The notes beneath the pieces were generated by a model, which was not told the origin of the DNA, made no database searches, and saw only the letters and a program-made list of their open reading frames with translations. The position numbers were made by a program, and so were the translations under genes. From Futiania mangrovi (lineage in GTDB: Bacteria; Pseudomonadota; Alphaproteobacteria; Futianiales; Futianiaceae), in contig NZ_JAMZFT010000002.1 of the NCBI RefSeq assembly GCF_024158125.1, forward strand, positions 992,001 to 1,056,000: a stretch of DNA of 64,000 bases, in the 5' to 3' direction. Within the stretch, counting starts at the first letter, position 1. The number at the start of each line of letters is the position of its first letter. Shown here piece after piece: positions 1 to 64,000 of the stretch.

Positions 1-366
1 CGCCTCGTACTGGCCGCGGTCGACCGCGACGATGCCCGCGCGGATCACGTCGGCGTTGTAGACCGCGAAATGCAGGCCAAGCCCGATCACGCCCGACCAG
101 AACGCCGGGATGTCGATGCCGACCTGGTTCAGCCCGAAATAGATGAGGAACAGTTGCAGCAGCAACGGCGTCCCCATGAACGCCCAGGTGAAGACCCGGA
201 CCGCCCAGCGCAGCGGCAGCAGGCCGTAGAGCCGCGCGAGCGCCAGCCCGATACCGCCGAAGAAGCTCAGCGCCGCCGACAGGACGGTCAGCAGGACCGT
301 CCACACCACGCCGATGGCGATGATGTCGGCGTATTCGGGGACGACGGTGAAATCGAGACCTTGCAT
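1..366 (-). CDS. amino acid ABC transporter permease (C-terminus beyond window)
   Basis: Inner-membrane permease of a polar amino acid ABC importer (HisM/GlnP family). The 122 codons present begin at ATG 366 and read MQGLDFTVVPEYADIIAIG, followed by hydrophobic segments and the family-typical region FMGTPLLLQLFLIYFGL and an EAA-like start (AVDRGQYEA) at the window edge. It lies 11 bases downstream of the second permease and is the last visible gene of the SBP-permease-permease set on the minus strand. The C-terminal part and any ATPase gene would lie to the left of base 1. Family assignment is firm; the substrate is not known. Confidence 0.9.
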   Translation of the reverse strand, partial: MQGLDFTVVPEYADIIAIGVVWTVLLTVLSAALSFFGGIGLALARLYGLLPLRWAVRVFTWAFMGTPLLLQLFLIYFGLNQVGIDIPAFWSGVIGLGLHFAVYNADVIRAGIVAVDRGQYEA

Positions 367-377
367 GTCCGCCCCCT

Positions 378-1025
378 TCAGTCGAATGCGTAGCGGCGGT
401 CCAGGCGCTCGATCACGGCGATCAGCGCATAGACGATGAGGATGTAGAAGGCGCCCGACAGCATCAGCATCTCGAAGGGCCGGTAGGTCGAGCCGATGAA
501 GCGGTGCGCGGTGTAGGTCAGCTCCACGACCGAGATCGCGGAAACGAGCGCGGTGCCCTTGATCAGCGCGACCGAATTGACGCCCAGCGGGCGGATCATC
601 AGGCGCGCGGCCTCCGGCAGCGTGACCTTGCGCAGGGTCTGGAAGCGGCTGAGGCCCAGGCTGCGCGCGGCCTCCACCTGCCCCTTGTCGACCGCGAGGA
701 TCGCGCCGCGGATGCTCTCGGTCATGTAGGCGCCGATGTTGACGCCGATGCCGATGACGCCGGCCTCGAACGGCTCCAGCCGGATACCCACCTGCGGGCC
801 GCCGAAGTACCAGACGAACAGTTGAATGAGCGCGGGCGTGCCGCGAAAGACGCTGACATAGGCCGTGCCGATCCACCGCAAGGGGGCGAGCCGCGAGAGC
901 TTCAGCGCTGCCCCCGCCGCCCCGCACGCGAGCGCCAGCAGAAGCGCCAGCACCGAGAGCTGCACCGTGACCCAGGCGGCCTGCGCGAAGAACGGCAGTA
1001 CCTTGACGATCAGTTCGACATCCAT
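378..1025 (-). CDS. amino acid ABC transporter permease
   Basis: 215-aa inner-membrane permease of the HisMQ/GlnP family, usual length for this class. Hydrophobic helices start at about residue 12; the conserved stretch VFRGTPALIQLFVWYFGGP lies near residues 58-76 and the cytoplasmic EAA loop (VEAARSLGLSRFQTLRKVTLPEA) near 115-140, the site that docks the ATPase. It follows the SBP gene by 118 bases and precedes a second permease by 11 bases, so the two probably form a heterodimeric channel. The substrate is likely a polar or basic amino acid, by family only. Confidence 0.93.
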   Translation of the reverse strand: MDVELIVKVLPFFAQAAWVTVQLSVLALLLALACGAAGAALKLSRLAPLRWIGTAYVSVFRGTPALIQLFVWYFGGPQVGIRLEPFEAGVIGIGVNIGAYMTESIRGAILAVDKGQVEAARSLGLSRFQTLRKVTLPEAARLMIRPLGVNSVALIKGTALVSAISVVELTYTAHRFIGSTYRPFEMLMLSGAFYILIVYALIAVIERLDRRYAFD

Positions 1026-1143
1026 CGCGGGCGGCCCTCGGGTAGGAAATGGCGGCCGAAGGAACGCCCGGCGGCCGGTTGCGCGCCCTCAGGTGCGCAC
1101 GAGGCCAGCCGCCGGGGCGCCGTGAAGCGCCGTCACGCGGGCG

Positions 1144-1926
1144 TCAGCGGATGTCCGCGCCGATCCACTCCAGCGCGATCTTCTCGTAGGTGCCGTCCGC
1201 CATCATGTCGTCCAGCGCCTTCTGCATCGCCGCCTTCAGCTCCGGATTGCCCTTGCGGATGGCGATGCCGACCGCGACATTGCCGCCCTCGATGTCGGGC
1301 GTGTCGAGCTGGCGGACCTTCGCGCCGTTCTTCTGCATGGCCACGCGCACGGGGATGTTGTCCACGACGATGGCGTCGACGCGGCCCGACTGCACCTCCA
1401 GCAGCAGTTCAGGCAGGCCCTTGTAGGTGCGGATGTCCCAGCCGCCCTTCTCGCGCGCCCACTTCTCGTGCGTCTCGCCCAGCGTGACGCCGAGCGTCTT
1501 GCCCTTCAGTTCGTCGAGCGACTGGATGGAGGACTCCTCGGGCACGAACACCGCGCGGCCCGCCCGGTAGTAGGGACCGACGAAATCGATGACTTCCTGG
1601 CGCTTCGGCGTGATCGACATGGAGCCGACGATCGTGTCGTACTTGGCCGCCAGCAGGCCCGCGATGATGCCGTCCCACGCGGTGGTGACGATCACGGGCT
1701 CGACGCCGATGCGCCGCGCGATCTCGCGCCCGATGGCCGGGTCGAAGCCCACGACCTCGTTCTTGTCGTTGACGAAGTTGAAGGGCGGGTAGGCGCCGCT
1801 CATGGCGATGCGCATCTCGCCGGCCTTCTTGATCGCGGCAAGCTCGTCCGCCTGCGCGGGCGCCGCCGCCATCACGCTGGCCCCGAGGCCGAGCGCGAGT
1901 ATCCCCGTCAGAAATCCCTTGAGCAT
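1144..1926 (-). CDS. amino acid ABC transporter substrate-binding protein
   Basis: 260-aa periplasmic binding protein of family 3 (SBP_bac_3). An N-terminal signal peptide (about residues 1-26, ending AQA before DEL) precedes the family pattern AMSGAYPPFNFV and the diagnostic VGSMSITPKRQEVIDF followed by a PYY stretch, which lines the amino-acid pocket. It is the first gene of the minus-strand transporter set and is read divergently from a LysR regulator 125 bases away, which suggests, but does not prove, control by that regulator. The 118-base gap to the permease holds only a weak 5-bp stem-loop (1116-1131). Confidence 0.93.
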   Translation of the reverse strand: MLKGFLTGILALGLGASVMAAAPAQADELAAIKKAGEMRIAMSGAYPPFNFVNDKNEVVGFDPAIGREIARRIGVEPVIVTTAWDGIIAGLLAAKYDTIVGSMSITPKRQEVIDFVGPYYRAGRAVFVPEESSIQSLDELKGKTLGVTLGETHEKWAREKGGWDIRTYKGLPELLLEVQSGRVDAIVVDNIPVRVAMQKNGAKVRQLDTPDIEGGNVAVGIAIRKGNPELKAAMQKALDDMMADGTYEKIALEWIGADIR

Positions 1927-2051
1927 GATCCCACTCCTGTCGTTGCGGCCGGCCTTTGTGGCCGGCCCTCCTCGTATTCAGGCTAGGAGTTTCCGGGAGG
2001 ACGTGACATTCTTCAAATAAATAATACGAATACATGTCATAGAGACAGTGA
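1927..2051. promoter_or_regulatory. divergent promoter region with inverted repeat (LysR candidate operator)
   Basis: AT-rich gap between the divergent SBP and LysR genes. TGACAT at 2004-2009 is mirrored exactly by ATGTCA at 2034-2039, and nested inside them ATTC (2008-2011) is mirrored by GAAT (2028-2031). Such spaced dyads upstream of the regulator's own start are where LysR-type proteins usually bind. Role inferred from position and symmetry only. Confidence 0.4.
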
Positions 2052-3032
2052 ATGATGCCCTACACGCCTTCCCGATCTGCCGCGCGCGGCGAACGTCTCG
2101 TCTGGGACCTCGACTGGAACCTCCTGCGCACCTTCCTCGTCATCATGGACTGCCAGAGCATCACGGCCGCTGCCGACAGGCTGGGCCTCAAGCAGCCGAC
2201 GGTCAGCAATGCCTTGCGCCGCCTGGAGGCGCACGTGGGGCGCCGCCTCATCGACCGCGGACCCAACCGCTTCGCGCCCACCACGGCGGGGCAGCGGTTG
2301 CATGGCGAGTGCATCGACATCTTCGGCTCGGTCAGCCGGCTGCAGGTGATGATGCGCGAGGTGCAGGAAGAGGTGACGGGTGCGATCCAGATCTCCATGG
2401 CGAGCCACGTGGTCTGCCCGGTGTTCGACCGCACGCTATCGGCGTTCCACCGCCGGCATCCGAAGGCGGTCTTCCAGCTCGACGTGATGCCGAGCGAGGA
2501 GGCCATCGCCTCCGTCCTGCAGAAGCGCGCCTCCTTCGCGGTGTGCCTGGTGCATCGCCCCGACCCGCGGCTCGATCATGCAGTGCTCTACCGGGAATTC
2601 TTCGGATTTTTCTGCGGGCCCCAGCACCGGCTGTTCGGGCGCAGCGCACTGACGCTCGACGACCTGCGGGGCGAAACCTCGGTCTCCTTCCATACCGACC
2701 GGACGACAGACGCGCTCTACCAGGTGGCGATCCTGCGCGCACGCGCGAAGCTCGACGAGCGCATCGTCGGTATCTCCTCGCACCTGGAGGAGGTGCGCCG
2801 CATGATCGTTGCCGGCTTCGGCATCGGTCCGCTTCCGCTGCACGTGGCGAAGGCGGATGTGGATGCCGGCCATTTGTGGCGCCTGCCGCCCTATGACGAC
2901 CCGCCGGAGGTCGACATCCTGCTGGTGACGAATCCCGCCTCCCACCTCAACAGGGCGGAGCGGGCGCTGCTCGACATGCTCCGGCAAGAGATACGGGACC
3001 TGCCGCTCGAGGCGCGCACCTATCGCGGATGA
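2052..3032 (+). CDS. LysR-family transcriptional regulator
   Basis: 326-aa regulator. The winged helix-turn-helix is at about residues 20-75 (NLLRTFLVIMDCQSITAAADRL... PTVSNALRRLEAHVGRRL), followed by an effector domain (about 105-305) with the periplasmic-binding-protein fold typical of LysR proteins. Two consecutive ATGs (2052, 2055) could start it, about 20 residues ahead of the usual LysR beginning. It is divergent from the amino acid transporter and is the likely regulator of it; the inducer cannot be read from sequence. Its stop lies 27 bases from the convergent lipoprotein gene. Confidence 0.92.
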   Translation: MMPYTPSRSAARGERLVWDLDWNLLRTFLVIMDCQSITAAADRLGLKQPTVSNALRRLEAHVGRRLIDRGPNRFAPTTAGQRLHGECIDIFGSVSRLQVMMREVQEEVTGAIQISMASHVVCPVFDRTLSAFHRRHPKAVFQLDVMPSEEAIASVLQKRASFAVCLVHRPDPRLDHAVLYREFFGFFCGPQHRLFGRSALTLDDLRGETSVSFHTDRTTDALYQVAILRARAKLDERIVGISSHLEEVRRMIVAGFGIGPLPLHVAKADVDAGHLWRLPPYDDPPEVDILLVTNPASHLNRAERALLDMLRQEIRDLPLEARTYRG

Positions 3033-3059
3033 GTGTGGCCGTTTGAACGGCGCATCCGC

Positions 3060-3590
3060 TCAGGGCTTCGGCTGCTCGAACCTGCGGATCGCCGAGGGCG
3101 GCAGGATGGCGCCGAGAAGCTCCCGCATCGCCTCCGCATAGCCGGGCGCGCCAGGCCCGCTCACGGCCGCGACGGTCTGTGTCCCGTAGGCGCGGGCGAC
3201 CGTCCCGTCGCACAGGACCGCCGTGACCTTCAGCCCGCCCGCCGGCGCGCCGCTGGCCGCGCCGCCCATGCAGGCGGTGCGCGCCGCGCCCGCGCCGCGT
3301 GGATCGAAGACGAGGACAAGCCGGTCGCGGGCGGTACCCGGCTGGACGGGAACGAGCTTCGCGCCCCCGGCATGTGCAGGCAGGCGGATGTCGCGCGTCG
3401 CGTCCTCGGCGTTCGCGCCGATCACTTCCGTCGCCATTCCGCCGGCGGACATCGCCTGCAGCGCATCCTCCGAATAGACGCGGGACCATCGCACGTCTGA
3501 CACGGTCGCGTTCGTGGCGCATCCGCTCATCAGCAGGGCGGCCGCAAGAACCGTTGCGCGCCTCGTTCCGGTCGTCGAGGGCATTTTCAT
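3060..3590 (-). CDS. putative lipoprotein, unknown function
   Basis: 176-aa protein not recognised as a named family. The N-terminus has positive residues, a hydrophobic stretch (VLAAALLMSGC) and a lipobox-like cysteine at residue 24, so it is probably exported and lipidated. The remainder is soluble, alanine- and glycine-rich, with two further cysteines (near 107 and 127) that could form a disulfide. ATG 3590 and an in-frame ATG two codons later are both possible starts. It stands alone, convergent with the LysR gene. Confidence 0.65.
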   Translation of the reverse strand: MKMPSTTGTRRATVLAAALLMSGCATNATVSDVRWSRVYSEDALQAMSAGGMATEVIGANAEDATRDIRLPAHAGGAKLVPVQPGTARDRLVLVFDPRGAGAARTACMGGAASGAPAGGLKVTAVLCDGTVARAYGTQTVAAVSGPGAPGYAEAMRELLGAILPPSAIRRFEQPKP

Positions 3591-3708
3591 CGGCTCCTCC
3601 GAAATATCCCGCGGACGATCAATATTGGCACGCCCGCAGCCCTCGGGAATTTCGTTACTTCACTTAATTCGAGCCGATTTCAGGCGGCCTCGGTCCGGGC
3701 GGACACGC

Positions 3709-4761
3709 TCAGCGCAGCGATGCGTTGATCGCCTCCAGCGCGGCACTGCCCGGGCAAAGGTCGCCGGTCCCGAGATGCGCCAGCGGCGTCTCGACGGTGC
3801 CGAGGTGGGCGTGCAGGTCGTCGGCCTCCGGGTCGAGGTAGATCAGCCCGGTGACGATCTCGCCCTCGGCCTGACGCTCCTGCAGGTAATTCATCGCCGC
3901 AACGCGGTCGCCGACGGGGTGTTCCGCGCCCACCTTGCGCAGGATGACGGTCGAGCCGTCGTGCAGGGTCACATCCTGCGCCTCTCCGGGGGCGTAATCC
4001 GCCGTGATCTGGGCGCGCGGCGGCATGACGTCGAGCCGGTTGAGCGCGGCGTTGTGGTCGCGCACATAGTCGAAGCTCTTGGTCGAGCCCGCGTGGTTGT
4101 TGAAGGCGACGCAGGGCGACAGGCAGTCGATGAAGGCCGCGCCGCGATGCTTCAGCCCCGCCTTGATGAGGGGCACCAGTTGCGACTTGTCGCCGGAGAA
4201 GCCGCGCGCGACGAAGCTCGCCCCCGCCTGCAGCGCCAGCGAGACGACGTCGATGGGCGCGTCCGTGTTCACCGCGCCGCGCTTGCTCTTCGAGCCCTGG
4301 TCCGCGGTTGCCGAGAACTGGCCCTTGGTCAGCCCGTAGACGCCATTGTTCTCAACGATGTAGAGCATGTTCACGCCGCGCCTGACCGCATGGACGAACT
4401 GTCCGAGCCCGATCGACGCGGTATCGCCGTCGCCCGACACGCCGAGGTAGACGAGGTCGCGGTTGGCGAGGTTCGCCCCTGTCAGCACCGAGGGCATGCG
4501 CCCGTGCACGCTGTTGAAGCCGTGCGAGGCGCCGACGAAATAGGTCGGCGTCTTGGACGAGCAGCCGATGCCCGACAGCTTGGCGAGACGGTGCGGCGGC
4601 AGGTCGATCTCGAAGCAGGCCTGGATGATCGCCGCGCTGATGGAATCGTGCCCGCAGCCCGCGCACAGCGTCGAGACCGCGCCGTCATAATCGAAGCGGG
4701 TCAGGCCGAGCGCGTTCGTCGGAAGCCCGGGATGGTGGAGTTTCGGTTTCAGATAGCTCAC
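3709..4761 (-). CDS. korB: 2-oxoacid:ferredoxin oxidoreductase subunit beta
   Basis: 350-aa thiamine-diphosphate subunit of a 2-oxoacid:ferredoxin (or other acceptor) oxidoreductase, which decarboxylates a 2-oxoacid with CoA to acyl-CoA. Visible are the cluster cysteines C33 and C36 (LCAGCGH), C67 (GIGCSS) and C217 (LSPCVAFNN), plus the ThDP/Mg motif GDGD at 110-113 and NNGVYGLTKGQ at 138-148. The start ATG overlaps the korA stop by 4 bases, so the subunits are translationally coupled. The overall pattern resembles 2-oxoglutarate-type KorB; pyruvate or another oxoacid cannot be excluded. Confidence 0.9.
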   Translation of the reverse strand: MSYLKPKLHHPGLPTNALGLTRFDYDGAVSTLCAGCGHDSISAAIIQACFEIDLPPHRLAKLSGIGCSSKTPTYFVGASHGFNSVHGRMPSVLTGANLANRDLVYLGVSGDGDTASIGLGQFVHAVRRGVNMLYIVENNGVYGLTKGQFSATADQGSKSKRGAVNTDAPIDVVSLALQAGASFVARGFSGDKSQLVPLIKAGLKHRGAAFIDCLSPCVAFNNHAGSTKSFDYVRDHNAALNRLDVMPPRAQITADYAPGEAQDVTLHDGSTVILRKVGAEHPVGDRVAAMNYLQERQAEGEIVTGLIYLDPEADDLHAHLGTVETPLAHLGTGDLCPGSAALEAINASLR

Positions 4762-6599
4762 GACGCAAGCTCCTTTCGCGCCACGTCCCCGGAGGCGGCC
4801 AGCCGGTGCGAGATCTCGCCCGCGATGAAGCGCGCGGTGATCGGCGTGCCATCGTAGTGCAGCACGGGGATCAGCCGCTTCGGGTCGATGTTGCCCTGGT
4901 TGACCAGCAGCGTGCGCAGCTGCGCGTCCCGGTTCTGCTCCACGACGAAGACGGTGTCGTGTTCGGCGATGAAGCGGAAGGCGTCCTCGTGGAAGGGGAA
5001 GGCGCGCACGCGCATCGTGTCCATGTGGATGCCCGCGGCCTCGAGCACGTCGAGCGCCTCGCCCATCGCGGGCGCGGTCGATCCGTAGAAGATCGCGCCG
5101 ATCCGGGTCGGGCGGGCGGCCTGGCGGATCACGGGTGCGGGGACGAGCGTCCGCGCGGTCTCGAACTTCCGCAGCAGGCGGTCGACGTTCGCGACATAGT
5201 CGCTGCCTTCCTCGGAATAGCCGGCATCCGCGTTCTTGCTGGTGCCGCGCGTGAAGAAGGCGCCGCGCTTAGGGTGCGTGCCCGGATAGACGCGGTAGGG
5301 GATGGCGTCGCCGTCCACGTCGCGGTAGCGGCCGAAGGGCGTGCCCGCCTCCAGCTCCTCGAACGTGAGCACCTTGCCGCGATCGAGGGTGCGGGTGTCG
5401 TCCCAGGAGAGCGGTTCGCAGAGCCAGTGGTTCATGCCGATGTCGAGGTCGGACATGAGGAACACCGGCGTCTGCAGCCGGTCGGCAAGATCGAGCGCCC
5501 TGGCCGCGAACTCGAAACACTCGCGCGGGTCTTCGGGGATCAGCAGCACATGCTTCGTGTCGCCGTGAGAGGCATAGGCGCACGCGAGCAGGTCCGACTG
5601 CTGCGTCCGCGTCGGCATGCCGGTCGACGGCCCGCCGCGCTGCACATCGACGATCACCGCCGGGATCTCCGCGAAATAGGCGAGGCCGAGGAATTCCTGC
5701 ATCAGCGAAATGCCCGGCCCGGACGTCGCGGTGAAGGCGCGCGCGCCGTTCCAGGTCGCGCCGATGACCATGCCGATCGCGGCAAGCTCGTCCTCCGCCT
5801 GCACGATGGCGAAGCGGTTGCGGCCCGTCTCCTTGTCCTTGCGCAGCCGGTTGCAGTGCTTTGCGAACGCTTCCGCGACCGAGGTCGAGGGCGTGATCGG
5901 GTACCATGCGGCGACCGTGGCGCCGCCATAGACGCAGCCCAGCGCGGTCGCGTCGTTGCCTTCGACGAAGATGCGGTCCCCGACCGCGTCGGCGCGGCGC
6001 ACCCGCAGGCCGATGGGGCAGTCGAGATGCTCCAGCGCGTAAGCGCGGCCGAGGTCGAGGGCCTGGATGTTGGGCGCGATCAGCTTGTCCTTGCCCTTGT
6101 ACTGCTTGCCGATCAGGTCCTCGATCACCCCCCGCTCGATGTCGAGCAGGGCGGAGAGTACGCCGAGATAGATGATGTTCTTGAACAATTGGCGCTGCTT
6201 CGGGTCGGCGAAGGCGCGGTTCGCGATCTCGGTCAGCGGGACGCCCAGAACCGTGATGTCCTCGCGGAATTTCGAGGGCGGCAGCGGCTTGGTGGAGTCA
6301 TGGAGCAGGTAGCCGCCCGGATCGATGCTGGCGACGTCCTTGTCCCAGGTCTGCGGGTTCATCGCGACCATGAGGTCGACGCCGCCGCGGCGGCCGAGAT
6401 AGCCCGCCTCGCTGACCCGCACCTCGTACCAGGTCGGCAGCCCCTGGATGTTGGAGGGGAAGATGTTCCGCGTGGAGATCGGCACGCCCATGCCCAGGAT
6501 CGAACGCGCGAAAAGCTGGTTCGCGCTCGCCGATCCCGACCCGTTGACGTTCGCGAACTTCACGACGAAGTCGTTGATCCGCGTCAGTTCCTGCGACAT
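4758..6599 (-). CDS. korA: 2-oxoacid:ferredoxin oxidoreductase subunit alpha (gamma-alpha fusion)
   Basis: 613-aa partner of the downstream beta subunit. The N-terminal about 190 residues form the gamma domain (VVKFANVNGSGSASANQLFAR...), and the rest the pyrimidine-binding alpha domain with YPITPSTSVAEAF, EDELAAIGMVIGA, TATSGPGISLMQE and QRGGPSTGMPT. The start is placed at ATG 6599 (MSQELTRINDF) because that is where homology to the gamma domain begins; the frame stays open upstream for 88 codons of meaningless sequence. It overlaps the preceding GltD-like gene by 16 bases. The acceptor may be a ferredoxin or the ferredoxin-like domains of that neighbour. Confidence 0.9.
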   Translation of the reverse strand: MSQELTRINDFVVKFANVNGSGSASANQLFARSILGMGVPISTRNIFPSNIQGLPTWYEVRVSEAGYLGRRGGVDLMVAMNPQTWDKDVASIDPGGYLLHDSTKPLPPSKFREDITVLGVPLTEIANRAFADPKQRQLFKNIIYLGVLSALLDIERGVIEDLIGKQYKGKDKLIAPNIQALDLGRAYALEHLDCPIGLRVRRADAVGDRIFVEGNDATALGCVYGGATVAAWYPITPSTSVAEAFAKHCNRLRKDKETGRNRFAIVQAEDELAAIGMVIGATWNGARAFTATSGPGISLMQEFLGLAYFAEIPAVIVDVQRGGPSTGMPTRTQQSDLLACAYASHGDTKHVLLIPEDPRECFEFAARALDLADRLQTPVFLMSDLDIGMNHWLCEPLSWDDTRTLDRGKVLTFEELEAGTPFGRYRDVDGDAIPYRVYPGTHPKRGAFFTRGTSKNADAGYSEEGSDYVANVDRLLRKFETARTLVPAPVIRQAARPTRIGAIFYGSTAPAMGEALDVLEAAGIHMDTMRVRAFPFHEDAFRFIAEHDTVFVVEQNRDAQLRTLLVNQGNIDPKRLIPVLHYDGTPITARFIAGEISHRLAASGDVARKELAS

Positions 6600-8371
6600 G
6601 CCGCCCCCGCGTGAACCATCTCGAGAAGAAACTTCTGCATGTCCCACGCGGCGGTGGGGCAACGCTCGGCGCACAGCCCGCAGTGCAGACAGAGATCCTC
6701 GTCCTTCACCATCACCCGGCCCGTGCGCAGGTCGTCCGACACGTAGATGTCCTGCGCCAGGTTGTGCGCCGGCACCTTGAGGCGGGCGCGCAGGTCCGGC
6801 TCCTCGCCATTGGCCGTGATGGTCAGGCAGTCGGTCGGGCAGATGTCGACGCAGGCGTCGCATTCGATGCAGAGATCGGTGCGAAACACGGTCTGCGCGT
6901 CGCAGTTGAGGCAGCGCTGCGTTTCCCGGTAGGCGAGTTCGCGGTCGTAGCCCAGTTCGACCTCGACGCGCACGTCCTTCAGCGCGATCCCGCTATCGCG
7001 CAAGGGCACCTTGTGCCGATGCTCGGGCGTGATGTCGTTGTCGTAGCTCCACTCGTGGATGCCCATCTTCTGGCTGACGAGCGTGGTGTCCGGCGGGGGA
7101 CGGTCGCGGACGTCCTCGCCCTTGCAGAACCGGTCGATGGAGATCGCCGCCTCGTGCCCGTGAGCCACCGCCCAGATGATGTTCTTGGGCCCGAAGGCCG
7201 CATCGCCGCCGAAGAAGACGTTGGGCAGGGTCGACTGGAAGGTGACGGGGTCCACCACCGGCATGTCCCAGTCGCCGAAGGCGAGGCCGATGTCCCGCTC
7301 GATCCAGGGAAAGGCGTTCTCCTGCCCGACGGCCACAAGCACGTCGTCGCAGGGGACGTGATGGTCCGGCTCCCCCGTCGGGACGAGGCGGCGGCGGCCC
7401 TTGTCGTCGTACTGCGCGGCCACCTTCTCGAACAGCACGCCGGTAAGGCGGCCGCCCTCGTGGGTGAATTCCTTGGGCACGAGGAAGTTGGAGATGCGCA
7501 CGCCCTCGTGCAGCGCATCTTCCTTCTCCCAGGGCGAGGCCTTCATCTCCCCGAAGCCGGAGCGGACGACGACGTCGACCTCCTCGCCGCCGAGACGCAG
7601 CGCCGTGCGGCAGCAGTCCATCGCCGTGTTGCCGCCGCCCAGCACCACGACCCGCTTGCCGATCCGGTCGACGTGGCCGAACGAGACGCTCGACAGCCAG
7701 TCTATGCCGATGTGGACATTGGCGCGCGTCTCCTCCCGCCCGGGTATGTCGAGATCGCGTCCGCGCGGCGCGCCGGTGCCGACGAATACGGCGTCATAGC
7801 CTTCGTCGAGAAGGCCCTTGAGGCTGCCGACCCACGCTCCGAACCGGGTCTCGACGCCCATGTCGAGGATATAGTCCACCTCCTCGTCGATCACGGTCTC
7901 GGGCAGGCGGAAGCGCGGGATCTGGGTGCGCACCATGCCGCCCGCCTTCGCGTCGCCGTCGTAGATCACCACCTCGTATCCGAGCGGCATCAGGTCGCGC
8001 GCAACCGTCAGCGAGGCGACGCCCGCACCGATCAGCGCGATGCGCTTGCCGTTCTTCTCCCGCGGGATCGCCGGGAAGCGGGTGCGCACGTCGCCCTTGT
8101 TGTCGGCGGCCACGCGCTTCAGGCGGCAGATGGCGACCGGCTCCTCCTCGACACGGCCGCGCCGGCAGGCCGGCTCGCACGGGCGGTCGCAGGTGCGGCC
8201 AAGGATGCCGGGGAAAACGTTGGACTTCCAGTTGACCATGTAGGCGTCGTCATACCGCCCCGCCGCGATCAGCCGGATGTACTCCGGCACCGGCGTGTGC
8301 GCGGGACAGGCCCACTGGCAATCGATCACCTTGTGGAAATAATCCGGATCGCTGACGTCTGTCGGCTTCAC
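6584..8371 (-). CDS. GltD-like FAD/NAD(P) oxidoreductase fused to a 2x[4Fe-4S] ferredoxin domain
   Basis: 595-aa iron-sulfur flavoprotein. It opens with the GltD-type cysteine cluster (CQWACPAHTPVPEY; CDRPCEPACRRG), then an FAD-binding fold (IALIGAGVASLTVARDL) and an NAD(P) fold (VVVLGGGNTAMDCCRTA), and ends with two ferredoxin motifs (CIECDACVDICP and CLHCGLCAERCP). It most likely passes electrons between NAD(P)H and the KorAB enzyme next to it. Start: GTG 8371 gives VKPTDVSDPDYFHKV, the usual beginning of the family; a GGAGG lies about 17 bases upstream and no in-frame ATG fits better. The minus-strand operon order is this gene, korA, korB. Confidence 0.87.
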   Translation of the reverse strand: MKPTDVSDPDYFHKVIDCQWACPAHTPVPEYIRLIAAGRYDDAYMVNWKSNVFPGILGRTCDRPCEPACRRGRVEEEPVAICRLKRVAADNKGDVRTRFPAIPREKNGKRIALIGAGVASLTVARDLMPLGYEVVIYDGDAKAGGMVRTQIPRFRLPETVIDEEVDYILDMGVETRFGAWVGSLKGLLDEGYDAVFVGTGAPRGRDLDIPGREETRANVHIGIDWLSSVSFGHVDRIGKRVVVLGGGNTAMDCCRTALRLGGEEVDVVVRSGFGEMKASPWEKEDALHEGVRISNFLVPKEFTHEGGRLTGVLFEKVAAQYDDKGRRRLVPTGEPDHHVPCDDVLVAVGQENAFPWIERDIGLAFGDWDMPVVDPVTFQSTLPNVFFGGDAAFGPKNIIWAVAHGHEAAISIDRFCKGEDVRDRPPPDTTLVSQKMGIHEWSYDNDITPEHRHKVPLRDSGIALKDVRVEVELGYDRELAYRETQRCLNCDAQTVFRTDLCIECDACVDICPTDCLTITANGEEPDLRARLKVPAHNLAQDIYVSDDLRTGRVMVKDEDLCLHCGLCAERCPTAAWDMQKFLLEMVHAGAACRRN

Positions 8372-8749
8372 ACGCGCACCCCTGCTTTCCTCCCCTGCGG
8401 TGCCGGACGGGGCGTTGACCGGCCCTCGTTCGTTATTCCGGGCTTGCCGTGCGAAGAGGCGCGCGGAAGCCTGCACCGTCGATCTGCTTCACAGAGATTT
8501 TCACATTGAATTGAATATTCAACCAGGAATTTGGGACGCAGCCCCGCCGTGATTGCGCAACTGCCCTGATGGATCCGGCCGGGTGCAGGGCCGGTCTGGG
8601 GGGCGGCCCCGGGGCGGCGCGGGCGAACCCTTGCCGGGGCGCCGTCCCCGCGGTGCAGTCCGGTGCGTGTTGCGGCGGGGGACGAACGCGCCGATACTTG
8701 CGTCCGACAGACGCGCAGATCCAAGACGCACGCGCCGTCCGGGGGGAGC
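8372..8749. promoter_or_regulatory. divergent intergenic region with perfect 12-bp palindrome
   Basis: 378-base non-coding gap between the GltD-like gene (minus) and the flavocytochrome gene (plus). The only AT-rich patch, about 8495-8525, carries the perfect palindrome TTGAATATTCAA at 8511-8522, overlapping TTTCACATTGAATTGAA at 8499-8515. The palindrome resembles an FNR/CRP-type dyad but lacks the 4-base spacer of TTGAT-N4-ATCAA, so the regulator is unassigned. The rest (8530-8740) is very GC-rich and I see no gene in it. Confidence 0.4.
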
Positions 8750-10069
8750 ATGCACGCCGGCCTGTTGTTGCCGCTATACGTCCTGATCGTCCTGGCGCCC
8801 CTTGCGCTGGCGGCCTTGCAGGACAAGCCCCGCCGCCCCTTTCTGGACGAGGTGTCCTCGGGCCTCGCGCTGGCCGCGTTCGCGGTTCTTCTTGCGGAGT
8901 TCGTGCTTTCCGGCCGGTTCCGGACCGTTTCGGGCAGGATCGGCATGGACGTGACGATGCGCCTGCACCAATTGCTGGCCCGTACGGCGCTGGCGCTGGT
9001 GCTGCTGCACCCGTTTCTCTACACGACGCCCCTCAATCCGCCGCTGCCCTGGGACCCGACGCGGCAAATGACGCTGTTTCTGGGCGATGGCGCGCTTGTG
9101 TCGGGGGTCGCGGCCTATCTGCTTCTGCCCGCGCTGGTGCTGACCGCGATCTTCCGCGACGGCCTCGGCATGACCTATGAGCGCTGGCGGCTGCTGCACG
9201 GCCTGGGCGCGCTGGCCCTGGCCGGCGCGGGCGCGCACCACGTCCTGGTCGCGGGACGCTACAGCTCCGACCCGGTCCTCGCCGGGTTCTGGGTGCTGCT
9301 GCTGGCGCTGGCGGCGGCGTCGCTTGCGTGGGTCTATGCGGTGAAGCCTCTGTTGCAGACGCGGCGTCCCTACCGGGTCGGGCAGGTGCGCAAGGTCGCG
9401 CTCAGGACATGGGAACTGCACATCGCGCCGGACGGGCACGCGGGCCTGCCGTTCCGGGCCGGCCAGTTCGTCTGGCTCAACGTCGGGCACAGCCCGTTCT
9501 CGCTGGCCGAGAATCCCTTCTCGATCGCGAGCGCACCGGCAGAGGGGCCGGAGATCCGGTTTCTCATCAAGGAAGCGGGGGACTTCACCGGGCGCATCGG
9601 CGCGGTCGCGCCGGGCACGCGGGCCTGGATCGACGGCCCCTATGGGCACCTGACGCGCGAGGGACGGAGCGGGGAAGGCATCGCCCTGATCGCGGGCGGC
9701 GTCGGGATTGCGCCGCTCTTGAGTATCCTGCGCCAGATGCGGCGCGAGGGCGACCCGCGCCCGGCGGTCCTGCTCCATGGCAACCGCGTGGGGGAGCAGA
9801 TCGTCCATGAAGAGGAACTGCGGGCGCTGGAAGCGGAGGGCGCGTTGCGCGTGGTGCACGTGCTCTCCGACCCGCCGGACGGCTGGCAGGGCGAGACCGG
9901 CCTGCCCGACGCGGACCTCATCGCCCGGGTGTTCGGGTTCGAGGGGGCCAACCGCTGGCTCTTTTTCCTGTGCGGTCCGCCGGTCATGATGGAGGTGTGC
10001 GAGAAGGCGCTGCTGGCCATGGGCGTACCGCCGCGCCAGATCGTCATGGAGCTTTTCAGCTATGACTGA
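8750..10069 (+). CDS. membrane flavocytochrome, ferric-reductase/NOX-type
   Basis: 439-aa membrane oxidoreductase that should move electrons from NAD(P)H through FAD and two haems across the membrane. The N-terminal half (residues 4-210) has about six hydrophobic helices with paired histidines 13-14 residues apart, H73/H87 and H150/H163-H164, the spacing used for two stacked haems. A flavodoxin-reductase-like half follows: FAD motif NPFSIAS near 260, NAD(P) motif GGVGIAPLLSIL near 320 and the terminal CGPPVMMEVC near 412. Start ATG 8750 is chosen for its strong GGGGGGAG ribosome site and for the hydrophobic N-terminus. The acceptor (ferric chelate, oxygen or other) is unknown. Confidence 0.87.
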   Translation: MHAGLLLPLYVLIVLAPLALAALQDKPRRPFLDEVSSGLALAAFAVLLAEFVLSGRFRTVSGRIGMDVTMRLHQLLARTALALVLLHPFLYTTPLNPPLPWDPTRQMTLFLGDGALVSGVAAYLLLPALVLTAIFRDGLGMTYERWRLLHGLGALALAGAGAHHVLVAGRYSSDPVLAGFWVLLLALAAASLAWVYAVKPLLQTRRPYRVGQVRKVALRTWELHIAPDGHAGLPFRAGQFVWLNVGHSPFSLAENPFSIASAPAEGPEIRFLIKEAGDFTGRIGAVAPGTRAWIDGPYGHLTREGRSGEGIALIAGGVGIAPLLSILRQMRREGDPRPAVLLHGNRVGEQIVHEEELRALEAEGALRVVHVLSDPPDGWQGETGLPDADLIARVFGFEGANRWLFFLCGPPVMMEVCEKALLAMGVPPRQIVMELFSYD

Positions 10070-10080
10070 AGGGGGGGCGC

Positions 10081-10167
10081 ATGACTGCGAAGCGCCGGAT
10101 CGATGCGGTGTTCTGGGGCGTGACGGCGGTGTGCGTGGCCGCCGCGGTCCTTTTCGCGCTGCGATAG
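10081..10167 (+). CDS. 28-aa single-pass membrane peptide
   Basis: Short frame MTAKRRIDAVFWGVTAVCVA followed by AAVLFALR and TAG. It has a positive N-terminus (KRR) and one hydrophobic helix (residues 9-27), ending in arginine, i.e. a plausible tiny inner-membrane protein. It starts 11 bases after the flavocytochrome stop with a GGGGGGG ribosome site directly upstream, so it is probably co-translated with and perhaps an accessory subunit of that protein. I do not recognise a family. Confidence 0.55.
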   Translation: MTAKRRIDAVFWGVTAVCVAAAVLFALR

Positions 10168-10276
10168 CCCCGGCGCTGGCGTCCGGCAGGGTTGCCCTGT
10201 CCGTGGCAGTGTTGTCCAGCGGCTGCGCATTGGGTAGCGTCTGGGTAACAGGGATGCTGCAACACAACGAACGGTC

Positions 10277-10930
10277 ATGCTTCTCACTGGGTTCGAAGGA
10301 TATGGCGGGCGGGGTCTGAACCCCGCGGCCGAGGTCGTGCGCGCACTCGACGGTCAGACGGTCGCGGGCGTGCGGGTGGCGGGCGCGGTGCTGCCCGTCT
10401 CCTATGCGGGGCTGGCCGACCGGCTTGCCGGAGAGATCCGCAAGCACCGGCCGAAAGGGGTGATCTGCCTGGGCCTCTGGCCCGGCGAGCCGGCGATCCG
10501 GCTGGAACGTTTCGGCATGAACCTCAACGATTTCGAGATCCCGGACAATGCAGGCGCGATGGAGCACGGGCCGATCGAGCCGGATGGCCCCGCGACCCGC
10601 GTGGCGACCCTGCCGGTGGAGGCGATCCAGAACCGGCTTCTCGCCGCCGACATTCCGGCGCGGGCATCGAGCACGGCGGGCAATTTCCTGTGCAACGCGA
10701 CGCTCTACACCGCGCTCGGCATCGTGGAGCGGGAAGCGCCGGGAACGCCCTGCGGCTTCATCCACGTGCCCTATCTGCCGGCGCAGGTGGCGGAGATGAT
10801 CGCGCAGATCCGGGACGAGCAGACCCTGGAACTGCACCAGCGCGCCGACCTCGCCTCCATGGCGCTGGAGACGACGGTCGCGGCGATCCGCATCGCCATC
10901 GAGACGACGCTGGAGGGGCGGGCGGCATGA
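10277..10930 (+). CDS. pcp: pyroglutamyl-peptidase I
   Basis: 217-aa cytosolic cysteine peptidase of family C15, which removes N-terminal pyroglutamate (5-oxoproline) from peptides. The catalytic triad is visible as E77 (IRLERFGMN), C139 (STAGNFLCNATLY) and H163 (GFIHVPYLP); length matches the family (about 215). It is preceded by a 109-base gap from the small membrane ORF and its stop overlaps the ABC ATPase start (ATGA), so the peptidase and the transporter ATPase are one transcript. That pairing suggests imported peptides or oxoproline-capped compounds as substrate, an inference from context. Confidence 0.93.
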   Translation: MLLTGFEGYGGRGLNPAAEVVRALDGQTVAGVRVAGAVLPVSYAGLADRLAGEIRKHRPKGVICLGLWPGEPAIRLERFGMNLNDFEIPDNAGAMEHGPIEPDGPATRVATLPVEAIQNRLLAADIPARASSTAGNFLCNATLYTALGIVEREAPGTPCGFIHVPYLPAQVAEMIAQIRDEQTLELHQRADLASMALETTVAAIRIAIETTLEGRAA

Positions 10931-11994
10931 GCGGGGACACGATCCTCGCGCTCGAATCCATCCGCAAGGCGTTCGGCACGACCGTCACGGCCGACGGCGT
11001 CTCGCTCGACTTCCGGCGGGGGGAGTTCTTCACGCTGCTGGGGCCGTCGGGCTCTGGCAAGTCGACGATCCTGCGCATGATCGCGGGGCTGGAGCAGCCC
11101 GACGCGGGACGCATCCTGCTCGACGGCGCCGACATCACGCGCACCCAGCCGTGGACGCGCGGCCTCGGCATGGTGTTCCAGCAATATGCGAACTTCCCGC
11201 ACATGACGGTGGCGGAGAACGTGGCCTACGGCCTGCGCCGTGCGGGGATGTCGAAGGCGAAGGTCGCCGCGCGCGTCGACGAGCTGCTGACGCTGGTCGG
11301 CCTGTCGGGCTTCCAGGGGCGCCGCGTGACCCAGCTTTCCGGCGGCGAGCAGCAGCGCGTCGCCATCGCCCGCGCGCTTGCGCCCAAGCCGAAGATCCTG
11401 CTGCTGGACGAGCCGCTCTCGGCGCTCGACGAAAAGATCCGGCGCGAGATGCAGGACGAGTTGCGCCGCATCCAGCAGGCGACCGGCACCACCTTCATCT
11501 ATGTGACGCACGACCAGGAAGAGGCGCTCACCATGAGCGACCGGATCGCCGTGCTGAACAGGGGCCAATGCGTGCAGTGCGACGCGCCGGAGAAGATCTT
11601 CCGCCGCCCGCGCACCCGCTTCGTCGCCCGCTTCTTCCGCGGCTGCAACGTGCTGGAGGGTCGCCACGAGATTGCCGAGGGCCGTTCTGTGGTGACGCTG
11701 GCGGGCGCGCGCGTCGTGCTGGGCGAACGGTTCGCCGCGCCGGAGGGGGCGGCTGGAATCGCGATCCGCGGGGAGAACATCCACCTCGGCGCGGACGCCG
11801 AGGAGCGGGATCTCGTGCTCGACGCGCGGCTTGCCGACGCGGTCTATCGCGGGCTCTACACCGACTACCGGCTGACGCTTTCCGACGGGCAGGAACTCTC
11901 CGCCATGACGGGCCGCGCCCATGCCGCGAAACCCGGCGAGGCAGTGCGCATCGGCGTCGATGCCGCGAACATCGTGCCGCTGGAGGAAGACTAG
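10927..11994 (+). CDS. ABC transporter ATP-binding protein (PotA-like)
   Basis: 355-aa ATPase of the spermidine/putrescine-iron-sugar (PotA/FbpC/UgpC) group. Walker [10 protein letters not shown] at 39-47, Q-loop FQQY near 84, signature LSGGEQQR at 137-144, Walker B ILLLDEP at 157-163 and switch histidine in YVTHDQEEA; residues after about 240 form the regulatory OB-like domain. It overlaps pcp by 4 bases. Its permease and SBP genes lie on the opposite strand and end against it: its TAG stop (11992-11994) and the permease TAG stop share the palindrome CTAG. Substrate unknown. Confidence 0.93.
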
Positions 11995-12776
11995 CCCCGG
12001 TTGCGCCCGGCGCGCATGTCCATCACCGCGAGCGCACCGATGAGCAGAAGCGTGGCCACGATCAGCACCGTCATCAGCGCGTAGAGGTTGGGCGACAGGC
12101 CGACCTGCTGGTACTGCGACCAGAGATAGGTCTGCACCGTGTTGCGGCCGCCCTGCACGACCGAGGTTCGGATCGTCTCGTTGAACGACAGGATCAGCGA
12201 GAAGACCGCCGCGCCCAGGATTCCCGGGTGGATCTGGGGCAGTTCCACCTCGAAGAAGGCCTGCAGCCGGTTCGCCCCCGACATGTAGGCGGCCTCGCGG
12301 TACACGGGGTCGAAGTTCGCCATCACCGTCAGGATGATGAGGAAGGCGAAAGGCAGCGCCCAGATCACCTGCACCGCCGTAATGGTCAGAAGCGAGGGCT
12401 GGATGCCCAGCGTCTGGAAGAACAGCGCGGTCGCCACGCCCATCGAGATGCCGGGCACGAACAGCGGGATCAGCAGCACGCCGAGCACCAGCTTGGGGAT
12501 GCGCCAGACGCGCACCGCCTCGGCCGCCAGAAGCGCAAGCAGGGGCGAGATCAGCGCGACGAGCAGGCCCACCGTCAGCGAGATGCGCCCCGCCGCGACG
12601 AGGCGCTGATCGGTCAGGATCGCCGCGTAATTGACGAAGAGACCCTTGTCCCCGCCCGCCCCCTCGAACGAATTGACCGCGGGCGGGATCAGCGGGGCAT
12701 AGAGGAATACCAGCACCAGGGCCACGAAGCCCCAGGCCGCCCACAGGCCGATGCGCGAAAGCGTCGTGGTCTGCAT
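11991..12776 (-). CDS. ABC transporter permease (PotC-like)
   Basis: 261-aa inner-membrane permease of the PotC/FbpB-half group, six hydrophobic segments. The EAA loop is at about residues 155-180 (YREAAYMSGANRLQAFFEVELPQI). It directly abuts the PotB-like gene: its ATG overlaps by one base at 12776. It is the last gene of the minus-strand SBP-permease-permease operon, and its TAG stop is the reverse of the ATPase stop within the same CTAG. Confidence 0.92.
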   Translation of the reverse strand: MQTTTLSRIGLWAAWGFVALVLVFLYAPLIPPAVNSFEGAGGDKGLFVNYAAILTDQRLVAAGRISLTVGLLVALISPLLALLAAEAVRVWRIPKLVLGVLLIPLFVPGISMGVATALFFQTLGIQPSLLTITAVQVIWALPFAFLIILTVMANFDPVYREAAYMSGANRLQAFFEVELPQIHPGILGAAVFSLILSFNETIRTSVVQGGRNTVQTYLWSQYQQVGLSPNLYALMTVLIVATLLLIGALAVMDMRAGRNRG

Positions 12777-13648
12777 CAGCGTCCCATGATCTTGCCGAGG
12801 AAGAGGCGGATGTCGAACATCCGCGACCAGGCGACCAGCAGCGCCAGCATCAGCAGCGTCGAGACCGACGAGATTGCCGCCGCGAGCGGGTAGTGCAGGA
12901 CGTTGAGCGCGCTCTGGATCGCGTTGCCGAGTAGCTGGTAGCCGGTGCCGCCGAGGATCAGCGACACCGCGACCTCGCCGAACGCGCCGACGAAGCCGAA
13001 GATCGCCGCCGCGATCACGCCCGGCAGCGACAGGGGCAGGACGATCTTGCGGAAGGTGGTGAAGGGTCCTTCGCCGAGCATCCAGCTCGCCTCCACCAGC
13101 CGGTGGTCGATGCCCGACAGCGACAGCCAGATCGGGAACACCATGAAGGGCATGTAGGCGGTCACGAGGCCGAGATAGACCGCGAAATCGGAATAGAGCA
13201 GCCAGTCGAGCGGCGCATCGGCAATCCCCCAGGAGACGAGCGCGCTGTTGACCAGCCCGTTGCGCGACAGGAGATCCGACCAGGCGAAGGTGCGTACGAC
13301 ATAGTTCACCAGGAACGGCACCGCGAAGAGGAAGAGCACCGGGCGCACCAGCGCCTCGCGCACCCGCGTCGCCACCAGATAGGCGATGGGATAGGCGATC
13401 AGCAGCATGATGACGGTCGCGCTGACGGCCACCCAGAGGCTGCGCATCAGAACCTCGAGCCGGACGCCCGAGAAGAAGGCGGCATAATTCGCGGCGCTGA
13501 AGGCGGGCCGCATGCTGAAGCCCGTCTTCTCCCAGAAGCTGATGACGAGCGTGATCGCCAGCGGCCCCAGGATCAGCGCGAAGAGCGCCGCGAGCGGCAG
13601 TCCGAGGACCGCCGCCCGCGCCAGTGTTTCAGTCCATCTGCGAGGCAT
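12776..13648 (-). CDS. ABC transporter permease (PotB-like)
   Basis: 290-aa inner-membrane permease; hydrophobic helices at about 12-35, 70-95, 105-130, 150-175, 205-235 and 260-285, with the EAA motif at about 190-215 (RLVEASWMLGEGPFTTFRKIVLPLS). Partner of the PotC-like permease, with which it would form the channel energised by the convergent ATPase. It begins 7 bases after the SBP stop, so the two are certainly co-transcribed. Confidence 0.92.
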   Translation of the reverse strand: MPRRWTETLARAAVLGLPLAALFALILGPLAITLVISFWEKTGFSMRPAFSAANYAAFFSGVRLEVLMRSLWVAVSATVIMLLIAYPIAYLVATRVREALVRPVLFLFAVPFLVNYVVRTFAWSDLLSRNGLVNSALVSWGIADAPLDWLLYSDFAVYLGLVTAYMPFMVFPIWLSLSGIDHRLVEASWMLGEGPFTTFRKIVLPLSLPGVIAAAIFGFVGAFGEVAVSLILGGTGYQLLGNAIQSALNVLHYPLAAAISSVSTLLMLALLVAWSRMFDIRLFLGKIMGR

Positions 13649-13655
13649 GCGAGGG

Positions 13656-14828
13656 TCAGGCAGCCTTGAAGCGCTGCCATTCCTCCTCGTAGACGTCGAC
13701 GTGGGTCGGCCAGCGGTTCTGCCAGGTGCCGCCCTTCTCGAACTTCGCCTTCACGCCGTCGGTGATCTCGGCGACGCGGGCGGCTTCCTCGGCCGTGAAC
13801 TCGTCCGGGTGGGCCTTGGCATACTCGGCCGCGAGCGGGTTCGTCATGTAGCCGCGCATCAGCGTGATCTTCGCGCCGTACCAGCCGCCCAGCATGAAGT
13901 CGAGCAGCTTGTAGGTGGCGTCGAGGTCGGCCTCGCCCATGTTCGGGTTGTTGACGATGTAGGCCGCCATGGCCCACAGCAGGTAGCCTTCCTTCGGCGC
14001 GGCGTACTTCGCGTTGGTGCCCTGCGACTTCGCCACGAAGACCATGGGCTCCCAGCAGTCCATCACATGGACTTCCTTGGAGGTGAGCAGGTTCACCGCC
14101 TGCTCGAAGCTCGACCAGATCACGCGGAATTGCCCAGCGCGCTTCTTCTCGATCATGAAGTCGATGACCGTCTTGACCTCTTCCGGCGTCATGTCGGCGG
14201 GGTCGGCGATCTTCGCCTGGCCGGTCGCGTTGAGGAACAGCGCCGTCTTCTGCCCGGCGGTGGTGTAATTGTCCTCCAGCGCGACGAAGCCCTTGAACTT
14301 CGGATCGAAGAGGGCGCCGTAGGAGTCGAGCTCGCCCGTCTCGTCCGGCAGATAGGCGAAGGAGTCGCCCTGCAGGACCGTCGGCACGCCGTAGAACTCG
14401 TCTCCGTAGCCGATGAAGTCGAAGCCCGGCGTCCCCTTGGCGAGATAATCCGAGATGTAGGCGTCCTTGCCCCAGTTCGGCATGCGCGAGGGGTCGAGCT
14501 TGCGAATGAGGTTGTTCTCGACCAGCGGCTCCTGCATGCCGCCGACGATGTTGACGATGTGGAAGTTCGACATGCCGCCGCCCGCGAGCAGCTGGTTCAC
14601 GACGGCCGACGGCGCGTTGCCCATCGACACGACATTGACCGAATTGCCGGTTGCGTTCGTGAACTTCGACCAGTCGCCCGTGTCGCCGACGCCGATGTCT
14701 GCAAGGGTCAGATTGCTGGCCGCGAAGGCCTGGCGGGCAAACCCCGGCATGCCGGCAAGCGCGGCACCCGCCGCGCCCAGTTGCAGCGCCTGGCGCCGCG
14801 TGATCGTGGAAAACCTGTCCGTCTTCAT
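13656..14828 (-). CDS. ABC transporter substrate-binding protein (spermidine/putrescine-type), Tat signal
   Basis: 390-aa extracellular solute-binding protein (SBP_bac_8-like). The N-terminus has a twin-arginine signal (STITRRQALQLGAAGAALAG) ending near residue 36, so it is probably exported folded through Tat. ATG 14828 is chosen because the signal starts there; the frame continues upstream without meaning. First gene of the minus-strand operon. The neighbour pcp and the PotA-like ATPase across the convergent stop complete the importer. Substrate unknown: peptides, polyamines or oxoproline derivatives are possibilities. Confidence 0.9.
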   Translation of the reverse strand: MKTDRFSTITRRQALQLGAAGAALAGMPGFARQAFAASNLTLADIGVGDTGDWSKFTNATGNSVNVVSMGNAPSAVVNQLLAGGGMSNFHIVNIVGGMQEPLVENNLIRKLDPSRMPNWGKDAYISDYLAKGTPGFDFIGYGDEFYGVPTVLQGDSFAYLPDETGELDSYGALFDPKFKGFVALEDNYTTAGQKTALFLNATGQAKIADPADMTPEEVKTVIDFMIEKKRAGQFRVIWSSFEQAVNLLTSKEVHVMDCWEPMVFVAKSQGTNAKYAAPKEGYLLWAMAAYIVNNPNMGEADLDATYKLLDFMLGGWYGAKITLMRGYMTNPLAAEYAKAHPDEFTAEEAARVAEITDGVKAKFEKGGTWQNRWPTHVDVYEEEWQRFKAA

Positions 14829-15089
14829 GGTGATGCTCCCTGGCGTCCGTCGCCTCTGATGGGGCGCTCTTTTCCCTAGACCCGTGGGAACTCTAGGACG
14901 CCCACCCGCCACCGGCAAGCAGAGGGGGATGCAGTCCCGGTCTGCAGGAAACGATGCACCCGGCGCGCGGGCGCAAGGCTGCGGCCCTTGCCTCCCGGCG
15001 CATGGATGCCTGCCTGAAGAGAAGCCGGTTATGCCCAAAACAAGGGCATTTCGAGAAATGCATAAAATATGATCGTATTCGGCGGCTCC

Positions 15090-15108
15090 TTGCGTGTTTG
15101 CGGCGCAA
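15090..15108 (+). promoter_or_regulatory. NtrC-like binding site (UAS)
   Basis: TTGC at 15090-15093 and GCAA at 15105-15108 are separated by 11 bases, the exact half-site spacing of the classical NtrC enhancer (TTGCACC...GGTGCAA); arms extend to TTGCG/CGCAA. It lies about 110 bases upstream of the -24 element of the urtA promoter, a normal position for an NtrC enhancer. Binding by NtrC is inferred from pattern and context. Confidence 0.5.
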
Positions 15109-15143
15109 CAAGACAAAAATTGGGCAGGGTCGGGAACGTGGGC

Positions 15144-15165
15144 CTTTTTGCTGCAACGCAAAAAG
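15144..15165. repeat. perfect inverted repeat CTTTTTGC-N6-GCAAAAAG
   Basis: Eight-base arms (15144-15151 and 15158-15165) around TGCAAC, about 52 bases upstream of the sigma-54 promoter. It could be a second regulator site, a weaker NtrC half-pair with different spacing, or a hairpin with a short A/T stem. Only the symmetry is certain. Confidence 0.6.
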
Positions 15166-15216
15166 ATCGTTCGGCGACAGGGGCTTATCAGGCCGATGCA
15201 AGGAACGGTTAACGGC

Positions 15217-15231
15217 TGGCACGCAGCTTGC
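15217..15231 (+). promoter_or_regulatory. sigma-54 (RpoN) promoter of urtA
   Basis: TGGCAC at 15217-15222, five bases, then TTGC at 15228-15231: a full match to the -24/-12 consensus (TGGCACG-N4-TTGC). Transcription would start near 15243, about 40 bases ahead of the urtA ATG. Sigma-54 promoters need an activator; the NtrC-like site upstream and the urea/urease genes downstream make nitrogen-limitation control the natural reading. Confidence 0.85.
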
Positions 15232-15282
15232 GAACTCCCTTCCCAGCCCGGTCCATCGCGGGCGGCAAGAGGGGATAGAAGA

Positions 15283-16584
15283 ATGACCATCTGGAAGGGT
15301 TCACGAGGGCTTCTGGGGACGGCACTGGCGCTGGGGATGACGTTCGCATCCGCACAACACGCCGCGGCCCAGGACACGATCAAGGTCGGCATCCTGCACT
15401 CGCTCTCCGGCACCATGGCGATCTCGGAGACGACGTTGAAGGACGTCATGCTCATGCTGATCGAGGAGCAGAACAAGAAGGGCGGCGTGCTCGGCAAGCA
15501 GCTCGAGGCAGTGGTCGTCGACCCGGCCTCCGACTGGCCGCTGTTCGCGGAGAAGGCGCGCGAGCTGATCGCGCAGGAGAAGGTCGCGGCGGTGTTCGGC
15601 TGCTGGACGTCGGTCAGCCGCAAGTCGGTGCTGCCGGTGTTCGAGGAGCTGAACTCGATCCTGTTCTACCCCGTGCAGTACGAGGGCGAGGAATCCTCGC
15701 GCAACGTGTTCTACACGGGTGCGGCGCCGAACCAGCAGGCGATCCCGGCGGTCGACTACCTGGCCCAGACGGAAGGCGTGGAGCGCTGGGTGCTGGCGGG
15801 CACCGACTATGTCTATCCGCGCACCACGAACAAGATCCTCGAGACCTATCTCAAGGAAGAGCTGGGCGTCGCGCCCGAGGACATCATGATCAACTACACG
15901 CCGTTCGGACATTCCGACTGGCAGTCGATCGTGGCGGAGATCAAGCAGTTCGGCTCGGCCGGCAAGAAGACGGCGGTGGTCTCGACCATCAATGGTGACG
16001 CCAACGTGCCCTTCTACAAGGAGCTTGCGAACCAGGGCATCGCCGCGACCGACATTCCGGTCGTCGCCTTCTCGGTCGGCGAGGAAGAGCTTGCGGGCAT
16101 CGACACCGGTCCTCTGGTCGGCCACCTCGCGGCGTGGAACTACTTCATGAGCGTGGACACGCCCGAGAACGCCGAATTCATCGAGAAGTGGCAGGCGTTC
16201 ATCGGCAATGCCGACCGCGTGACCAACGACCCGATGGAAGCCCACTACATCGGCTTCAACATGTGGGTGAAGGCGGTCGAGGCGGCGGGCACGACCGATG
16301 CCGACGCGGTGATCGACGCGCTTCCGGGCACGGCGGTGCCGAACCTCACGGGCGGCTATTCCGCGATGATGCCGAACCATCACATCACCAAGCCGGTGCT
16401 GATCGGCGAGATCCAGGACGACGGCCAGTTCTCCGTCGTTTGGGAGACGCCGGGCCTCGTGATGGGCGACGAGTGGTCCGACTACCTGCCGGAGTCGAAG
16501 CCGCTGATCTCCGACTGGCGGGCGCCGATGTCGTGCGGGAACTTCAACACGGCGACCGGCAAGTGCGGCGGCCAGGGGTCCTGA
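15283..16584 (+). CDS. urtA: urea ABC transporter substrate-binding protein UrtA
   Basis: 433-aa periplasmic urea (and possibly short-chain amide) binding protein. Signal peptide about residues 1-29 (ending AQHAAAQ), then the UrtA pattern DTIKVGILHSLSGTMAISE, VFGCWTSVSRKSVLPVFEE, LFYPVQYEGEESSRNVFYTGA and the C-terminal cysteine pair (MSCGNFNTATGKCGG). ATG 15283 is chosen for the signal peptide and the GAGGGG ribosome site; the frame is open about 60 codons further up. First gene of a 12-gene urea operon behind a sigma-54 promoter; a strong stem-loop follows its stop. Confidence 0.96.
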   Translation: MTIWKGSRGLLGTALALGMTFASAQHAAAQDTIKVGILHSLSGTMAISETTLKDVMLMLIEEQNKKGGVLGKQLEAVVVDPASDWPLFAEKARELIAQEKVAAVFGCWTSVSRKSVLPVFEELNSILFYPVQYEGEESSRNVFYTGAAPNQQAIPAVDYLAQTEGVERWVLAGTDYVYPRTTNKILETYLKEELGVAPEDIMINYTPFGHSDWQSIVAEIKQFGSAGKKTAVVSTINGDANVPFYKELANQGIAATDIPVVAFSVGEEELAGIDTGPLVGHLAAWNYFMSVDTPENAEFIEKWQAFIGNADRVTNDPMEAHYIGFNMWVKAVEAAGTTDADAVIDALPGTAVPNLTGGYSAMMPNHHITKPVLIGEIQDDGQFSVVWETPGLVMGDEWSDYLPESKPLISDWRAPMSCGNFNTATGKCGGQGS

Positions 16585-16607
16585 TCCGCCCGGCCTGAAG
16601 ACGCGCC

Positions 16608-16652
16608 ATCCGGCCGGGCGGGCTGCTGAACCGCCCAAGCACCCGGCCGGAT
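16608..16652 (+). other. intercistronic stem-loop after urtA
   Basis: ATCCGGCCGGG (16608-16618) pairs exactly with CCCGGCCGGAT (16642-16652), and GGGCGG/CCGCCC can pair inside. There is no T-run, so it is more likely an mRNA-stabilising or attenuating hairpin that keeps the binding-protein message in excess over the permease message than a full terminator. Confidence 0.7.
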
Positions 16653-16744
16653 GACCGCGCGACCGCTTTCCTGCCCCAAGGCTGCTCCGCGCAGCCCACG
16701 AAATCGGCCGTGACGAAACCGGCCCTCCCTAGCTGGACCCCGCC

Positions 16745-18364
16745 ATGCTCCACCTGCTTCGACGCCTCACGCTGCTGCTCTGCCTGCTGGGCGGTGCGTT
16801 CGCCGCGCCCGTGTCCGCGCAGGATCTGCGACCGCTGGTCGACGCGCTGGGCGCGGGCGGCTTCGACGAGACGGAACAGGCCATCGGCGCGTTGGCCGCG
16901 ACGGGAGACCCGCGGGTCGCCGACGTGCTGCGGGCGCTGGAGGCAGGCGACCTCTACGTGCGGCGCGGCGACAACGCGGTCGTCGAGGGCGCGCGCGGCG
17001 GGGCGGGATACGTGCTGACCGACCCGCTGACCGGCGAGGCGCTGGGGGAGACGGGCCGCACGGCGGTCAAGAAGATCCGCGTGAACAACAATCTGCGGCG
17101 CGCCATCGCGGGCGCGCTTGCCGGGCTGACGCTGATGAGCCCGGACGCCGCGACGCGGGCTGAGGCCGCGGGGACCCTGCTCACCCGGCCCGACCCGACA
17201 ATGATCGAGGCGCTGGACGCGGCAATCGCGAACGAGACCGTCGCCGGCATCCGCCAGACCATGACGCAGGCGCGCGCCGCTGCCATCCTAGACCCGGCGA
17301 GCGGGGCTGCGGAGGCGGCGCAGATCGAGGCGGCGGAGACGGTCGCCGCGCGCGGCAATCGCGACGCGCTCGCCATCCTCAACCAGGTCGCGGCCCGCAG
17401 CGAGGGCGCGCTCGCCGACGCCGCAAGGGCGGGCATCGCCGCCATCGAACGGACGCTTGCGATCCGGGATGCCGCCCAGAACGTCTGGTACGGCATCTCG
17501 CTGGGCTCGGTCCTGCTGCTCGCGGCCATCGGCCTCGCCATCACCTTCGGCGTGATGGGCGTCATCAACATGGCGCACGGCGAGATGGTGATGATCGGCG
17601 CCTACACGACCTTCGTGGTGCAGGAGGTGATCCGTACCCACGCGCCCTGGCTGTTCGACGCCTCGGTCCTGATCGCGATCCCGCTCGCCTTCCTCGTCGC
17701 CGGCGCGGTCGGCGTCGCCATCGAGCGGGGTGTGATCCGGTTCCTGTACGGGCGCCCGCTGGAGACGCTGCTGGCGACCTGGGGACTGTCGCTGATCATC
17801 CAGCAGGCGGTGCGGACGATCTTCGGCGCCTCGAATCGGCAGGTCGGCGCGCCCTCCTGGATGTCGGGCACGTTCGATCTTTGGGGCCTCGCAATCACCT
17901 GGAACCGGCTCTACATCGTGATCTTCGCGATCCTCGTGTTCGCCGTTCTGGTGGGCGTGCTGCGCTACACGAGCTTCGGCCTGCGCCTTCGGGCGGTGAC
18001 GCAGAACCGGCGCATGGCGGGCTCCATGGGCATCCGCACGCCCTGGGTGGACGCGATGACCTTCGGCCTCGGTTCCGGCATCGCGGGCATGGCGGGCGTG
18101 GCGCTGAGCCAGATCGACAATGTGAGCCCCAATCTCGGCCAGGGCTACATCATCGACAGCTTCATGGTCGTGGTGTTCGGCGGGGTGGGGAACCTGTGGG
18201 GCACGCTGGTCGGGGCCTTCACGCTCGGCATCGCCAACAAGTTCCTCGAACCCTACGCGGGCGCGGTGCTGGGCAAGATCCTCGTCCTCGTCCTCATCAT
18301 CCTGTTCATCCAGAAGCGTCCGCGGGGCCTCTTCGCCCTCAAGGGCCGGGCGGTGGAGGCATGA
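16745..18364 (+). CDS. urtB: urea ABC transporter permease UrtB
   Basis: 539-aa permease. Residues 1-26 look like a signal peptide; residues about 27-235 form an extra alanine-rich domain typical of proteobacterial UrtB; the LivH-like membrane part runs from about 245 to the end (GISLGSVLLLAAIGLAITFGV, VINMAHGEMVMIGAY, GNLWGTLVGAFTLGI). With UrtC it forms the urea channel in the inner membrane. It starts 160 bases after urtA and overlaps urtC by 4 bases. Confidence 0.95.
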   Translation: MLHLLRRLTLLLCLLGGAFAAPVSAQDLRPLVDALGAGGFDETEQAIGALAATGDPRVADVLRALEAGDLYVRRGDNAVVEGARGGAGYVLTDPLTGEALGETGRTAVKKIRVNNNLRRAIAGALAGLTLMSPDAATRAEAAGTLLTRPDPTMIEALDAAIANETVAGIRQTMTQARAAAILDPASGAAEAAQIEAAETVAARGNRDALAILNQVAARSEGALADAARAGIAAIERTLAIRDAAQNVWYGISLGSVLLLAAIGLAITFGVMGVINMAHGEMVMIGAYTTFVVQEVIRTHAPWLFDASVLIAIPLAFLVAGAVGVAIERGVIRFLYGRPLETLLATWGLSLIIQQAVRTIFGASNRQVGAPSWMSGTFDLWGLAITWNRLYIVIFAILVFAVLVGVLRYTSFGLRLRAVTQNRRMAGSMGIRTPWVDAMTFGLGSGIAGMAGVALSQIDNVSPNLGQGYIIDSFMVVVFGGVGNLWGTLVGAFTLGIANKFLEPYAGAVLGKILVLVLIILFIQKRPRGLFALKGRAVEA

Positions 18365-19518
18365 TGGGCCCGCTTGCAACACGCCTTCTGGGCGACCGGG
18401 CGTGGGTGCTGGTCGCTGTGTTGCTTGCGATCGCAGTCGCGGTGCCGGTGCTGAACCTGTGGGTGCCGCCGTCGAGCCCGCTGCACGTCCCGGACCACCT
18501 CGTGCCGCTGTTCGGCAAGTATCTGACCTATGCGCTGCTCGCGCTGTCGGTCGATCTGGTCTGGGGCTATTGCGGGATCCTGTCGCTGGGGCACGGGGCG
18601 TTCTTCGCGCTCGGCGGCTATGCGATGGGCATGTACCTGATGCGCCAGATCGGCGGGCGCGGGGTCTATGGCAACCCGGACCTGCCGGACTTCATGGTGT
18701 TCCTCAACTGGAAGGAGCTGCCCTGGTACTGGTACGGCTTCGACGAGTTCTGGTTCGCCATGCTGATGGTGCTGGCGGTGCCGGGGGCGCTGGCGTTCCT
18801 GTTCGGCTGGTTCGCGTTCCGCAGCCGGGTGACGGGGGTCTATCTCTCGATCATCACGCAGGCGATGACGTTCGCGCTGCTGCTCGCATTCTTCCGCAAC
18901 GACATGGGCTTCGGGGGCAACAACGGCCTCACCGACTTCAAGGACATCCTCGGCGCGCCGATCCAGGCGCCGGGGACGCGCGCGGCGCTGTTCGCGGCCT
19001 CGGCGCTGGCGCTGGTGGCGGGTCTCCTCGTGTGCCGGCTGGTGGTGACCTCGAAGCTCGGCAAGGTGCTGGTCGCGGTGCGCGACGCGGAAAGCCGCAC
19101 GCGCTTCCTCGGCTACCGGGTGGAGCACTACAAGCTCTTCGTCTGGACGCTGTCGGCGATGCTGGCGGGGCTTGCGGGCGCGCTCTACGTGCCGCAGGTC
19201 GGCATCATCAATCCGAGCGAGTTCGCACCCGCCAACTCCATCGAGATCGTGATCTGGGTCGCGGTCGGCGGGCGGGGCACGCTGCTCGGCCCGATTGTCG
19301 GGGCGGTGCTCGTGAACTACGCCAAGACCTGGTTCACGGGCGCATTTCCGGAGTTCTGGCTGTTCGCGCTGGGCGGCCTGTTCGTGGCGGTGACGCTGTT
19401 CATGCCGAAGGGGCTGCTCGGCCTCGCGCAGCAGGTGCGCGCGCGGCTCGAGGCAAGACGCGGGGCGAAGGGAGGTGCGGCGCATGCCGTGCGGCCCGAT
19501 CCTCAGGCGGCGGAGTAG
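18361..19518 (+). CDS. urtC: urea ABC transporter permease UrtC
   Basis: 385-aa LivM-like permease with about nine hydrophobic segments. Family stretches visible: DLVWGYCGILSLGHGAFFALGGYAMGMYL near 62-90 and AVRDAESRTRFLGYRVEHYKL near 240-260 (cytoplasmic loop contacting the ATPases). ATG 18361 overlaps the urtB stop (ATGA). The short C-terminal tail is basic and ends 5 bases before urtD. Confidence 0.95.
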   Translation: MMGPLATRLLGDRAWVLVAVLLAIAVAVPVLNLWVPPSSPLHVPDHLVPLFGKYLTYALLALSVDLVWGYCGILSLGHGAFFALGGYAMGMYLMRQIGGRGVYGNPDLPDFMVFLNWKELPWYWYGFDEFWFAMLMVLAVPGALAFLFGWFAFRSRVTGVYLSIITQAMTFALLLAFFRNDMGFGGNNGLTDFKDILGAPIQAPGTRAALFAASALALVAGLLVCRLVVTSKLGKVLVAVRDAESRTRFLGYRVEHYKLFVWTLSAMLAGLAGALYVPQVGIINPSEFAPANSIEIVIWVAVGGRGTLLGPIVGAVLVNYAKTWFTGAFPEFWLFALGGLFVAVTLFMPKGLLGLAQQVRARLEARRGAKGGAAHAVRPDPQAAE

Positions 19519-19523
19519 GGGCG

Positions 19524-20276
19524 ATGACGGGACAGCTTACGACATCGCTGCTCTACCTCGACGGGGTGTCGGTTTCCTTCGACGGGTTCAAGGCGCTCAA
19601 CGAGCTGTCGCTGGAGATTGCGCACGGGGAGATGCGCGCGATCATCGGCCCGAACGGGGCCGGAAAGACGACCATGATGGACGTCATCACCGGCAAGACC
19701 CGGCCCGACGAGGGGAGCGTGCTGTTCGACGGCAGCGCGGACCTCACCGCGCTCGACGAGGCGGCCATCGCCGAGCTTGGCATCGGGCGGAAGTTCCAGC
19801 GGCCGACGGTGTTCGAGGGACACACGGTCGAGGACAACCTGGCGCTGGCGCTGCGCGCGCCGCGCACGGTGTTCGCCACGCTGCTGCATCGCACGCGCAC
19901 GGCGGAGCGGGAGCGCATCGACACGCTGCTGGAGACGATCCGCCTGACCGACAAGCGCGGCGAGCGCGCGGCGAACCTCAGCCACGGGCAGAAGCAATGG
20001 CTGGAGATCGGCATGCTGCTCGCGCAGGAGCCGAAACTGCTGCTGGTCGACGAACCCGCCGCCGGCATGACCGACGCGGAGACGGAGCAGACGGCGATCC
20101 TGCTCAAGGACATCGCGAGGACGCAGTCCGTCGTAGTCGTCGAGCACGACATGGTCTTCGTGCGCGCGCTGGGCGTGAAGGTGACGGTGCTGCACGAGGG
20201 CTCGGTCCTCGCGGAGGGGATGCTGGACCACGTGTCCGCCGATCCGCGCGTGATCGAGGTCTACCTGGGCCGGTGA
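19524..20276 (+). CDS. urtD: urea ABC transporter ATP-binding protein UrtD
   Basis: 250-aa LivG-like ATPase. Walker A GPNGAGKTT near 39-47, the Q-loop region IGRKFQRPTVFEG, signature NLSHGQKQWLEIGM near 152, Walker B LLLVDEPAAGMTD near 172 and the switch histidine in VVVEHDMVFV. It pairs with UrtE to energise UrtBC. The segment GHTVEDNLALAL and the LSHGQKQW signature are characteristic of UrtD rather than LivG. Confidence 0.95.
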   Translation: MTGQLTTSLLYLDGVSVSFDGFKALNELSLEIAHGEMRAIIGPNGAGKTTMMDVITGKTRPDEGSVLFDGSADLTALDEAAIAELGIGRKFQRPTVFEGHTVEDNLALALRAPRTVFATLLHRTRTAERERIDTLLETIRLTDKRGERAANLSHGQKQWLEIGMLLAQEPKLLLVDEPAAGMTDAETEQTAILLKDIARTQSVVVVEHDMVFVRALGVKVTVLHEGSVLAEGMLDHVSADPRVIEVYLGR

Positions 20277-20292
20277 AGGGGGGAAGACGGAC

Positions 20293-20991
20293 ATGCTGAG
20301 CGTCGAGGACGTCGACCTCCACTATGGTGCGGCGCAGGCGCTGAGGGGCGTCTCGCTGACGGCGGAACCGGGCGCGGTCACCTGCCTGATGGGCCGCAAC
20401 GGCGTGGGCAAGACCTCGCTGCTGAAGGCCATCGTGGGGCAGCATCCCGTCTCCGGCGGCCGGATCGTGTGGGAGGGGGAGACGCTGGGACCCTTGCGCC
20501 CCTACGAGCGCGCGCGGCGCGGCATCGCCTATGTGCCGCAGGGCCGCGAGATCTTCCCGCTGCTGAGCGTGCAGGAGAACCTGGAGACCGGATTCGCCGC
20601 GCTGCCGAGGGGCGAGCCGCGCACGATCCCGGACGAGGTGTTCGAACTGTTCCCCGTGCTCGACAGCATGCGCGGGCGCAGGGGCGGCGACCTGTCGGGC
20701 GGGCAGCAGCAGCAGCTTGCCATCGGCCGGGCGCTGGTAACGCGGCCGCGCCTCCTGGTGCTCGACGAGCCGACGGAAGGGATCCAGCCCTCCATCATCA
20801 AGGACATCGGCCACGCGATTGCCTTCTTGCGCGACCGGGGCGGAATGGCGATCCTGCTGGTCGAACAGTACTTCGACTTCGCGCGGGATCTGGCCGACCG
20901 GTTTGCCGTCATGGACCGGGGCGAGATCGTTCTGTCGGGCACCGCCGGGGAAATGGTGGAGGACGATGTACGCGGTCACCTCACCGTCTGA
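20293..20991 (+). CDS. urtE: urea ABC transporter ATP-binding protein UrtE
   Basis: 232-aa LivF-like ATPase. Walker A GRNGVGKTS near 35-43, the family segment GIAYVPQGREIFPLLSVQENL near 77-97, signature DLSGGQQQQLAIGRAL near 134 and Walker B LLVLDEPTEGIQPSI near 155. It begins 16 bases after urtD and its last 26 bases overlap ureD, which fuses the transporter and urease parts into one transcription unit. Confidence 0.95.
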   Translation: MLSVEDVDLHYGAAQALRGVSLTAEPGAVTCLMGRNGVGKTSLLKAIVGQHPVSGGRIVWEGETLGPLRPYERARRGIAYVPQGREIFPLLSVQENLETGFAALPRGEPRTIPDEVFELFPVLDSMRGRRGGDLSGGQQQQLAIGRALVTRPRLLVLDEPTEGIQPSIIKDIGHAIAFLRDRGGMAILLVEQYFDFARDLADRFAVMDRGEIVLSGTAGEMVEDDVRGHLTV

Positions 20992-21820
20992 GGAGGGCGC
21001 CGGCCCGGACCTCTGTGCGCTGCTCGAGCGGGCGCAGGGCGCCGTCCGCCTGTCCGTTGCGCGCAACGGCACCCGAAGCGTGCTGCGCGAGGCCTATCAG
21101 CAAGGCTCCTTCAAGCTGCGCTTCCCGCGCGTCTTCGAGGGCGGGCAGTGCGAGGCGGTCCTCATCAACACGGCAGGCGGGGTCACGGGCGGCGACCGCT
21201 TCGCGGCGGATATCGCGGCGGGCGAAGGCTCGGCGCTGACGCTGGCCACCCAGGCGGCCGAAAAGGTCTACCGCTCGTCCGGCGGCGAGGCGCGCATCGC
21301 GGTGCGCCTGAAGGCGGGCGCGGGGGCGCGCCTCGAGTGGCTGCCGCAGGAGACGATCCTGTTCGACCGCGGCCAGCTTGCCCGCACGCTGGACGTGGAG
21401 ATGGACGCGGACGCCACGGTCCTGCTGTGCGAGGCGGTGGTGCTGGGCCGCACGGCACACGGGGAGACGGTGCGGACGGGCGCCTTGCGCGACCGCTGGC
21501 GGGTGCGGCGGCAAGGCCGCCTCGTCTATGCCGACGACCTGCGCGTCGGCGGGGAGATCGCGGCTGCGACGGCCGGTGCCGCGACGCTGGGCGGCGGGTC
21601 CTCGTTCGCGAGCCTGCTGCTCATCGCGCCGGATGCCGAGGCCCGGCTCGACGCGGTGCGCACCGCGCTGGACGATGTGGCCGCGGTGGCCGGGGCGAGC
21701 GCGTGGGACGGATTGCTGGCGGTGCGGGCGGTGGCAAGAGGCGGGCAGGATCTGCGCCGGGCACTGTTGCGGGTTCTGGATGCGCTGGGCACGGACGCAC
21801 CGCGCGTCTGGTCGATCTGA
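20966..21820 (+). CDS. ureD: urease accessory protein UreD
   Basis: 284-aa cytosolic scaffold (UreD/UreH) that helps insert nickel into apo-urease with UreF and UreG. Typical stretches: [13 protein letters not shown] near 58, [12 protein letters not shown] near 82, [12 protein letters not shown] near 110 and [14 protein letters not shown] near 140. ATG 20966 is chosen for the GGAGGAC ribosome site just upstream and overlaps urtE by 26 bases. Confidence 0.95.
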
Positions 21821-21836
21821 GGGGGAGGATGAGACC

Positions 21837-22154
21837 GTGAAGCTGACGCCACGGGAAAAGGACAAGCTGCTCGTGTCCATGGCCGCGATGGTCGCGCGCC
21901 GCCGGCTGGAACGGGGCGTGAAGCTCAACTACCCGGAGGCGGTCGCGCTGATCACCGACTTCGTGGTCGAGGGCGCGCGCGACGGGCGCACCGTTGCCGA
22001 CCTGATGGAGTCGGGCGCCCATGTCGTCCGCGCCAGCCAGGTGATGGAGGGCGTGGCCGAGATGATCCACGACGTCCAGGTCGAGGCGACCTTCCCCGAC
22101 GGCACCAAGCTCGTCACCGTTCACCAGCCGATCCGACAGGAGGAAACCACATGA
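21837..22154 (+). CDS. ureA: urease subunit gamma UreA
   Basis: 105-aa small structural subunit of urease, family length about 100. The start is GTG 21837 ([20 protein letters not shown]), the normal UreA N-terminus, behind a GGGGGAGG site; the nearby ATG at 21829 runs into a stop after three codons. Conserved [22 protein letters not shown] follows. Its stop overlaps the next small gene by 4 bases. Confidence 0.96.
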
Positions 22155-22372
22155 TCCGCAAGGCCGCCCAACTGGCGCTTCTCGCCGCCGCCGCACCGTC
22201 CTTGGCGCACGCCCATCCGGGACACGGCGAGGGCGCGACGCTCCTTGCGCAGGTTCTCGGCGGCCTCGACCACGGGTTCGGGATCGCGGGCGCGGGCCTC
22301 GTCGTGCTCGTCGCCGCGACGCTCGGCCTGCGCGCCCTGCGGCGGCGGGCGGCGGCGCGGAGTCAGCCATGA
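22151..22372 (+). CDS. 73-aa exported membrane protein inside urease operon
   Basis: Small protein between ureA and ureB, overlapping both by 4 bases and therefore translated with them. It has a signal-like N-terminus ([21 protein letters not shown]), a short histidine patch HAHPGHGEG right after the likely cleavage site, [10 protein letters not shown], then one hydrophobic helix (about 45-62) and a basic tail [14 protein letters not shown]. The histidines near the exported end and the HPGH start recall HupE/UreJ nickel permeases, but it is far shorter than their about 190 residues. It may be a metal-related accessory peptide or a HupE/UreJ remnant. Confidence 0.75.
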
Positions 22373-22674
22373 TCCCCGGCGAGGTCGTCACACCCGGCGG
22401 AGACATCGAGTTGAACGCGGGCCGTGAGACGCGCACGCTCGACGTTGCGAACACTGGCGACCGGCCGGTGCAGGTCGGCTCGCACTATCATTTCTTCGAG
22501 GTGAACGGCGCGCTCGACTTCGACCGGGACGCCGCGCGGGGGATGCGCCTCGATATCCCTGCGGGCACCGCCGTCCGGTTCGAGCCGGGCCAGACGCGCG
22601 AGGTGACGCTGGTGCCGCTTTCCGGCGCGCGGCGCGTGTTCGGCTTCCAGGGCAAGATCATGGGGGATCTCTGA
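22369..22674 (+). CDS. ureB: urease subunit beta UreB
   Basis: 101-aa structural subunit, family length. Diagnostic stretches [40 protein letters not shown] and [23 protein letters not shown] are all present. Its stop codon overlaps the ureC start (ATGG shares bases 22674). Confidence 0.96.
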
Positions 22675-24383
22675 TGGCCTTTCGCATCGGGCGCGCGGCC
22701 TATGCCGCCATGTTCGGGCCAACGGTTGGGGACCGGGTCCGGCTCGCCGACACCGACCTGTGGGTCGAGGTGGAGGAGGACCGCACGATCCATGGCGAGG
22801 AGGTGAAGTTCGGCGGCGGCAAGGTAATCCGCGACGGTATGGGCCAGTCGCAGGCGACGCGGGCCTCCGGCAGCGCCGACACCGTCATCACCAACGCGCT
22901 GATCGTCGACCATTGGGGGATCGTCAAGGCCGACGTCGCCTTGCGCGACGGGCGCATCGCCGCCATCGGCAAGGCCGGCAACCCGGACGTCCAGCCGGGC
23001 GTCGGCATCGTGATCGGACCGGGCACCGAGGTCATCGCGGGGGAGGGCAAGATCCTGACCGCGGGCGGATTCGACGCGCACATCCACTACATCTGCCCGC
23101 AGCAGGTGGAGGACGCGCTGATGTCGGGCGTCACCACCATGCTGGGCGGCGGCACCGGCCCCGCAACGGGCACGAACGCCACGACCTGCACGCCGGGGGC
23201 CTGGCATATCGCGCGGATGATCGAGGCGGCGGACGGCCTGCCCATGAACCTCGCCTTCGCGGGCAAGGGCAACGCCTCCGTTCCGGACGCGCTCGTCGAG
23301 CAGATCCTGGCGGGGGCCTGCGCGCTCAAGCTGCACGAGGACTGGGGCACGACGCCCGCCGCCATCGACTGCTGCCTGGGCGTCGCGGACGACCACGACA
23401 TCCAGGTGATGATCCACACCGACACGCTGAACGAGAGCGGCTTCGTCGAGAACACGGTCGCAGCCTTCAAGGGGCGCACGATCCACGCCTTCCATACCGA
23501 GGGGGCGGGCGGCGGCCACGCGCCGGACATCATCAAGGTGTGCGGGCTCGCCAACGTGCTGCCGTCGTCCACGAACCCGACGCGGCCCTACACGCGCAAC
23601 ACGGTGGACGAGCATCTCGACATGCTGATGGTCTGCCACCACCTCGACCCCTCGATCCCGGAGGACGTGGCCTTCGCCGAAAGCCGCATCCGCAAGGAGA
23701 CCATCGCGGCGGAGGACATCCTCCACGACCTCGGCGCCTTCTCGATCATTGCTTCGGACAGCCAGGCCATGGGCCGGGTGGGGGAGGTGCTGATCCGCAC
23801 CTGGCAGACCGCCCACAAGATGAAGGTGCAGCGCGGCCGTCTGCCCGAGGAGACGGGCGAGAACGACAATGCCCGGGTGAAGCGCTACATCGCCAAGTAC
23901 ACGATCAACCCGGCGATCGCGCACGGCATGGCGCGCGAGATCGGCTCGGTGGAAGCGGGAAAGCGCGCCGACCTGGTGCTGTGGGACCCGGCGTTCTTCG
24001 GGGTCAAACCCGATCTCGTGCTGCTTGGCGGGGCGATCGTGGCCGCGCCGATGGGCGATCCCAACGCCTCTATCCCGACGCCGCAGCCCGTGCACTACCG
24101 GCCGATGTTCGGGGCCTATGGCCGGGCGGTGGGTTCGACCTCGGCGGTGTTCGTGTCGGAGGCGGCGCTGGCGGCGGGCCTGCGCGAGCGGCTGGGCACG
24201 GCCAAGCAGATGCTCGCGGTCGAGAACACGCGCACCATCGGCAAGGCGGACATGATCCACAATGCCGCGATGCCGCACGTCGAGGTCGATCCGGAGACCT
24301 ACGAGGTCCGCGCGGACGGCGTGCTGCTGACCTGCGCGCCGGCGGACGTGCTGCCGATGGCGCAGCGCTATTTCCTGTTCTGA
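22674..24383 (+). CDS. ureC: urease subunit alpha UreC (catalytic)
   Basis: 569-aa catalytic subunit that hydrolyses urea to two ammonia and CO2 at a di-nickel site. All metal and active-site residues are in place: H136 and H138 (DAHIHYICP), carbamylated K219 and H221 (ALKLHEDWG), H248 (MIHTDTLNE), H274 (HAFHTEG), mobile-flap C321 and H322/H323 (MVCHHLD), and D362 (IASDSQAMG). Length matches typical UreC (about 567-570). Central gene of the operon. Confidence 0.97.
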
Positions 24384-24402
24384 AGGGCTTGGGGGAGACG
24401 GC

Positions 24403-24918
24403 ATGCTGGTGGCGCGCGAGGCCGTGGCGGGCGGCGGCAAGGGGCCGGTCGCGGACACCGTGACCCTCGACCTGGAGGGGCGGCGGAGGCGGCGCATCGC
24501 GCTGACCACCGACGGCGGCGTCGCGTTCCTGCTCGATCTGCCGGAGGTGACGGACCTGAAGGCTGGCGACGGGCTGAAGCTCTCGGACGGGCGCATGATC
24601 CGGGTGATCGCCGCGCCCGAACCGCTGATGGAGGTGACGGCGCGCGACGGGCATCTGCTGATGCGGCTCGTCTGGCATATCGGCAACCGGCACCTCGCGG
24701 CCATGATCGGCGAGGGGCGCGTGCTGCTGCGCCGCGACCATGTGATCGCGGACATGATCCGTGGCCTCGGCGGGGAGGTGCGGGAGGTCACCGCGCCGTT
24801 CGAGCCCGAGGGCGGGGCCTACGCCAGGGGAGGGCACGGGCACGCTCACTCCCATGCACACCATGCGCACGGACATGGGGAAACGCATGCGCATTCCCAT
24901 GGACATGCCCATGGCTGA
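24403..24918 (+). CDS. ureE: urease accessory protein UreE with His-rich tail
   Basis: 171-aa nickel metallochaperone. The N-terminal peptide-binding domain (1-75) is followed by the metal-binding domain with RLVWHIGNRH near 88-97 (H97 the conserved dimer-site ligand). Residues 145-170 hold 13 histidines in an HxHxH pattern, a nickel-storage tail not present in all UreE. The DNA encoding the tail overlaps the ureF start by 8 bases. Confidence 0.95.
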   Translation: MLVAREAVAGGGKGPVADTVTLDLEGRRRRRIALTTDGGVAFLLDLPEVTDLKAGDGLKLSDGRMIRVIAAPEPLMEVTARDGHLLMRLVWHIGNRHLAAMIGEGRVLLRRDHVIADMIRGLGGEVREVTAPFEPEGGAYARGGHGHAHSHAHHAHGHGETHAHSHGHAHG

Positions 24919-25600
24919 GCATGGGGAAAATATGGGGGCGGGGGGGCTCTACCGGCTTCTCGCCTGGCTCTCGCCGTCCTATCCGGTCGGCGCGTTCAGC
25001 TACAGCCACGGCCTCGAATGGGCGGTCGAGACGGGCGACGTGAGGACGGCAGACGACCTGCGGACGTGGGTCGAGGACATCCTCGCGCACGGCGGCGGGA
25101 GGCAGGACGCGATCCTGCTCGCAGCCGCATTGCGCGCGCGGCGGGACGGCGACAGCGCGGGCCTGGCGGAGGTCGCGGAACTTGCGGGCGCGCTCTCTCC
25201 CACGCGCGAGCGCCGGCTCGAAACGCTCGCCCAGGGCACGGCCTTCCGGCTGGCGACGCAGGCGGCGTGGCCTGCCGGAGCACCAGACGAAGCCACGGGC
25301 CAGGTCGCCTATCCGGTCGCGGTCGGCGTGGCGGCAGCCGATCACGGCGTGCCTCTCGACGCCGCGCTGGTGGCCTATCTGCATGCCTTCGCGGCCAATA
25401 TCGTCTCGGCGGGTGTGCGGCTCGTCCCGCTCGGCCAGACGGACGGGCAGCGGATCGTGGCCGCGCTCGAGCCTGCGGTGCAGGCGGCGGCGGAGGAGGC
25501 GCGCGCCGCGACCCTCGACGATCTCGGCGGCTGCGCGCTGCTCGCCGACATCGCATCCATGCGTCACGAAACCCAGTACACGAGGCTTTTCAGGACATGA
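24911..25600 (+). CDS. ureF: urease accessory protein UreF
   Basis: 229-aa urease activation factor that acts with UreD and UreG. Typical start region [27 protein letters not shown] near 12-38 and the C-terminal [14 protein letters not shown]. Several ATGs crowd the start (24905, 24911, 24932) because the frame overlaps the histidine-tail codons of ureE; 24911 ([12 protein letters not shown]) is preferred as the one just inside the overlap. Its stop overlaps the ureG start by 4 bases. Confidence 0.93.
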
Positions 25601-26238
25601 CACGCTCCCCCCACGGCCCTCTGCGCGTCGGCATCGGCGGCCCGGTCGGCACCGGCAAGACCGCGCTGATGGAGGCACTCTGCAAGGCGATGCGCGACCG
25701 CTACGACATCGCCGCGATCACCAACGACATCTACACCAAGGAGGACCAGCAGATCCTCACCCGCACCGGGGCGCTTCCGCCGGAGCGGATCGTGGGCGTG
25801 GAGACGGGCGGGTGCCCGCACACCGCGATCCGCGAGGATGCGTCCATCAACCTCGCCGCGGTGGCCGAGATGCGGGAGAAGTTCCCGAACCTCGACCTGA
25901 TCCTGATCGAGAGCGGGGGCGACAACCTCGCCGCCACCTTCTCGCCGGAACTGGCCGACGTCACGATCTACGTGATCGACGTGTCGGCGGGCGAGAAGAT
26001 CCCGCGCAAGGGCGGCCCCGGCATCACCCGCACGGACCTGCTGGTCATCAACAAGATCGATCTCGCCGACATGGTCGGCGCCTCGCTGGAGGTCATGGAC
26101 CGCGACACGCGCCGCATGCGGGGGGAGCGGCCCTATGTCTTCTCCAACCTCAAGACGGGCGAAGGGTTGGCGGAGATCGTGGCGACGCTGGAGAAGATCG
26201 GCGGTCTTGTTCCCGCATCCGGCCCAGTCGCGTCCTGA
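25597..26238 (+). CDS. ureG: urease accessory GTPase UreG
   Basis: 213-aa SIMIBI-class GTPase driving nickel insertion. P-loop GGPVGTGKT at 14-22, the nickel-binding C73-P74-H75 motif ([13 protein letters not shown]), [14 protein letters not shown] and the guanine-specificity motif NKIDLAD. Last gene of the operon; 47 bases separate it from the convergent EamA gene, with only a weak GC dyad (about 26245-26262) and no clear terminator T-run. Confidence 0.96.
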
Positions 26239-26285
26239 GCCCCTGGGGGTGCCCACCCCGGGATATGCTCTCTCGCGGCAATCGC

Positions 26286-27191
26286 TCAGGAGCGCTTGCG
26301 CATGGAGATCAGCGCGCCACCGAGGATGAGCGCGCCGCTGATCCAGAGGGACGGCAGGGCGGGCTCATCCAGGAAGACGATCCCGAGCATGACGCCCCAG
26401 ACCGGCGCCAGCATCAGGAACTGCGCGGCTGCCGAAGGCGGAATGCTCATCAGAACGCGCGACCAGCACCAGTACGCAAGGGCGGCGGGTATGATCCAGT
26501 TGTAGACTGCGAGCACGGCAAGCCGCGCGGTGGGGTCGATCGGCGCGTCGGCCTCGAAGATCAGTGCGAGCAGCAGGAGCGGGACAAAGCCGACGCCGAC
26601 CTGCCATTGAACCTGCGAAAGGAGCGGGGCTTCCCAGACGCGCCGCTTGTAGAGCGTCGCGCCGAGCGACCATCCGATGGTACCGGCAAGACCAAGCGCG
26701 GAGCCGGCCAGTACGCCAGACCCCGTCCAGTCGAGGCGCCAGGGCTCCAGCAGGATGGCAAGCCCGGCCAGACCCATCGCCAGCCCGGCCACCTTGTGTG
26801 CGGTCAGGCGGATGCCGAGGATCAGCCTGTCGAACAGGGTCGTCCAAATGGGCAGCGAATAGGCGATCAGGACGGCCCGGCTCGCCTCGATCCAGAGCAG
26901 CGCGAGCGACGTCAGGCCGAGCATGACGGTCACCTGGAACACGCCGACGACGGCCAGCGGTATGCGCTCGGCACGCGGAGGAAGGATGGCCGTGCGCGTG
27001 ACGCTCAGCAGCAGAAGAAGGCACAGCCAGGCACCGCCGAACCTCAGCGCGTTGAAGCTGAACGGCGCCATGTCGCGCAGCGCCAGCTTCACCACGGCGT
27101 AGTTGCCGCCCCAGGCAAGGATCACGACCAGCAGCCACAATGGTGTGAGGGGGTCTGCGCCCCATGCCGCATGCCGTGCTGCGCCGCGCAC
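26286..27191 (-). CDS. EamA/DMT-family transporter
   Basis: 301-aa inner-membrane transporter with ten predicted helices arranged as two EamA repeats (about residues 17-150 and 160-295; WGGNYAVVKLALRDMAPF and IGWSLGATLYKRRV mark the repeat starts). DMT proteins move amino acids, metabolites or drugs, often outward. It starts 9 bases after the XRE-cupin regulator, so it is co-transcribed with it; it may export an intermediate or analogue of the compound that the regulator senses. Confidence 0.87.
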   Translation of the reverse strand: MRGAARHAAWGADPLTPLWLLVVILAWGGNYAVVKLALRDMAPFSFNALRFGGAWLCLLLLLSVTRTAILPPRAERIPLAVVGVFQVTVMLGLTSLALLWIEASRAVLIAYSLPIWTTLFDRLILGIRLTAHKVAGLAMGLAGLAILLEPWRLDWTGSGVLAGSALGLAGTIGWSLGATLYKRRVWEAPLLSQVQWQVGVGFVPLLLLALIFEADAPIDPTARLAVLAVYNWIIPAALAYWCWSRVLMSIPPSAAAQFLMLAPVWGVMLGIVFLDEPALPSLWISGALILGGALISMRKRS

Positions 27192-27200
27192 CCCGCGGCC

Positions 27201-27806
27201 TCAGTAGATCGGCGGCGTGTAGACCCAGTGGACGCGGGTCACGGTCTTGCCGGGATTGCCGTAGCGGTGCGGCGTGGAGGCGCGGTAGCGGAAGGCGTCG
27301 CCCTCGAACAGGTGGAAGCGTTTCTCGCCGAGCCACAGGTCGAGCTGGCCGGCCATCACGACGCCTGCCTCCTCGCCGTCGTGGGTGTCGAGTTCGGGAC
27401 CGGAATAGGCGCCCGGTTCGATCTCCGTCAGGAACATCTGCAGGTCGCCACGGGTCCGCGGCGTCGTGATCTGCATGGTGATGCCGGCGCGCCGAAGGTC
27501 GAGAAGACGCCGGTTCGCGGGCCTGACGATGAACTGTGCTTCCTCGTCGACCGAGACGTCCGGTTGCACGTCCGTGAAGAACGACTCCACCGGCACGCCG
27601 ATCGCATCGGCAAGCAGGCGCAGCGACCGGATCGACGGCGAGGTGAGCCCGCGCTCGATCTGGCTGATGAGGCCGACCGACAAGCCGGCCTTCGTTGCGA
27701 CGACGTGCATCGACAGCCCGCGATCCTTGCGGGCCTGACGCATCAAGGCCCCCAGGATCTGATCCGGGTTCGACGTGGCTTCCTGACGTTCTTCCTGCGC
27801 TGTCAT
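27201..27806 (-). CDS. XRE-family regulator with C-terminal cupin (module 1, left)
   Basis: 201-aa regulator of the PuuR-like type: helix-turn-helix at about 18-71 (LMRQARKDRGLSMHVVATKAGLSVGLISQIERGLTSPS has the DNA-reading helix) and a cupin sensor at about 120-195 (GEEAGVVMAGQLDLWLG, YRASTPHRYGNPGK). Divergent from hyuA across 176 bases, the expected layout for a local regulator of the HyuAB cluster. A paralogous regulator closes the other end of the cluster at 42315. Confidence 0.9.
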   Translation of the reverse strand: MTAQEERQEATSNPDQILGALMRQARKDRGLSMHVVATKAGLSVGLISQIERGLTSPSIRSLRLLADAIGVPVESFFTDVQPDVSVDEEAQFIVRPANRRLLDLRRAGITMQITTPRTRGDLQMFLTEIEPGAYSGPELDTHDGEEAGVVMAGQLDLWLGEKRFHLFEGDAFRYRASTPHRYGNPGKTVTRVHWVYTPPIY

Positions 27807-27982
27807 CGGGAGGGGGGTGATCCTCTATCGGTTTGTGCGCAGGGATAATCCACGCCTTCAGACCGATCAATCGATGAACCGGTTTCACCAAACTTGAACC
27901 CATCCCAAAAATTTTTCAATATTCTGAAATGCGGGGGCGAGCTGCAAAGGCCGCCGGCGGGCTTTTCAGGGAGGGATGTGCA
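27807..27982. promoter_or_regulatory. divergent promoter region XRE-cupin / hyuA
   Basis: 176-base gap with an AT-rich patch (27898-27926). Dyads seen: AACCGGTT at 27877-27884 (perfect 8-bp palindrome) and TTTCA-N6-TGAAA at about 27914-27929. Either could be the operator of the adjacent XRE-cupin regulator. A GGGAGGG ribosome site (about 27970-27976) sits 7 bases before a TTG codon and decides the hyuA start. Confidence 0.4.
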
Positions 27983-30004
27983 TTGCGTGTCGGTGTGGAA
28001 GTCGGCGGAACGTTTACGGATCTTGTGGCAATTGAGCCGGGTGGCGTCCGTGTCACCAAGGTGCCGAGCGTCCCCCGGAACCCGGATGTCGGCGCCTTCA
28101 ATGCCTTGGAGGCGGCACGCCTCGATTTCAGCCAGATTGAAGATTTGGCCCACGGATCGACCGTGGCGACCAATGCTGTTCTCGAACGGCGGGGCGGCCG
28201 GATCGCCTTCGTCACCACGCGCGGCTTCCGGGACATCCTGGCGATCCAGCGGCACAACCGGACGCGAATCTACGACCTGGAGTACCAGAAACCGAGGCCT
28301 GTGGTTGCCCGAAGCGACAGCTTCGAGGTGGACGAGCGCATCGCCTCGGACGGCAGCGTCGTGACCGCTCTCGACCGCGCCGCGGTGGTCGGCGACCTCG
28401 TGCCCCGGCTCAAGGCGGGCGAGTACGACGCCATCGCGATCTGCCTGCTGAACGCCTATGCCAATCCCGCACACGAAGCGGCCCTGGCGCAGATTCTCGC
28501 CGAGGAGATAGACGGTGTCCTCGTGGCCCTCTCCTCGGAGGTCAGCCGGGAGTTCCGCGAGTTCGAGCGGGCCTCCACGACAACGCTCAGCGCCTATGTG
28601 CAGCCGGTGATCGACCGCTATCTTCAGTCCTTCGAAAGGAGGCTCCAGGATGCAGGCTTCCGGGGGCGCTTCAGCGTCATGCAGTCGAACGGCGGACGGC
28701 TCCCCGCAGGCGGCATGCGGCGCAGGGCCGTGTCCGCGCTGCTGTCCGGACCGGCGGCGGGCGTGACCGGCGCGGGGCGGCAGGCGGCGCGGTCGGGCTT
28801 CGACAACCTCATCACCCTCGACATCGGCGGCACCAGCACGGACGTCTGTCTCGTCACCGACGGCAAACCCGAACTGACGAGCGAGTTTCACATCGAAGGG
28901 TTGCCGGTGCGCTCGCCTGTGCTCGACATCAACACCGTGGGCGCGGGCGGCGGCAGCATCGTCTGGATCGACGACGGCGGCATGTTGCGCGCGGGCCCGC
29001 AGAGTGCGGGCGCCGATCCCGGGCCGGCCTGTTATGGCCGCGGGGGCACGCTGCCGACCCTGACCGACGCGCACCTGATCCGCGGCACGATCCGGGCGGA
29101 AGCCTTTCTCGGCGGGCGCATGCGTGTCGACGAGGAGGCCGCGCGCGCGGCCTTCGCCCCCATCGCCGAGGCGCTGGACATGAGCGTCGAGGAGGCCGCG
29201 GAGAGCGCGATCCGGCTCGCCGATTCCAACATCGTCCGGGCGATCCAGCTGATCTCGACGGAGCGCGGCAAGGATCCCCGCGACTATGTGCTGGTGCCGT
29301 TCGGCGGCGCCGGGCCGCTGCACGCGGCGCACGTGGCCGAAGACCTCGGCATCCGCACCATCGTCGTGCCGCCCAATGCGGGCGTGATCTCGGCCTATGG
29401 CCTCGTGGCGTCGGACTTCGTGGAGTACGACACCCGGACCTGCCGGATGCGCCTCGACCCGGATGCCCCCGACGCGCTGCGGGCGATCTACGAGGACATG
29501 CGCGGACACGGCGAGGCGGCGTTCCGTGAGATGGGCCTGAAGCCGCCTTACCGGCTGAGTTTCGTGGCCGACATGCGCTTCGTCGGCCAGGCGTTCGAGA
29601 TCCCGGTCGAACTGCCGGTGGGCGATCTCGACACGCTGACCTATGAGGAGGTGCGGCGCGCCTTCACCGAGGCGCATCATCGCATCTTCTTCCACGGCGC
29701 GGGCGACACCAAGCCGGTCGAGATCGTCGCGGCGCGCGTCGGGATCACCGCGCCGCTCGGCGAATTGCCGCTTCTGACGGAAGACCCGCACACCGGCGGC
29801 AACGACGCCGCCCCGATCCGCATCCACGACGGCAAGCAGGAGCAGGAGGCCCAGGCGATGCCCAGGTCGCTGCTGAACGACCGCCGGAGCGTGACGGGAC
29901 CGGCACTTGTGGACGATCCCACCTCGACGATCTTCGTGCCCGCGGGCTGGGCGGCGTCGGCGGACGAGGCGGGCAACTTGATACTGCGGAGGGAAGAGCG
30001 GTGA
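27983..30004 (+). CDS. hyuA: HyuA/5-oxoprolinase-type ATP-dependent hydrolase, subunit A (module 1)
   Basis: 673-aa ATP-binding subunit of the hydantoinase/oxoprolinase superfamily, enzymes that couple ATP hydrolysis to opening of cyclic amides (5-oxoproline, N-methylhydantoin, caprolactam) or to carboxylations. Actin-like ATPase motifs: VGVEVGGTFTDLVA at the N-terminus, AHGSTVATNAVLERRGGR, TLDIGGTSTDVCLV near 270 and the second-domain FGGAGPLHAAHVAEDLG near 430. Start TTG 27983 is preferred (GGGAGGG site 7 bases upstream); an ATG at 27929 would add 18 unrelated residues. First gene of a four-gene run with hyuB, a nitrilase-like hydrolase and RidA. Confidence 0.9.
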   Translation: MRVGVEVGGTFTDLVAIEPGGVRVTKVPSVPRNPDVGAFNALEAARLDFSQIEDLAHGSTVATNAVLERRGGRIAFVTTRGFRDILAIQRHNRTRIYDLEYQKPRPVVARSDSFEVDERIASDGSVVTALDRAAVVGDLVPRLKAGEYDAIAICLLNAYANPAHEAALAQILAEEIDGVLVALSSEVSREFREFERASTTTLSAYVQPVIDRYLQSFERRLQDAGFRGRFSVMQSNGGRLPAGGMRRRAVSALLSGPAAGVTGAGRQAARSGFDNLITLDIGGTSTDVCLVTDGKPELTSEFHIEGLPVRSPVLDINTVGAGGGSIVWIDDGGMLRAGPQSAGADPGPACYGRGGTLPTLTDAHLIRGTIRAEAFLGGRMRVDEEAARAAFAPIAEALDMSVEEAAESAIRLADSNIVRAIQLISTERGKDPRDYVLVPFGGAGPLHAAHVAEDLGIRTIVVPPNAGVISAYGLVASDFVEYDTRTCRMRLDPDAPDALRAIYEDMRGHGEAAFREMGLKPPYRLSFVADMRFVGQAFEIPVELPVGDLDTLTYEEVRRAFTEAHHRIFFHGAGDTKPVEIVAARVGITAPLGELPLLTEDPHTGGNDAAPIRIHDGKQEQEAQAMPRSLLNDRRSVTGPALVDDPTSTIFVPAGWAASADEAGNLILRREER

Positions 30005-31713
30005 CCAAGAGCGAAACCATGGCCGCGGGCACCAGGGACATGACCGGCGGTCTGGATCCGGTCGACTATGCCGTGATCACCCAAGGGCTGATCGCCGCGG
30101 CGCGCGAGATGGGCGCGAAGCTTATCCGGTCTGCCTACTCGACCATCGTGCGGGAGGCGAGCGACGCGTCCGCCGCGCTGCTCGACCGCAACGGCAACGT
30201 GATCGCGCAGGCCGAACTGATCCCGATGCAGCTCGGACCGATGCGTGCGACCTTCCAGGCGTGCGCGGACGTGGTGCCCGTGGACGACCTTCAGCCGGGC
30301 GACTTCTACATCAACAACGACCCGTTCGCGGGCGGCCAGCACCTGCAGGACGTGTTCATCTACACGCCGGTGTTCGTGGATGGCCACGTCGTCGCCTTCG
30401 CGGGGACGGTGGCGCATCACCTCGACCTCGGCGGCGGAAATCCGGGCCTCAACCCGGACGCGGCCGACGTGCATGCCGAGGGGCTGCTGTTTCCGCCCTC
30501 GCGCTACAATTTCGAAAGGGACTGGGACGGCGGGCCGCTCGAGCGGTTCGTGGCCCGCAACATCCGCGTGCCCGAGCAGACGATCGGCGACTTCAACGCG
30601 CAGTTCGCGGCCAACGCCATCGGCGCGCACCGGGTCGGCGAGATGTGCCGCAAGTACGGCACGGACAAGGTGCTGGCGAGCATGGACGCGCTCATGGACT
30701 ATACCGAGCGGCGGTTCCGCGCGGCGCTCCGCGACGTGCCGGACGGCGTCTATTATGGCGAGGACGCGGTGGACGACGACGGGCTCACCGACGACCACCT
30801 CGTCGTCAAGGCGTCGGTCGAGGTGCGCGGCGACACCATCGCGATCGACTTCGAGGGGACGTGCGAGCAGGTGCGGCGCAACCTCAACTGCCCGCTGTCC
30901 TCCACGATCTCGGCGGCGCTGTCGGCGGTGAAGGCGGTGCTGACGAGCGCCGACATCCCGTTCAACGAGGGCCTGAAGCGTCCGGTCACGATCAAGGTGC
31001 CGGAAGGCAGCATCCTCAACCCGACCTACCCGGCGCCCGTGCGTGCGCGGATGGAGGCGGCCTACCGTGCCTTCAATGCGGTGATGAAGGCGCTGGCCCA
31101 GATCGTCCCCGACCGCGTGATCGCCGGCGGACACGACACGACGACCGTGCTCGCCATCAGCCATCTGAGCACGGCGGGCTACCGGGTCTATCTCGAGGTG
31201 TTCGGCGGCGGCTACGGCGCCTCGCCGCGGACCGACGGCTGCGACGCGGTGGATTCGCCGCTTTCCAACTGCTCCAACACGCCGGTCGAGGCGACCGACA
31301 TGGAGTTCGACCATTTCCGCATCGTCGGCTACGGGCTGGTGCCGGATTCCGGCGGCCCGGGCAGGCGGCGCGGCGGCCTGTCCTTCTTCCGCAGCTACGA
31401 GATCCTGAAGGACAATGTGAACTTCGCGATCTACGCCGACCGGTTCCGCATCGCGCCCTACGGGCTCGAAGGCGGGCAGGAGGGCACGTGCGGGCGTTGC
31501 GAGATCCTGCGCGACGGCAAGGTGCTGCAGGTGCGTTCCAAGGACAATGTCGACCTGCGCCGCGGCGATGTCGTCACGCTCATCACGTCGGGCGGGGCAG
31601 GCTACGGCGATCCGGCGGAGCGCGAGGCCGAACTGATCGAACGCGACCTGCGCGAAGGCTATGTCACGGACCTGAAGCAATGGCAGGCGCTGGGCGCTCA
31701 AGCCGCGGAATAG
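30001..31713 (+). CDS. hyuB: HyuB-type hydrolase subunit B (module 1)
   Basis: 570-aa catalytic-side subunit of the HyuA/HyuB pair. Conserved features: AREMGAKLIRSAYSTIVREASDASAALLD, INNDPFAGGQHLQDVFI, the metal-site-like AHHLDLGGGNPG, and SGGAGYGDPAER near the C-terminus. GTG 30001 overlaps the hyuA stop (GTGA), the normal coupling of these subunits. It is clearly less similar to the two HyuB proteins at 46843 and 48573 than they are to each other, so it probably acts on a different compound. Confidence 0.9.
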   Translation: MTKSETMAAGTRDMTGGLDPVDYAVITQGLIAAAREMGAKLIRSAYSTIVREASDASAALLDRNGNVIAQAELIPMQLGPMRATFQACADVVPVDDLQPGDFYINNDPFAGGQHLQDVFIYTPVFVDGHVVAFAGTVAHHLDLGGGNPGLNPDAADVHAEGLLFPPSRYNFERDWDGGPLERFVARNIRVPEQTIGDFNAQFAANAIGAHRVGEMCRKYGTDKVLASMDALMDYTERRFRAALRDVPDGVYYGEDAVDDDGLTDDHLVVKASVEVRGDTIAIDFEGTCEQVRRNLNCPLSSTISAALSAVKAVLTSADIPFNEGLKRPVTIKVPEGSILNPTYPAPVRARMEAAYRAFNAVMKALAQIVPDRVIAGGHDTTTVLAISHLSTAGYRVYLEVFGGGYGASPRTDGCDAVDSPLSNCSNTPVEATDMEFDHFRIVGYGLVPDSGGPGRRRGGLSFFRSYEILKDNVNFAIYADRFRIAPYGLEGGQEGTCGRCEILRDGKVLQVRSKDNVDLRRGDVVTLITSGGAGYGDPAEREAELIERDLREGYVTDLKQWQALGAQAAE

Positions 31714-31749
31714 GCGGCACCGTCCCCGGCCGCCATGAAGGATAAAGAC

Positions 31750-32607
31750 ATGGAACAGACCCAGGACCTGACCGCCTCCGCCATCCAGATCACCAGCTGC
31801 GATGGCAAGAAGGCCGAGATCGTCGACAAGGTGGCCCGGCTCCTCGACGTGGCGGGGCAGCGGGGCTCCGACCTCGTCGTGCTGCCGGAGCTTTGGACCG
31901 GTCTCGGCTTTTCCGACGAGACGATCTACCGCGACATCGCCGAGCCGTTTCCGGGCCCGGTGACGGACATGCTTGCCGAAAAGGCGCGCCGCTACGGCAT
32001 GTACATCGCGGGCTCCATGTACGAGGACGCGGGCGAAGGCACCTATTACAACACCATCCCGCTGGTCACGCCGGACGGGGAGATCCAGGGCCTCTACCGC
32101 AAGACGCACCTGTTCGACGCGCCCAACCGCACCGACATCCCGCCCGGCATCCGCGAAAGCGCCAAGGTGAAGGCGGGCGACGACCTGCCCGTCTTCGACA
32201 CGGGGCTCGGCTGCCTCGGCCTGTCGGTCTGCTCCGACCTGCGCTTTCCGGAGATCTACCGGGAGATGACGCTGCGCGGGGCGGAGATCCTGGTGTGCGC
32301 ATCGGCGTTCCTGTCGCCGCGCATCGACCATTGGGAGTTCTTCCTGCGTGCGCGCGCCTGCGAGAACCAGGCGTTCGTGGTCGCCTCCGGCCAGGTCGGC
32401 AAGGATCCCTCCTCCGGCCTCGCCTTCGTCGGGCGCAGCATGATCGTCGACCCCTGGGGGGTGATCGTGGCCACGGCATCGGACGAGGAGGAGTGCATCA
32501 CCGCGCACATCGACCCCGGCCTGATCGGGCGCGTGCGCGAACGCTACCCGCTGCTGGAGCAGCGCCGTCCCGAGCTCTACCGGGTGCTGAGGACGGGCAA
32601 CCGATGA
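31750..32607 (+). CDS. carbon-nitrogen hydrolase (nitrilase superfamily)
   Basis: 285-aa amidase-type hydrolase with the Glu-Lys-Cys triad intact: E47 (VVLPELWTG), K118 (LYRKTHLFD) and C161 (LSVCSDLRFPE). The superfamily splits amides or N-carbamoyl groups in the cytosol. ATG 31750 has an AAGGA site 8 bases upstream and is preferred to ATG 31735. Position after HyuAB suggests it removes ammonia (and CO2 if N-carbamoyl) from the ring-opened product; omega-amidase and N-carbamoyl-amino-acid hydrolase are the nearest functional classes. Confidence 0.88.
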   Translation: MEQTQDLTASAIQITSCDGKKAEIVDKVARLLDVAGQRGSDLVVLPELWTGLGFSDETIYRDIAEPFPGPVTDMLAEKARRYGMYIAGSMYEDAGEGTYYNTIPLVTPDGEIQGLYRKTHLFDAPNRTDIPPGIRESAKVKAGDDLPVFDTGLGCLGLSVCSDLRFPEIYREMTLRGAEILVCASAFLSPRIDHWEFFLRARACENQAFVVASGQVGKDPSSGLAFVGRSMIVDPWGVIVATASDEEECITAHIDPGLIGRVRERYPLLEQRRPELYRVLRTGNR

Positions 32608-32996
32608 GCAACCGGCGCCTCAACCCGGAGACGGTCGCACCGCCGAACGGGCTCTACAGCCACGCGGTCGAAGTGCCCGCGGGCGCCCGCCTCGTCTTCG
32701 TGTCGGGCCAGCTCGGCGTCGACGCGCAAGGCAACCTCGCGCCCGACATCGAAGGGCAGTGCGACCTCGCCTGGCAGAACATGAAGGCGGTGCTGGAAGC
32801 GGCGGGCATGGGCCTCGACGACCTCGTGAAGGTCAACACCTATATCGTGGACGAGGCGCATGGCGACATCGTGCGCGCGGTGCGCAGGCGCTATCTCCCG
32901 GGCGAGCAGCCGGCCTCGACGGCGGTCGCGGTGCGGGCGATGGTCCGCCCCGAATGGCTGATCGAGATCGAGGGCATCGCGGCGCGCGTCGACTGA
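32604..32996 (+). CDS. RidA family protein (enamine/imine deaminase)
   Basis: 130-aa protein of the YjgF/YER057c/UK114 family, which hydrolyses reactive enamines and imines released by amino-acid enzymes. Family stretches VSGQLGVDAQGNL, QCDLAWQNMKAVLEAAGMGLDDLVKVNTYI and a C-terminal MVRPEWLIEIEGIA with the conserved arginine before WLIEIE. ATG 32604 overlaps the hydrolase stop by 4 bases. Its presence suggests that an imine intermediate forms in the pathway, for example from a flavoprotein amine oxidase such as those at 40890 or 43370. Confidence 0.9.
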   Translation: MSNRRLNPETVAPPNGLYSHAVEVPAGARLVFVSGQLGVDAQGNLAPDIEGQCDLAWQNMKAVLEAAGMGLDDLVKVNTYIVDEAHGDIVRAVRRRYLPGEQPASTAVAVRAMVRPEWLIEIEGIAARVD

Positions 32997-32999
32997 GGC

Positions 33000-34397
33000 T
33001 CAGGCGTCCTCACACACGCAGGGCGGCAAGGGCATCGGCAGGACCGCTTCCAGCGCTTCGGCCACGTCGAGCGCGAGGCCGTCGCGGAACGGCGGCGCGA
33101 CGATCTGGAGCCCCACGGGCAACCCCTCGGCCGTGAGGCCGCACGGCAGGCTCGCCGCCGGGTGGCGCGTCAGGTTGAAGGGGTAGGAGAAGGGCGTCCA
33201 CGCGGGCCAGCCCCGGGGGTCCGGGTCGCCTGGCTGGTCGCGCCCCACCTCGAAGGCGGCAATCGGCATCGCCGGCAGCGTCAGCACGTCGAAGCGCGCG
33301 AACAGGGCCTGAAGCCGGTCTGCAAGCACGGCGCACCCGGCAAGCGCCGCGGCGAAGCGCCCGGCGTCGACGGTGCGTCCCCGCTCCGCGATGGCGAGCA
33401 GGCTCGGCTCCATCGTCTCGGCCTGCGGGCCTGCTGCCTGCACGAGGGCGAGCGCGGTGCCGGACCAGATCGTTTCGAACATGTCCGCGGCCTCGCGCAT
33501 GTCGAGCGCGAGGGGCGTGACCTCCGCACCGAGCCCCTCGAGCGCGCGGACGGCGGCGTCGACGCACGCTTCAACCTCGGCGCTCACTGGGGCGTCGCCC
33601 AGCGTGCGCAGGTGGCCGACGCGCAGGCCATTCGCCGCGGACCGTCGGTCCATGTCGGCGATCCGTACGGGAGGGGCGGCCCAGTCGCGCGGGTCGTGCC
33701 GCGTGATGACGTCCATCATCGCCCGGGCGTCCGCGACCGTGCGGGTCAGCGGCCCCTGGACGGCGAGGTGGCCGAAGGCGCTCGCCGGGTGCATGGGCAC
33801 GCGGTAGGCGGTCGGCTTCAGGCCGAAGACGCCCGTGAACGCCGCCGGAATCCGGATCGAGCCGCCCGCGTCGGTGCCGAGATGCAGCACGCCCATGCCC
33901 GTCGCTGCCGCGACCGCCGCACCGCCGGAGGAGCCGCCGGGCGTCTTCGCCGGATCCCAGGGATTGCGCGTGATGCCGCACAGCGTGCTCTCGGTCACCG
34001 CCTTGTGGCCGTACTCCGGCGTCGTGGTCTTGCCGAGGATGACCGCGCCCGCTTCCCGCAGGCGTGCGACGGCGGGGGCGTCGGCAATCCCGTCAGCGCT
34101 CGCCGGCGTTGCGCGGGAGCCGCGGCGGAACGGAAAGCCCGCCATGGAGACGAGATCCTTGACGGTCGCGGGCACGCCGTCGAGGGGGGACAGCGGCGCG
34201 CCCTTGCGCCAGCGCGCCTCGGACGCGCGCGCGGCGGCCAGTGCGCCGTCCGCATCCACAATGCAGAAGGCATTCAGCGCGGGGTCGTGCCGCTCTATGC
34301 GTGCAAGGCAGGCGGCCGCGACGTCCACCGGGGAGAGGCGGCCGGAGCGGAACCCCTCGGCGCACTCCGCCGCGGTCAGCAGCGCCAGGTCGCTCAT
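33000..34397 (-). CDS. amidase (amidase signature family)
   Basis: 465-aa hydrolase of the Ser-cisSer-Lys type. Catalytic K80 (PATVKDLVS), the glycine-serine loop TPGGSSGGAAVAAATG with the cis-serine at 156/157 and nucleophile S180 (GTDAGGSIRIPA) are present. Start ATG 34397 lies in a 4-base overlap with the upstream PhyH gene; the frame continues open above it. It converges on ridA, ending 3 bases from it. It probably splits an amide of the pathway compound or an amide of the dioxygenase product. Confidence 0.92.
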   Translation of the reverse strand: MSDLALLTAAECAEGFRSGRLSPVDVAAACLARIERHDPALNAFCIVDADGALAAARASEARWRKGAPLSPLDGVPATVKDLVSMAGFPFRRGSRATPASADGIADAPAVARLREAGAVILGKTTTPEYGHKAVTESTLCGITRNPWDPAKTPGGSSGGAAVAAATGMGVLHLGTDAGGSIRIPAAFTGVFGLKPTAYRVPMHPASAFGHLAVQGPLTRTVADARAMMDVITRHDPRDWAAPPVRIADMDRRSAANGLRVGHLRTLGDAPVSAEVEACVDAAVRALEGLGAEVTPLALDMREAADMFETIWSGTALALVQAAGPQAETMEPSLLAIAERGRTVDAGRFAAALAGCAVLADRLQALFARFDVLTLPAMPIAAFEVGRDQPGDPDPRGWPAWTPFSYPFNLTRHPAASLPCGLTAEGLPVGLQIVAPPFRDGLALDVAEALEAVLPMPLPPCVCEDA

Positions 34398-35209
34398 TGC
34401 CCGGCGGCGAGGACCTGCGGAAACAGGTCGCACGGCATCGGGTCGCCCGCCTTCAGGCCCGGGTCGCGCAGCAGCCGGATGGTCGAGGCGCGCGGCGTGT
34501 AGACGGCGTCGTCGCCGGTCCAGCGCGTGGCGAAACCCCGGCGGCGGCGGTCGCTCGTCGAATTTCCCGCCGAATGATGCAGCGTCAAGGCGTGGTGCAC
34601 GATGCAGTCGCCGGGCGCCAGGTCCCAGGAGATGAAGTCGTACCGGTCGCGCTCGGCCTCGATGTCGGGGACGGGCTCCATGTCCGGATTGTCGTAGCTC
34701 GACTCCGAGGTGAAGCTCTGCCCGATGTAGCGCTTGGGCCACTTGTGCGAGCCGCGGATGTATTCCACGCCGCCCGACTCCGCCGACACGGGATCGAGCG
34801 CCAGCCAGATCGAGCAGACCTGGTTGCCCTCGACCGGCCAGTAGGGCAGGTCGTGATGCCAGGGCGTGTGCTCCTTCGTGCCGGCTTCCTTCACGAGCAG
34901 ATGGTCGTAGAACAGCGTCGCGGTCGACGACCGCATCAGTTGCCGCGCGATGGCGGCGGCCGGTGATTCAAACACGAAGGCTCGGAAATCCTCGTCGCGC
35001 GGCCAGATGAACTGATCGCCGAAAAACCGCCCGGCGCTCGTGTCCTTTGTGTATTCGAGCGCGAGCGGCCCGCCATTCGCCATGATGCGGTCGGCCGCTG
35101 CCTGCATGCGCGCGACCCAGTCGGCGCCGAACGCCTGGCGCAGGACGATGGCGCCATCCTCCTCGTACCGCGCGATCTCCGCGTCACCGATGGGCTGAGT
35201 GGTCGGCAT
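34394..35209 (-). CDS. phytanoyl-CoA dioxygenase (PhyH) family protein
   Basis: 271-aa Fe(II)/2-oxoglutarate-dependent dioxygenase-fold protein. The iron triad is visible as H118/H119-D120 (TPWHHDLPYW) with the distal histidine near H211 (LTLHHSAGN), and an arginine for 2-oxoglutarate in the RRRRGFATRW stretch near 221-230. Such enzymes hydroxylate small carboxylic acids or amides. It leads a two-gene minus-strand operon with the amidase and is divergent from the OYE gene, so hydroxylation followed by amide cleavage is a reasonable guess. Confidence 0.88.
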   Translation of the reverse strand: MPTTQPIGDAEIARYEEDGAIVLRQAFGADWVARMQAAADRIMANGGPLALEYTKDTSAGRFFGDQFIWPRDEDFRAFVFESPAAAIARQLMRSSTATLFYDHLLVKEAGTKEHTPWHHDLPYWPVEGNQVCSIWLALDPVSAESGGVEYIRGSHKWPKRYIGQSFTSESSYDNPDMEPVPDIEAERDRYDFISWDLAPGDCIVHHALTLHHSAGNSTSDRRRRGFATRWTGDDAVYTPRASTIRLLRDPGLKAGDPMPCDLFPQVLAAGQ

Positions 35210-35467
35210 CCCCGTTGACCCTCTCTCTTCCCGGCCTTGGCGGCCAGCCTGATTTTTTCAATGATGCTTGAATTGGGGCGGGTATGGCAACTGGTTTGAG
35301 AATCGACGGCCAAAGGGCATTTCGAAAAAACCAAAAATAAACAATCACTTGAATGACATTACGGGATATAAAAATTTAATGACGCTAAAAAATTGGATTG
35401 ATCGTCATGTGCCGGAGGGGCACACTCTGGACAGGTGGAATTCCGGGGCAGTGAGAGGAAGCGGGGC
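35210..35467. promoter_or_regulatory. AT-rich divergent promoter region PhyH / OYE
   Basis: 258-base gap, much more AT-rich than the genes, between the dioxygenase and OYE genes. It holds TTCAA-N6-TTGAA (35257-35272) and a spaced inverted pair ATGACG (35379-35384)/CGTCAT (35403-35408). CTTGAATTG (35267-35275) recurs at 43329-43337 ahead of the DAO-fold gene. Probable promoters in both directions; regulator unknown, one of the XRE-cupin proteins likely. Confidence 0.4.
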
Positions 35468-36655
35468 ATGGTCGAAGCGGCAGAGGCGTCGCAGGTGAGG
35501 TTGTTCCAGGCCTTCGCCCACCGAGGCGTCACATTGCCCAATCGCATCGTCATCTCGCCGATGCAGCAATATGCTGCCGACCCTGACGGCATGGTCAAGG
35601 ACTGGCACTTCGTCCACCTGACCAAGATGGCCGTGGGCGGCGCGGGGCTCATCTTCACCGAGGCGCTGGCGGTCGAGCCGGCCGGGCGGCTGACCCACGC
35701 GGACCTCGGCGTCTGGTCGGACGGCCACATTCCGGGTCTTGCGCGCCTGGCGGAGGCCATGCGGGAGCACGGCTCGGTGCCGGGCGCGCAACTCATCCAC
35801 GCAGGCCGCAAGGCGAGCATGAGCCGGCCTTGGCACGGCTATCTGCCGCTGACGGAAGAGGATGAGAAGGCGCGCGGCGAGGCGCCTTGGCAGACGATCT
35901 CCTCGACGGCGACACCGGCGAACCCGGGCTGGCACGTTCCGGTGGCGCTCGACCGGGCGGGCATCGGCCGGGTGCTCGACCTGTTTGCGCAGGCCACGCG
36001 GCGTGTGCGCGAGGCTGGCTTCGACGTCCTCGATATCCACGGGGCGCACGGTTACCTGATCCATTGCTTTCTTTCTCCGCTCGCAAACGAACGGACCGAC
36101 GACTATGGCGGCAGCCTGGAGAACAGGATGCGCTTCGCGGTCGAGGTGGCGGACGCGGTGCGCAGCGAATGGCCGTCGGACAAGCCGCTTTATTACCGGC
36201 TCTCGTGCGTGGACGGGATCGAGGGCGGCTGGTCCATCGAGGACTCCGTGGCGCTGTCGCGTGTCCTCGCCGGGCACGGGGTCGATGTGATCGATTGCTC
36301 GTCGGGCGGACTGACCCAGCGCGCGACGCCGGCGATCATTCCGCGGGAACCGGGCTTCCAGGTCCCCTACGCCGACAGGATCCGCCACGACGCGCACATT
36401 CCCACGATGGCGGTTGGCCTCATCACCGAGCCGCGGCATGCAGAGCAGATTCTTCGGGAGGGAAAGGCAGACCTGATTGCGATCGGCCGGGAGTCCCTGA
36501 ACAATCCCCAATGGGCGCTTCATGCTGCGCAGGAACTGGGCGCCGACCCCGGGTTCGAGAAGTGGGCCCCGCAATACGGCTGGTGGCTTTATCGCAGGGA
36601 ACGCGCGCGCCAGGCCGCCGAGGAGGCCAGCGCGGGCAAGGGTGCGGGCGTCTGA
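35468..36655 (+). CDS. old yellow enzyme-type NADH:flavin oxidoreductase (module 1)
   Basis: 395-aa FMN TIM-barrel reductase of the YqjM class. Substrate/flavin-site histidines H191 and H194 (DIHGAHGYLIH), and Y35 after the motif SPMQQY. YqjM-class enzymes normally have cysteine at the place of Q33 (SPMCMY), which tunes the flavin; here it is glutamine. Start ATG 35468 (MVEAAEASQV) follows an AGGAAG site. It heads the transcript OYE-dctPQM-Gfo/Idh; two stem-loops (36666-36687 and 36702-36716) separate it from dctP. It would reduce an activated C=C or, as in related family members, oxidise an amine. Confidence 0.9.
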   Translation: MVEAAEASQVRLFQAFAHRGVTLPNRIVISPMQQYAADPDGMVKDWHFVHLTKMAVGGAGLIFTEALAVEPAGRLTHADLGVWSDGHIPGLARLAEAMREHGSVPGAQLIHAGRKASMSRPWHGYLPLTEEDEKARGEAPWQTISSTATPANPGWHVPVALDRAGIGRVLDLFAQATRRVREAGFDVLDIHGAHGYLIHCFLSPLANERTDDYGGSLENRMRFAVEVADAVRSEWPSDKPLYYRLSCVDGIEGGWSIEDSVALSRVLAGHGVDVIDCSSGGLTQRATPAIIPREPGFQVPYADRIRHDAHIPTMAVGLITEPRHAEQILREGKADLIAIGRESLNNPQWALHAAQELGADPGFEKWAPQYGWWLYRRERARQAAEEASAGKGAGV

Positions 36656-36665
36656 GCCCGCCATC

Positions 36666-36716
36666 GTCCGGGAGCGGAGGCCCGGACAGGCATCCGGTAC
36701 TCGCCGTGCTTCGGCG
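36666..36716 (+). other. two tandem stem-loops before dctP (module 1)
   Basis: GTCCGGG (36666-36672) pairs with CCCGGAC (36681-36687), and CGCCG (36702-36706) with CGGCG (36712-36716). They lie between the OYE stop and the dctP start and may process or attenuate the transcript so that the binding protein is made at a different level. Confidence 0.5.
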
Positions 36717-36765
36717 GGTCCGCAACAAGAAGACGACGGATGCAACGAGAATGGGAGACGGCAAG

Positions 36766-37899
36766 ATGAAAACCAGAGGTCTGAGCATGGCGCTCGGAGG
36801 GTCATTGCTCGCGGCTATCGCGGCAAGCCCTGCGCAGTCGGAAGAATACGCAGCAAACATCTTCTTCGGCCCTGAGCTGACGCTCACCAAGTACGCCTAT
36901 ACGGAGTTTGCCAAACGGGTCGCAGACGCGACGAACGGGGCGGTAAGCTTCAAGGTCTACACGGGTGGCGTGCTCATCCCGCCGCGTGCGTCGATGGAAG
37001 GAATCGCCGATGGCATTGCGCAGGTCGGCTATCACGCGGGCACCTATACGCCCGACAAGATTCCGCGGCACAATCTGATTTCCGAGCTTTCGTTCGTTTC
37101 CACGGACTATTTCGTCACGGCGCTCGCCTCGACCGAAATCAGCTTCGTGATGCCGGAGCTGGAGGCAGAGTGGAAGGCCAACGGCGTCGTCTACGGCGGC
37201 GGTTATTCGACGCTTCCCTACGTGCTCCAGTGCAACACGAAGCTCGAAACGCTCGCCGACGTGAAGGGCAAGCGGCTGCGGATGCCGGGCGCGATCTGGG
37301 ACCGCTGGGCGACCGCCATGGGTGCGGTCTCCGTCAATGTGCCGTCGAGCGAGATCTACACCGGCCTCGACCGCGGCACGATCGACTGCGGCGTCAACCC
37401 GGCCGAGGGCCTCAAGAGCCGCAGCTTCTGGGACGTCGCCAATCACGTCCTCGACCTGCCTCTGGGGGTTTATTACTCGGGCTTCCACTGGGCCTACAAC
37501 CCGGACTTCTGGGGCTCGCTGTCGGTCGAGCAGCGCAAGACTCTCTATGAGCAGATGGCGTGGGCGATCGCCAAGACGGGCGTGGAGTACACGCGCGAGA
37601 CCGAGGCCGTGATCGCGCAGGCGAAGGCCGAGAAGGGCGTGACGTTCGTTCAGCCGGCGCCGGACCTTCTCGCCGCCCACGCCGCCTTCGTCGAGCAGGA
37701 CAGCAAGGCGCTCGTCGAACTGGCCAAGACCAAGTACGGCATCGATGATGCCCAGAAGTACATCGACAAGTACATGGAACTGGTCGCCAAGTGGGAAGGC
37801 CTGCTGAAGAACGTCGACAAGACGGACGTGGACGCCATCAAGGCGCTGGTCATGTCCGAGATCTACGACAAGGTCGACCCGGCCACCTACGGCCTCTGA
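36766..37899 (+). CDS. dctP: TRAP transporter substrate-binding protein DctP (module 1)
   Basis: 377-aa periplasmic binding protein. Signal peptide 1-25 (MKTRGLSMALGGSLLAAIAA, cleaved near QSEE); the DctP pattern includes KVYTGGVLIPPRASMEGIADGIAQVGY, the K-R-M-P stretch GKRLRMPGAIWDRW with the arginine that usually binds the ligand carboxylate, and VNVPSSEIYTGLDRGTIDCGVNPAE. ATG 36766 has a GGGAG site upstream. With DctQM it imports an organic acid using a sodium gradient. Confidence 0.92.
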   Translation: MKTRGLSMALGGSLLAAIAASPAQSEEYAANIFFGPELTLTKYAYTEFAKRVADATNGAVSFKVYTGGVLIPPRASMEGIADGIAQVGYHAGTYTPDKIPRHNLISELSFVSTDYFVTALASTEISFVMPELEAEWKANGVVYGGGYSTLPYVLQCNTKLETLADVKGKRLRMPGAIWDRWATAMGAVSVNVPSSEIYTGLDRGTIDCGVNPAEGLKSRSFWDVANHVLDLPLGVYYSGFHWAYNPDFWGSLSVEQRKTLYEQMAWAIAKTGVEYTRETEAVIAQAKAEKGVTFVQPAPDLLAAHAAFVEQDSKALVELAKTKYGIDDAQKYIDKYMELVAKWEGLLKNVDKTDVDAIKALVMSEIYDKVDPATYGL

Positions 37900-37917
37900 C
37901 GGCCGCGCGATCGAGGC

Positions 37918-37950
37918 GGGCTGGCCCCGGCATCCGTGCCGGGCCAGCCC
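37918..37950 (+). other. intercistronic stem-loop after dctP (module 1)
   Basis: A 14-bp stem with one bulged C (37918-37932 against 37937-37950) around a TCCG loop. It is followed by ATATTGTTTCCC, only a weak T-run. Same position relative to the binding-protein gene as the stem-loops after urtA and the second dctP. Confidence 0.7.
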
Positions 37951-37991
37951 GGATCGATATTGTTTCCCTTCGTCAAGGCCGGAGAAGCTGA

Positions 37992-38576
37992 TTGACGATG
38001 ACGACGTCCCAGAAGGCCCTGCCGCGCCCTTTCCGGGCAGCAACCCGCCTTGTCCGGCGCGCCACGGATCTTTCGATGGTTTTCGCGGGCATCGCGCTGG
38101 TGCTGATGACGGTGCATGTGGTTGCCGATGTCACCGCGCGTGTCGTCTTCAACAGTCCGATTCCGGGCACGCTTGAGATCGTGGCCTTCTACTACATGGT
38201 TGCAGCCATCGTCTTCCCGGCGGGCTACCTGGAAAGGCGCGACGAGCACATCACCGTCGAGCTGTTCTACATGCGCCTGTCTCCCTTCGGGCAGCGGATC
38301 TGCTACGCATTTTCCGGCCTCCTGACGGCAGTGTTCTTTTCGATTTTCGCCTACCAGAGCTGGCTCGACGCGCTCAAGGCCACCAGGACGCGCGAAATGG
38401 TCATGGGCGCGGCCCAGATCGAGATCTGGCCGGCCCGGTATGTTCTGCCGATCAGCTTCGCCCTGCTCGTTCTCGTTGCGGTTCTGAATGTGGTCCGGGT
38501 GGTGCTGCGGCCCCACGAAACCCCCACCAACAAGGACACGACAGCTGATGTCGGCGAGGAGAGGACGGCCGGATGA
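37992..38576 (+). CDS. dctQ: TRAP transporter small permease DctQ (module 1)
   Basis: 194-aa four-helix membrane protein. Helices at about 27-50, 60-83, 100-123 and 150-172, with family stretch AIVFPAGYLERRDEHITVELFY. A TTG at 37992 has a GGAG site 7 bases before it; ATG 37998 gives a protein two residues shorter, and its spacing of 13 is poor, so the TTG is preferred. Its ending overlaps dctM by 4 bases. Confidence 0.87.
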   Translation: MTMTTSQKALPRPFRAATRLVRRATDLSMVFAGIALVLMTVHVVADVTARVVFNSPIPGTLEIVAFYYMVAAIVFPAGYLERRDEHITVELFYMRLSPFGQRICYAFSGLLTAVFFSIFAYQSWLDALKATRTREMVMGAAQIEIWPARYVLPISFALLVLVAVLNVVRVVLRPHETPTNKDTTADVGEERTAG

Positions 38577-39877
38577 GTAATGTCGAGATCGGCTTCGCCG
38601 GGCTGGCGGTGCTGCTCCTGTTGCTGGCCGTCAGGGTTCCGATCGCCGTCGCCCTCGGCTCGGTATCCTTTGTCGGGATCGCGATGCTGACCTCGTGGCG
38701 CGCCGCGTGGGGCGTTCTCTCTGCCGTACCCTTCAATTTCCTAGGGGACTGGTCGCTTTCGGCCATTCCCATGTTCCTTCTGATGGGCTTCGTTGCCTCG
38801 CGTGCGGGCCTGACGGACGGCCTCTACAAGGCGATGCGCGTGGTCTTCGGCCCGGTGCCGGGCGGGCTCGCCGTTTCGAGTGTCGGGGCTTGCGCGCTCT
38901 TTGCCGCAGCATCGGGGTCGAGCGTGGCCACCTCTGCGGCCATGGCGCGGATCGCGGTTCCGGAAATGTTGCGCTACCGCTACGATCCGGGCCTTGCATG
39001 CGGCGTGATTGCCAGTGCCGGAACGTTGGGCTCGCTCATCCCGCCGTCGATCCTTCTCGTGATCTACGGCATTTTCGCACAGGCCTCGATCGGGGAGCTT
39101 TTCATGGCCGGGTTTCTTCCCGGCCTGCTCTCGGCATTGATGTTCGCCGGGATGATCGTGGTCCGGGTCAAGCTCCGCCCCTCGCTCGCCCCTCCTCTGG
39201 ACGAGCGGCCGTCGCGCGAGGAGATGTTCGCGGCCCTTAGCGAGTTGTGGATGCTTCCGGTCCTGGTTCTGGGTGTGCTGGGCGGGATCTTCGTCGGGCT
39301 CTTCACGCCGACCGAAGCCGGCGCGGTCGGCGCAGTCCTTGCGGTGCTGCTGGCGATGATCCGGGGCACGGCGAGCTGGGAGGGTCTGCGTCAGGCCATC
39401 GTCGAGACGGCGATCAGTTCGACGGCCATCTTCGTGATCGCGATCGGTGCCGTGCTCTTCATGCGCTTCATGGCCTTCAGCGGCGTTCCGGATCATCTCT
39501 CCGCGGCGATGCTGTCGGTGACGGACAGCCAGATCCTGATCCTGCTGCAGGTTGCGCTGGTCTATCTCCTGCTTGGCATGTTCATCGATTCCATCGGCAT
39601 CATGCTGCTGACGCTGCCGATCATGCTGCCTCTGGTCGGTGGCGCCGACATCGATCTCGTCTGGTTCGGCATCATCGTGATCAAGCTGCTTGAGATCGGC
39701 CTGGTGACCCCGCCGGTCGGTCTGAACGTCTATGTCATCAAGAGCGCGCTCGGCAGCGAGGTGAGCCTGACCGCGATCTTCCGGGGCGTGATGTGGTTCA
39801 TCGTCGCCGATCTCATCACGCTGGGCCTCCTGATCCTGTTCCCGCAGATCTCGCTCTACCTGCCCAGTCTCATGTGA
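38573..39877 (+). CDS. dctM: TRAP transporter large permease DctM (module 1)
   Basis: 434-aa transport subunit with about 11-12 helices. Family stretches AIPMFLLMGFVASRAGL, SSVATSAAMARIAVPEMLRYRYDP, GTLGSLIPPSILLVIYGI and the terminal TPPVGLNVYVIKS are all visible. With DctP and DctQ it forms a complete TRAP importer for an unknown carboxylate. ATG 38573 lies in the ATGA overlap with dctQ. Confidence 0.93.
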   Translation: MSNVEIGFAGLAVLLLLLAVRVPIAVALGSVSFVGIAMLTSWRAAWGVLSAVPFNFLGDWSLSAIPMFLLMGFVASRAGLTDGLYKAMRVVFGPVPGGLAVSSVGACALFAAASGSSVATSAAMARIAVPEMLRYRYDPGLACGVIASAGTLGSLIPPSILLVIYGIFAQASIGELFMAGFLPGLLSALMFAGMIVVRVKLRPSLAPPLDERPSREEMFAALSELWMLPVLVLGVLGGIFVGLFTPTEAGAVGAVLAVLLAMIRGTASWEGLRQAIVETAISSTAIFVIAIGAVLFMRFMAFSGVPDHLSAAMLSVTDSQILILLQVALVYLLLGMFIDSIGIMLLTLPIMLPLVGGADIDLVWFGIIVIKLLEIGLVTPPVGLNVYVIKSALGSEVSLTAIFRGVMWFIVADLITLGLLILFPQISLYLPSLM

Positions 39878-39884
39878 GGACGCC

Positions 39885-40883
39885 ATGACCGATCAGAGTT
39901 CGAAGCCGGTGCGCCTTCTGATCGCCGGCCTCGGCCGATGGGGGCAGACGATGGTCCGCTCCGTGCAGGGCGTGAGCGCGGATGTCTGCTTCGCCGGTGC
40001 CATCGTCCGCCGGAAGGAACCGGTCCTCGATTTCGCGCAGAGCACGGGCATGGCCCTGTTCGGCAGCCTTCGCGACGCGGTGGAGGAGACAGGCGCGGAC
40101 GGCCTCGTCCTTGCCACCCCGCACAGCCAGCACGAAGGGCAGGCGCTTGAGGGCCTGGAGGCAGGTCTGCCGGTGCTCGTCGAAAAGCCCTTCACCCTGA
40201 CGCGGGAAAGCGCGGTGCGTGTCGTCGAGGCCGCGAAAGCCCGCGGGCTGCTCGTCACCGTCGGCTTCAACCGCCGCTTCGCCCCCGCCATGCAGAAGCT
40301 CCGCACGCTGGTCAGGTCCGGAGAACTGGGAACGGTGCAGGCCGTGGAGGGCAATTTCTCCGGCAGTTTCGCCTACCGCTATCGCCCGGGGATGTGGCGC
40401 GTGTCCGCGGAGGAAGCGCCCGCCGGCGGCATGACGCCGATGGGCGTTCACGTGCTCGACGCGATGATCGACCTTGCAGGGCCGATAGAGGCGGTCGAGA
40501 CGCGGTCGATCCGCCGTGTGGTCGAGATCGATCAGGATGACACCACCATGGTCTCGGTGCGGTTTTCCTCCGGCGCCCTCGGCGTGTTGACGACGCTCAC
40601 GACGACGGCCCCCATATGGCGCGTCCAGGTCTCCGGGTCGCGCGGCTGGGCCGTGGCGGAGGGACACGAGCGGCTGGTCCACGCCCCCATCGATGGCCCC
40701 GTCACGGAGACACGCTTTCCCCCGACGGATATCGAACGCGCGGAACTCGAGGCCTTTGCCGCCGCCGTCCGGGGGACGGCCGTTTTTCCCGTCAGGCCAG
40801 ACGAGGCTGTCGAGGGTGTCGCCACCCTGGAGGCCGTGGTGACCTCCGCGCGCTCGGGCGGATGGGTGAAGGTGCGCCGCTGA
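39885..40883 (+). CDS. Gfo/Idh/MocA-family oxidoreductase
   Basis: 332-aa NAD(P)-dependent dehydrogenase. Rossmann motif LIAGLGRWG at 12-20 and the family E100-K101-P102 (VLVEKPF), then the C-terminal alpha/beta substrate domain with GGMTPMGVHVLDAMIDL. Starts 7 bases after dctM, so it belongs to the OYE-TRAP transcript. It may oxidise a hydroxyl or reduce an imine in the pathway; substrate unknown. Confidence 0.9.
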   Translation: MTDQSSKPVRLLIAGLGRWGQTMVRSVQGVSADVCFAGAIVRRKEPVLDFAQSTGMALFGSLRDAVEETGADGLVLATPHSQHEGQALEGLEAGLPVLVEKPFTLTRESAVRVVEAAKARGLLVTVGFNRRFAPAMQKLRTLVRSGELGTVQAVEGNFSGSFAYRYRPGMWRVSAEEAPAGGMTPMGVHVLDAMIDLAGPIEAVETRSIRRVVEIDQDDTTMVSVRFSSGALGVLTTLTTTAPIWRVQVSGSRGWAVAEGHERLVHAPIDGPVTETRFPPTDIERAELEAFAAAVRGTAVFPVRPDEAVEGVATLEAVVTSARSGGWVKVRR

Positions 40884-40889
40884 CGGCGC

Positions 40890-42188
40890 TCACAGGCCCA
40901 GCCGGTCCTTTGCCTGGTACCACGCCGCCGTGAGTTTCATTCCGGGGATCCGGAGGGCGTGGAACGGCACCGGCGGAAACGCGGCGGTGACCGGGCCCAG
41001 GTCGCAGGCCTCCCCGACCGCCAGCCGCGCGAGATAGCGGCCCATCAGCGTCGACATGGCAACGCCGCGCCCGCCGTATCCCATCGCGAAGTGGATGCGC
41101 GGCGAGAGGCTGCCGAGGTGATGCCAGTGGTCTCGCGTCACCGCGACCAACCCCGACCAGCGGTGCGTCACCGGGACGTCCGCCAGGTCGGGATAAAGGG
41201 CATGAAGCGCGTCCTCGATCCCCTTGTAGCTGGCTGCGTCCGCGCGCCGTCCCGTGATGTCTCCGCGCCCGCCGAAGACGATCCGGTTGTCGGGCGACAG
41301 CCGGACCCAGTTCAGCAGGTGCTTGGTGTCCGACATCGTCCGGCCGCGCGGCAGGATGCGGCCCGCAAGGTTTCGGGGCAGGGGGGCTGTCGCGATGGCC
41401 GACGACGACACGGCGACGACCCTCTGCGCAAGGCCGTCCGGAAAGAGACCGGGCGGCGTGTAGCCGTTTGTCGCGATGACGAGCTGGTCCGCGGTCACCG
41501 TGGCGCGCGGCGTGTCTATGGCGATGCCGCCCTCGATGGCGCGAACCCGGGTCGCGGGCGTGCTGCCGTGGATCGGGACACCGCGCGCCGCCAGCGAGGA
41601 TGCAAGGCCGCGGGCGTACGCGAGCGGTTGCACGCGCGCCCCCAGCGGGTCGAGATACCCGCCGCAATACGCCCCGCCGCCCAGCTCCTCCGAGATTTCG
41701 GCCCGGGACAACAGCTGGACCTCCGTCTCGCCCGCGGCCTGGTGCAGCCAGCGCACCTCGGCGGCCAGCGCATCGAGCGCCTTTGGCGTATGCGCGGCGG
41801 CCAGATAGCCGTCCTGCGCGAAATCGCAGTCGATCCCGTGATCTGCAACCAGTTCGCAGACCGTCTCGATCGCCTCGTGCAGCAGCCGCCTCTGTCTCAG
41901 CGCCTCGTCGCGGCCCCAGTGCGCCTCGATGGCCGTCAGCGGCTTCTTCGGGCGCGGCACGAGCATCCCGCCGTTGCGCCCGCTGGCGCCCCATCCGGGC
42001 TGGTGCGCCTCGATCACCATGCAGTCGACGCCGCGCGCAGCGAGGTGGTGGGCCGCCGAGAGGCCGGTGTAGCCGGCCCCGACGATCAGAACACCGGTTC
42101 GCGCGTCGGATGCAAGCTCGGGAAACGGCTGCGGCTCGGGTGCCGTTTCGCACCATGCGCTCCTGCTTTCCTGGTTGTCCGCGGCCAT
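40890..42188 (-). CDS. DAO-fold FAD-dependent oxidoreductase (PuuB-like, module 1)
   Basis: 432-aa flavoprotein of the amino-acid/amine oxidase type. The FAD motif VLIVGAGYTGLSAAHHLAARG lies near 33-53 and WGASGRNGGMLVP near 66-78. It resembles gamma-glutamylputrescine oxidase and sarcosine-oxidase-like proteins, so oxidation of a secondary or primary amine to an imine is likely, matching the RidA upstream in the cluster. It converges with the Gfo/Idh gene and is followed upstream by an XRE-cupin regulator in the same direction. A close paralogue lies at 43370. Confidence 0.88.
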   Translation of the reverse strand: MAADNQESRSAWCETAPEPQPFPELASDARTGVLIVGAGYTGLSAAHHLAARGVDCMVIEAHQPGWGASGRNGGMLVPRPKKPLTAIEAHWGRDEALRQRRLLHEAIETVCELVADHGIDCDFAQDGYLAAAHTPKALDALAAEVRWLHQAAGETEVQLLSRAEISEELGGGAYCGGYLDPLGARVQPLAYARGLASSLAARGVPIHGSTPATRVRAIEGGIAIDTPRATVTADQLVIATNGYTPPGLFPDGLAQRVVAVSSSAIATAPLPRNLAGRILPRGRTMSDTKHLLNWVRLSPDNRIVFGGRGDITGRRADAASYKGIEDALHALYPDLADVPVTHRWSGLVAVTRDHWHHLGSLSPRIHFAMGYGGRGVAMSTLMGRYLARLAVGEACDLGPVTAAFPPVPFHALRIPGMKLTAAWYQAKDRLGL

Positions 42189-42314
42189 GGAACTTGTCTT
42201 CCGTGTCGAGGGCGCCTGGCGGGGGAGACCCGCCGTCAGCCGGCAGTCTGGGCGAACCCGTTTTTTTAGTCACGCTGAAAATTGTCTGCTCCGGTGCCGG
42301 TTTCTGCCCGCCTC

Positions 42315-42941
42315 TCAGTAGAACGGCGGGGTCGTCACCCAGACAACGGAGCATGGCACATCCGCGGGATTGCGGAATCCGTGCGGCAGCTTGCTCGGGA
42401 AGCGAAAGCTGTCGCCGGCTTTCAGGTCATAGACGTCCTTGTCGATGGTCAGGATCAGCTCACCGCTCAGCACGTGACCGCACTCCTCGCCCTCGTGCTG
42501 GTACAACTCCTCGCCGGATGAGCCGCCGGGTTCGACCTGGACCAGGACCATCTGGAGCTTTCCCCCGAGGTCCGGCGTCAGGAGTTCCTTGCGGATACCC
42601 TTCTTTTCGAGCCGAAGTGTCTTGCGGACGTTTGGCCGCACGATCCGGCCTCTCTCCTCGTGCGGAACGTCGTCCGGTTCGCTGAACACCCAGCTTATGG
42701 GAATGCGCAGCGCCGTGCACAGCATCTGGAGCGAGTTGAGCGATGGCGTGCTGAGGCCGCGTTCGACCTGGCTGATGAAGGCGACGGAGAGGCCGCTTTC
42801 GTCCGCGACCTTTTGCAGCGAAAGGCGGCGCTGCCTCCGGATCGTTCGCAATTGCTGCCCGACCGACCGGCTTTCGTCGGGCCGGCCTGCCTGCTGCTTC
42901 ACCATCTTTGGGGGCGGACCAGCCTTCCGTGGAATGGGCAT
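42315..42941 (-). CDS. XRE-family regulator with C-terminal cupin (module 1/2 boundary)
   Basis: 208-aa regulator: helix-turn-helix about 32-86 (VGQQLRTIRRQRRLSLQKVADESGLSVAFISQVERGLSTPS) and a cupin at about 135-205 (GEECGHVLSGELILTI, FPSKLPHGFRNPAD). Start chosen at ATG 42941; ATGs at 42905 and 42971 are alternatives and none has a strong ribosome site. It lies 126 bases upstream of the DAO-fold gene 40890 in the same direction and is divergent from the DAO-fold gene 43370, so it is placed to control both modules. Confidence 0.88.
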   Translation of the reverse strand: MPIPRKAGPPPKMVKQQAGRPDESRSVGQQLRTIRRQRRLSLQKVADESGLSVAFISQVERGLSTPSLNSLQMLCTALRIPISWVFSEPDDVPHEERGRIVRPNVRKTLRLEKKGIRKELLTPDLGGKLQMVLVQVEPGGSSGEELYQHEGEECGHVLSGELILTIDKDVYDLKAGDSFRFPSKLPHGFRNPADVPCSVVWVTTPPFY

Positions 42942-43369
42942 GCGTTGTCTCGACGATCCTGATATTCGCATGAGGGGGCGGATGCGCGTCCTATTGCATC
43001 TGCCTGCCCGGACCGGCAACCGGAAATGGCGCTCTCCCGCCACATGTCAACGCGGTTGCAGACCCCGTCCATCAAAAAAACATGGCTCTTTTTTTCACTC
43101 AAGGCATACGATTGGAGCGGTTCTGGTTTTGGCGATGCGCGCATGCATGGTCTGCGCCGTTGGCTCACAGGGCAAGATGCAGATGATGATGCATCGTTCC
43201 GAAGTATTGTTCCAGTAGGTATATGGTCTCATCTTTCACTGCAAGCTTCGCAACAGTGTTGCGAGGTGCTTTTTCGGTTTTTGAATTCTTTATTATAAAA
43301 TCAGCGCGCAGAACAAGGTGCGATTTCACTTGAATTGAAAACTTCAGTTTGCCACCATTTCTCTCGCTC
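42942..43369. promoter_or_regulatory. 428-base divergent region XRE-cupin / DAO (module 2)
   Basis: Non-coding gap with two AT-rich patches (43066-43100 and 43260-43350). It contains TTTCACTTGAATTGAA at 43324-43339, nearly identical to TTTCACATTGAATTGAA at 8499-8515, and shares CTTGAATTG with the PhyH/OYE gap. It probably holds promoters for both flanking genes and the operator of the regulator. No gene seen. Confidence 0.4.
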
Positions 43370-44725
43370 ATGGAGAATTCGGGGGAGGAAATGGGAAGCA
43401 ATTCTGACGCATCTTCGGAGGGTGCGGATTTCTGGAATGCTTCCGCCGGGCGCCCTCTGCCTGACCTGCCGGCGCTGAAGGGCGATCTTGAGTGTGAGGT
43501 TGCCGTTGTCGGCGGCGGCTTCTCGGGGTTGTCCGCCGCCCATCACCTTGCCGAAGCCGGCGCCGACGTCGCCCTTTTCGAGGGGGATATGATCGGCCGT
43601 GGCGCCAGCGGCCGCACGGCCGGGATGGCGGGCACGCGCTACAAGAAGGGATGGGCGGCCCTCGCCGCGGCCTACGGCAACGAGGAGGCCCGGCGCCTTC
43701 ACGCCATGATGAATGAGGCGCTGGATACGCTGCGGGGGCTCGTCTCGAGGTATGGGGCCGAGGACGCCCTGCAGGTTGGCGGACAGCTTATCCCCGCGCA
43801 CACGCCGGAGGCGTTCGAGGCGCTGGCCGCCGACGCGGAATGGCTTCGCCGCGAGGTTGGAGAGGAGGTCGTCGAACTGCTCGACGCCGACGCGACGGAG
43901 CGGGCGGTCGGTGCGAGGGGTTATCGCGGTGCCTGGTTCGACCCGCGGGGAGGCGGCCTTCAACCGGTCGAGTTCCTGCGCGCTGTCGCTGGCGGCATGC
44001 ACGCCGCCGGTCGTCGGCTCTTCTGCAAGAGCCCCGTCACCTCGATCGAGGAGCGCGCGGATGCGGTGATCCTGACGACGCCTGCCGGTCGCGTTCGTGC
44101 CGGCCAGGTCATACTCGCCACGAACGCCTACACGCCGCGGGGGCTGGTGGCTCCGGATGTGTCGCGGCGGATGGTGCCCGTTGCGTCGTCGATCCTCGTC
44201 ACCGCGCCGCTGTCGCGCAATGTCGCCGCGAGCATCCTGCCCGGCGGGCGCGTCGCCTCGGACACGAAGCGGCTGCTCCATGCCTATCGCATCCTGCCGG
44301 GCGACCGGCTGCTGTTCAGCGGGCGGGCGGACATCACCGGCCGACGGGCAAGCGACCCCGCATCGTATGCCGAACTCGAGAAATGCCTCCGCGACACCTT
44401 TCCGCAGATTACCGAGCCGCAGATCGACTATCGCTGGTCGGGCTTCGTCGGCGTCACGCGCGACGGATTTCCGCATGTCGGGCGCCTTGGCAAGCGTCTC
44501 GTGTACGCGATGGGATACGGCGGCCGGGGCGTGGTGCTTTCGCACCTTCTCGGCCGCTATGCAGCCGCGATGGCGCTTGGCACGCCGGTGGAGGCGGGGC
44601 CGCTGGGGGCGCGGGGCTTCGTTCCCTGGCCGTTCCATGGCCTGCGGATCCCCGCGATGCAGGCCATGACATGGCTCTACATGCACCAGGACCGCCGGGA
44701 TGTCGCCCGGGCCCTCAGACCCTGA
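43370..44725 (+). CDS. DAO-fold FAD-dependent oxidoreductase (PuuB-like, module 2)
   Basis: 451-aa paralogue of the protein encoded at 40890. FAD motif VAVVGGGFSGLSAAHHLAEAG near 43-63, GRGASGRTAGMAG near 78-90, and GRADITGRRASDPASY plus WSGFVGVTRDGFPHVG in the C-terminal half, which match GRGDITGRRADAASY and WSGLVAVTRDHWHHLG in the other copy. ATG 43370 and ATG 43391 are both possible (the second has GGGGGAGG only two bases ahead). First gene of module 2, 48 bases before hyuA. Confidence 0.87.
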   Translation: MENSGEEMGSNSDASSEGADFWNASAGRPLPDLPALKGDLECEVAVVGGGFSGLSAAHHLAEAGADVALFEGDMIGRGASGRTAGMAGTRYKKGWAALAAAYGNEEARRLHAMMNEALDTLRGLVSRYGAEDALQVGGQLIPAHTPEAFEALAADAEWLRREVGEEVVELLDADATERAVGARGYRGAWFDPRGGGLQPVEFLRAVAGGMHAAGRRLFCKSPVTSIEERADAVILTTPAGRVRAGQVILATNAYTPRGLVAPDVSRRMVPVASSILVTAPLSRNVAASILPGGRVASDTKRLLHAYRILPGDRLLFSGRADITGRRASDPASYAELEKCLRDTFPQITEPQIDYRWSGFVGVTRDGFPHVGRLGKRLVYAMGYGGRGVVLSHLLGRYAAAMALGTPVEAGPLGARGFVPWPFHGLRIPAMQAMTWLYMHQDRRDVARALRP

Positions 44726-44773
44726 TCCGGGAATTTTCAAACGCCTTCAAGATCGCGAGGACAGACGAGAGCG

Positions 44774-46840
44774 ATGAGCAGTTCGAACAAGTACGACATC
44801 GGAATCGACATCGGCGGCACCTTCACCGACGTTGTCTGCCGGCGCCCCGGCGAACCGATGCGCACCACCAAGATCATGAGCACGCGCCAGGACCCCAGCC
44901 AGGCGGTCATGCGCGCGGTCGGCTTCATGGTGGAGAACTGGGGCATCGCACCTGAGGATGTCGGCCACTTCCTGCACGGCACGACCGTCGCCACCAATGC
45001 CGTGCTCGAACGCAAGGGCGCCCGGATCGGCCTGCTGACGACGGAAGGCTTCAAGGACGTTCTCGAGATCGGGCGCCAGATGCGCCATGCCCTCTATGGC
45101 GTGATCCTCGAACCGGAAACCCCGATCTTCCTCGCGCCGGGCAAGTACCGGAAGGAGATCCCGGGCCGCATCGACGCCAAGGGGAAGGAGGTAACGCCGC
45201 TCGACGAGGACGCCGTGCGCCAGGCCGTCCGGGAGTTGAGGGACGCCGGCGTCCAGGCGATTGCCGTCTGCTACATCTTCTCGTTCCAGAACCCCGCGCA
45301 CGAGCAGCGCACCCGCGAGATCATCGCCGAGGAAGCGCCGGACCTGATGGTCTCGATCTCCAGCGATGTCGACCCGGCCTTCCGCGAATACGAGCGGACG
45401 GTCGTGACCAGTTTCGACGCCTACATGAAGCCCGTGATCGACCGCTACATGGAGCAGATCGAGGGCGGCCTCGGAAAGGCGGGGATCGGCTCGCCGCTCC
45501 AGGTCATGCAGTCGCGGGGCGGTCTGTCGATCTCCGCCGTGGCGCGCAAGCGGCCCGTCCGCCTGTTCATGTCGGGTCCCGCGGCTGGCGTGATCGGGGG
45601 CACGATCGTCGGCAAGATGGCCGGCTCGCTCAATCTCATCACCGTCGACATCGGCGGGACAAGCTGCGACATCGCGCTCGTCGACAACGGCCAGCCGGTG
45701 ATCCGTCCCGAAGGCCGGATCGACGGCTACACGGTGCGGGTGCCGATGGTCGACGTGAACGCCATCGGCTCGGGCGGCGGCAGCATCGCATGGCTCGACG
45801 CGGGCGGCGGCCTGCGCGTCGGCCCGGAATCCGCCGGCGCCGATCCGGGACCGGCAGCCTATGGCAAGGGCGGCGAGAACCCGACCGTCACGGATGCCTC
45901 GCTGGTCCTGGGCTATCTGGACCCGTCCTATTTCGCCGGGGGCACGGTGTCGCTCGACACCGAAAAGTCGCGCGAGGCGATCCTCGAGAAGATCGCAAAG
46001 CCCCTGGGGCTCGGGCTCGAAGAGGCGGCGCTCGGCATCCACCGCGTCGTCAACGCGCAGATGGTGGAGGGTATCCGGCTCGTATCGATCCGCCAGGGCC
46101 TCGACCCGCGGCGTTTCGCCCTCGTCGCGCTGGGCGGCGGCGGCCCGGTCCATGCGACGGCGCTGGCGAGCGAGTTGAAGATCGGAACCGTCGTCATCCC
46201 GCGCTACCCGGGCGTGCTGTCCGCGGCAGGCCTCCTTGCCGCCCCCATCGAGCACGAGGTGGCCGCCGCCTATCCGTCGCCGCTGGAGGGCCTGTCGGTC
46301 GAGCGGCTGAAGGAGGCGCTGGGCAATCTCGACAGGCAATGCGCCGAACTGATGGCGCACGAGGGGGTCGACCCGTCTGAGGTGCGCATCAGCTACTCCG
46401 CCGACATGTGGTACCAGGGCCAGTCCTACTATCTGGAGGTGCCGATCCACCTGGAGGATCCGGACCCGATCAAGCGCCTCTACGCGGATTTCCTGAAGGT
46501 GCACGACCGGGTCTACGGCTATGCCTCCGAGGCGCCGGCCGGGATCGTCAACCTGCGCACCATCCACTCCGCCCTCGGCTCCGACACCCTGGGAGAGGGG
46601 GCCTATGTGGCGGGCACGGGCGCGCCCGTGAAGGGCGAACGCACGATCCGTACCGCCGCAGCGCCGGGCGGCGTCCTCGCGAAGATCTACGAGCGGGCGA
46701 ACATGCCCGTCGGCTTCCGCTTCGAGGGGCCCGCCATCGTCGAGCAGGCCGACACCACCACCGTCGTCGAGCCGGGCTGGCGGGGCGAGATGATGGCCGA
46801 CGGCAATCTCGTGCTCACCGCTTCGGAGGGAGGCAGCTGA
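44774..46840 (+). CDS. hyuA: HyuA/5-oxoprolinase-type ATP-dependent hydrolase, subunit A (module 2)
   Basis: 688-aa ATP-binding subunit. Actin-like motifs IGIDIGGTFTDVVCR near 10-24, LHGTTVATNAVLERKGAR, TVDIGGTSCDIALV near 285 and LGGGGPVHATALASEL near 450. Followed after 2 bases by hyuB and then by a second hyuB, so one HyuA appears to serve two HyuB partners. Same superfamily as the module 1 HyuA but clearly diverged in the substrate-side regions. Confidence 0.91.
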   Translation: MSSSNKYDIGIDIGGTFTDVVCRRPGEPMRTTKIMSTRQDPSQAVMRAVGFMVENWGIAPEDVGHFLHGTTVATNAVLERKGARIGLLTTEGFKDVLEIGRQMRHALYGVILEPETPIFLAPGKYRKEIPGRIDAKGKEVTPLDEDAVRQAVRELRDAGVQAIAVCYIFSFQNPAHEQRTREIIAEEAPDLMVSISSDVDPAFREYERTVVTSFDAYMKPVIDRYMEQIEGGLGKAGIGSPLQVMQSRGGLSISAVARKRPVRLFMSGPAAGVIGGTIVGKMAGSLNLITVDIGGTSCDIALVDNGQPVIRPEGRIDGYTVRVPMVDVNAIGSGGGSIAWLDAGGGLRVGPESAGADPGPAAYGKGGENPTVTDASLVLGYLDPSYFAGGTVSLDTEKSREAILEKIAKPLGLGLEEAALGIHRVVNAQMVEGIRLVSIRQGLDPRRFALVALGGGGPVHATALASELKIGTVVIPRYPGVLSAAGLLAAPIEHEVAAAYPSPLEGLSVERLKEALGNLDRQCAELMAHEGVDPSEVRISYSADMWYQGQSYYLEVPIHLEDPDPIKRLYADFLKVHDRVYGYASEAPAGIVNLRTIHSALGSDTLGEGAYVAGTGAPVKGERTIRTAAAPGGVLAKIYERANMPVGFRFEGPAIVEQADTTTVVEPGWRGEMMADGNLVLTASEGGS

Positions 46841-46842
46841 CC

Positions 46843-48537
46843 ATGGCCGGAATCATTCCGCACGAGGTCGACCCGATCCTGCTGGAGGTCGTCCGCAACA
46901 AGCTCGACGGCATCGCCAACGAGATGGAGCTGACGCTGGTGCGCAGCGCCTTCTCGGTGATCGTGAAGGAGGCGCTGGACGCCTCCGCCAGCCTCTTCAC
47001 CATCGAGGGGGAGCCGCTGGCCCAGTCGGTTGCCATTCCGGCTCACCTGTCGATGCTCGTGCCCATGGTCCGCTCGATCCTGCGCGACCATCCCCCCGAG
47101 ACCATGAAGGAGGGGGACGCCTACCTGATGAACGACCCCTACGACGGGGCGAGCCATCTTCCAGACGTCGCCGTGGTCATGCCGGTCTTCGTGGACGGCC
47201 GGCCCATCGCGCTGTCCGCGGCGCTGACGCACCACCAGGACATCGGCGGCATGACGCCCGCGTCGGTGCCGACAAACGCGACGGAAATCTTCCAGGAGGG
47301 CATCCGCATTCCGCCGCTGCGCCTGCGGCGCGACGGCAAGTTCGACGAGACGCTCATCGCCCTGCTGAAGCAGAACGTGCGCCTGCCGGAGGTGTTCATG
47401 GGCGATCTCAATGCCCAGATCGCCTGCTGCTCCATCGGCGCGCGGCGTCTGAAGGAGCTCGCGGGCACCTATGGCGGGAACATGCTCAGGTCGCTGTTCG
47501 CCGAACTGCTCGACCGCTCCGAGCGCATGGTGCGCAACGCGATCCGCGGCCTGCCGGACGGCACCTACGACTACGAGATCAAGATGGACAACGACGGGGT
47601 CGAACTGGACCGCCGCCTGACCATCAAGGTCGCCGTGACCATCGCCGGCGACGAGATGACCTTCGACTTCACCGGCACGTCCGACCAGGCGCGTGGTCCC
47701 ATCAACGCGGTCCCCGCCGGGGCCTATGGCGCGGGCAGCTTCTCGGTGAAGGCGATCACGGACCACAGCATCCCGAACAATGGCGGATGTTTCCGGCCGC
47801 TGAACTTCGTGTTGCCGGAAGGCAGCCTCGTGAACCCGCGCGAGCCTGCGCCGGTCAGCTGCCGTTCCGTGACGCTGAAGGCGATCTGCGGCTGCGTTCT
47901 CGGCGCACTGCGCAAGGCCGCCCCGGACCGGGTTCCGGCAGACGCATCGGGCGAACTCATGCTCGTGCATTTCGGCGGCCGCGACGAGGCGGGCAAGCCC
48001 TACATCACCTCGCAGCTTCTGGCGGGCGGCTCGGGCGCGAGCCGGCAGCGCGACGGTGTCGACGTGATCGAGACCGACGTCACCAATTGCATGAACGTCC
48101 CGGCCGAAGCGCTGGAGATGAGCGGTCCGCTGCGCGTGCACTCCCTCAAGCTGCGGACCGACAGCGGCGGGGCGGGGGCGCACCGGGGCGGTCTGGGCTG
48201 CGAGCAGCGGATCGAGATTCTGGGCAGCGACGCGACCATGACCTATCGCGGCGACCGGCATTTCTGGGTGTCGCCAGGACATGACGGGGGACAGTCGGGC
48301 GCACCGGCCGTCGGCTGGATCGACCGGGCGTCGGGCGCGCGCGAGGAGATCCCCTCGAAGCTCGTCACCCGGCTGCAGCGCGGCGACGTCGTCACGATCT
48401 GCACCGCTGGAGGGGCGGGTTTCGGCGATCCGCGGCAGCGCGACCGCAACGCCGTCGCCGAGGATATCGCAAACGGCAAGATCGGCGCGGAAGCAGCGGC
48501 TGCCGCCTATGGGTTTTCTGCCGGGCGAAACGGCTGA
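46843..48537 (+). CDS. hyuB: HyuB-type hydrolase subunit B, first tandem copy (module 2)
   Basis: 564-aa catalytic-side subunit. Start ATG 46843 two bases after the hyuA stop, behind a GGAGGGAGG site. Family stretches EMELTLVRSAFSVIVKEALDASASLF, MNDPYDGASHLPDVAVVMP, LTHHQDIGGM and the C-terminal AGGAGFGDPRQRD. By eye about 70 of the first 100 aligned residues equal those of the next protein, so the pair arose by tandem duplication followed by divergence. Confidence 0.91.
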   Translation: MAGIIPHEVDPILLEVVRNKLDGIANEMELTLVRSAFSVIVKEALDASASLFTIEGEPLAQSVAIPAHLSMLVPMVRSILRDHPPETMKEGDAYLMNDPYDGASHLPDVAVVMPVFVDGRPIALSAALTHHQDIGGMTPASVPTNATEIFQEGIRIPPLRLRRDGKFDETLIALLKQNVRLPEVFMGDLNAQIACCSIGARRLKELAGTYGGNMLRSLFAELLDRSERMVRNAIRGLPDGTYDYEIKMDNDGVELDRRLTIKVAVTIAGDEMTFDFTGTSDQARGPINAVPAGAYGAGSFSVKAITDHSIPNNGGCFRPLNFVLPEGSLVNPREPAPVSCRSVTLKAICGCVLGALRKAAPDRVPADASGELMLVHFGGRDEAGKPYITSQLLAGGSGASRQRDGVDVIETDVTNCMNVPAEALEMSGPLRVHSLKLRTDSGGAGAHRGGLGCEQRIEILGSDATMTYRGDRHFWVSPGHDGGQSGAPAVGWIDRASGAREEIPSKLVTRLQRGDVVTICTAGGAGFGDPRQRDRNAVAEDIANGKIGAEAAAAAYGFSAGRNG

Positions 48538-48572
48538 GCGGCCCCGCCCGAACGTAACGAAAGGCAAGCAAT

Positions 48573-50261
48573 ATGAGCACCACCGCAGCCCGCCCGGACC
48601 TCGATCCCATAACGGTGGAGGTGATCCGGAACAAGCTCGACGGCATCGCGAACGAGATGGAGCTGACCCTGGTGCGCAGCGCCTTCTCCACCATCGTCAA
48701 GGAGGGGCTCGATGCGTCCGCCAGCATCTTCACGCTGAACGGAGAGACGCTTGCGCAGGCGATCGCGATCCCGATCCACCTCGTCACGCTCCTGCCGATG
48801 GTCCGCCACCTGCTGGAGAAATACCCGGTGGCGTCCATGAAGGAAGGGGATGCGTTCGTCATGAACGACCCCTACCTCGGCGGGACGCACCTGCCCGACA
48901 TCGCCGTGATGATGCCGGTCTTCCACCAGGGCCAGCCCATCGCGATCAGCGCGACCATGACCCATCACCAGGACGTGGGCGGGATGGCGCCCGGCTCCAC
49001 GCCGACCAACGCGACCGAGATCTTCCAGGAAGGCCTGCGCATCCCGCTGCTCAAGCTGATGGACCAGGGTGTCCTGAACCCGACGTTCATGGCCATGCTG
49101 AAGCGCAATGTGCGCATCCCGGAGATCGTGACGGGCGACCTTATGGCGGAAATCTCGGCCTGTTCGATCGGGGCGCGCCGCCTGAAGGAACTGGGCGAGA
49201 TCTACGGCGGCAACTTTCTGATCAGCGTCTTCGACGAACTGCTCGACCGCTCCGAGAAGATGACGCAGGCCGCGCTGCGGCGTATTCCCAACGGCAGCTA
49301 CACCTACACCGACTATCTCGACAACGACGGGGTCGACCTCGACAGGCTCGTACCGATCACCGTCACCGTGAACATCGACGACAACGGCATCGAGTTCGAC
49401 TTCACGGGGTCGAGCCCGCAGGTCCGCGGGCCGTTCAACTGCGTTCCGTCCGGCTCGCTCGCAGCGTCGTGCTTCGCGGTGCGTGCGGTCACGGACCCCG
49501 ACCAGTCGATCCCGAACAACGGCGGCTGTTTCCGTCCGCTGTCGCTGAAGCTGCCGCCGGGCAGCATCGTGAACCCGAACGAGCCGGCGCCGGTCGGCTG
49601 CCGCACCTCGACCATCAAGCGGATCACCAGCGTCGTTCTGGGCGCGCTGCGCGAGGCGGTGCCAGACCGCGTACCCGCCGATCCCGGCGGCGAGGAGGTG
49701 ATCCTGCATTTCGGCGGCCGCAGGGCGGACGGGCGCGGCTTCGTCACCTCGCAGATCCTGATCGGCGGCAGCGGGGCGTCCGCCGGCAAGGACGGCGTCG
49801 ATGTGATCGAGACCGACGCCACCAACTGCATGAACATCCCGGCCGAGGCGCTGGAACTGGAAGCGCCGATCCGCGTGCACCGGGCCTCGCTCGCGCCCGA
49901 TTCCGGCGGGCCCGGAGAGCGCCGGGGCGGGCTCGGCGCGTGGCTCGAGTACGAGATGCTCGAAGGCGAGATCACGATCACCTACCGGGGCGAGCGTCAT
50001 TTCTGCCAGGCCGCGGGCGCGGCAGGCGGGCAGCCCGGCGGTTTCGCGTCGGCCGAGATCCGGCGGAAGGACGGCTCGGTGCACAGCATCCCGTCCAAGG
50101 AGGTCGCCCGGATGACCGCTGGAGAGCGTCTCATCATCAAGACCGCGGGGGGCGGAGGCTACGGCACGCCCGGCGCGCGCCCGAAGACGGAGGTCCAGGC
50201 CGACATCGAGAACGGAAAGGTCACGGCCAAGGCGGCCGAAAGCATTTACGGCGCAGGGTAA
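48573..50261 (+). CDS. hyuB: HyuB-type hydrolase subunit B, second tandem copy (module 2)
   Basis: 562-aa paralogue of the preceding HyuB. It keeps the same motifs (EMELTLVRSAFSTIVKEGLDASASIF, MNDPYLGGTHLPDIAVMMP, MTHHQDVGGM, AGGGGYGTPG), so nothing suggests decay. Begins 35 bases after the first copy, with AACGAAAGG upstream as ribosome site. It could form an alternative heteromer with the single HyuA or join both in one complex; the sequence does not decide. Confidence 0.91.
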   Translation: MSTTAARPDLDPITVEVIRNKLDGIANEMELTLVRSAFSTIVKEGLDASASIFTLNGETLAQAIAIPIHLVTLLPMVRHLLEKYPVASMKEGDAFVMNDPYLGGTHLPDIAVMMPVFHQGQPIAISATMTHHQDVGGMAPGSTPTNATEIFQEGLRIPLLKLMDQGVLNPTFMAMLKRNVRIPEIVTGDLMAEISACSIGARRLKELGEIYGGNFLISVFDELLDRSEKMTQAALRRIPNGSYTYTDYLDNDGVDLDRLVPITVTVNIDDNGIEFDFTGSSPQVRGPFNCVPSGSLAASCFAVRAVTDPDQSIPNNGGCFRPLSLKLPPGSIVNPNEPAPVGCRTSTIKRITSVVLGALREAVPDRVPADPGGEEVILHFGGRRADGRGFVTSQILIGGSGASAGKDGVDVIETDATNCMNIPAEALELEAPIRVHRASLAPDSGGPGERRGGLGAWLEYEMLEGEITITYRGERHFCQAAGAAGGQPGGFASAEIRRKDGSVHSIPSKEVARMTAGERLIIKTAGGGGYGTPGARPKTEVQADIENGKVTAKAAESIYGAG

Positions 50262-50279
50262 CGGGGGCGCCCCTGGCCG

Positions 50280-50376
50280 GCGGGTCGGCTGAAAGACCCG
50301 CGCAGTTCCACGCAAGGCCGGTTCGCGGCCCCGTGGGGACACCTGCACCCCGGATGGCTCTGCCGGCGTTCGGCAG
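50280..50376 (+). other. two stem-loops before dctP (module 2)
   Basis: GCGGGTC (50280-50286) pairs with GACCCGC (50295-50301); CTGCCG (50360-50365) pairs with CGGCAG (50371-50376). They lie in the 221-base gap between the second hyuB and dctP. No T-run follows either, so processing or attenuation is more likely than termination. Confidence 0.5.
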
Positions 50377-50482
50377 CCCAATCGCACACCCCTGCCACGG
50401 GGGAGGTCGCTTCGATGTGGATAGTCCGGGGAGCGGGCATGAGGTCCGCCCCCGCAAGCAGGTCAACAGGGAGAACAGGACC

Positions 50483-51508
50483 ATGAAAGCACTTACTGCG
50501 GCATTGGCGCTGGTCGGCGCGGCCGGGTTGCTTCTCGGCACCCCGCACGTACAGCCGGCCCACGCGGCGGACACCGAATGGAAGATGCACCTCGTCTGGG
50601 TGCCAACCCGGCAGGAGGTCGTCTCCGCAAACAAGTTCGTCGAGCGCGTCAACGCGCGCACCGGCGACAAGTTCAAGATCACGGCCTACACGGGTGGCTC
50701 GCTCGGCGTGAAGGACTCCGACATGCTGCGTATCCTGCCGCCGGGCAACGTCATCCAGATCACGATGCTCTACACCGGCTATGTCGCGCGCGATGCGCCC
50801 GATCTCGCCTTCGCGCTGCCCGAAGGCGTCCTTTCGAGCGCCGAGGACGTGGTCAAGGCGTTGCCGGTGCTCGACGACATCTACGAGGAAGGATTTCAAT
50901 CCTGGGGCGTCAAGTACCTCGGCACGCTGATCTCTCCGGACAAGTCGATCAACATCTACTGCAAGGACGAGGTCAACACGCTCGAGGAGTTGCGCACCAA
51001 GAAGCTGCGCGTTTGGAGCAAGGCGCTTCTGGACAGTTTCGCGAAGATCGGCGTCTCGGGCACCATCATCCCGCAGAACGACATGTACATCGCCCTGCAG
51101 ACGGGCGTGGTCGACTGTGCGACCTACTACCCCGGCGCGGCGAACACGCTGTCGCTCCAGGAGGTGGCGCCCAACTGGGCCTTCCTGTCGCACTATGCGG
51201 TGCCCATCCCGCTTGTCGTCTCGCAAAAGGCTTGGGACGCGCTGCCGGCCGACGTGCAGGCCGTCATGACGGAAGAAGCCGACAAGCTGGTCAAGGAACT
51301 GGCCGACAACTTCCTCGCCGGCAATTACGAGGTTGCCGAGGGCAAGAAGTTCGACGCCAAGGGCGGCAAGCAGCTCGAGCCGTTCCCCGAGGCAGACCAG
51401 GCCGCATTCACGGCAGCTGCCATCGAGGTCTGGGAAGAGAACGCCACCCAACTCGGCGGAAAGCTTGAAGCGAACCGCAAGCGGCTGGCCGACGTTCTTG
51501 GCAACTGA
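50483..51508 (+). CDS. dctP: TRAP transporter substrate-binding protein (module 2)
   Basis: 341-aa periplasmic protein of the DctP/TAXI-like group. Signal peptide 1-33 (MKALTAALALVGAAGLLLG, cleaved near HAADT). Visible: ITAYTGGSLGVKDSDMLRILPPGNV, ELRTKKLRVWSKALLDSFAKIGVSGTIIPQNDMYIALQTGVVDCATYYPG with the ligand-site arginine in KLRVW. ATG 50483 has AACAGGA upstream. Divergent in sequence from the module 1 DctP, so a different ligand is expected. Confidence 0.91.
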   Translation: MKALTAALALVGAAGLLLGTPHVQPAHAADTEWKMHLVWVPTRQEVVSANKFVERVNARTGDKFKITAYTGGSLGVKDSDMLRILPPGNVIQITMLYTGYVARDAPDLAFALPEGVLSSAEDVVKALPVLDDIYEEGFQSWGVKYLGTLISPDKSINIYCKDEVNTLEELRTKKLRVWSKALLDSFAKIGVSGTIIPQNDMYIALQTGVVDCATYYPGAANTLSLQEVAPNWAFLSHYAVPIPLVVSQKAWDALPADVQAVMTEEADKLVKELADNFLAGNYEVAEGKKFDAKGGKQLEPFPEADQAAFTAAAIEVWEENATQLGGKLEANRKRLADVLGN

Positions 51509-51520
51509 CCGGGCTTCGGG

Positions 51521-51548
51521 CGGCGGGTGCGGCTGCACGCGCCCGCCG
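51521..51548 (+). other. intercistronic stem-loop after dctP (module 2)
   Basis: CGGCGGGTGCG (51521-51531) pairs with CGCGCCCGCCG (51538-51548) with one G-U pair and a 6-base loop. Third example in the window of a strong GC hairpin directly after a binding-protein gene that precedes its permeases. Confidence 0.65.
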
Positions 51549-51589
51549 TCCTTGACCCTTGCCCGAGCATGAAACAGGGAGCGGTGCCG

Positions 51590-52114
51590 GTGCGATCGTT
51601 TGCTCGACTGATAACGGCGTTGTCCAGGTTCGTCCTGATCCTGGCCGCGCTGATCGGCGGCTTGATGTCGGTGATCGTGTTTGCGGCGGTGACGATGCGA
51701 TACGTGTTTCTGTCGCCCTTGAGATTTACCGACGAACTCATTGGCCTCCTGTTCTCGGCAGGTGTCTTTCTCGCGATTCCCTATCTCTTTGCGAGCGACA
51801 GGAACATAAGGGTTTCGCTGCTGACGGACCGGTTGTCCGGGACCGCGGCGGGCGTTGTGAAATTCGTCTCGAACATCGGTATCATCTGCTTCTTCCTGCT
51901 TCTTGGCGTGTTGAGTTTCGACTTCGCGTCCTTCTCCTACATGATCGGCGCGGAGTCCGACGTGGCACGGATCCCGGTCGCGCCCTGGATGGCGCTGATG
52001 CCGTTCTCCTGTTTCCTCACCGCGTTCATCGTCCTGCTGAAAACATCCTTCGAGCCCTTCGGCATCGCCGTGGGGCGCGACGAGCATGGAGCTTCAGAGG
52101 ATACGGCGCTGTGA
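51590..52114 (+). CDS. dctQ: TRAP transporter small permease DctQ (module 2)
   Basis: 174-aa four-helix membrane protein; helices about 10-33, 42-63, 82-105 and 125-148, with YLFASDRNIRVSLLTDRL between helices two and three. GTG 51590 is chosen because AGGGAG lies 8 bases upstream; ATG 51569 (MKQGAVPV) would add seven residues but has no ribosome site. It is followed after 46 bases by dctM. Confidence 0.83.
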   Translation: MRSFARLITALSRFVLILAALIGGLMSVIVFAAVTMRYVFLSPLRFTDELIGLLFSAGVFLAIPYLFASDRNIRVSLLTDRLSGTAAGVVKFVSNIGIICFFLLLGVLSFDFASFSYMIGAESDVARIPVAPWMALMPFSCFLTAFIVLLKTSFEPFGIAVGRDEHGASEDTAL

Positions 52115-52160
52115 CGCGCGCACTCCGTTCTACTCACGAAACCAACACGAGAGAGATCTG

Positions 52161-53447
52161 ATGATTTGGCTGGTGCTGGCGCTCGGAGTGCTTCTTACGG
52201 GTCTCACCGGCATCCCGGTCGGTGTGGGACTGGGGCTGACCGGACTTACCATCCTTCATTTCTTTGCGGGCGGCAGTTCCTCGCTTGCCGTCATCACGAT
52301 CTGGAACACGTTCAACGACTTTCTTCTCAGCGCGATCCCCATGTTCATCTTCATGGGCGAGATCCTGCTTGCGAGCGGCGTCAGCAAGAAGTTGTACGAG
52401 GCGGCCTCCCCCCTGTTCCGGCGCGTTCCCGGCGGGCTGCTGCACACGAACATCGCCGTGTGCACCATCTTCGGCGCGGTGAGCGGGGCAAGCACGTCCA
52501 CCGCGGCGGCCGTCGGTGCGGTGGCCTATCCCGAGTTGAAGCAGCGCGGCTACGACCGCGCCGTCGTCGTGGGCACGCTGGCGGCCGGCGGCACGCTCGG
52601 GCTGCTGATCCCGCCGAGCCTCGCCCTGCTGATCTACGGTGCGACCCAGGGCGTGTCGATCGGCAAGCTCTTCCTCGCGGGGATCCTGCCGGGCCTTCTC
52701 CTGGCTGCGTCGTTCATGGTGGTGATCCTGGTGATGGCGCTGAGAAACCCGGAGATCTCGCCGCGGGAAGCTGTCCGGACCCCGTTCCTGCGGATCGTGA
52801 CCGGGCTGCTCAGGATCTGGCCGATCGCCATCCTGATCTTTGCCGTGCTCGGCACGATCTACCTCGGCATCGCGACACCCACGGAGGCGGCGAGCCTCGG
52901 TGTCGTCTCGTCGATCGTGATCGGCTTCACCTGGGGAAACCTGACGCTCCGCAAGCTGCTTCATGCGTTCCGCGATGCGACCATCGTGTTCGGCACGCTG
53001 GGCGTGGTCCTCGTCGGTGCGCTGATCCTGTCGCAGGCGATCAGCATCCTGGGCGTGCCGACGCACGTCATGGCGGGGATCGGCGCGCTGGACGTCTCCC
53101 CCTATACCGTCTTCGCGCTGGTCGTCATCGTCTACCTGGTCCTCGGCTGCTTCTTCGACGGCATCTCGCTGATGCTGATGACCCTTCCGGTGGTCTTTCC
53201 GGTTCTTACGGGGCTCGGCTTCGATCCCATCTGGCTCGGCGTGATGATCACGCTGATGATCGAGATCGGGATGCTGACGCCCCCGGTGGGCCTCAATCTG
53301 TTCGTTCTGGTGGCGGTGACCAGGGGGGAGGTCAACCTCGGCCGGGCGGCCTTCGCGACCTTGCCGTTCTGGCTCGTGATGACCGGCGCGATCGTCCTGT
53401 TCACGCTTTTCCCAGGGATCGTGACGATCCTGCCGCAGATCCTCTGA
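52161..53447 (+). CDS. dctM: TRAP transporter large permease DctM (module 2)
   Basis: 428-aa transport subunit with about 12 helices. Family stretches AIPMFIFMGEILLASGVSKKLYEAASPL, AVSGASTSTAAAVGAVAYPELKQRGYD, GTLGLLIPPSLALLIYGA and MLTPPVGLNLFVLVAVT. ATG 52161 begins the first helix (MIWLVLALGVLL). The frame is open 25 codons further upstream without helix-like content. Confidence 0.93.
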   Translation: MIWLVLALGVLLTGLTGIPVGVGLGLTGLTILHFFAGGSSSLAVITIWNTFNDFLLSAIPMFIFMGEILLASGVSKKLYEAASPLFRRVPGGLLHTNIAVCTIFGAVSGASTSTAAAVGAVAYPELKQRGYDRAVVVGTLAAGGTLGLLIPPSLALLIYGATQGVSIGKLFLAGILPGLLLAASFMVVILVMALRNPEISPREAVRTPFLRIVTGLLRIWPIAILIFAVLGTIYLGIATPTEAASLGVVSSIVIGFTWGNLTLRKLLHAFRDATIVFGTLGVVLVGALILSQAISILGVPTHVMAGIGALDVSPYTVFALVVIVYLVLGCFFDGISLMLMTLPVVFPVLTGLGFDPIWLGVMITLMIEIGMLTPPVGLNLFVLVAVTRGEVNLGRAAFATLPFWLVMTGAIVLFTLFPGIVTILPQIL

Positions 53448-53459
53448 CGGGGGTGGGGG

Positions 53460-54728
53460 ATGAGCGCCGCTTCTGCAAACCAGGCCATAGTGATCGGTGC
53501 CGGCATCGTCGGCGTCTGCACGGCGCTCCAGTTGCGCAGGGCGGGGTGGGACACGACGCTGATCGACCGCGCTGGGCCCGGACAGGCCTGTTCCTTCGGC
53601 AACGCCGGGATCATGGCGGGCGATGTGGTGCCGCCGGTTGCCTCTCCCGGCGTGCTGTGGAAGGTGCCCGGCTACCTGGCCGATCCCGATGCGCCGCTGG
53701 CGATCCGCTGGAGCTATCTGCCGAAGCTTCTGCCCTGGCTCTTTCATTTCGTGCGGTGCAGCCGCCCGGAGCTCTACGAGCGCAACACGAAGGCGATGGC
53801 GACGCTGCTTGCCCGCGCGCACGAGAGCTACCGTCCGCTGGTGGAGGCGGCCGGCGCGCGCGATCTTCTGCATTTCTGCGGTGCGCTGCAGGTCTTCGAG
53901 ACCGAGGCGAGTTTCGCCGCCGGGCGGAAGGATGCGGAGTTCCGGCGTTCGCTCGGCGCCGACGTGCAGGAGCTGGCGGCGCACGAATTGCCCCAGTTCG
54001 CGCCCGGTCTCGCGCCGGTGCTTGCAGGCGGGCTCTATCGCCCGAACGTCGGCCACATCCGCGATCCGCTGGCGCTGACGACGGCGCTTCACGAGGAGTT
54101 CCTGCGTTGCGGGGGACGGCACCTTTCCTTCGGCGTGGACCGCCTCGAAAGGCTCCGCTCCGGACGGTGGGCCGTGCGCGGCACGGACGGGGCAGGGGCC
54201 GCTGCCGACGTGGAGGGCGACAGCGTGGCGGTGGCTGCGGGCGCGTGGTCGGGGCGTCTGCTGCGGGGGCTCGGCTTGCGCGTGGCGCTGGATACCGAGC
54301 GCGGGTACCACGTGACGCTGCCACGGGCGCAGTGCGACATGCGCATCCCGATCTCGTCGAGCGAGGGGGCGTTCTACGCGACGCCGATGGCCGGCGGCTT
54401 GAGGATCGCGGGCACGGTCGAGATGGGCGGTCTCGACCTGCCGCCCGCCGTGCCGCGCCGGACCGAAGCGATGATGCGGCGGGCACGGCGCTATTTCCCC
54501 GGCCTCGACGAAACCGGTGCGTCGACCTGGATGGGGTTCCGTCCGTCGATGCCGGACTCGCTGCCCGTGATCGGCCCGGTCGACGAGTTTCCCGGGCTGT
54601 TCCTCGCCTTCGGCCACGCGCACCTCGGCATGACGCTGGGTGCGGTGACCGGCCGCCTCATCACGCAGGCGATGAGCGGCCAGCCGACCGACGCCGATCT
54701 CGCTCCGTTCCGCTGGGACAGGTTCTGA
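53460..54728 (+). CDS. D-amino-acid dehydrogenase-like FAD oxidoreductase
   Basis: 422-aa DadA-like flavoprotein: FAD motif IVIGAGIVGVCTALQLRRAGWDTTLIDR near 10-37, CSFGNAGIMAGDVVPP near 44-59, ERGYHVTLP near 280 and the C-terminal GFRPSMPDSLPVIGP...FGHAHLGMTLGAVTG pattern. Such enzymes oxidise D-amino acids or related amines to 2-oxoacids and feed the respiratory chain. Starts 12 bases after dctM, so it shares the HyuAB-TRAP transcript; with hydantoinase-type products D- or N-substituted amino acids would be natural substrates. Confidence 0.9.
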   Translation: MSAASANQAIVIGAGIVGVCTALQLRRAGWDTTLIDRAGPGQACSFGNAGIMAGDVVPPVASPGVLWKVPGYLADPDAPLAIRWSYLPKLLPWLFHFVRCSRPELYERNTKAMATLLARAHESYRPLVEAAGARDLLHFCGALQVFETEASFAAGRKDAEFRRSLGADVQELAAHELPQFAPGLAPVLAGGLYRPNVGHIRDPLALTTALHEEFLRCGGRHLSFGVDRLERLRSGRWAVRGTDGAGAAADVEGDSVAVAAGAWSGRLLRGLGLRVALDTERGYHVTLPRAQCDMRIPISSSEGAFYATPMAGGLRIAGTVEMGGLDLPPAVPRRTEAMMRRARRYFPGLDETGASTWMGFRPSMPDSLPVIGPVDEFPGLFLAFGHAHLGMTLGAVTGRLITQAMSGQPTDADLAPFRWDRF

Positions 54729-54763
54729 GGCGGAAGGGCGGTGCCATGACCCAGACGCTCCGA

Positions 54764-55909
54764 TCAGGCCACGCTATCGTCCGCCGGCAGGTTCCGGGCA
54801 CGGCGCTGCAGCCACCACCCGTACTGCGGCGGCCAGAGCTCGTAGCCTGCATCGCCTTCCAGTTCGAGCGCCGCATGCAGCGGCCATTGCGGATTGTGCA
54901 GGGCCTCGCGCGCGATGCAGACCAGGTCGGCCCGCCCTTGCGCCACGATCGACTCCGCATAGGCTGCGTGCCGGATCAGGCCGACCGCCATGGCCGGCAT
55001 CCCCGTCTGTGCGCGCAGCGTTTCGGCGTACGGCACCTGGAAGCCGTGCGGGCGCACCCCTGCCTTCAGCGTCGGCGGGGCGCCGACGCCGCCGGAGGAG
55101 CAATCGATCATGTCGACGCCTTCCTCCCGAAGCCGGGAGGCCAGCACGAGCGTGTCCTCCATCGTCCAGCCCGTTCCCTCGTCGTCGTCGACGCAGGACA
55201 GGCGGAACAGCAGGGGCTTGTCCTCGGGCCAGTGACGCCGGATCGCACGCGCGACCTCGATGGGAAAGCGCATCCGCCCCTCGCGGCCGCCGCCGAAGCT
55301 GTCGGTGCGGTTGTTGCCGAGCGGCGAGTAGAAGGAATGTACGAGATAGCCGTGGGCGCCGTGCACCTCCAGCACCTCGTACCCCGCTTCGAGGCAGCGG
55401 CGCGCGCCTTGCCCATAGGCTTCGGCAACTTCCATCGCCTCGGCCTCGGTCAGCGCGTGCGGCGTGTGCCAGCCCTCGACCTTGGCCTCGGCGACGGGGG
55501 CGACCGGTTGCCATTCCGTCTCGCCGCGCGCGGCCTCCGCCGCGCCGAGCGGGCCGTAGCCCTGCCAGGGGCGCTGACGCGACGCCTTGGGGCCCGAATG
55601 CCACACTTGCGCCGCCGGCACTGCGCCGGACGCGCGGATCGTGTCGGCGAGGGCGGCCAGGCCTTCGACGTGATCGTTCGACCAGACACCGAGGTCGCCG
55701 TAGGTGTTGCGTCCCCGCCTCTCGACCGCCAGCGCCTCGGTGAACACCATCGCGAAGCCGCCGTGACCGTACTTGGCCAGGTGATGGTGGTGCCATGGCT
55801 GCACCTGTCCCTCGACGGCGGAGTACATCTGCATCGGGGCGAGGACGGTGCGGTTTCGCAGGGTGACGCCACGCAGCGAAAAGGGAGAAAATAGCGTGCT
55901 TGTGCTCAT
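54764..55909 (-). CDS. old yellow enzyme-type NADH:flavin oxidoreductase (module 2)
   Basis: 381-aa YqjM-class FMN reductase, paralogue of the protein at 35468: both end in a PPQYGWW or APQYGWW stretch and both carry glutamine (Q27 here, APMQMY) where YqjM has its redox-tuning cysteine. H183 and H186 (EVHGAHGYLVH) and Y29 are kept. Start ATG 55909 (MSTSTLFSPFSLRG). Convergent with the DadA-like gene (35-base gap) and divergent from the MFS gene. Confidence 0.9.
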   Translation of the reverse strand: MSTSTLFSPFSLRGVTLRNRTVLAPMQMYSAVEGQVQPWHHHHLAKYGHGGFAMVFTEALAVERRGRNTYGDLGVWSNDHVEGLAALADTIRASGAVPAAQVWHSGPKASRQRPWQGYGPLGAAEAARGETEWQPVAPVAEAKVEGWHTPHALTEAEAMEVAEAYGQGARRCLEAGYEVLEVHGAHGYLVHSFYSPLGNNRTDSFGGGREGRMRFPIEVARAIRRHWPEDKPLLFRLSCVDDDEGTGWTMEDTLVLASRLREEGVDMIDCSSGGVGAPPTLKAGVRPHGFQVPYAETLRAQTGMPAMAVGLIRHAAYAESIVAQGRADLVCIAREALHNPQWPLHAALELEGDAGYELWPPQYGWWLQRRARNLPADDSVA

Positions 55910-56071
55910 CGGAAGCCTCGGGTGGTTGAAATGAATCCGACGCCCTTGGCGCCGATAGAAGCAACTGAAATGAAAAATAGACCAGAAATATTTGCCGGGC
56001 AAATAAAAATATATCCGATAAATTTGAGGGTATATTCGTATTTGTATTTTATATTGTAGAGGAATTTTGCC
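55910..56071. promoter_or_regulatory. divergent promoter region OYE / MFS with 17-bp palindrome
   Basis: AT-rich 162-base gap. TATTTGCC-G-GGCAAATA at 55989-56005 is a perfect palindrome with 8-base arms, of the size of LacI/GntR-type operators. A possible promoter for the MFS gene is TTGAGG (56024-56029), 17 bases, TTTTAT (56047-56052), though the resulting leader would be very short. No regulator gene lies nearby. Confidence 0.45.
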
Positions 56072-57322
56072 GTGAGCGCCCTGCCAAGAATGTCATTCAT
56101 ACTATGCGTATTCTTGCCATTGGCCTTCGGGTATCTGCTCTCCTACCTTTTCCGCACGATCAATGCGGCCCTCGCCCCGTATCTGGCGAGCGACTTCGGC
56201 CTCACGGCTTCGTCATTGGGCTTGTTGACGTCTACCTATCTGCTCGCCTTCGGCCTCATGCAGATACCGCTCGGCCTGATGATCGACCGCTTCGGCGTCC
56301 GGCGTGTCCAGGGGATCAATCTGCTGGTGACCGCGTGCGGCGCCGGGCTCTTCGCCGCTGCGGAGTCGCTCGGCCTGCTCATGGTGGCGCGCGCCATGAT
56401 CGGGGCCGGCGTCGCCGTCAGCCTGATGGCCAGTTTTGCCTCGTTCATCATCTGGCTGCCGCCGCGGCGTGTGCCTCTCGCCATCGGATTGCTCATGGGG
56501 TTCGGCGGACTGGGCGCCATGCTGGCGGGTGCGCCGGTAGAGTTCCTGATGGAGACGGTCGGCTGGCGCACGATCTTTTTCGGCCTTGCGATCGCGACCT
56601 TCGCTGTGTCCGTTGCGGTGTTGCTGCTGCTCCCCGACAGCCCCCGCCAGTCGAGCAGCTGGTCCCGGCTGCTCTCCGGGTTGGCCGCCATCTACGCGAC
56701 GAGGTTGTTCTGGCGCATCGTGCCGCTGGCCATATTGACCTGCGGCACCGCATTCGCATTGCAGGGACTGTGGGCCGGGTTGTGGCTTTCCGATGTGGCG
56801 GGGTTCGAGCAGGGGCAAGTCGCCGCCTATCTCTCGATCATGGCCTTCGGCCTGCTCGTCGGCTCGATAGCTTGCGGTCCCATGGCGTCGCTGTCGGAGC
56901 GCTGCGGCCTGTCGCTGGTGCATCTCGTCGGGGCGCTGTCGCTCGTCTTCTTCGTGACGCTGGCGCTGCTCTCGGCGGGATTGGCGGACCTCGCCCTGCC
57001 ATGCTGGTTCCTGGTCGGCTTCCTCATCAATCCCATGTCGCTCACCTATGTCGTGCTGGCCCAGAGCTTCACGCCGGACATGGCGGGGCGGGTCAATACC
57101 GGGATCAATGTGCTGGTCATCCTCGGCAGCTTCCTGCTGCAGGCAGCCATCGGCTGGGTCCTCGATCTGTGGGAGACCGATCGGGCGGGGCGCTACCCGG
57201 TCGAGGCCTACGCGACGGCGTTCGGCACCCTGACAGCGCTGGGGCTGCTGGCTCTCGTCTGGTACTGGTTCGGCGGCGACCGCGGTGCGCCCGCAGACCG
57301 GGGCGACGGCGCCCGGGATTGA
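56072..57322 (+). CDS. MFS transporter
   Basis: 416-aa transporter with 12 hydrophobic segments. The A-motif-like loop DRFGVRRVQG follows helix 2 (about residues 71-80). GTG 56072 is used as start, with AGAGGAA upstream. It is divergent from the OYE gene and convergent with the ABC SBP gene. It may move the substrate or product of module 2; the family alone does not give a ligand. The segments GLTASSLGLLTSTYLLAFGLMQ and PMASLSERCGLSLVH fit nitrate/metabolite porters no better than other MFS members. Confidence 0.87.
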   Translation: MSALPRMSFILCVFLPLAFGYLLSYLFRTINAALAPYLASDFGLTASSLGLLTSTYLLAFGLMQIPLGLMIDRFGVRRVQGINLLVTACGAGLFAAAESLGLLMVARAMIGAGVAVSLMASFASFIIWLPPRRVPLAIGLLMGFGGLGAMLAGAPVEFLMETVGWRTIFFGLAIATFAVSVAVLLLLPDSPRQSSSWSRLLSGLAAIYATRLFWRIVPLAILTCGTAFALQGLWAGLWLSDVAGFEQGQVAAYLSIMAFGLLVGSIACGPMASLSERCGLSLVHLVGALSLVFFVTLALLSAGLADLALPCWFLVGFLINPMSLTYVVLAQSFTPDMAGRVNTGINVLVILGSFLLQAAIGWVLDLWETDRAGRYPVEAYATAFGTLTALGLLALVWYWFGGDRGAPADRGDGARD

Positions 57323-57369
57323 GGTGCCGCGCGCCGCCTTGCGGGTGCGGTAAACGGCGACGGAAAAGT

Positions 57370-57397
57370 GGGGCGGTCGCTGCCTGGCGACCGCCCC
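57370..57397 (-). terminator. rho-independent terminator of ABC SBP gene
   Basis: GGGGCGGTCGC (57370-57380) pairs perfectly with GCGACCGCCCC (57387-57397) around a 6-base loop. On the minus strand the stem is followed by ACTTTTCC, a short T-run, so it ends the transcript of the liv-type cluster; it may also stop the convergent MFS transcript. Confidence 0.7.
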
Positions 57398-57441
57398 ATC
57401 CCGATCAAGGGGGAGTTTCCGGCTCTGCCGAGGAGCCGGCC

Positions 57442-58632
57442 TCACATCTTGCAGGTCACCTCGGGCGCGACCTGTTCCGGGCTTGCGGTCATCGTGATGA
57501 CCGGGCGCAACGTCCCCTCGTACTCCTGCACGACCCCGAAATAATTGGGCAGCAGCAACTGATGGTCTTCGGCGCGCATCGTCAGCTTGCCGAGGATCGT
57601 GTCGAACTGCGCGCCCGACATAGCCTTGCCCACGTCGCCCGGCTCGATGCTGCCGGCCCTGCGGACCGCCTCGAACAGGACTTGCGCGCCGATGTAGGTC
57701 TCACCTTCGAAGTTGGTCGGATCGGCATCGTACTTCTTGCGCCATGCCTCGACGAAGGCGTTGTTTTCCGGCGTGTCGAGGGTCGAGCTGTAGTTGATGA
57801 TGCCGTAGATGCCCTTGGCCACCTCGCCCAGCGCCTTGACGGTGTTGTCGGTGGTGAAGCTCTGCCCTGCGACGGTGACGCTGTCGACGAGGCCGAACTG
57901 CTTGGCCTGCTGCGCGAAATTGACGGCATCACGCCCGGCGAGAACGACCCAGATCCCGTTGGCGCCGGAATCCTTGACCTGCTGGATATAGGGCGCGAAG
58001 TCGTTCGTGTTCGGCGGCACGAAGAACTGGCCCACCATGGTCTTGCCGGCGGCCGTTGCGGTCTTGGCGAAGGCTTCGCTCGACCCGCGTCCCCAGGCGA
58101 TGTCGACCGCGACGACCGCCCAGTTCTTCTCCGACCGCTCCTGCAGCCAGGGCCGGATGGTGAGCGCGTCCATCTCGCTCTGGGTGTTCACGCGGAAGAC
58201 CCGCTCCTGGCACTGTTCGCCGGTCAGCGCGTCGGCCTTGTTGATCGTCGAGATGTAGAGGCCGTCCCAGCGGGCCATCATCGGCGCGATGGCGAGACCC
58301 TCGCCCGAGGCGATCAGGCCCATGATGATCCGGTAACCCTCGCGCACCAGCTTTTCGGACTGCCGGCGTGCGTTTTCCGGATTGGCGCCGGTGTCGAGCG
58401 ACCGGAACTCGACCGCGCGCCCGTCGACGCCGCCGGCCTTGTTGGCTTCCTCGACGGCGAACTCGACCGCCCGGATCACCTGGTTGCCGAGGTCGGCGTA
58501 GGTGCCCGACAGGTCGGTCGGCACGCCGACTTTCAGCGGGTCCTTGGCCTGCGCAGCCCCTCCCGCGAACCAAAGCGCTGCGGCTGCAGCGCACGCAACC
58601 CCTGTACGGCCTACTCTTGTGAGCATGGACAT
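57442..58632 (-). CDS. branched-chain-type ABC transporter substrate-binding protein
   Basis: 396-aa periplasmic binding protein (Peripla_BP_6 type). Signal peptide 1-29 (MSMLTRVGRTGVACAAAAAL, cleaved near AQAKD), then PLKVGVPTDLSGTYADLGNQVIRAVEFAVEEANKAGGVDGR and AFVEAWRKKYDADPTNFEGETYIGA. It is unusually the last gene of its transporter cluster, 109 bases after livF. The linked CoA ligase and dehydrogenases suggest an organic or aromatic acid rather than leucine. Confidence 0.92.
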   Translation of the reverse strand: MSMLTRVGRTGVACAAAAALWFAGGAAQAKDPLKVGVPTDLSGTYADLGNQVIRAVEFAVEEANKAGGVDGRAVEFRSLDTGANPENARRQSEKLVREGYRIIMGLIASGEGLAIAPMMARWDGLYISTINKADALTGEQCQERVFRVNTQSEMDALTIRPWLQERSEKNWAVVAVDIAWGRGSSEAFAKTATAAGKTMVGQFFVPPNTNDFAPYIQQVKDSGANGIWVVLAGRDAVNFAQQAKQFGLVDSVTVAGQSFTTDNTVKALGEVAKGIYGIINYSSTLDTPENNAFVEAWRKKYDADPTNFEGETYIGAQVLFEAVRRAGSIEPGDVGKAMSGAQFDTILGKLTMRAEDHQLLLPNYFGVVQEYEGTLRPVITMTASPEQVAPEVTCKM

Positions 58633-58741
58633 TTCGCTTCCTCCCCGATCGCCTTGCGATCCGTTTTTCGGAACGGCACTCCGTTCCCCTCGTTTCGGGC
58701 AGGGGCGGCTGGACGCCCGTGCTGCCCGCGATGCAGGCCCA

Positions 58742-59437
58742 CTAGATCGTGATGTGGTCCTGCAGTTGCTGCGTCGTCATGCCAGCCAGCGTTCCTGTCT
58801 CTGTCACCTCGCCCTTGGAGAGCACGTGGTAGCGGTCGGCAACCCGCTGGATCAGGCGGATGTTCTGTTCGATCAGCATGATCGCGGTGCCTTCGTTCGC
58901 CAGGTGATTGAAGAGGCGCGCCAGTTCGTCGACGATCACCGGAGCCAGCCCCTCGCTCGGCTCGTCGAGGACGAGAAGGTCCGGATTGGCCATCAGCGCG
59001 CGCCCGATGGCGAGCATCTGCTGTTGCCCCCCGCTGAGGCCGAGGCCCGGGTTCCCCGCGCGCTCGCCGAGCGCGGGGAACAGCTCGTAGACCGTCTTGA
59101 GCGTCCACGGTCCGGGCCGGCTGACGGCCGCACCCAGCAGCAGGTTTTCCTCGATCGTCAGGTTCGGCAGGATGCCGCGCCCCTGAAGAACCGAGGCGAT
59201 ACCGGAGCGTGCCGCCAGATAGTTCGGCAGGCTGTCGTACCGGACGCCCCGGATGCAGACTGCCCCTGCGCGGATCGTGGTCACGCCGCACAGCGTGTTG
59301 ACGATCGTCGTCTTGCCTACCCCGTTGCGTCCCAGGATCGCGACGCGCTCCCCCGCGCCGATCTCGAAGCTGACGCCATGCAGGATGCGGGCGTTGCCGT
59401 AATGGGCATCGACGCGGTCGAAGGCGAGCAGGCTCAT
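58742..59437 (-). CDS. livF: ABC transporter ATP-binding protein LivF-like
   Basis: 231-aa ATPase. Walker A GRNGVGKTT near 35-43, the LivF segment SGIASVLQGRGILPNLTIEENLLLGA near 78-103, signature LSGGQQQMLAIGRAL near 134 and Walker B LLVLDEPSEGLAPV near 155. ATG 59437 overlaps the livG stop by 4 bases. Confidence 0.94.
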   Translation of the reverse strand: MSLLAFDRVDAHYGNARILHGVSFEIGAGERVAILGRNGVGKTTIVNTLCGVTTIRAGAVCIRGVRYDSLPNYLAARSGIASVLQGRGILPNLTIEENLLLGAAVSRPGPWTLKTVYELFPALGERAGNPGLGLSGGQQQMLAIGRALMANPDLLVLDEPSEGLAPVIVDELARLFNHLANEGTAIMLIEQNIRLIQRVADRYHVLSKGEVTETGTLAGMTTQQLQDHITI

Positions 59438-60141
59438 GGTGCCTCCGATCCGAGATAGGCGGCGATCACGTCCGGGTGGCGCTTGATGTCCTCCGGCTTT
59501 CCCTCCGCCAGGATCCGTCCCAGGTGAAGCACCGTGATGTGGTCGCAGATCGAAAAGATCACCTGCATGTCGTGCTCCACGATCAGCACCGTGACGTCCC
59601 AGCGGTGCACCAGGTCCTTCAGGATGTCCGCGAGCTTGAGCGACTCCTCCACGGTCAGCCCTGCCGCCGGCTCGTCGAGCAGCAGAAGCTGCGGCCTGCC
59701 GACCAGGGCAAGCGCGAGATCGAGCCGGCGCTGGTCGCCGTAGCTGATCTCCTGCGCCGGCCGGTCGAGAAGGTCGCCGAGCGCCAGGGCGTCGATGACT
59801 TCGGCGAGTCCCGATGTGCCCAAGGCCCGCGCGGCCACCTGCAACTGGGTGCGCACCGTGATACCCGGGAAGATGTTGGTGCGCTGGAACGAGCGTGCGA
59901 GCCCGCGGTGCCGGCGTTGTTGCGGTTTCAGGCCGGTGATCTCCTCGTCGCCGAGAAAGATCCGGCCGCTCCAGTTCTGGGCCCGGCCCGAGAGCACGTC
60001 GATCAGCGTGGATTTGCCCGCGCCGTTCGGTCCGATCAGGCCGCGGATCTGGCCGCGCTCAACGCTGATGCTGACATCGTCGAGCGCCTTGAAGCCGCCG
60101 AAGGCGCGGCTGAGGTTGCGTCCTTCCAGCACCGCGGTCAT
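59434..60141 (-). CDS. livG: ABC transporter ATP-binding protein LivG-like
   Basis: 235-aa ATPase. Walker A GPNGAGKST near 37-45, LARSFQRTNIFPGITVRTQL near 81-100, EISYGDQRRLDLALAL signature near 143 and Walker B LLLLDEPAAGLT near 164. Start ATG 60141 (MTAVLEGRNLSRAFGG) lies in the overlap with livM; the frame stays open far upstream without meaning. The LivM part it contacts is encoded immediately upstream. Confidence 0.94.
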   Translation of the reverse strand: MTAVLEGRNLSRAFGGFKALDDVSISVERGQIRGLIGPNGAGKSTLIDVLSGRAQNWSGRIFLGDEEITGLKPQQRRHRGLARSFQRTNIFPGITVRTQLQVAARALGTSGLAEVIDALALGDLLDRPAQEISYGDQRRLDLALALVGRPQLLLLDEPAAGLTVEESLKLADILKDLVHRWDVTVLIVEHDMQVIFSICDHITVLHLGRILAEGKPEDIKRHPDVIAAYLGSEAP

Positions 60142-61166
60142 GGCCGCCCCCAGCCCAGGCGCTCGCCCGCCCGGCGCCCCAGTCCCGCGATCAGGCCCGC
60201 GAAGCCCTGAGGCAGCAGCAGGGTAACCAGGATCACCGTGCCGCCGACCAGCGCGGGCCAGTATTCCGTTGCGTCCCCGGCGAGGTCCTCCAGGAAGAAC
60301 AGGAGGAACGCGCCCAGCGCCGGTCCCCAGAGAACCTTCGGCCCGCCCACGATCGCCATGATCAGCGCCATGCCCGACAGGCTCCAATGCAGCATCTCCG
60401 GCGAGATGTAGCCGTCGTAGAGGGTCTGCAGGACGCCCGCCAGCGCCGCGATGAATGCCGAGATCCCGTAGATCACGGCGCGCGGCAGGGTGGTGCCATA
60501 GCCGATGAAGCGGGCCCGTTCCTCGTTCTCGCGGATCGCTTCGGTCAGTTGGCCGAAGGGGCTGCGCGCCATCAGGGCGAGCCCGAGCAGGAGAACCACC
60601 AGCAGTGACCAGCAGATCACCAGCATCGACGATGGCGACTGGAAGAGCCCGGAATCCACGCCGAACAGGGTTCGCGGCAAGGGCACGCTCATGCCATCGT
60701 CGCCATTGGCAAGCTCGCGCCATTTGAAGGCGACCTCGTAGAAGGCCTGCCCGACCGCGAGCGTCAGCATGGCGTGGGCCACGCCGGGGATGCGCGCGAT
60801 CACGAGGCCGAGCAGGAACGCGATCGCGGTCGGCCCGATGAGCGCGGCAGCGAGCGCCAGTTCCGGCGACGCGATCTCGCGCACCATCAGCACCGCGAAG
60901 AGATACCCGCCGAGACCGAAGAACGCGGCCTGACCGAAGCTGATGCGTCCGTTCTGCCGCACGAGGAGACCGACGCTCGTCGCCAGGATCATGTCGACGA
61001 TCGCCTGCGTGAGCAGCGACAGCCACAAGACCGAAGCGATCAGATGCGGGGCCGCGAACCCGACGGCAAGCGCGACCCCCGCGGCGAGCGCAAGGTGGAA
61101 CGGCCATCGGGTACGTATCGACGTTCCGCGCGCCCCGGCGAGCGGATCGAGTTCGGCCGTACTCAT
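60138..61166 (-). CDS. livM: ABC transporter permease LivM-like
   Basis: 342-aa permease with about nine helices. Family stretches GRISFGQAAFFGLGGYLFAVL near 73-93 and EAIRENEERARFIGYGTTLPRAVIYGIS near 220-247. Start ATG 61166 (MSTAELDPLAGARG) sits in a 4-base overlap with livH. Forms the channel with LivH. Confidence 0.94.
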   Translation of the reverse strand: MSTAELDPLAGARGTSIRTRWPFHLALAAGVALAVGFAAPHLIASVLWLSLLTQAIVDMILATSVGLLVRQNGRISFGQAAFFGLGGYLFAVLMVREIASPELALAAALIGPTAIAFLLGLVIARIPGVAHAMLTLAVGQAFYEVAFKWRELANGDDGMSVPLPRTLFGVDSGLFQSPSSMLVICWSLLVVLLLGLALMARSPFGQLTEAIRENEERARFIGYGTTLPRAVIYGISAFIAALAGVLQTLYDGYISPEMLHWSLSGMALIMAIVGGPKVLWGPALGAFLLFFLEDLAGDATEYWPALVGGTVILVTLLLPQGFAGLIAGLGRRAGERLGWGRP

Positions 61167-62011
61167 GTCCGTTTCCCCGCAAAACCCGTCGGCCGCCAGA
61201 TCAGCACGCCGATCATCAGCAGGAAGGGCAGCATGGTCGACGCCCAGGGCAGGTAGACGGCTCCCAGGTTGTGGATCTGTCCGATCAGCAGCGCCGCGGC
61301 GAAGGCCCCGGAGAAGCTGCCGAGGCCGCCGACGACGACCACGATGAAGCTTTCGATGAGGATGAAGCTTCCCATCGTGGGGGAAAGGGCCATCAGCGGC
61401 GCCGCAACCACACCGGAGAGGCCCGCGAGCCCGGTTCCGAGCCCCACGACCAGCAGGCTGAGACGGTCCGTGTCGACGCCCAGGATCGCCGTCGTGCGGG
61501 GGTCGGTGCTGGACGCGCGGATGTAGAGACCGGTGCGGCTGTATCTCAGCCAGGCGGTGAGGCCGCCTGCGACGCACAGGCTCACGCCGATCACGAACAG
61601 GCGGTAGACGGGGAAGGGCTGTCCGAACAGCTCGACCGTGCCCGACAGAAGCTCCGGCGGCTGCATGCTCCGGTAGGCCTTGCCCCAGATGGCGGTAGCG
61701 ACCGACTCCAGCACCAGGAGGATGCCGAAGGTGACCAGCACGGTGACCATGTGGTCGTGCTTGCGCAACGGCCTCAGCACGCCGGCGTCGAGCGCGATGC
61801 CGACAAGCGTCATGGCGAGGCACGCCCCCGCGAGACCCAGCCAGAAATCGAACGCGGCTGCGATCGAGAAGCCGATGTAGGAGCCCAGCATGAACAGCGC
61901 GCCATGCGCGAAGTTCACGATCTCGCGCAGCCCGAAGATCAGGACGAGGCCCACGGAAAGCAGGTAGAGCAAGCCGCCATAGACCACGCCATTGAGCAAC
62001 TGGATCATCAT
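61163..62011 (-). CDS. livH: ABC transporter permease LivH-like
   Basis: 282-aa permease with about eight helices. Start MMIQLLNGVVYGGLLYLLSV (ATG 62011, a second ATG at 62008), then REIVNFAHGALFMLGSYIG near 38-56 and the terminal VIWRPTGFAG. It begins 7 bases after the SDR stop, so uptake and metabolism genes share a transcript. Confidence 0.94.
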   Translation of the reverse strand: MMIQLLNGVVYGGLLYLLSVGLVLIFGLREIVNFAHGALFMLGSYIGFSIAAAFDFWLGLAGACLAMTLVGIALDAGVLRPLRKHDHMVTVLVTFGILLVLESVATAIWGKAYRSMQPPELLSGTVELFGQPFPVYRLFVIGVSLCVAGGLTAWLRYSRTGLYIRASSTDPRTTAILGVDTDRLSLLVVGLGTGLAGLSGVVAAPLMALSPTMGSFILIESFIVVVVGGLGSFSGAFAAALLIGQIHNLGAVYLPWASTMLPFLLMIGVLIWRPTGFAGKRT

Positions 62012-62018
62012 CTCCGTT

Positions 62019-62783
62019 TCACCCCGCCGTATAGCCGCCGTCGACGAAGATCGTCTGGCCGGTGATGAACGCGCCCGCATCCGATGCGAGCAGGAGCAGC
62101 GCGCCCGAAAGATCCTCCGGTTGCCCCAGGCGGCCCAGCGCGGTGCGCCTCACGACGCCCTCGTAGAGTTCGGGTTGCGTCTTCACCGCCTCGCGGTTGA
62201 GGTCGGTGACGATCACGGTCGGGGCGAGCGTGTTCACGGTGACGCCGTGCGGCCCGAGTTCGAACGCCAGGGCTGCCGCCATGTTGGCGACTGCGGCCTT
62301 GGTGGTGCAGTAGGCAACGCGGTTCGCCATGCCGCGCGCGGACAGGATCGACCCCATGTTGACGATCCGGCCACCCCCCTTTGCGATCATCGCCGGGGCA
62401 AACGCGCGTGTGGTGAGGTAGGTGCCCGTGACATTGACGTCGATGAGCGACTGCCACTCGTCGGGCTCGGTATCGAGCAACAGCCGGGGCGAGGTGATGC
62501 CGGCATTGTTGAACAGGATGTCCGCCCCGCCGAAATCCGCAGCGACGCGCTGCGCGGCCTTCTCGAGGTCCGCCCTGGAGGTGACGTCGGCGTGGATCAC
62601 GGTCGCGCTGCCTCCGGCCTGGCGCACCTCCGCGGCCGCGGCGTCGAGCTTTCCGGCGTTGCGGCCCAGCAGCACGACATCGGCGCCAGCGCCGGCAAAG
62701 GTGCGGGCGGCCAGCGAACCGAGGCCGCCGCCGCCCCCGGTGATCACTGCAACCCTTCCATCCAGGCGAAACCTCTCAAGCAT
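62019..62783 (-). CDS. SDR-family dehydrogenase/reductase
   Basis: 254-aa short-chain dehydrogenase. Cofactor motif TGGGGGLGSLAA near 15-26, NNAG near 91, catalytic Ser-Tyr-Lys: S in NMGSILSARG near 143, YCTTKAAVAN with Y157 and K161, and the C-terminal SDAGAFITGQTIFVDGGYTAG. Oxidises or reduces a hydroxy/keto compound, possibly a CoA thioester given the neighbouring ligase. The 66-base gap to the next SDR gene has no stem-loop I can see. Confidence 0.92.
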   Translation of the reverse strand: MLERFRLDGRVAVITGGGGGLGSLAARTFAGAGADVVLLGRNAGKLDAAAAEVRQAGGSATVIHADVTSRADLEKAAQRVAADFGGADILFNNAGITSPRLLLDTEPDEWQSLIDVNVTGTYLTTRAFAPAMIAKGGGRIVNMGSILSARGMANRVAYCTTKAAVANMAAALAFELGPHGVTVNTLAPTVIVTDLNREAVKTQPELYEGVVRRTALGRLGQPEDLSGALLLLASDAGAFITGQTIFVDGGYTAG

Positions 62784-62849
62784 CGCACTGCGCTCCCTCC
62801 TCCCGCCGTGCCGGATCTCTCGTCGTGTCCGGCTTCGGCAGAACTGCCC

Positions 62850-63626
62850 TCACATCGCCATCTGTCCTCCGTCGACCGGCAGGGCCACGCCGGTCAGCAT
62901 CCGCGCCTCGTCGGAGGCGAGGAACAGAAGTGCGTTCGCCGTGTCCTGCGGTTCGGGCATGCGGCCAAGCGGGATCGTGGCGCGCAGCCGCGCCATCGCC
63001 TCCTCGCGGTCGCTGGCCACGCCGGACAGGAAATGCTGTAGCATCGGCGTCTCGGTCACCGTTGGGCAGACGGCGTTCACCCGGATGTTCTTCGGCGCGA
63101 GTTCGAGCGCGAGACTGCGCACAAGACCGACCAGGCCATGCTTGGCAACGGTGTAGAGGCTGAAGTTCGGCTTCGCCTTCAGGCCCTGCAGAGAAGACGT
63201 GTAGAGCAGGCACGCGCCTGCGGGCGACGCGGCCGCCTGCCGTTCGAGCGCGGGAAGCGCCGCGCGCGTCATCTTCAGGCTGCCCATGAGGTTGAGCCCG
63301 ATGACACGATCGAGCGTCTCGTCGTCGATGTCGGCGAACGCCCCGGTGAACGGCCCCCCGGCGTTGTTGTGCAGGATGTCGAGCTTGCCGAAGCGGTCGA
63401 GCGTGAAGGCAACGGCGCCTGCGCAGTCATCCGTCCGGGTATGGTCGCAATGAACCCACGCGGCCTTGTCGCCGAGCGCCCGGGCGAGGTCGCCGGCGCC
63501 TGCGTCATCGATGTCGGCGATGACGACGGACGCGCCTTCTGCCACGAACCGCTCGACCACCGCGCGGCCCAGCCCCGAGGCCCCGCCGGTGACGATCGCG
63601 ACCTTGCCCTCAAGACGTCCGCTCAT
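62850..63626 (-). CDS. SDR-family dehydrogenase/reductase
   Basis: 258-aa short-chain dehydrogenase. TGGASGLGRAV near 13-23, HNNAGGPF near 88, serine in LLYTSSLQGL near 145 and YTVAKHG with the Tyr and Lys near 160, ending MLTGVALPVDGGQMAM. Start ATG 63626 (MSGRLEGKVAIVTGG) overlaps the small upstream gene by 17 bases. It and the next SDR may catalyse consecutive steps. Confidence 0.92.
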   Translation of the reverse strand: MSGRLEGKVAIVTGGASGLGRAVVERFVAEGASVVIADIDDAGAGDLARALGDKAAWVHCDHTRTDDCAGAVAFTLDRFGKLDILHNNAGGPFTGAFADIDDETLDRVIGLNLMGSLKMTRAALPALERQAAASPAGACLLYTSSLQGLKAKPNFSLYTVAKHGLVGLVRSLALELAPKNIRVNAVCPTVTETPMLQHFLSGVASDREEAMARLRATIPLGRMPEPQDTANALLFLASDEARMLTGVALPVDGGQMAM

Positions 63627-63825
63627 CCCCGCCTCCCGGAAATCCAGCCCCGCCGGCAAGATCGGCAATGTCGTCCCCCGCGATGGAGAGAAGCCCGTCG
63701 ATCCGGCCACGCAGGACTTCGGCCTGTCCCTGCAGCAACGGATCCGGCGCCGCACACAGCCTCTCCGCGAGGCTCCGCATCTCGCGCAGGACGGCGACCG
63801 CGTCGGTCTTGTCGCGTCCGTTCAT
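63610..63825 (-). CDS. 71-aa hypothetical protein between CoA ligase and SDR
   Basis: Small soluble, mostly helical protein (MNGRDKTDAVAVLREMRSLA at the start, then RIDGLLSIAGDDIADLAGG). Its ATG overlaps the stop of the upstream CoA-ligase-like gene (ATGA) and its end overlaps the SDR gene, so it is very likely translated. I do not recognise a family; a small accessory subunit is possible. Confidence 0.6.
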   Translation of the reverse strand: MNGRDKTDAVAVLREMRSLAERLCAAPDPLLQGQAEVLRGRIDGLLSIAGDDIADLAGGAGFPGGGDERTS

Positions 63826-64000
63826 AGCCGGTACCCCGACTGCCGCTCGTCGGTCCAGCGGCGCGCCTTGTAGGTGAACTCCGGCAGTTCGGTCCGGTCC
63901 ACCAGGGTGACCCGCATGGTGACGTTCGTTCGCTCCTTGACGGCGCGGCAGATGCGCTCGGGAACGCTGTCGGCGCCGCATCCCTCGCGGACCGCGACGC
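63822..64000 (-). CDS. AMP-dependent CoA ligase C-terminal end (PaaK-like; N-terminus beyond window)
   Basis: The last 58 codons of a gene running off the right edge: VAVREGCGADSVPERICRAV, then RVTLVDRTELPEFTYKARRW and TDERQSGYRL. The arrangement (valine/arginine-rich strand, acidic turn, then KARRW before the tail) resembles the small C-terminal domain of phenylacetate-CoA-ligase-type enzymes, which carries the activation-loop lysine/arginine. Identification from the tail alone is tentative. It leads the minus-strand SDR-liv cluster. Confidence 0.5.
   Translation of the reverse strand, partial: VAVREGCGADSVPERICRAVKERTNVTMRVTLVDRTELPEFTYKARRWTDERQSGYRL

Follow-up and report, generated by a model that had tools for sequence, protein, structure and literature searches.

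The closest described systems to the locus considered here are sets comprising a HyuA, a HyuB and an oxidase, such as nmpABC, and no Old Yellow Enzyme (OYE) was found in any of them, as far as the available parts of the published accounts extend. Within the nmpABCDEF cluster of Alicycliphilus sp. BQ1 and Paracoccus sp. ZQW-1, responsible for degradation of N-methylpyrrolidone (NMP), nmpABC encode HyuA, HyuB and an FAD amino-acid oxidase and are induced by NMP, and deletion of nmpB abolishes NMP degradation; on the portions of these reports at hand, and by description, the likeness to our locus lies in the presence of these three enzymes in one cluster and in ring opening of the ATP-dependent type followed by amine oxidation (PMC6987047, PMC12866759). 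The caprolactamase CapAB of Pseudomonas jessenii shares with it the enzyme family and the ATP and metal motifs (PMC8453981).

In this study we examined a window of 64,000 nucleotides, the whole stretch of DNA analysed, from Futiania mangrovi, which represents an alphaproteobacterial order otherwise unsampled. Its genome of 3.4 Mb carries seven HyuA genes; a peculiarity of this genome in HyuA copy number was ruled out, as relatives carry more, up to at least 16. Two neighbouring paralogous catabolic modules occupy 27.2-42.2 kb and 43.3-57.3 kb of the window, with the regulator XRE2 between them. The families named in the sequence-only reading of this DNA were all recovered by Pfam, namely Hydantoinase_A, Hydantoinase_B, CN_hydrolase, Ribonuc_L-PSP, Amidase, PhyH, Oxidored_FMN, DctP, DctQ, DctM, GFO_IDH_MocA, DAO and two Cupin_2 plus HTH_3 proteins. 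That reading also treated two paralogous XRE-cupin regulators as a bracket around the genes. XRE1 (27201..27806, -), divergent from hyuA1, and XRE2 (42315..43043, -), at the junction of the modules, are indeed paralogues (41% identical), but the pair does not form a boundary because a second paralogous gene set follows XRE2. The EamA-family transporter (26286..27191, -; Pfam EamA E=3.4e-32) is likewise present, but it adjoins XRE1 on the outer side and so lies beyond the bracket and the interval in which it had been placed.

Module 2 continues from XRE2 with a second PuuB/AmaA-like oxidase, DAO2 (43349..44725, +), HyuA2 (44774..46840, +), HyuB2a (46843..48537, +) and its tandem duplicate HyuB2b (48573..50261, +; 60% identical), all assigned by Pfam. 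These are followed by DctP2 (50483..51508, +; Pfam DctP), a DctQ2-like protein (51527..52114, +; 25% identical to DctQ1), DctM2 (52161..53447, +; 36% identical to DctM1), the DadA-like oxidase DAO3 (53460..54728, +; best NCBIfam model D-amino acid dehydrogenase, below cut-off), OYE2 (54764..56002, -) and an MFS transporter (56072..57322, +; NCBIfam MFS models, all below cut-off), at which the module ends. Between the modules, OYE1 and OYE2 are 54% identical, DAO1 and DAO2 42%, and HyuA1 and HyuA2 37%. The genes of module 1 run in several transcription directions.

At the centre of module 1 are HyuA1 (27983..30004, +; Pfam Hydantoinase_A/Hydant_A_N) and HyuB1 (30001..31713, +; Pfam Hydantoinase_B E=7e-161), the ATP-binding and metal-site subunits of an ATP-dependent lactamase/hydantoinase. 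The opening of cyclic amides with ATP, as had been proposed from the sequence, is the chemistry of this family, and the phosphate-binding motifs GGTFTD and DIGGTSTD (DxGGTSxD) are intact in HyuA1 and present in all compared relatives. The metal ligands of HyuB1 are also conserved (DAS at 55, HLQD at 114-117 and HH at 139-140, the Asp55, His114, Asp117, His139 region), with a spacing that matches Asp41/His99/Asp102/His124 of CapB (PMC8453981). By sequence the best PDB match of HyuA1 is the N-methylhydantoinase 7hk5 at 436 bits, with 5-oxoprolinase at 366 bits. The closest HyuA1 relatives are often solitary and in unrelated surroundings, and HyuA1/HyuB1 may therefore be generalist.

OYE1 (35435..36655, +; Pfam Oxidored_FMN) is a class III OYE. 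Alignment and tree place Gln at the position of YqjM Cys26 throughout the OYE1 and OYE2 lineages (PMQQY and PMQMY, respectively), whereas PDB relatives have PMCQY, and most of the OYEs linked to HyuAB fall in this Cys-to-Gln lineage. Ten OYEs of the lineage have no HyuAB nearby, which implies that the OYE reaction is not everywhere tied to HyuAB, and the enzyme could instead dehydrogenate or act on another compound.

Directly after HyuB1 lies Nit (31735..32607, +; Pfam CN_hydrolase), a nitrilase-superfamily amide hydrolase with the Glu-Lys-Cys motifs, most like Nit2 (omega-amidase) and with 2w1v as its best PDB match. DAO1 (40890..42188, -; Pfam DAO) is a PuuB/AmaA-like FAD amine oxidase whose best NCBIfam model, L-pipecolate oxidase, is below cut-off; it is only 34-38% identical to the DAOs linked to the core genes in relatives, and the DAO profile had no match in the PDB at 1e-40. 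The Rid-family protein (32604..32996, +; Pfam Ribonuc_L-PSP) has Ser at what we take to be the position of the catalytic Arg105 of E. coli RidA (PASTAV for PARSCV). As this Arg is absent, the imine clean-up that had been assigned to the protein is unlikely. Two Stella loci do have a short Rid-family protein, next to another OYE. Three further genes are accessory: an amidase-signature hydrolase (33000..34397, -; Pfam Amidase, NCBIfam PRK06169 above cut-off), a PhyH-type Fe(II)/2-oxoglutarate dioxygenase with an HxD...H...R motif (34394..35209, -; Pfam PhyH) and a Gfo/Idh/MocA-family oxidoreductase (39885..40883, +; by Pfam). PhyH was rejected as a marker of the system, its homologues (up to 53% identical) being situated in unrelated neighbourhoods; TauD-type enzymes are present in some of the relatives' loci.

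The TRAP importer of module 1 is complete by Pfam, with the solute-binding protein DctP1 (36766..37899, +), the small membrane subunit DctQ1 (37992..38576, +) and the large membrane subunit DctM1 (38573..39877, +), and orthologues in syntenic loci are 48-52% identical to DctP1 and 59-63% to DctM1. DctP1 has an Arg-Met-Pro motif at what is presumably the Arg that usually binds carboxylate in TRAP proteins. Phmmer and profile searches gave distant TRAP proteins only and no close solved relative of DctP1; of the pyroglutamate-binding DctP6/DctP7 (2pfy/2pfz), 2pfy ranks fourth (E=1e-10). The best fold matches listed for the AlphaFold model of DctP1 (mean pLDDT 72) are led by aromatic-acid binding proteins at about 17-20% identity, and 2pfy is not among the 50 best listed; the apparent likeness to aromatic-acid binding proteins is taken as a lead only.

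The window's best match to an operator-like repeat of 23 bp, of the TGAAAT...AAATTTC type, is located between XRE1 and hyuA1 (27896..27918). With a position weight matrix learned from relatives it scores 18.0 bits, the highest value in the 64 kb; the runner-up, at 55971 between OYE2 and MFS, reaches 10.3 bits. In five syntenic loci the motif lies 5' of OYE as well as of XRE, with a log-likelihood of 127 against 67+-3 for shuffles, and the XREs of syntenic loci are by bit score nearer to XRE2 than to XRE1. The 10-mer TCACTTGAAT, common to two promoters of the window, was discarded, being at chance level (29/100 shuffles).

The gene set is real, recurring and partly conserved in other bacteria. 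Its core consists of an XRE-cupin regulator, an OYE and HyuA/HyuB, followed by either a PuuB-like FAD oxidase or a hydrolase of the nitrilase fold; a TRAP importer is often included. HyuA occurs near 15 of the 27 OYE1 relatives and one of 53 control OYEs (p=3.5e-8), DAO and XRE each near 10/27 vs 0/53 and DctP near 8/27 vs 0/53, the Fisher p-values carrying no correction for phylogeny, most of the controls coming from taxa further away and a pattern having been used to fetch the clade loci. The core is found in Alpha-, Beta- and (one MAG) Gammaproteobacteria and is held together across several genera, and the order OYE-DctP-(XRE)-DctM-HyuA-HyuB-(DAO or Nit) is conserved in L090-L092, L094-L096 and L099. 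Stella vacuolata and Methylobacterium oryzihabitans are among the carriers of the module. The slot directly after hyuB is taken by Nit (L095, L099) or by DAO; HyuA, HyuB and DAO are contiguous in L090-L092, L094, L096 and L103, whereas the gene after HyuB1 in the window is Nit, with DAO1 9 kb off. L103 also has the order EamA-XRE-HyuA. Other loci keep OYE and HyuAB with an importer that is, by eye, an ABC system of the branched-chain, peptide or polyamine type. The pairing of OYE with HyuAB seems to have arisen on more than one occasion: OYE-linked and OYE-less relatives of HyuA1 are mixed with one another, and in L108, L115 and L173 distantly related HyuAB adjoin OYE1/OYE2-type enzymes. At the threshold used, the 27 loci of OYE1 relatives yielded no PhyH, Gfo/Idh or RidA, and amidase only where HyuAB is absent. 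Of the genes read as one set, OYE, HyuA, HyuB, DAO, XRE and TRAP co-occur above chance, and PhyH, Gfo/Idh and RidA do not; amidase and nitrilase did not reach significance. A plasmid search gave no OYE1 or HyuA1 relative at at least 60% identity and no nmp reference sequence. The earlier remark that no pathway could be named for the combination agrees with a full-text literature search, in which no paper described the gene set, a hydantoinase with OYE/TRAP, or an XRE-cupin with nitrilase.

From the families, the catalytic motifs, the co-occurrence and the operator-like repeat at two promoters in relatives, we tentatively favour the reading that module 1 is one copy of a recurring XRE-cupin-regulated module for import, reduction, ATP-dependent ring opening and deamidation/oxidation. 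We infer that its substrate is a carboxylated cyclic amide, imide or ureide, and likewise the carboxylate ligand, the order of the steps and the placing of reduction before ring opening. DctPQM1 would take up an N-heterocyclic carboxylate, OYE1 would reduce a C=C bond conjugated to the ring carbonyl, and the ring amide (lactam, imide or ureide) would be activated with ATP and hydrolysed by HyuA1/HyuB1. Nit might then remove a leftover amide or carbamoyl group, and/or DAO1 might oxidise the freed amine, the products being ammonia and an oxo or dicarboxylic acid. The genes for PhyH, amidase, Rid and Gfo/Idh would be local additions that may broaden the substrate range.

It is rather unlikely, in our estimation, that there is no single pathway and that module 1 is a generalist island of independently gathered operons (HyuAB-Nit, amidase/PhyH, OYE-TRAP-Gfo and DAO). 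The distribution of the accessory genes among the OYE1-relative loci, the mixed transcription directions and the abundance of HyuA-type genes in the class all speak for such an island, whereas the persistence of the OYE-HyuAB-DAO/Nit-XRE-TRAP core across several genera and classes, with an operator-like repeat common to core promoters in relatives, speaks against it. The contiguous HyuA-HyuB-DAO genes of the relatives recall nmpABC, and HyuA1 has an N-methylhydantoinase as its nearest PDB relative; it is nonetheless unlikely that the module serves N-methyl-lactam or N-methylhydantoin catabolism of that kind, with HyuAB yielding an N-methylamino acid, DAO demethylating or deaminating it and OYE only adapting an unsaturated entry substrate. 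NMP offers no carboxylate to a TRAP system, and module 1 shows no nmpF-type (succinate-semialdehyde) dehydrogenase, no aldehyde dehydrogenase being present among its Pfam-classified proteins.

Salvage of 5-oxoproline and gamma-glutamyl compounds, in which HyuAB would be a 5-oxoprolinase and the GGT, M20 and amidase neighbours would process gamma-glutamyl compounds, seems improbable. A GGT gene adjoins DAO in L090-L092, an M20 peptidase is present in L094 and L108, and the solitary HyuA1 relatives of many genomes would fit a housekeeping salvage. However, hydrolysis of 5-oxoproline leaves no role for OYE, DAO or the 2-oxoglutarate dioxygenases, HyuA1 matches N-methylhydantoinase at a higher score than 5-oxoprolinase, and the related CapAB is inactive on 5-oxoproline (PMC6061476).

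There might also be a widespread undescribed route that reduces unsaturated N-heterocyclic acids and then opens them with ATP, from a Gln-lineage OYE through HyuAB to a nitrilase-fold hydrolase or FAD oxidase, assembled repeatedly with different HyuAB lineages and importers; we regard this wider idea as doubtful. HyuAB enzymes are abundant and few of their substrates are known, and the recurring tie to one OYE lineage is a testable clue to the role of many of them. It also draws attention to an OYE lineage without the usual redox-tuning cysteine.

Compared with known systems, module 1 differs from nmp in its OYE, TRAP importer, XRE-cupin regulator and nitrilase, none of which the accessible parts of those reports mention among the nmp enzymes. 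It differs from CapAB in that HyuA1/HyuB1 score 476/260 bits where the NCBIfam equivalog cut-off is 1000, in the lack of a CC pair in HyuB1 corresponding to the vicinal disulfide Cys410-Cys411 of the CapAB substrate pocket, in the Glu that replaces the catalytic Asp11 throughout the HyuA1 lineage, and in its partner genes. The reductive pyrimidine pathway consists of a reductase, a dihydropyrimidinase and a beta-ureidopropionase. Its sequence of ring reduction, ring-amide hydrolysis and ureide/amide hydrolysis by a nitrilase-fold enzyme resembles the proposed route by analogy only, as its first two enzymes are of families unrelated to OYE and HyuAB. Among class III OYEs (YqjM, TsOYE and XenA), OYE1 aligns over nearly its full length (E about 1e-105), with the paired-His motif HxAHGY retained, and it departs from them at the Cys26 equivalent, which is Gln across the lineage that contains most of the HyuAB-linked members.

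The genes between 27.2 and 42.2 kb (module 1) form a genuine orphan module for catabolism, which is conserved in part. About two dozen other genomes, out of 385 searched in the class, contain relatives of HyuA1, one of its ATP-dependent lactamase/hydantoinase subunits, that are 52-64% identical to it, and three of the neighbourhoods of these relatives also contain genes resembling those for the Old Yellow Enzyme OYE1, the TRAP importer and the XRE regulator. An OYE1 alignment run against 84,980 species yielded 80 loci, and the 27 closest to OYE1 were compared with 53 control OYE loci, locus lengths being alike between the groups; the loci were retrieved by means of a sequence pattern and the co-occurrence statistics ignore phylogeny. 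HyuA together with HyuB was present in 15 of the 27 closest loci and in one of the 53 controls (p=3.5e-8, kinship ignored), and the PuuB/AmaA-like FAD oxidase (DAO), the XRE regulator and the importer protein DctP were found in 10, 10 and 8 of the closest loci, respectively, and in none of the controls. The nitrilase-fold hydrolase (Nit) was present in 2/27 and 0/53 (p=0.11) and the amidase in 3/27 and 1/53, all three of the former without HyuAB, while PhyH, Gfo and RidA were absent from all 27. Carriers of the module include Stella, Methylobacterium oryzihabitans, Paralcaligenes ureilyticus, Variovorax JS1663 and several MAGs, one of which is labelled gammaproteobacterial. The gene set put forward in the sequence-only reading has a core that is conserved in relatives, but local genes are mixed into it and it stops in the middle of an island.

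The source genome (3.39 Mb, 99.85% complete) is the sole member of its order in the genome set searched. All of the families named from the sequence were found by Pfam. The proposed bracket of two XRE-cupin regulators did not hold as an edge: EamA, which had been placed inside it, lies outside at 26286-27191, and XRE2 sits between module 1 and a paralogous module 2 (43349-57322) comprising DAO2, HyuA2, HyuB2a, HyuB2b, DctP2/Q2/M2, DAO3, OYE2 and MFS. Paralogues in the two modules are 41% (XRE), 54% (OYE), 42% (DAO), 37% (HyuA) and 36% (DctM) identical. At 46843-50261 a tandem pair of HyuBs, 60% identical, accompanies the single HyuA2, which suggests that HyuB2a and HyuB2b are alternative hydrolase subunits on one common ATPase subunit. 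Directly upstream of the island (20293-26238) there are a urea-type ABC transporter ATPase and urease genes, by eye ureB, C, E, F and G, a possible nitrogen-scavenging context for the island.

In a syntenic group of loci from other genomes (L090-L092, L094-L096 and L099) the order is OYE-DctP-(XRE)-DctM-HyuA-HyuB, with either DAO or Nit immediately behind HyuB; in other loci ABC systems, identified by eye, take the place of the importer. A 2-oxoglutarate dioxygenase also recurs, though from a different family, being TauD in L094 and L095 (Pfam) and PhyH in the window; a related protein is also present in L096 and L105. Locus L090 comes from a MAG titled Mesoflavibacter (CP051228.1), but its module almost matches those of Rhodospirillaceae MAGs and the label is probably wrong. 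Like the window, where the two lie side by side, genome G528 carries both an OYE1-type and an OYE2-type module, in its case on separate contigs (L172 and L173).

An EM search identified a 23-bp imperfect inverted repeat, TGAAAT...AAATTTC, that precedes OYE as well as XRE in L090, L091, L092, L094 and L099, the XRE-side copy being weak in L099. Its log-likelihood was 127 against 67 +- 3 across 30 shuffles, a value inflated because three of the five loci are closely related. Within the 64-kb window the top match (18.0 bits) is at 27896-27918, between XRE1 and hyuA1, and the runner-up (10.3 bits) is at 55971, between OYE2 and MFS.

The lineage of OYE1 and OYE2 has Gln at the position of Cys26 in class III OYEs. 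The majority of HyuAB-linked OYEs fall within this Gln lineage, the exceptions being the second OYEs that Stella and L117 carry, and at least 10 Gln-lineage OYEs have no HyuAB nearby. Two of the latter, in L097 and L125, are near genes for a Rieske dioxygenase, an extradiol-like enzyme and an isochorismatase-fold hydrolase, neighbourhoods reminiscent of pyridine ring degradation. In Stella (L094:4476-8045 and L096:5230-6784) the second OYE, of Cys type, lies some 4-5 kb away from the module and adjoins a Rid protein; a polysaccharide-deacetylase-fold protein is near the second OYE in L094, and this fold is that of some cyclic-imide hydrolases. The Rid protein of the window lacks Arg105 and imine hydrolysis is therefore not expected of it, contrary to the imine clean-up role first assigned to RidA.

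HyuA1 and HyuB1 retain the motifs for ATP and metal that have been demonstrated to be important in CapAB (PMC8453981), and the position of CapA Asp11 is Glu throughout the HyuA1 lineage. That HyuA1 and HyuB1 are caprolactamases was ruled out, as their scores are far under the cut-off and the vicinal Cys pair is missing. In the tree, HyuA1 relatives that have an OYE are intermixed with those that have none, and OYE1/OYE2-type enzymes also stand beside distantly related HyuABs in L108, L115 and L173, which suggests that OYE and HyuAB were paired repeatedly.

In the pathway we propose, a ring-amide carboxylate would be imported, OYE would reduce a conjugated C=C, HyuAB would open the ring at the expense of ATP, and finally either Nit would hydrolyse an amide or carbamoyl group or DAO would oxidise an amine. 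That the place immediately behind hyuB is taken sometimes by Nit and sometimes by DAO fits differing ring-opened products, an amide from an imide or ureide and an amine from a lactam. Against this pathway may be set a mixed island without any single pathway, a salvage of gamma-glutamyl compounds or 5-oxoproline, and an nmp-like catabolism of N-methyl-lactams. As regards the salvage, GGT follows DAO in L090-L092 (Pfam assignment for L090). No description was found in the open-licence literature of a known related system extended by OYE, TRAP importer and XRE-cupin regulator. With CapAB the module has the lactamase in common (PMC8453981, PMC6061476), and with nmpABC (PMC12866759, PMC6987047) it shares the logic of HyuA, HyuB and an oxidase.
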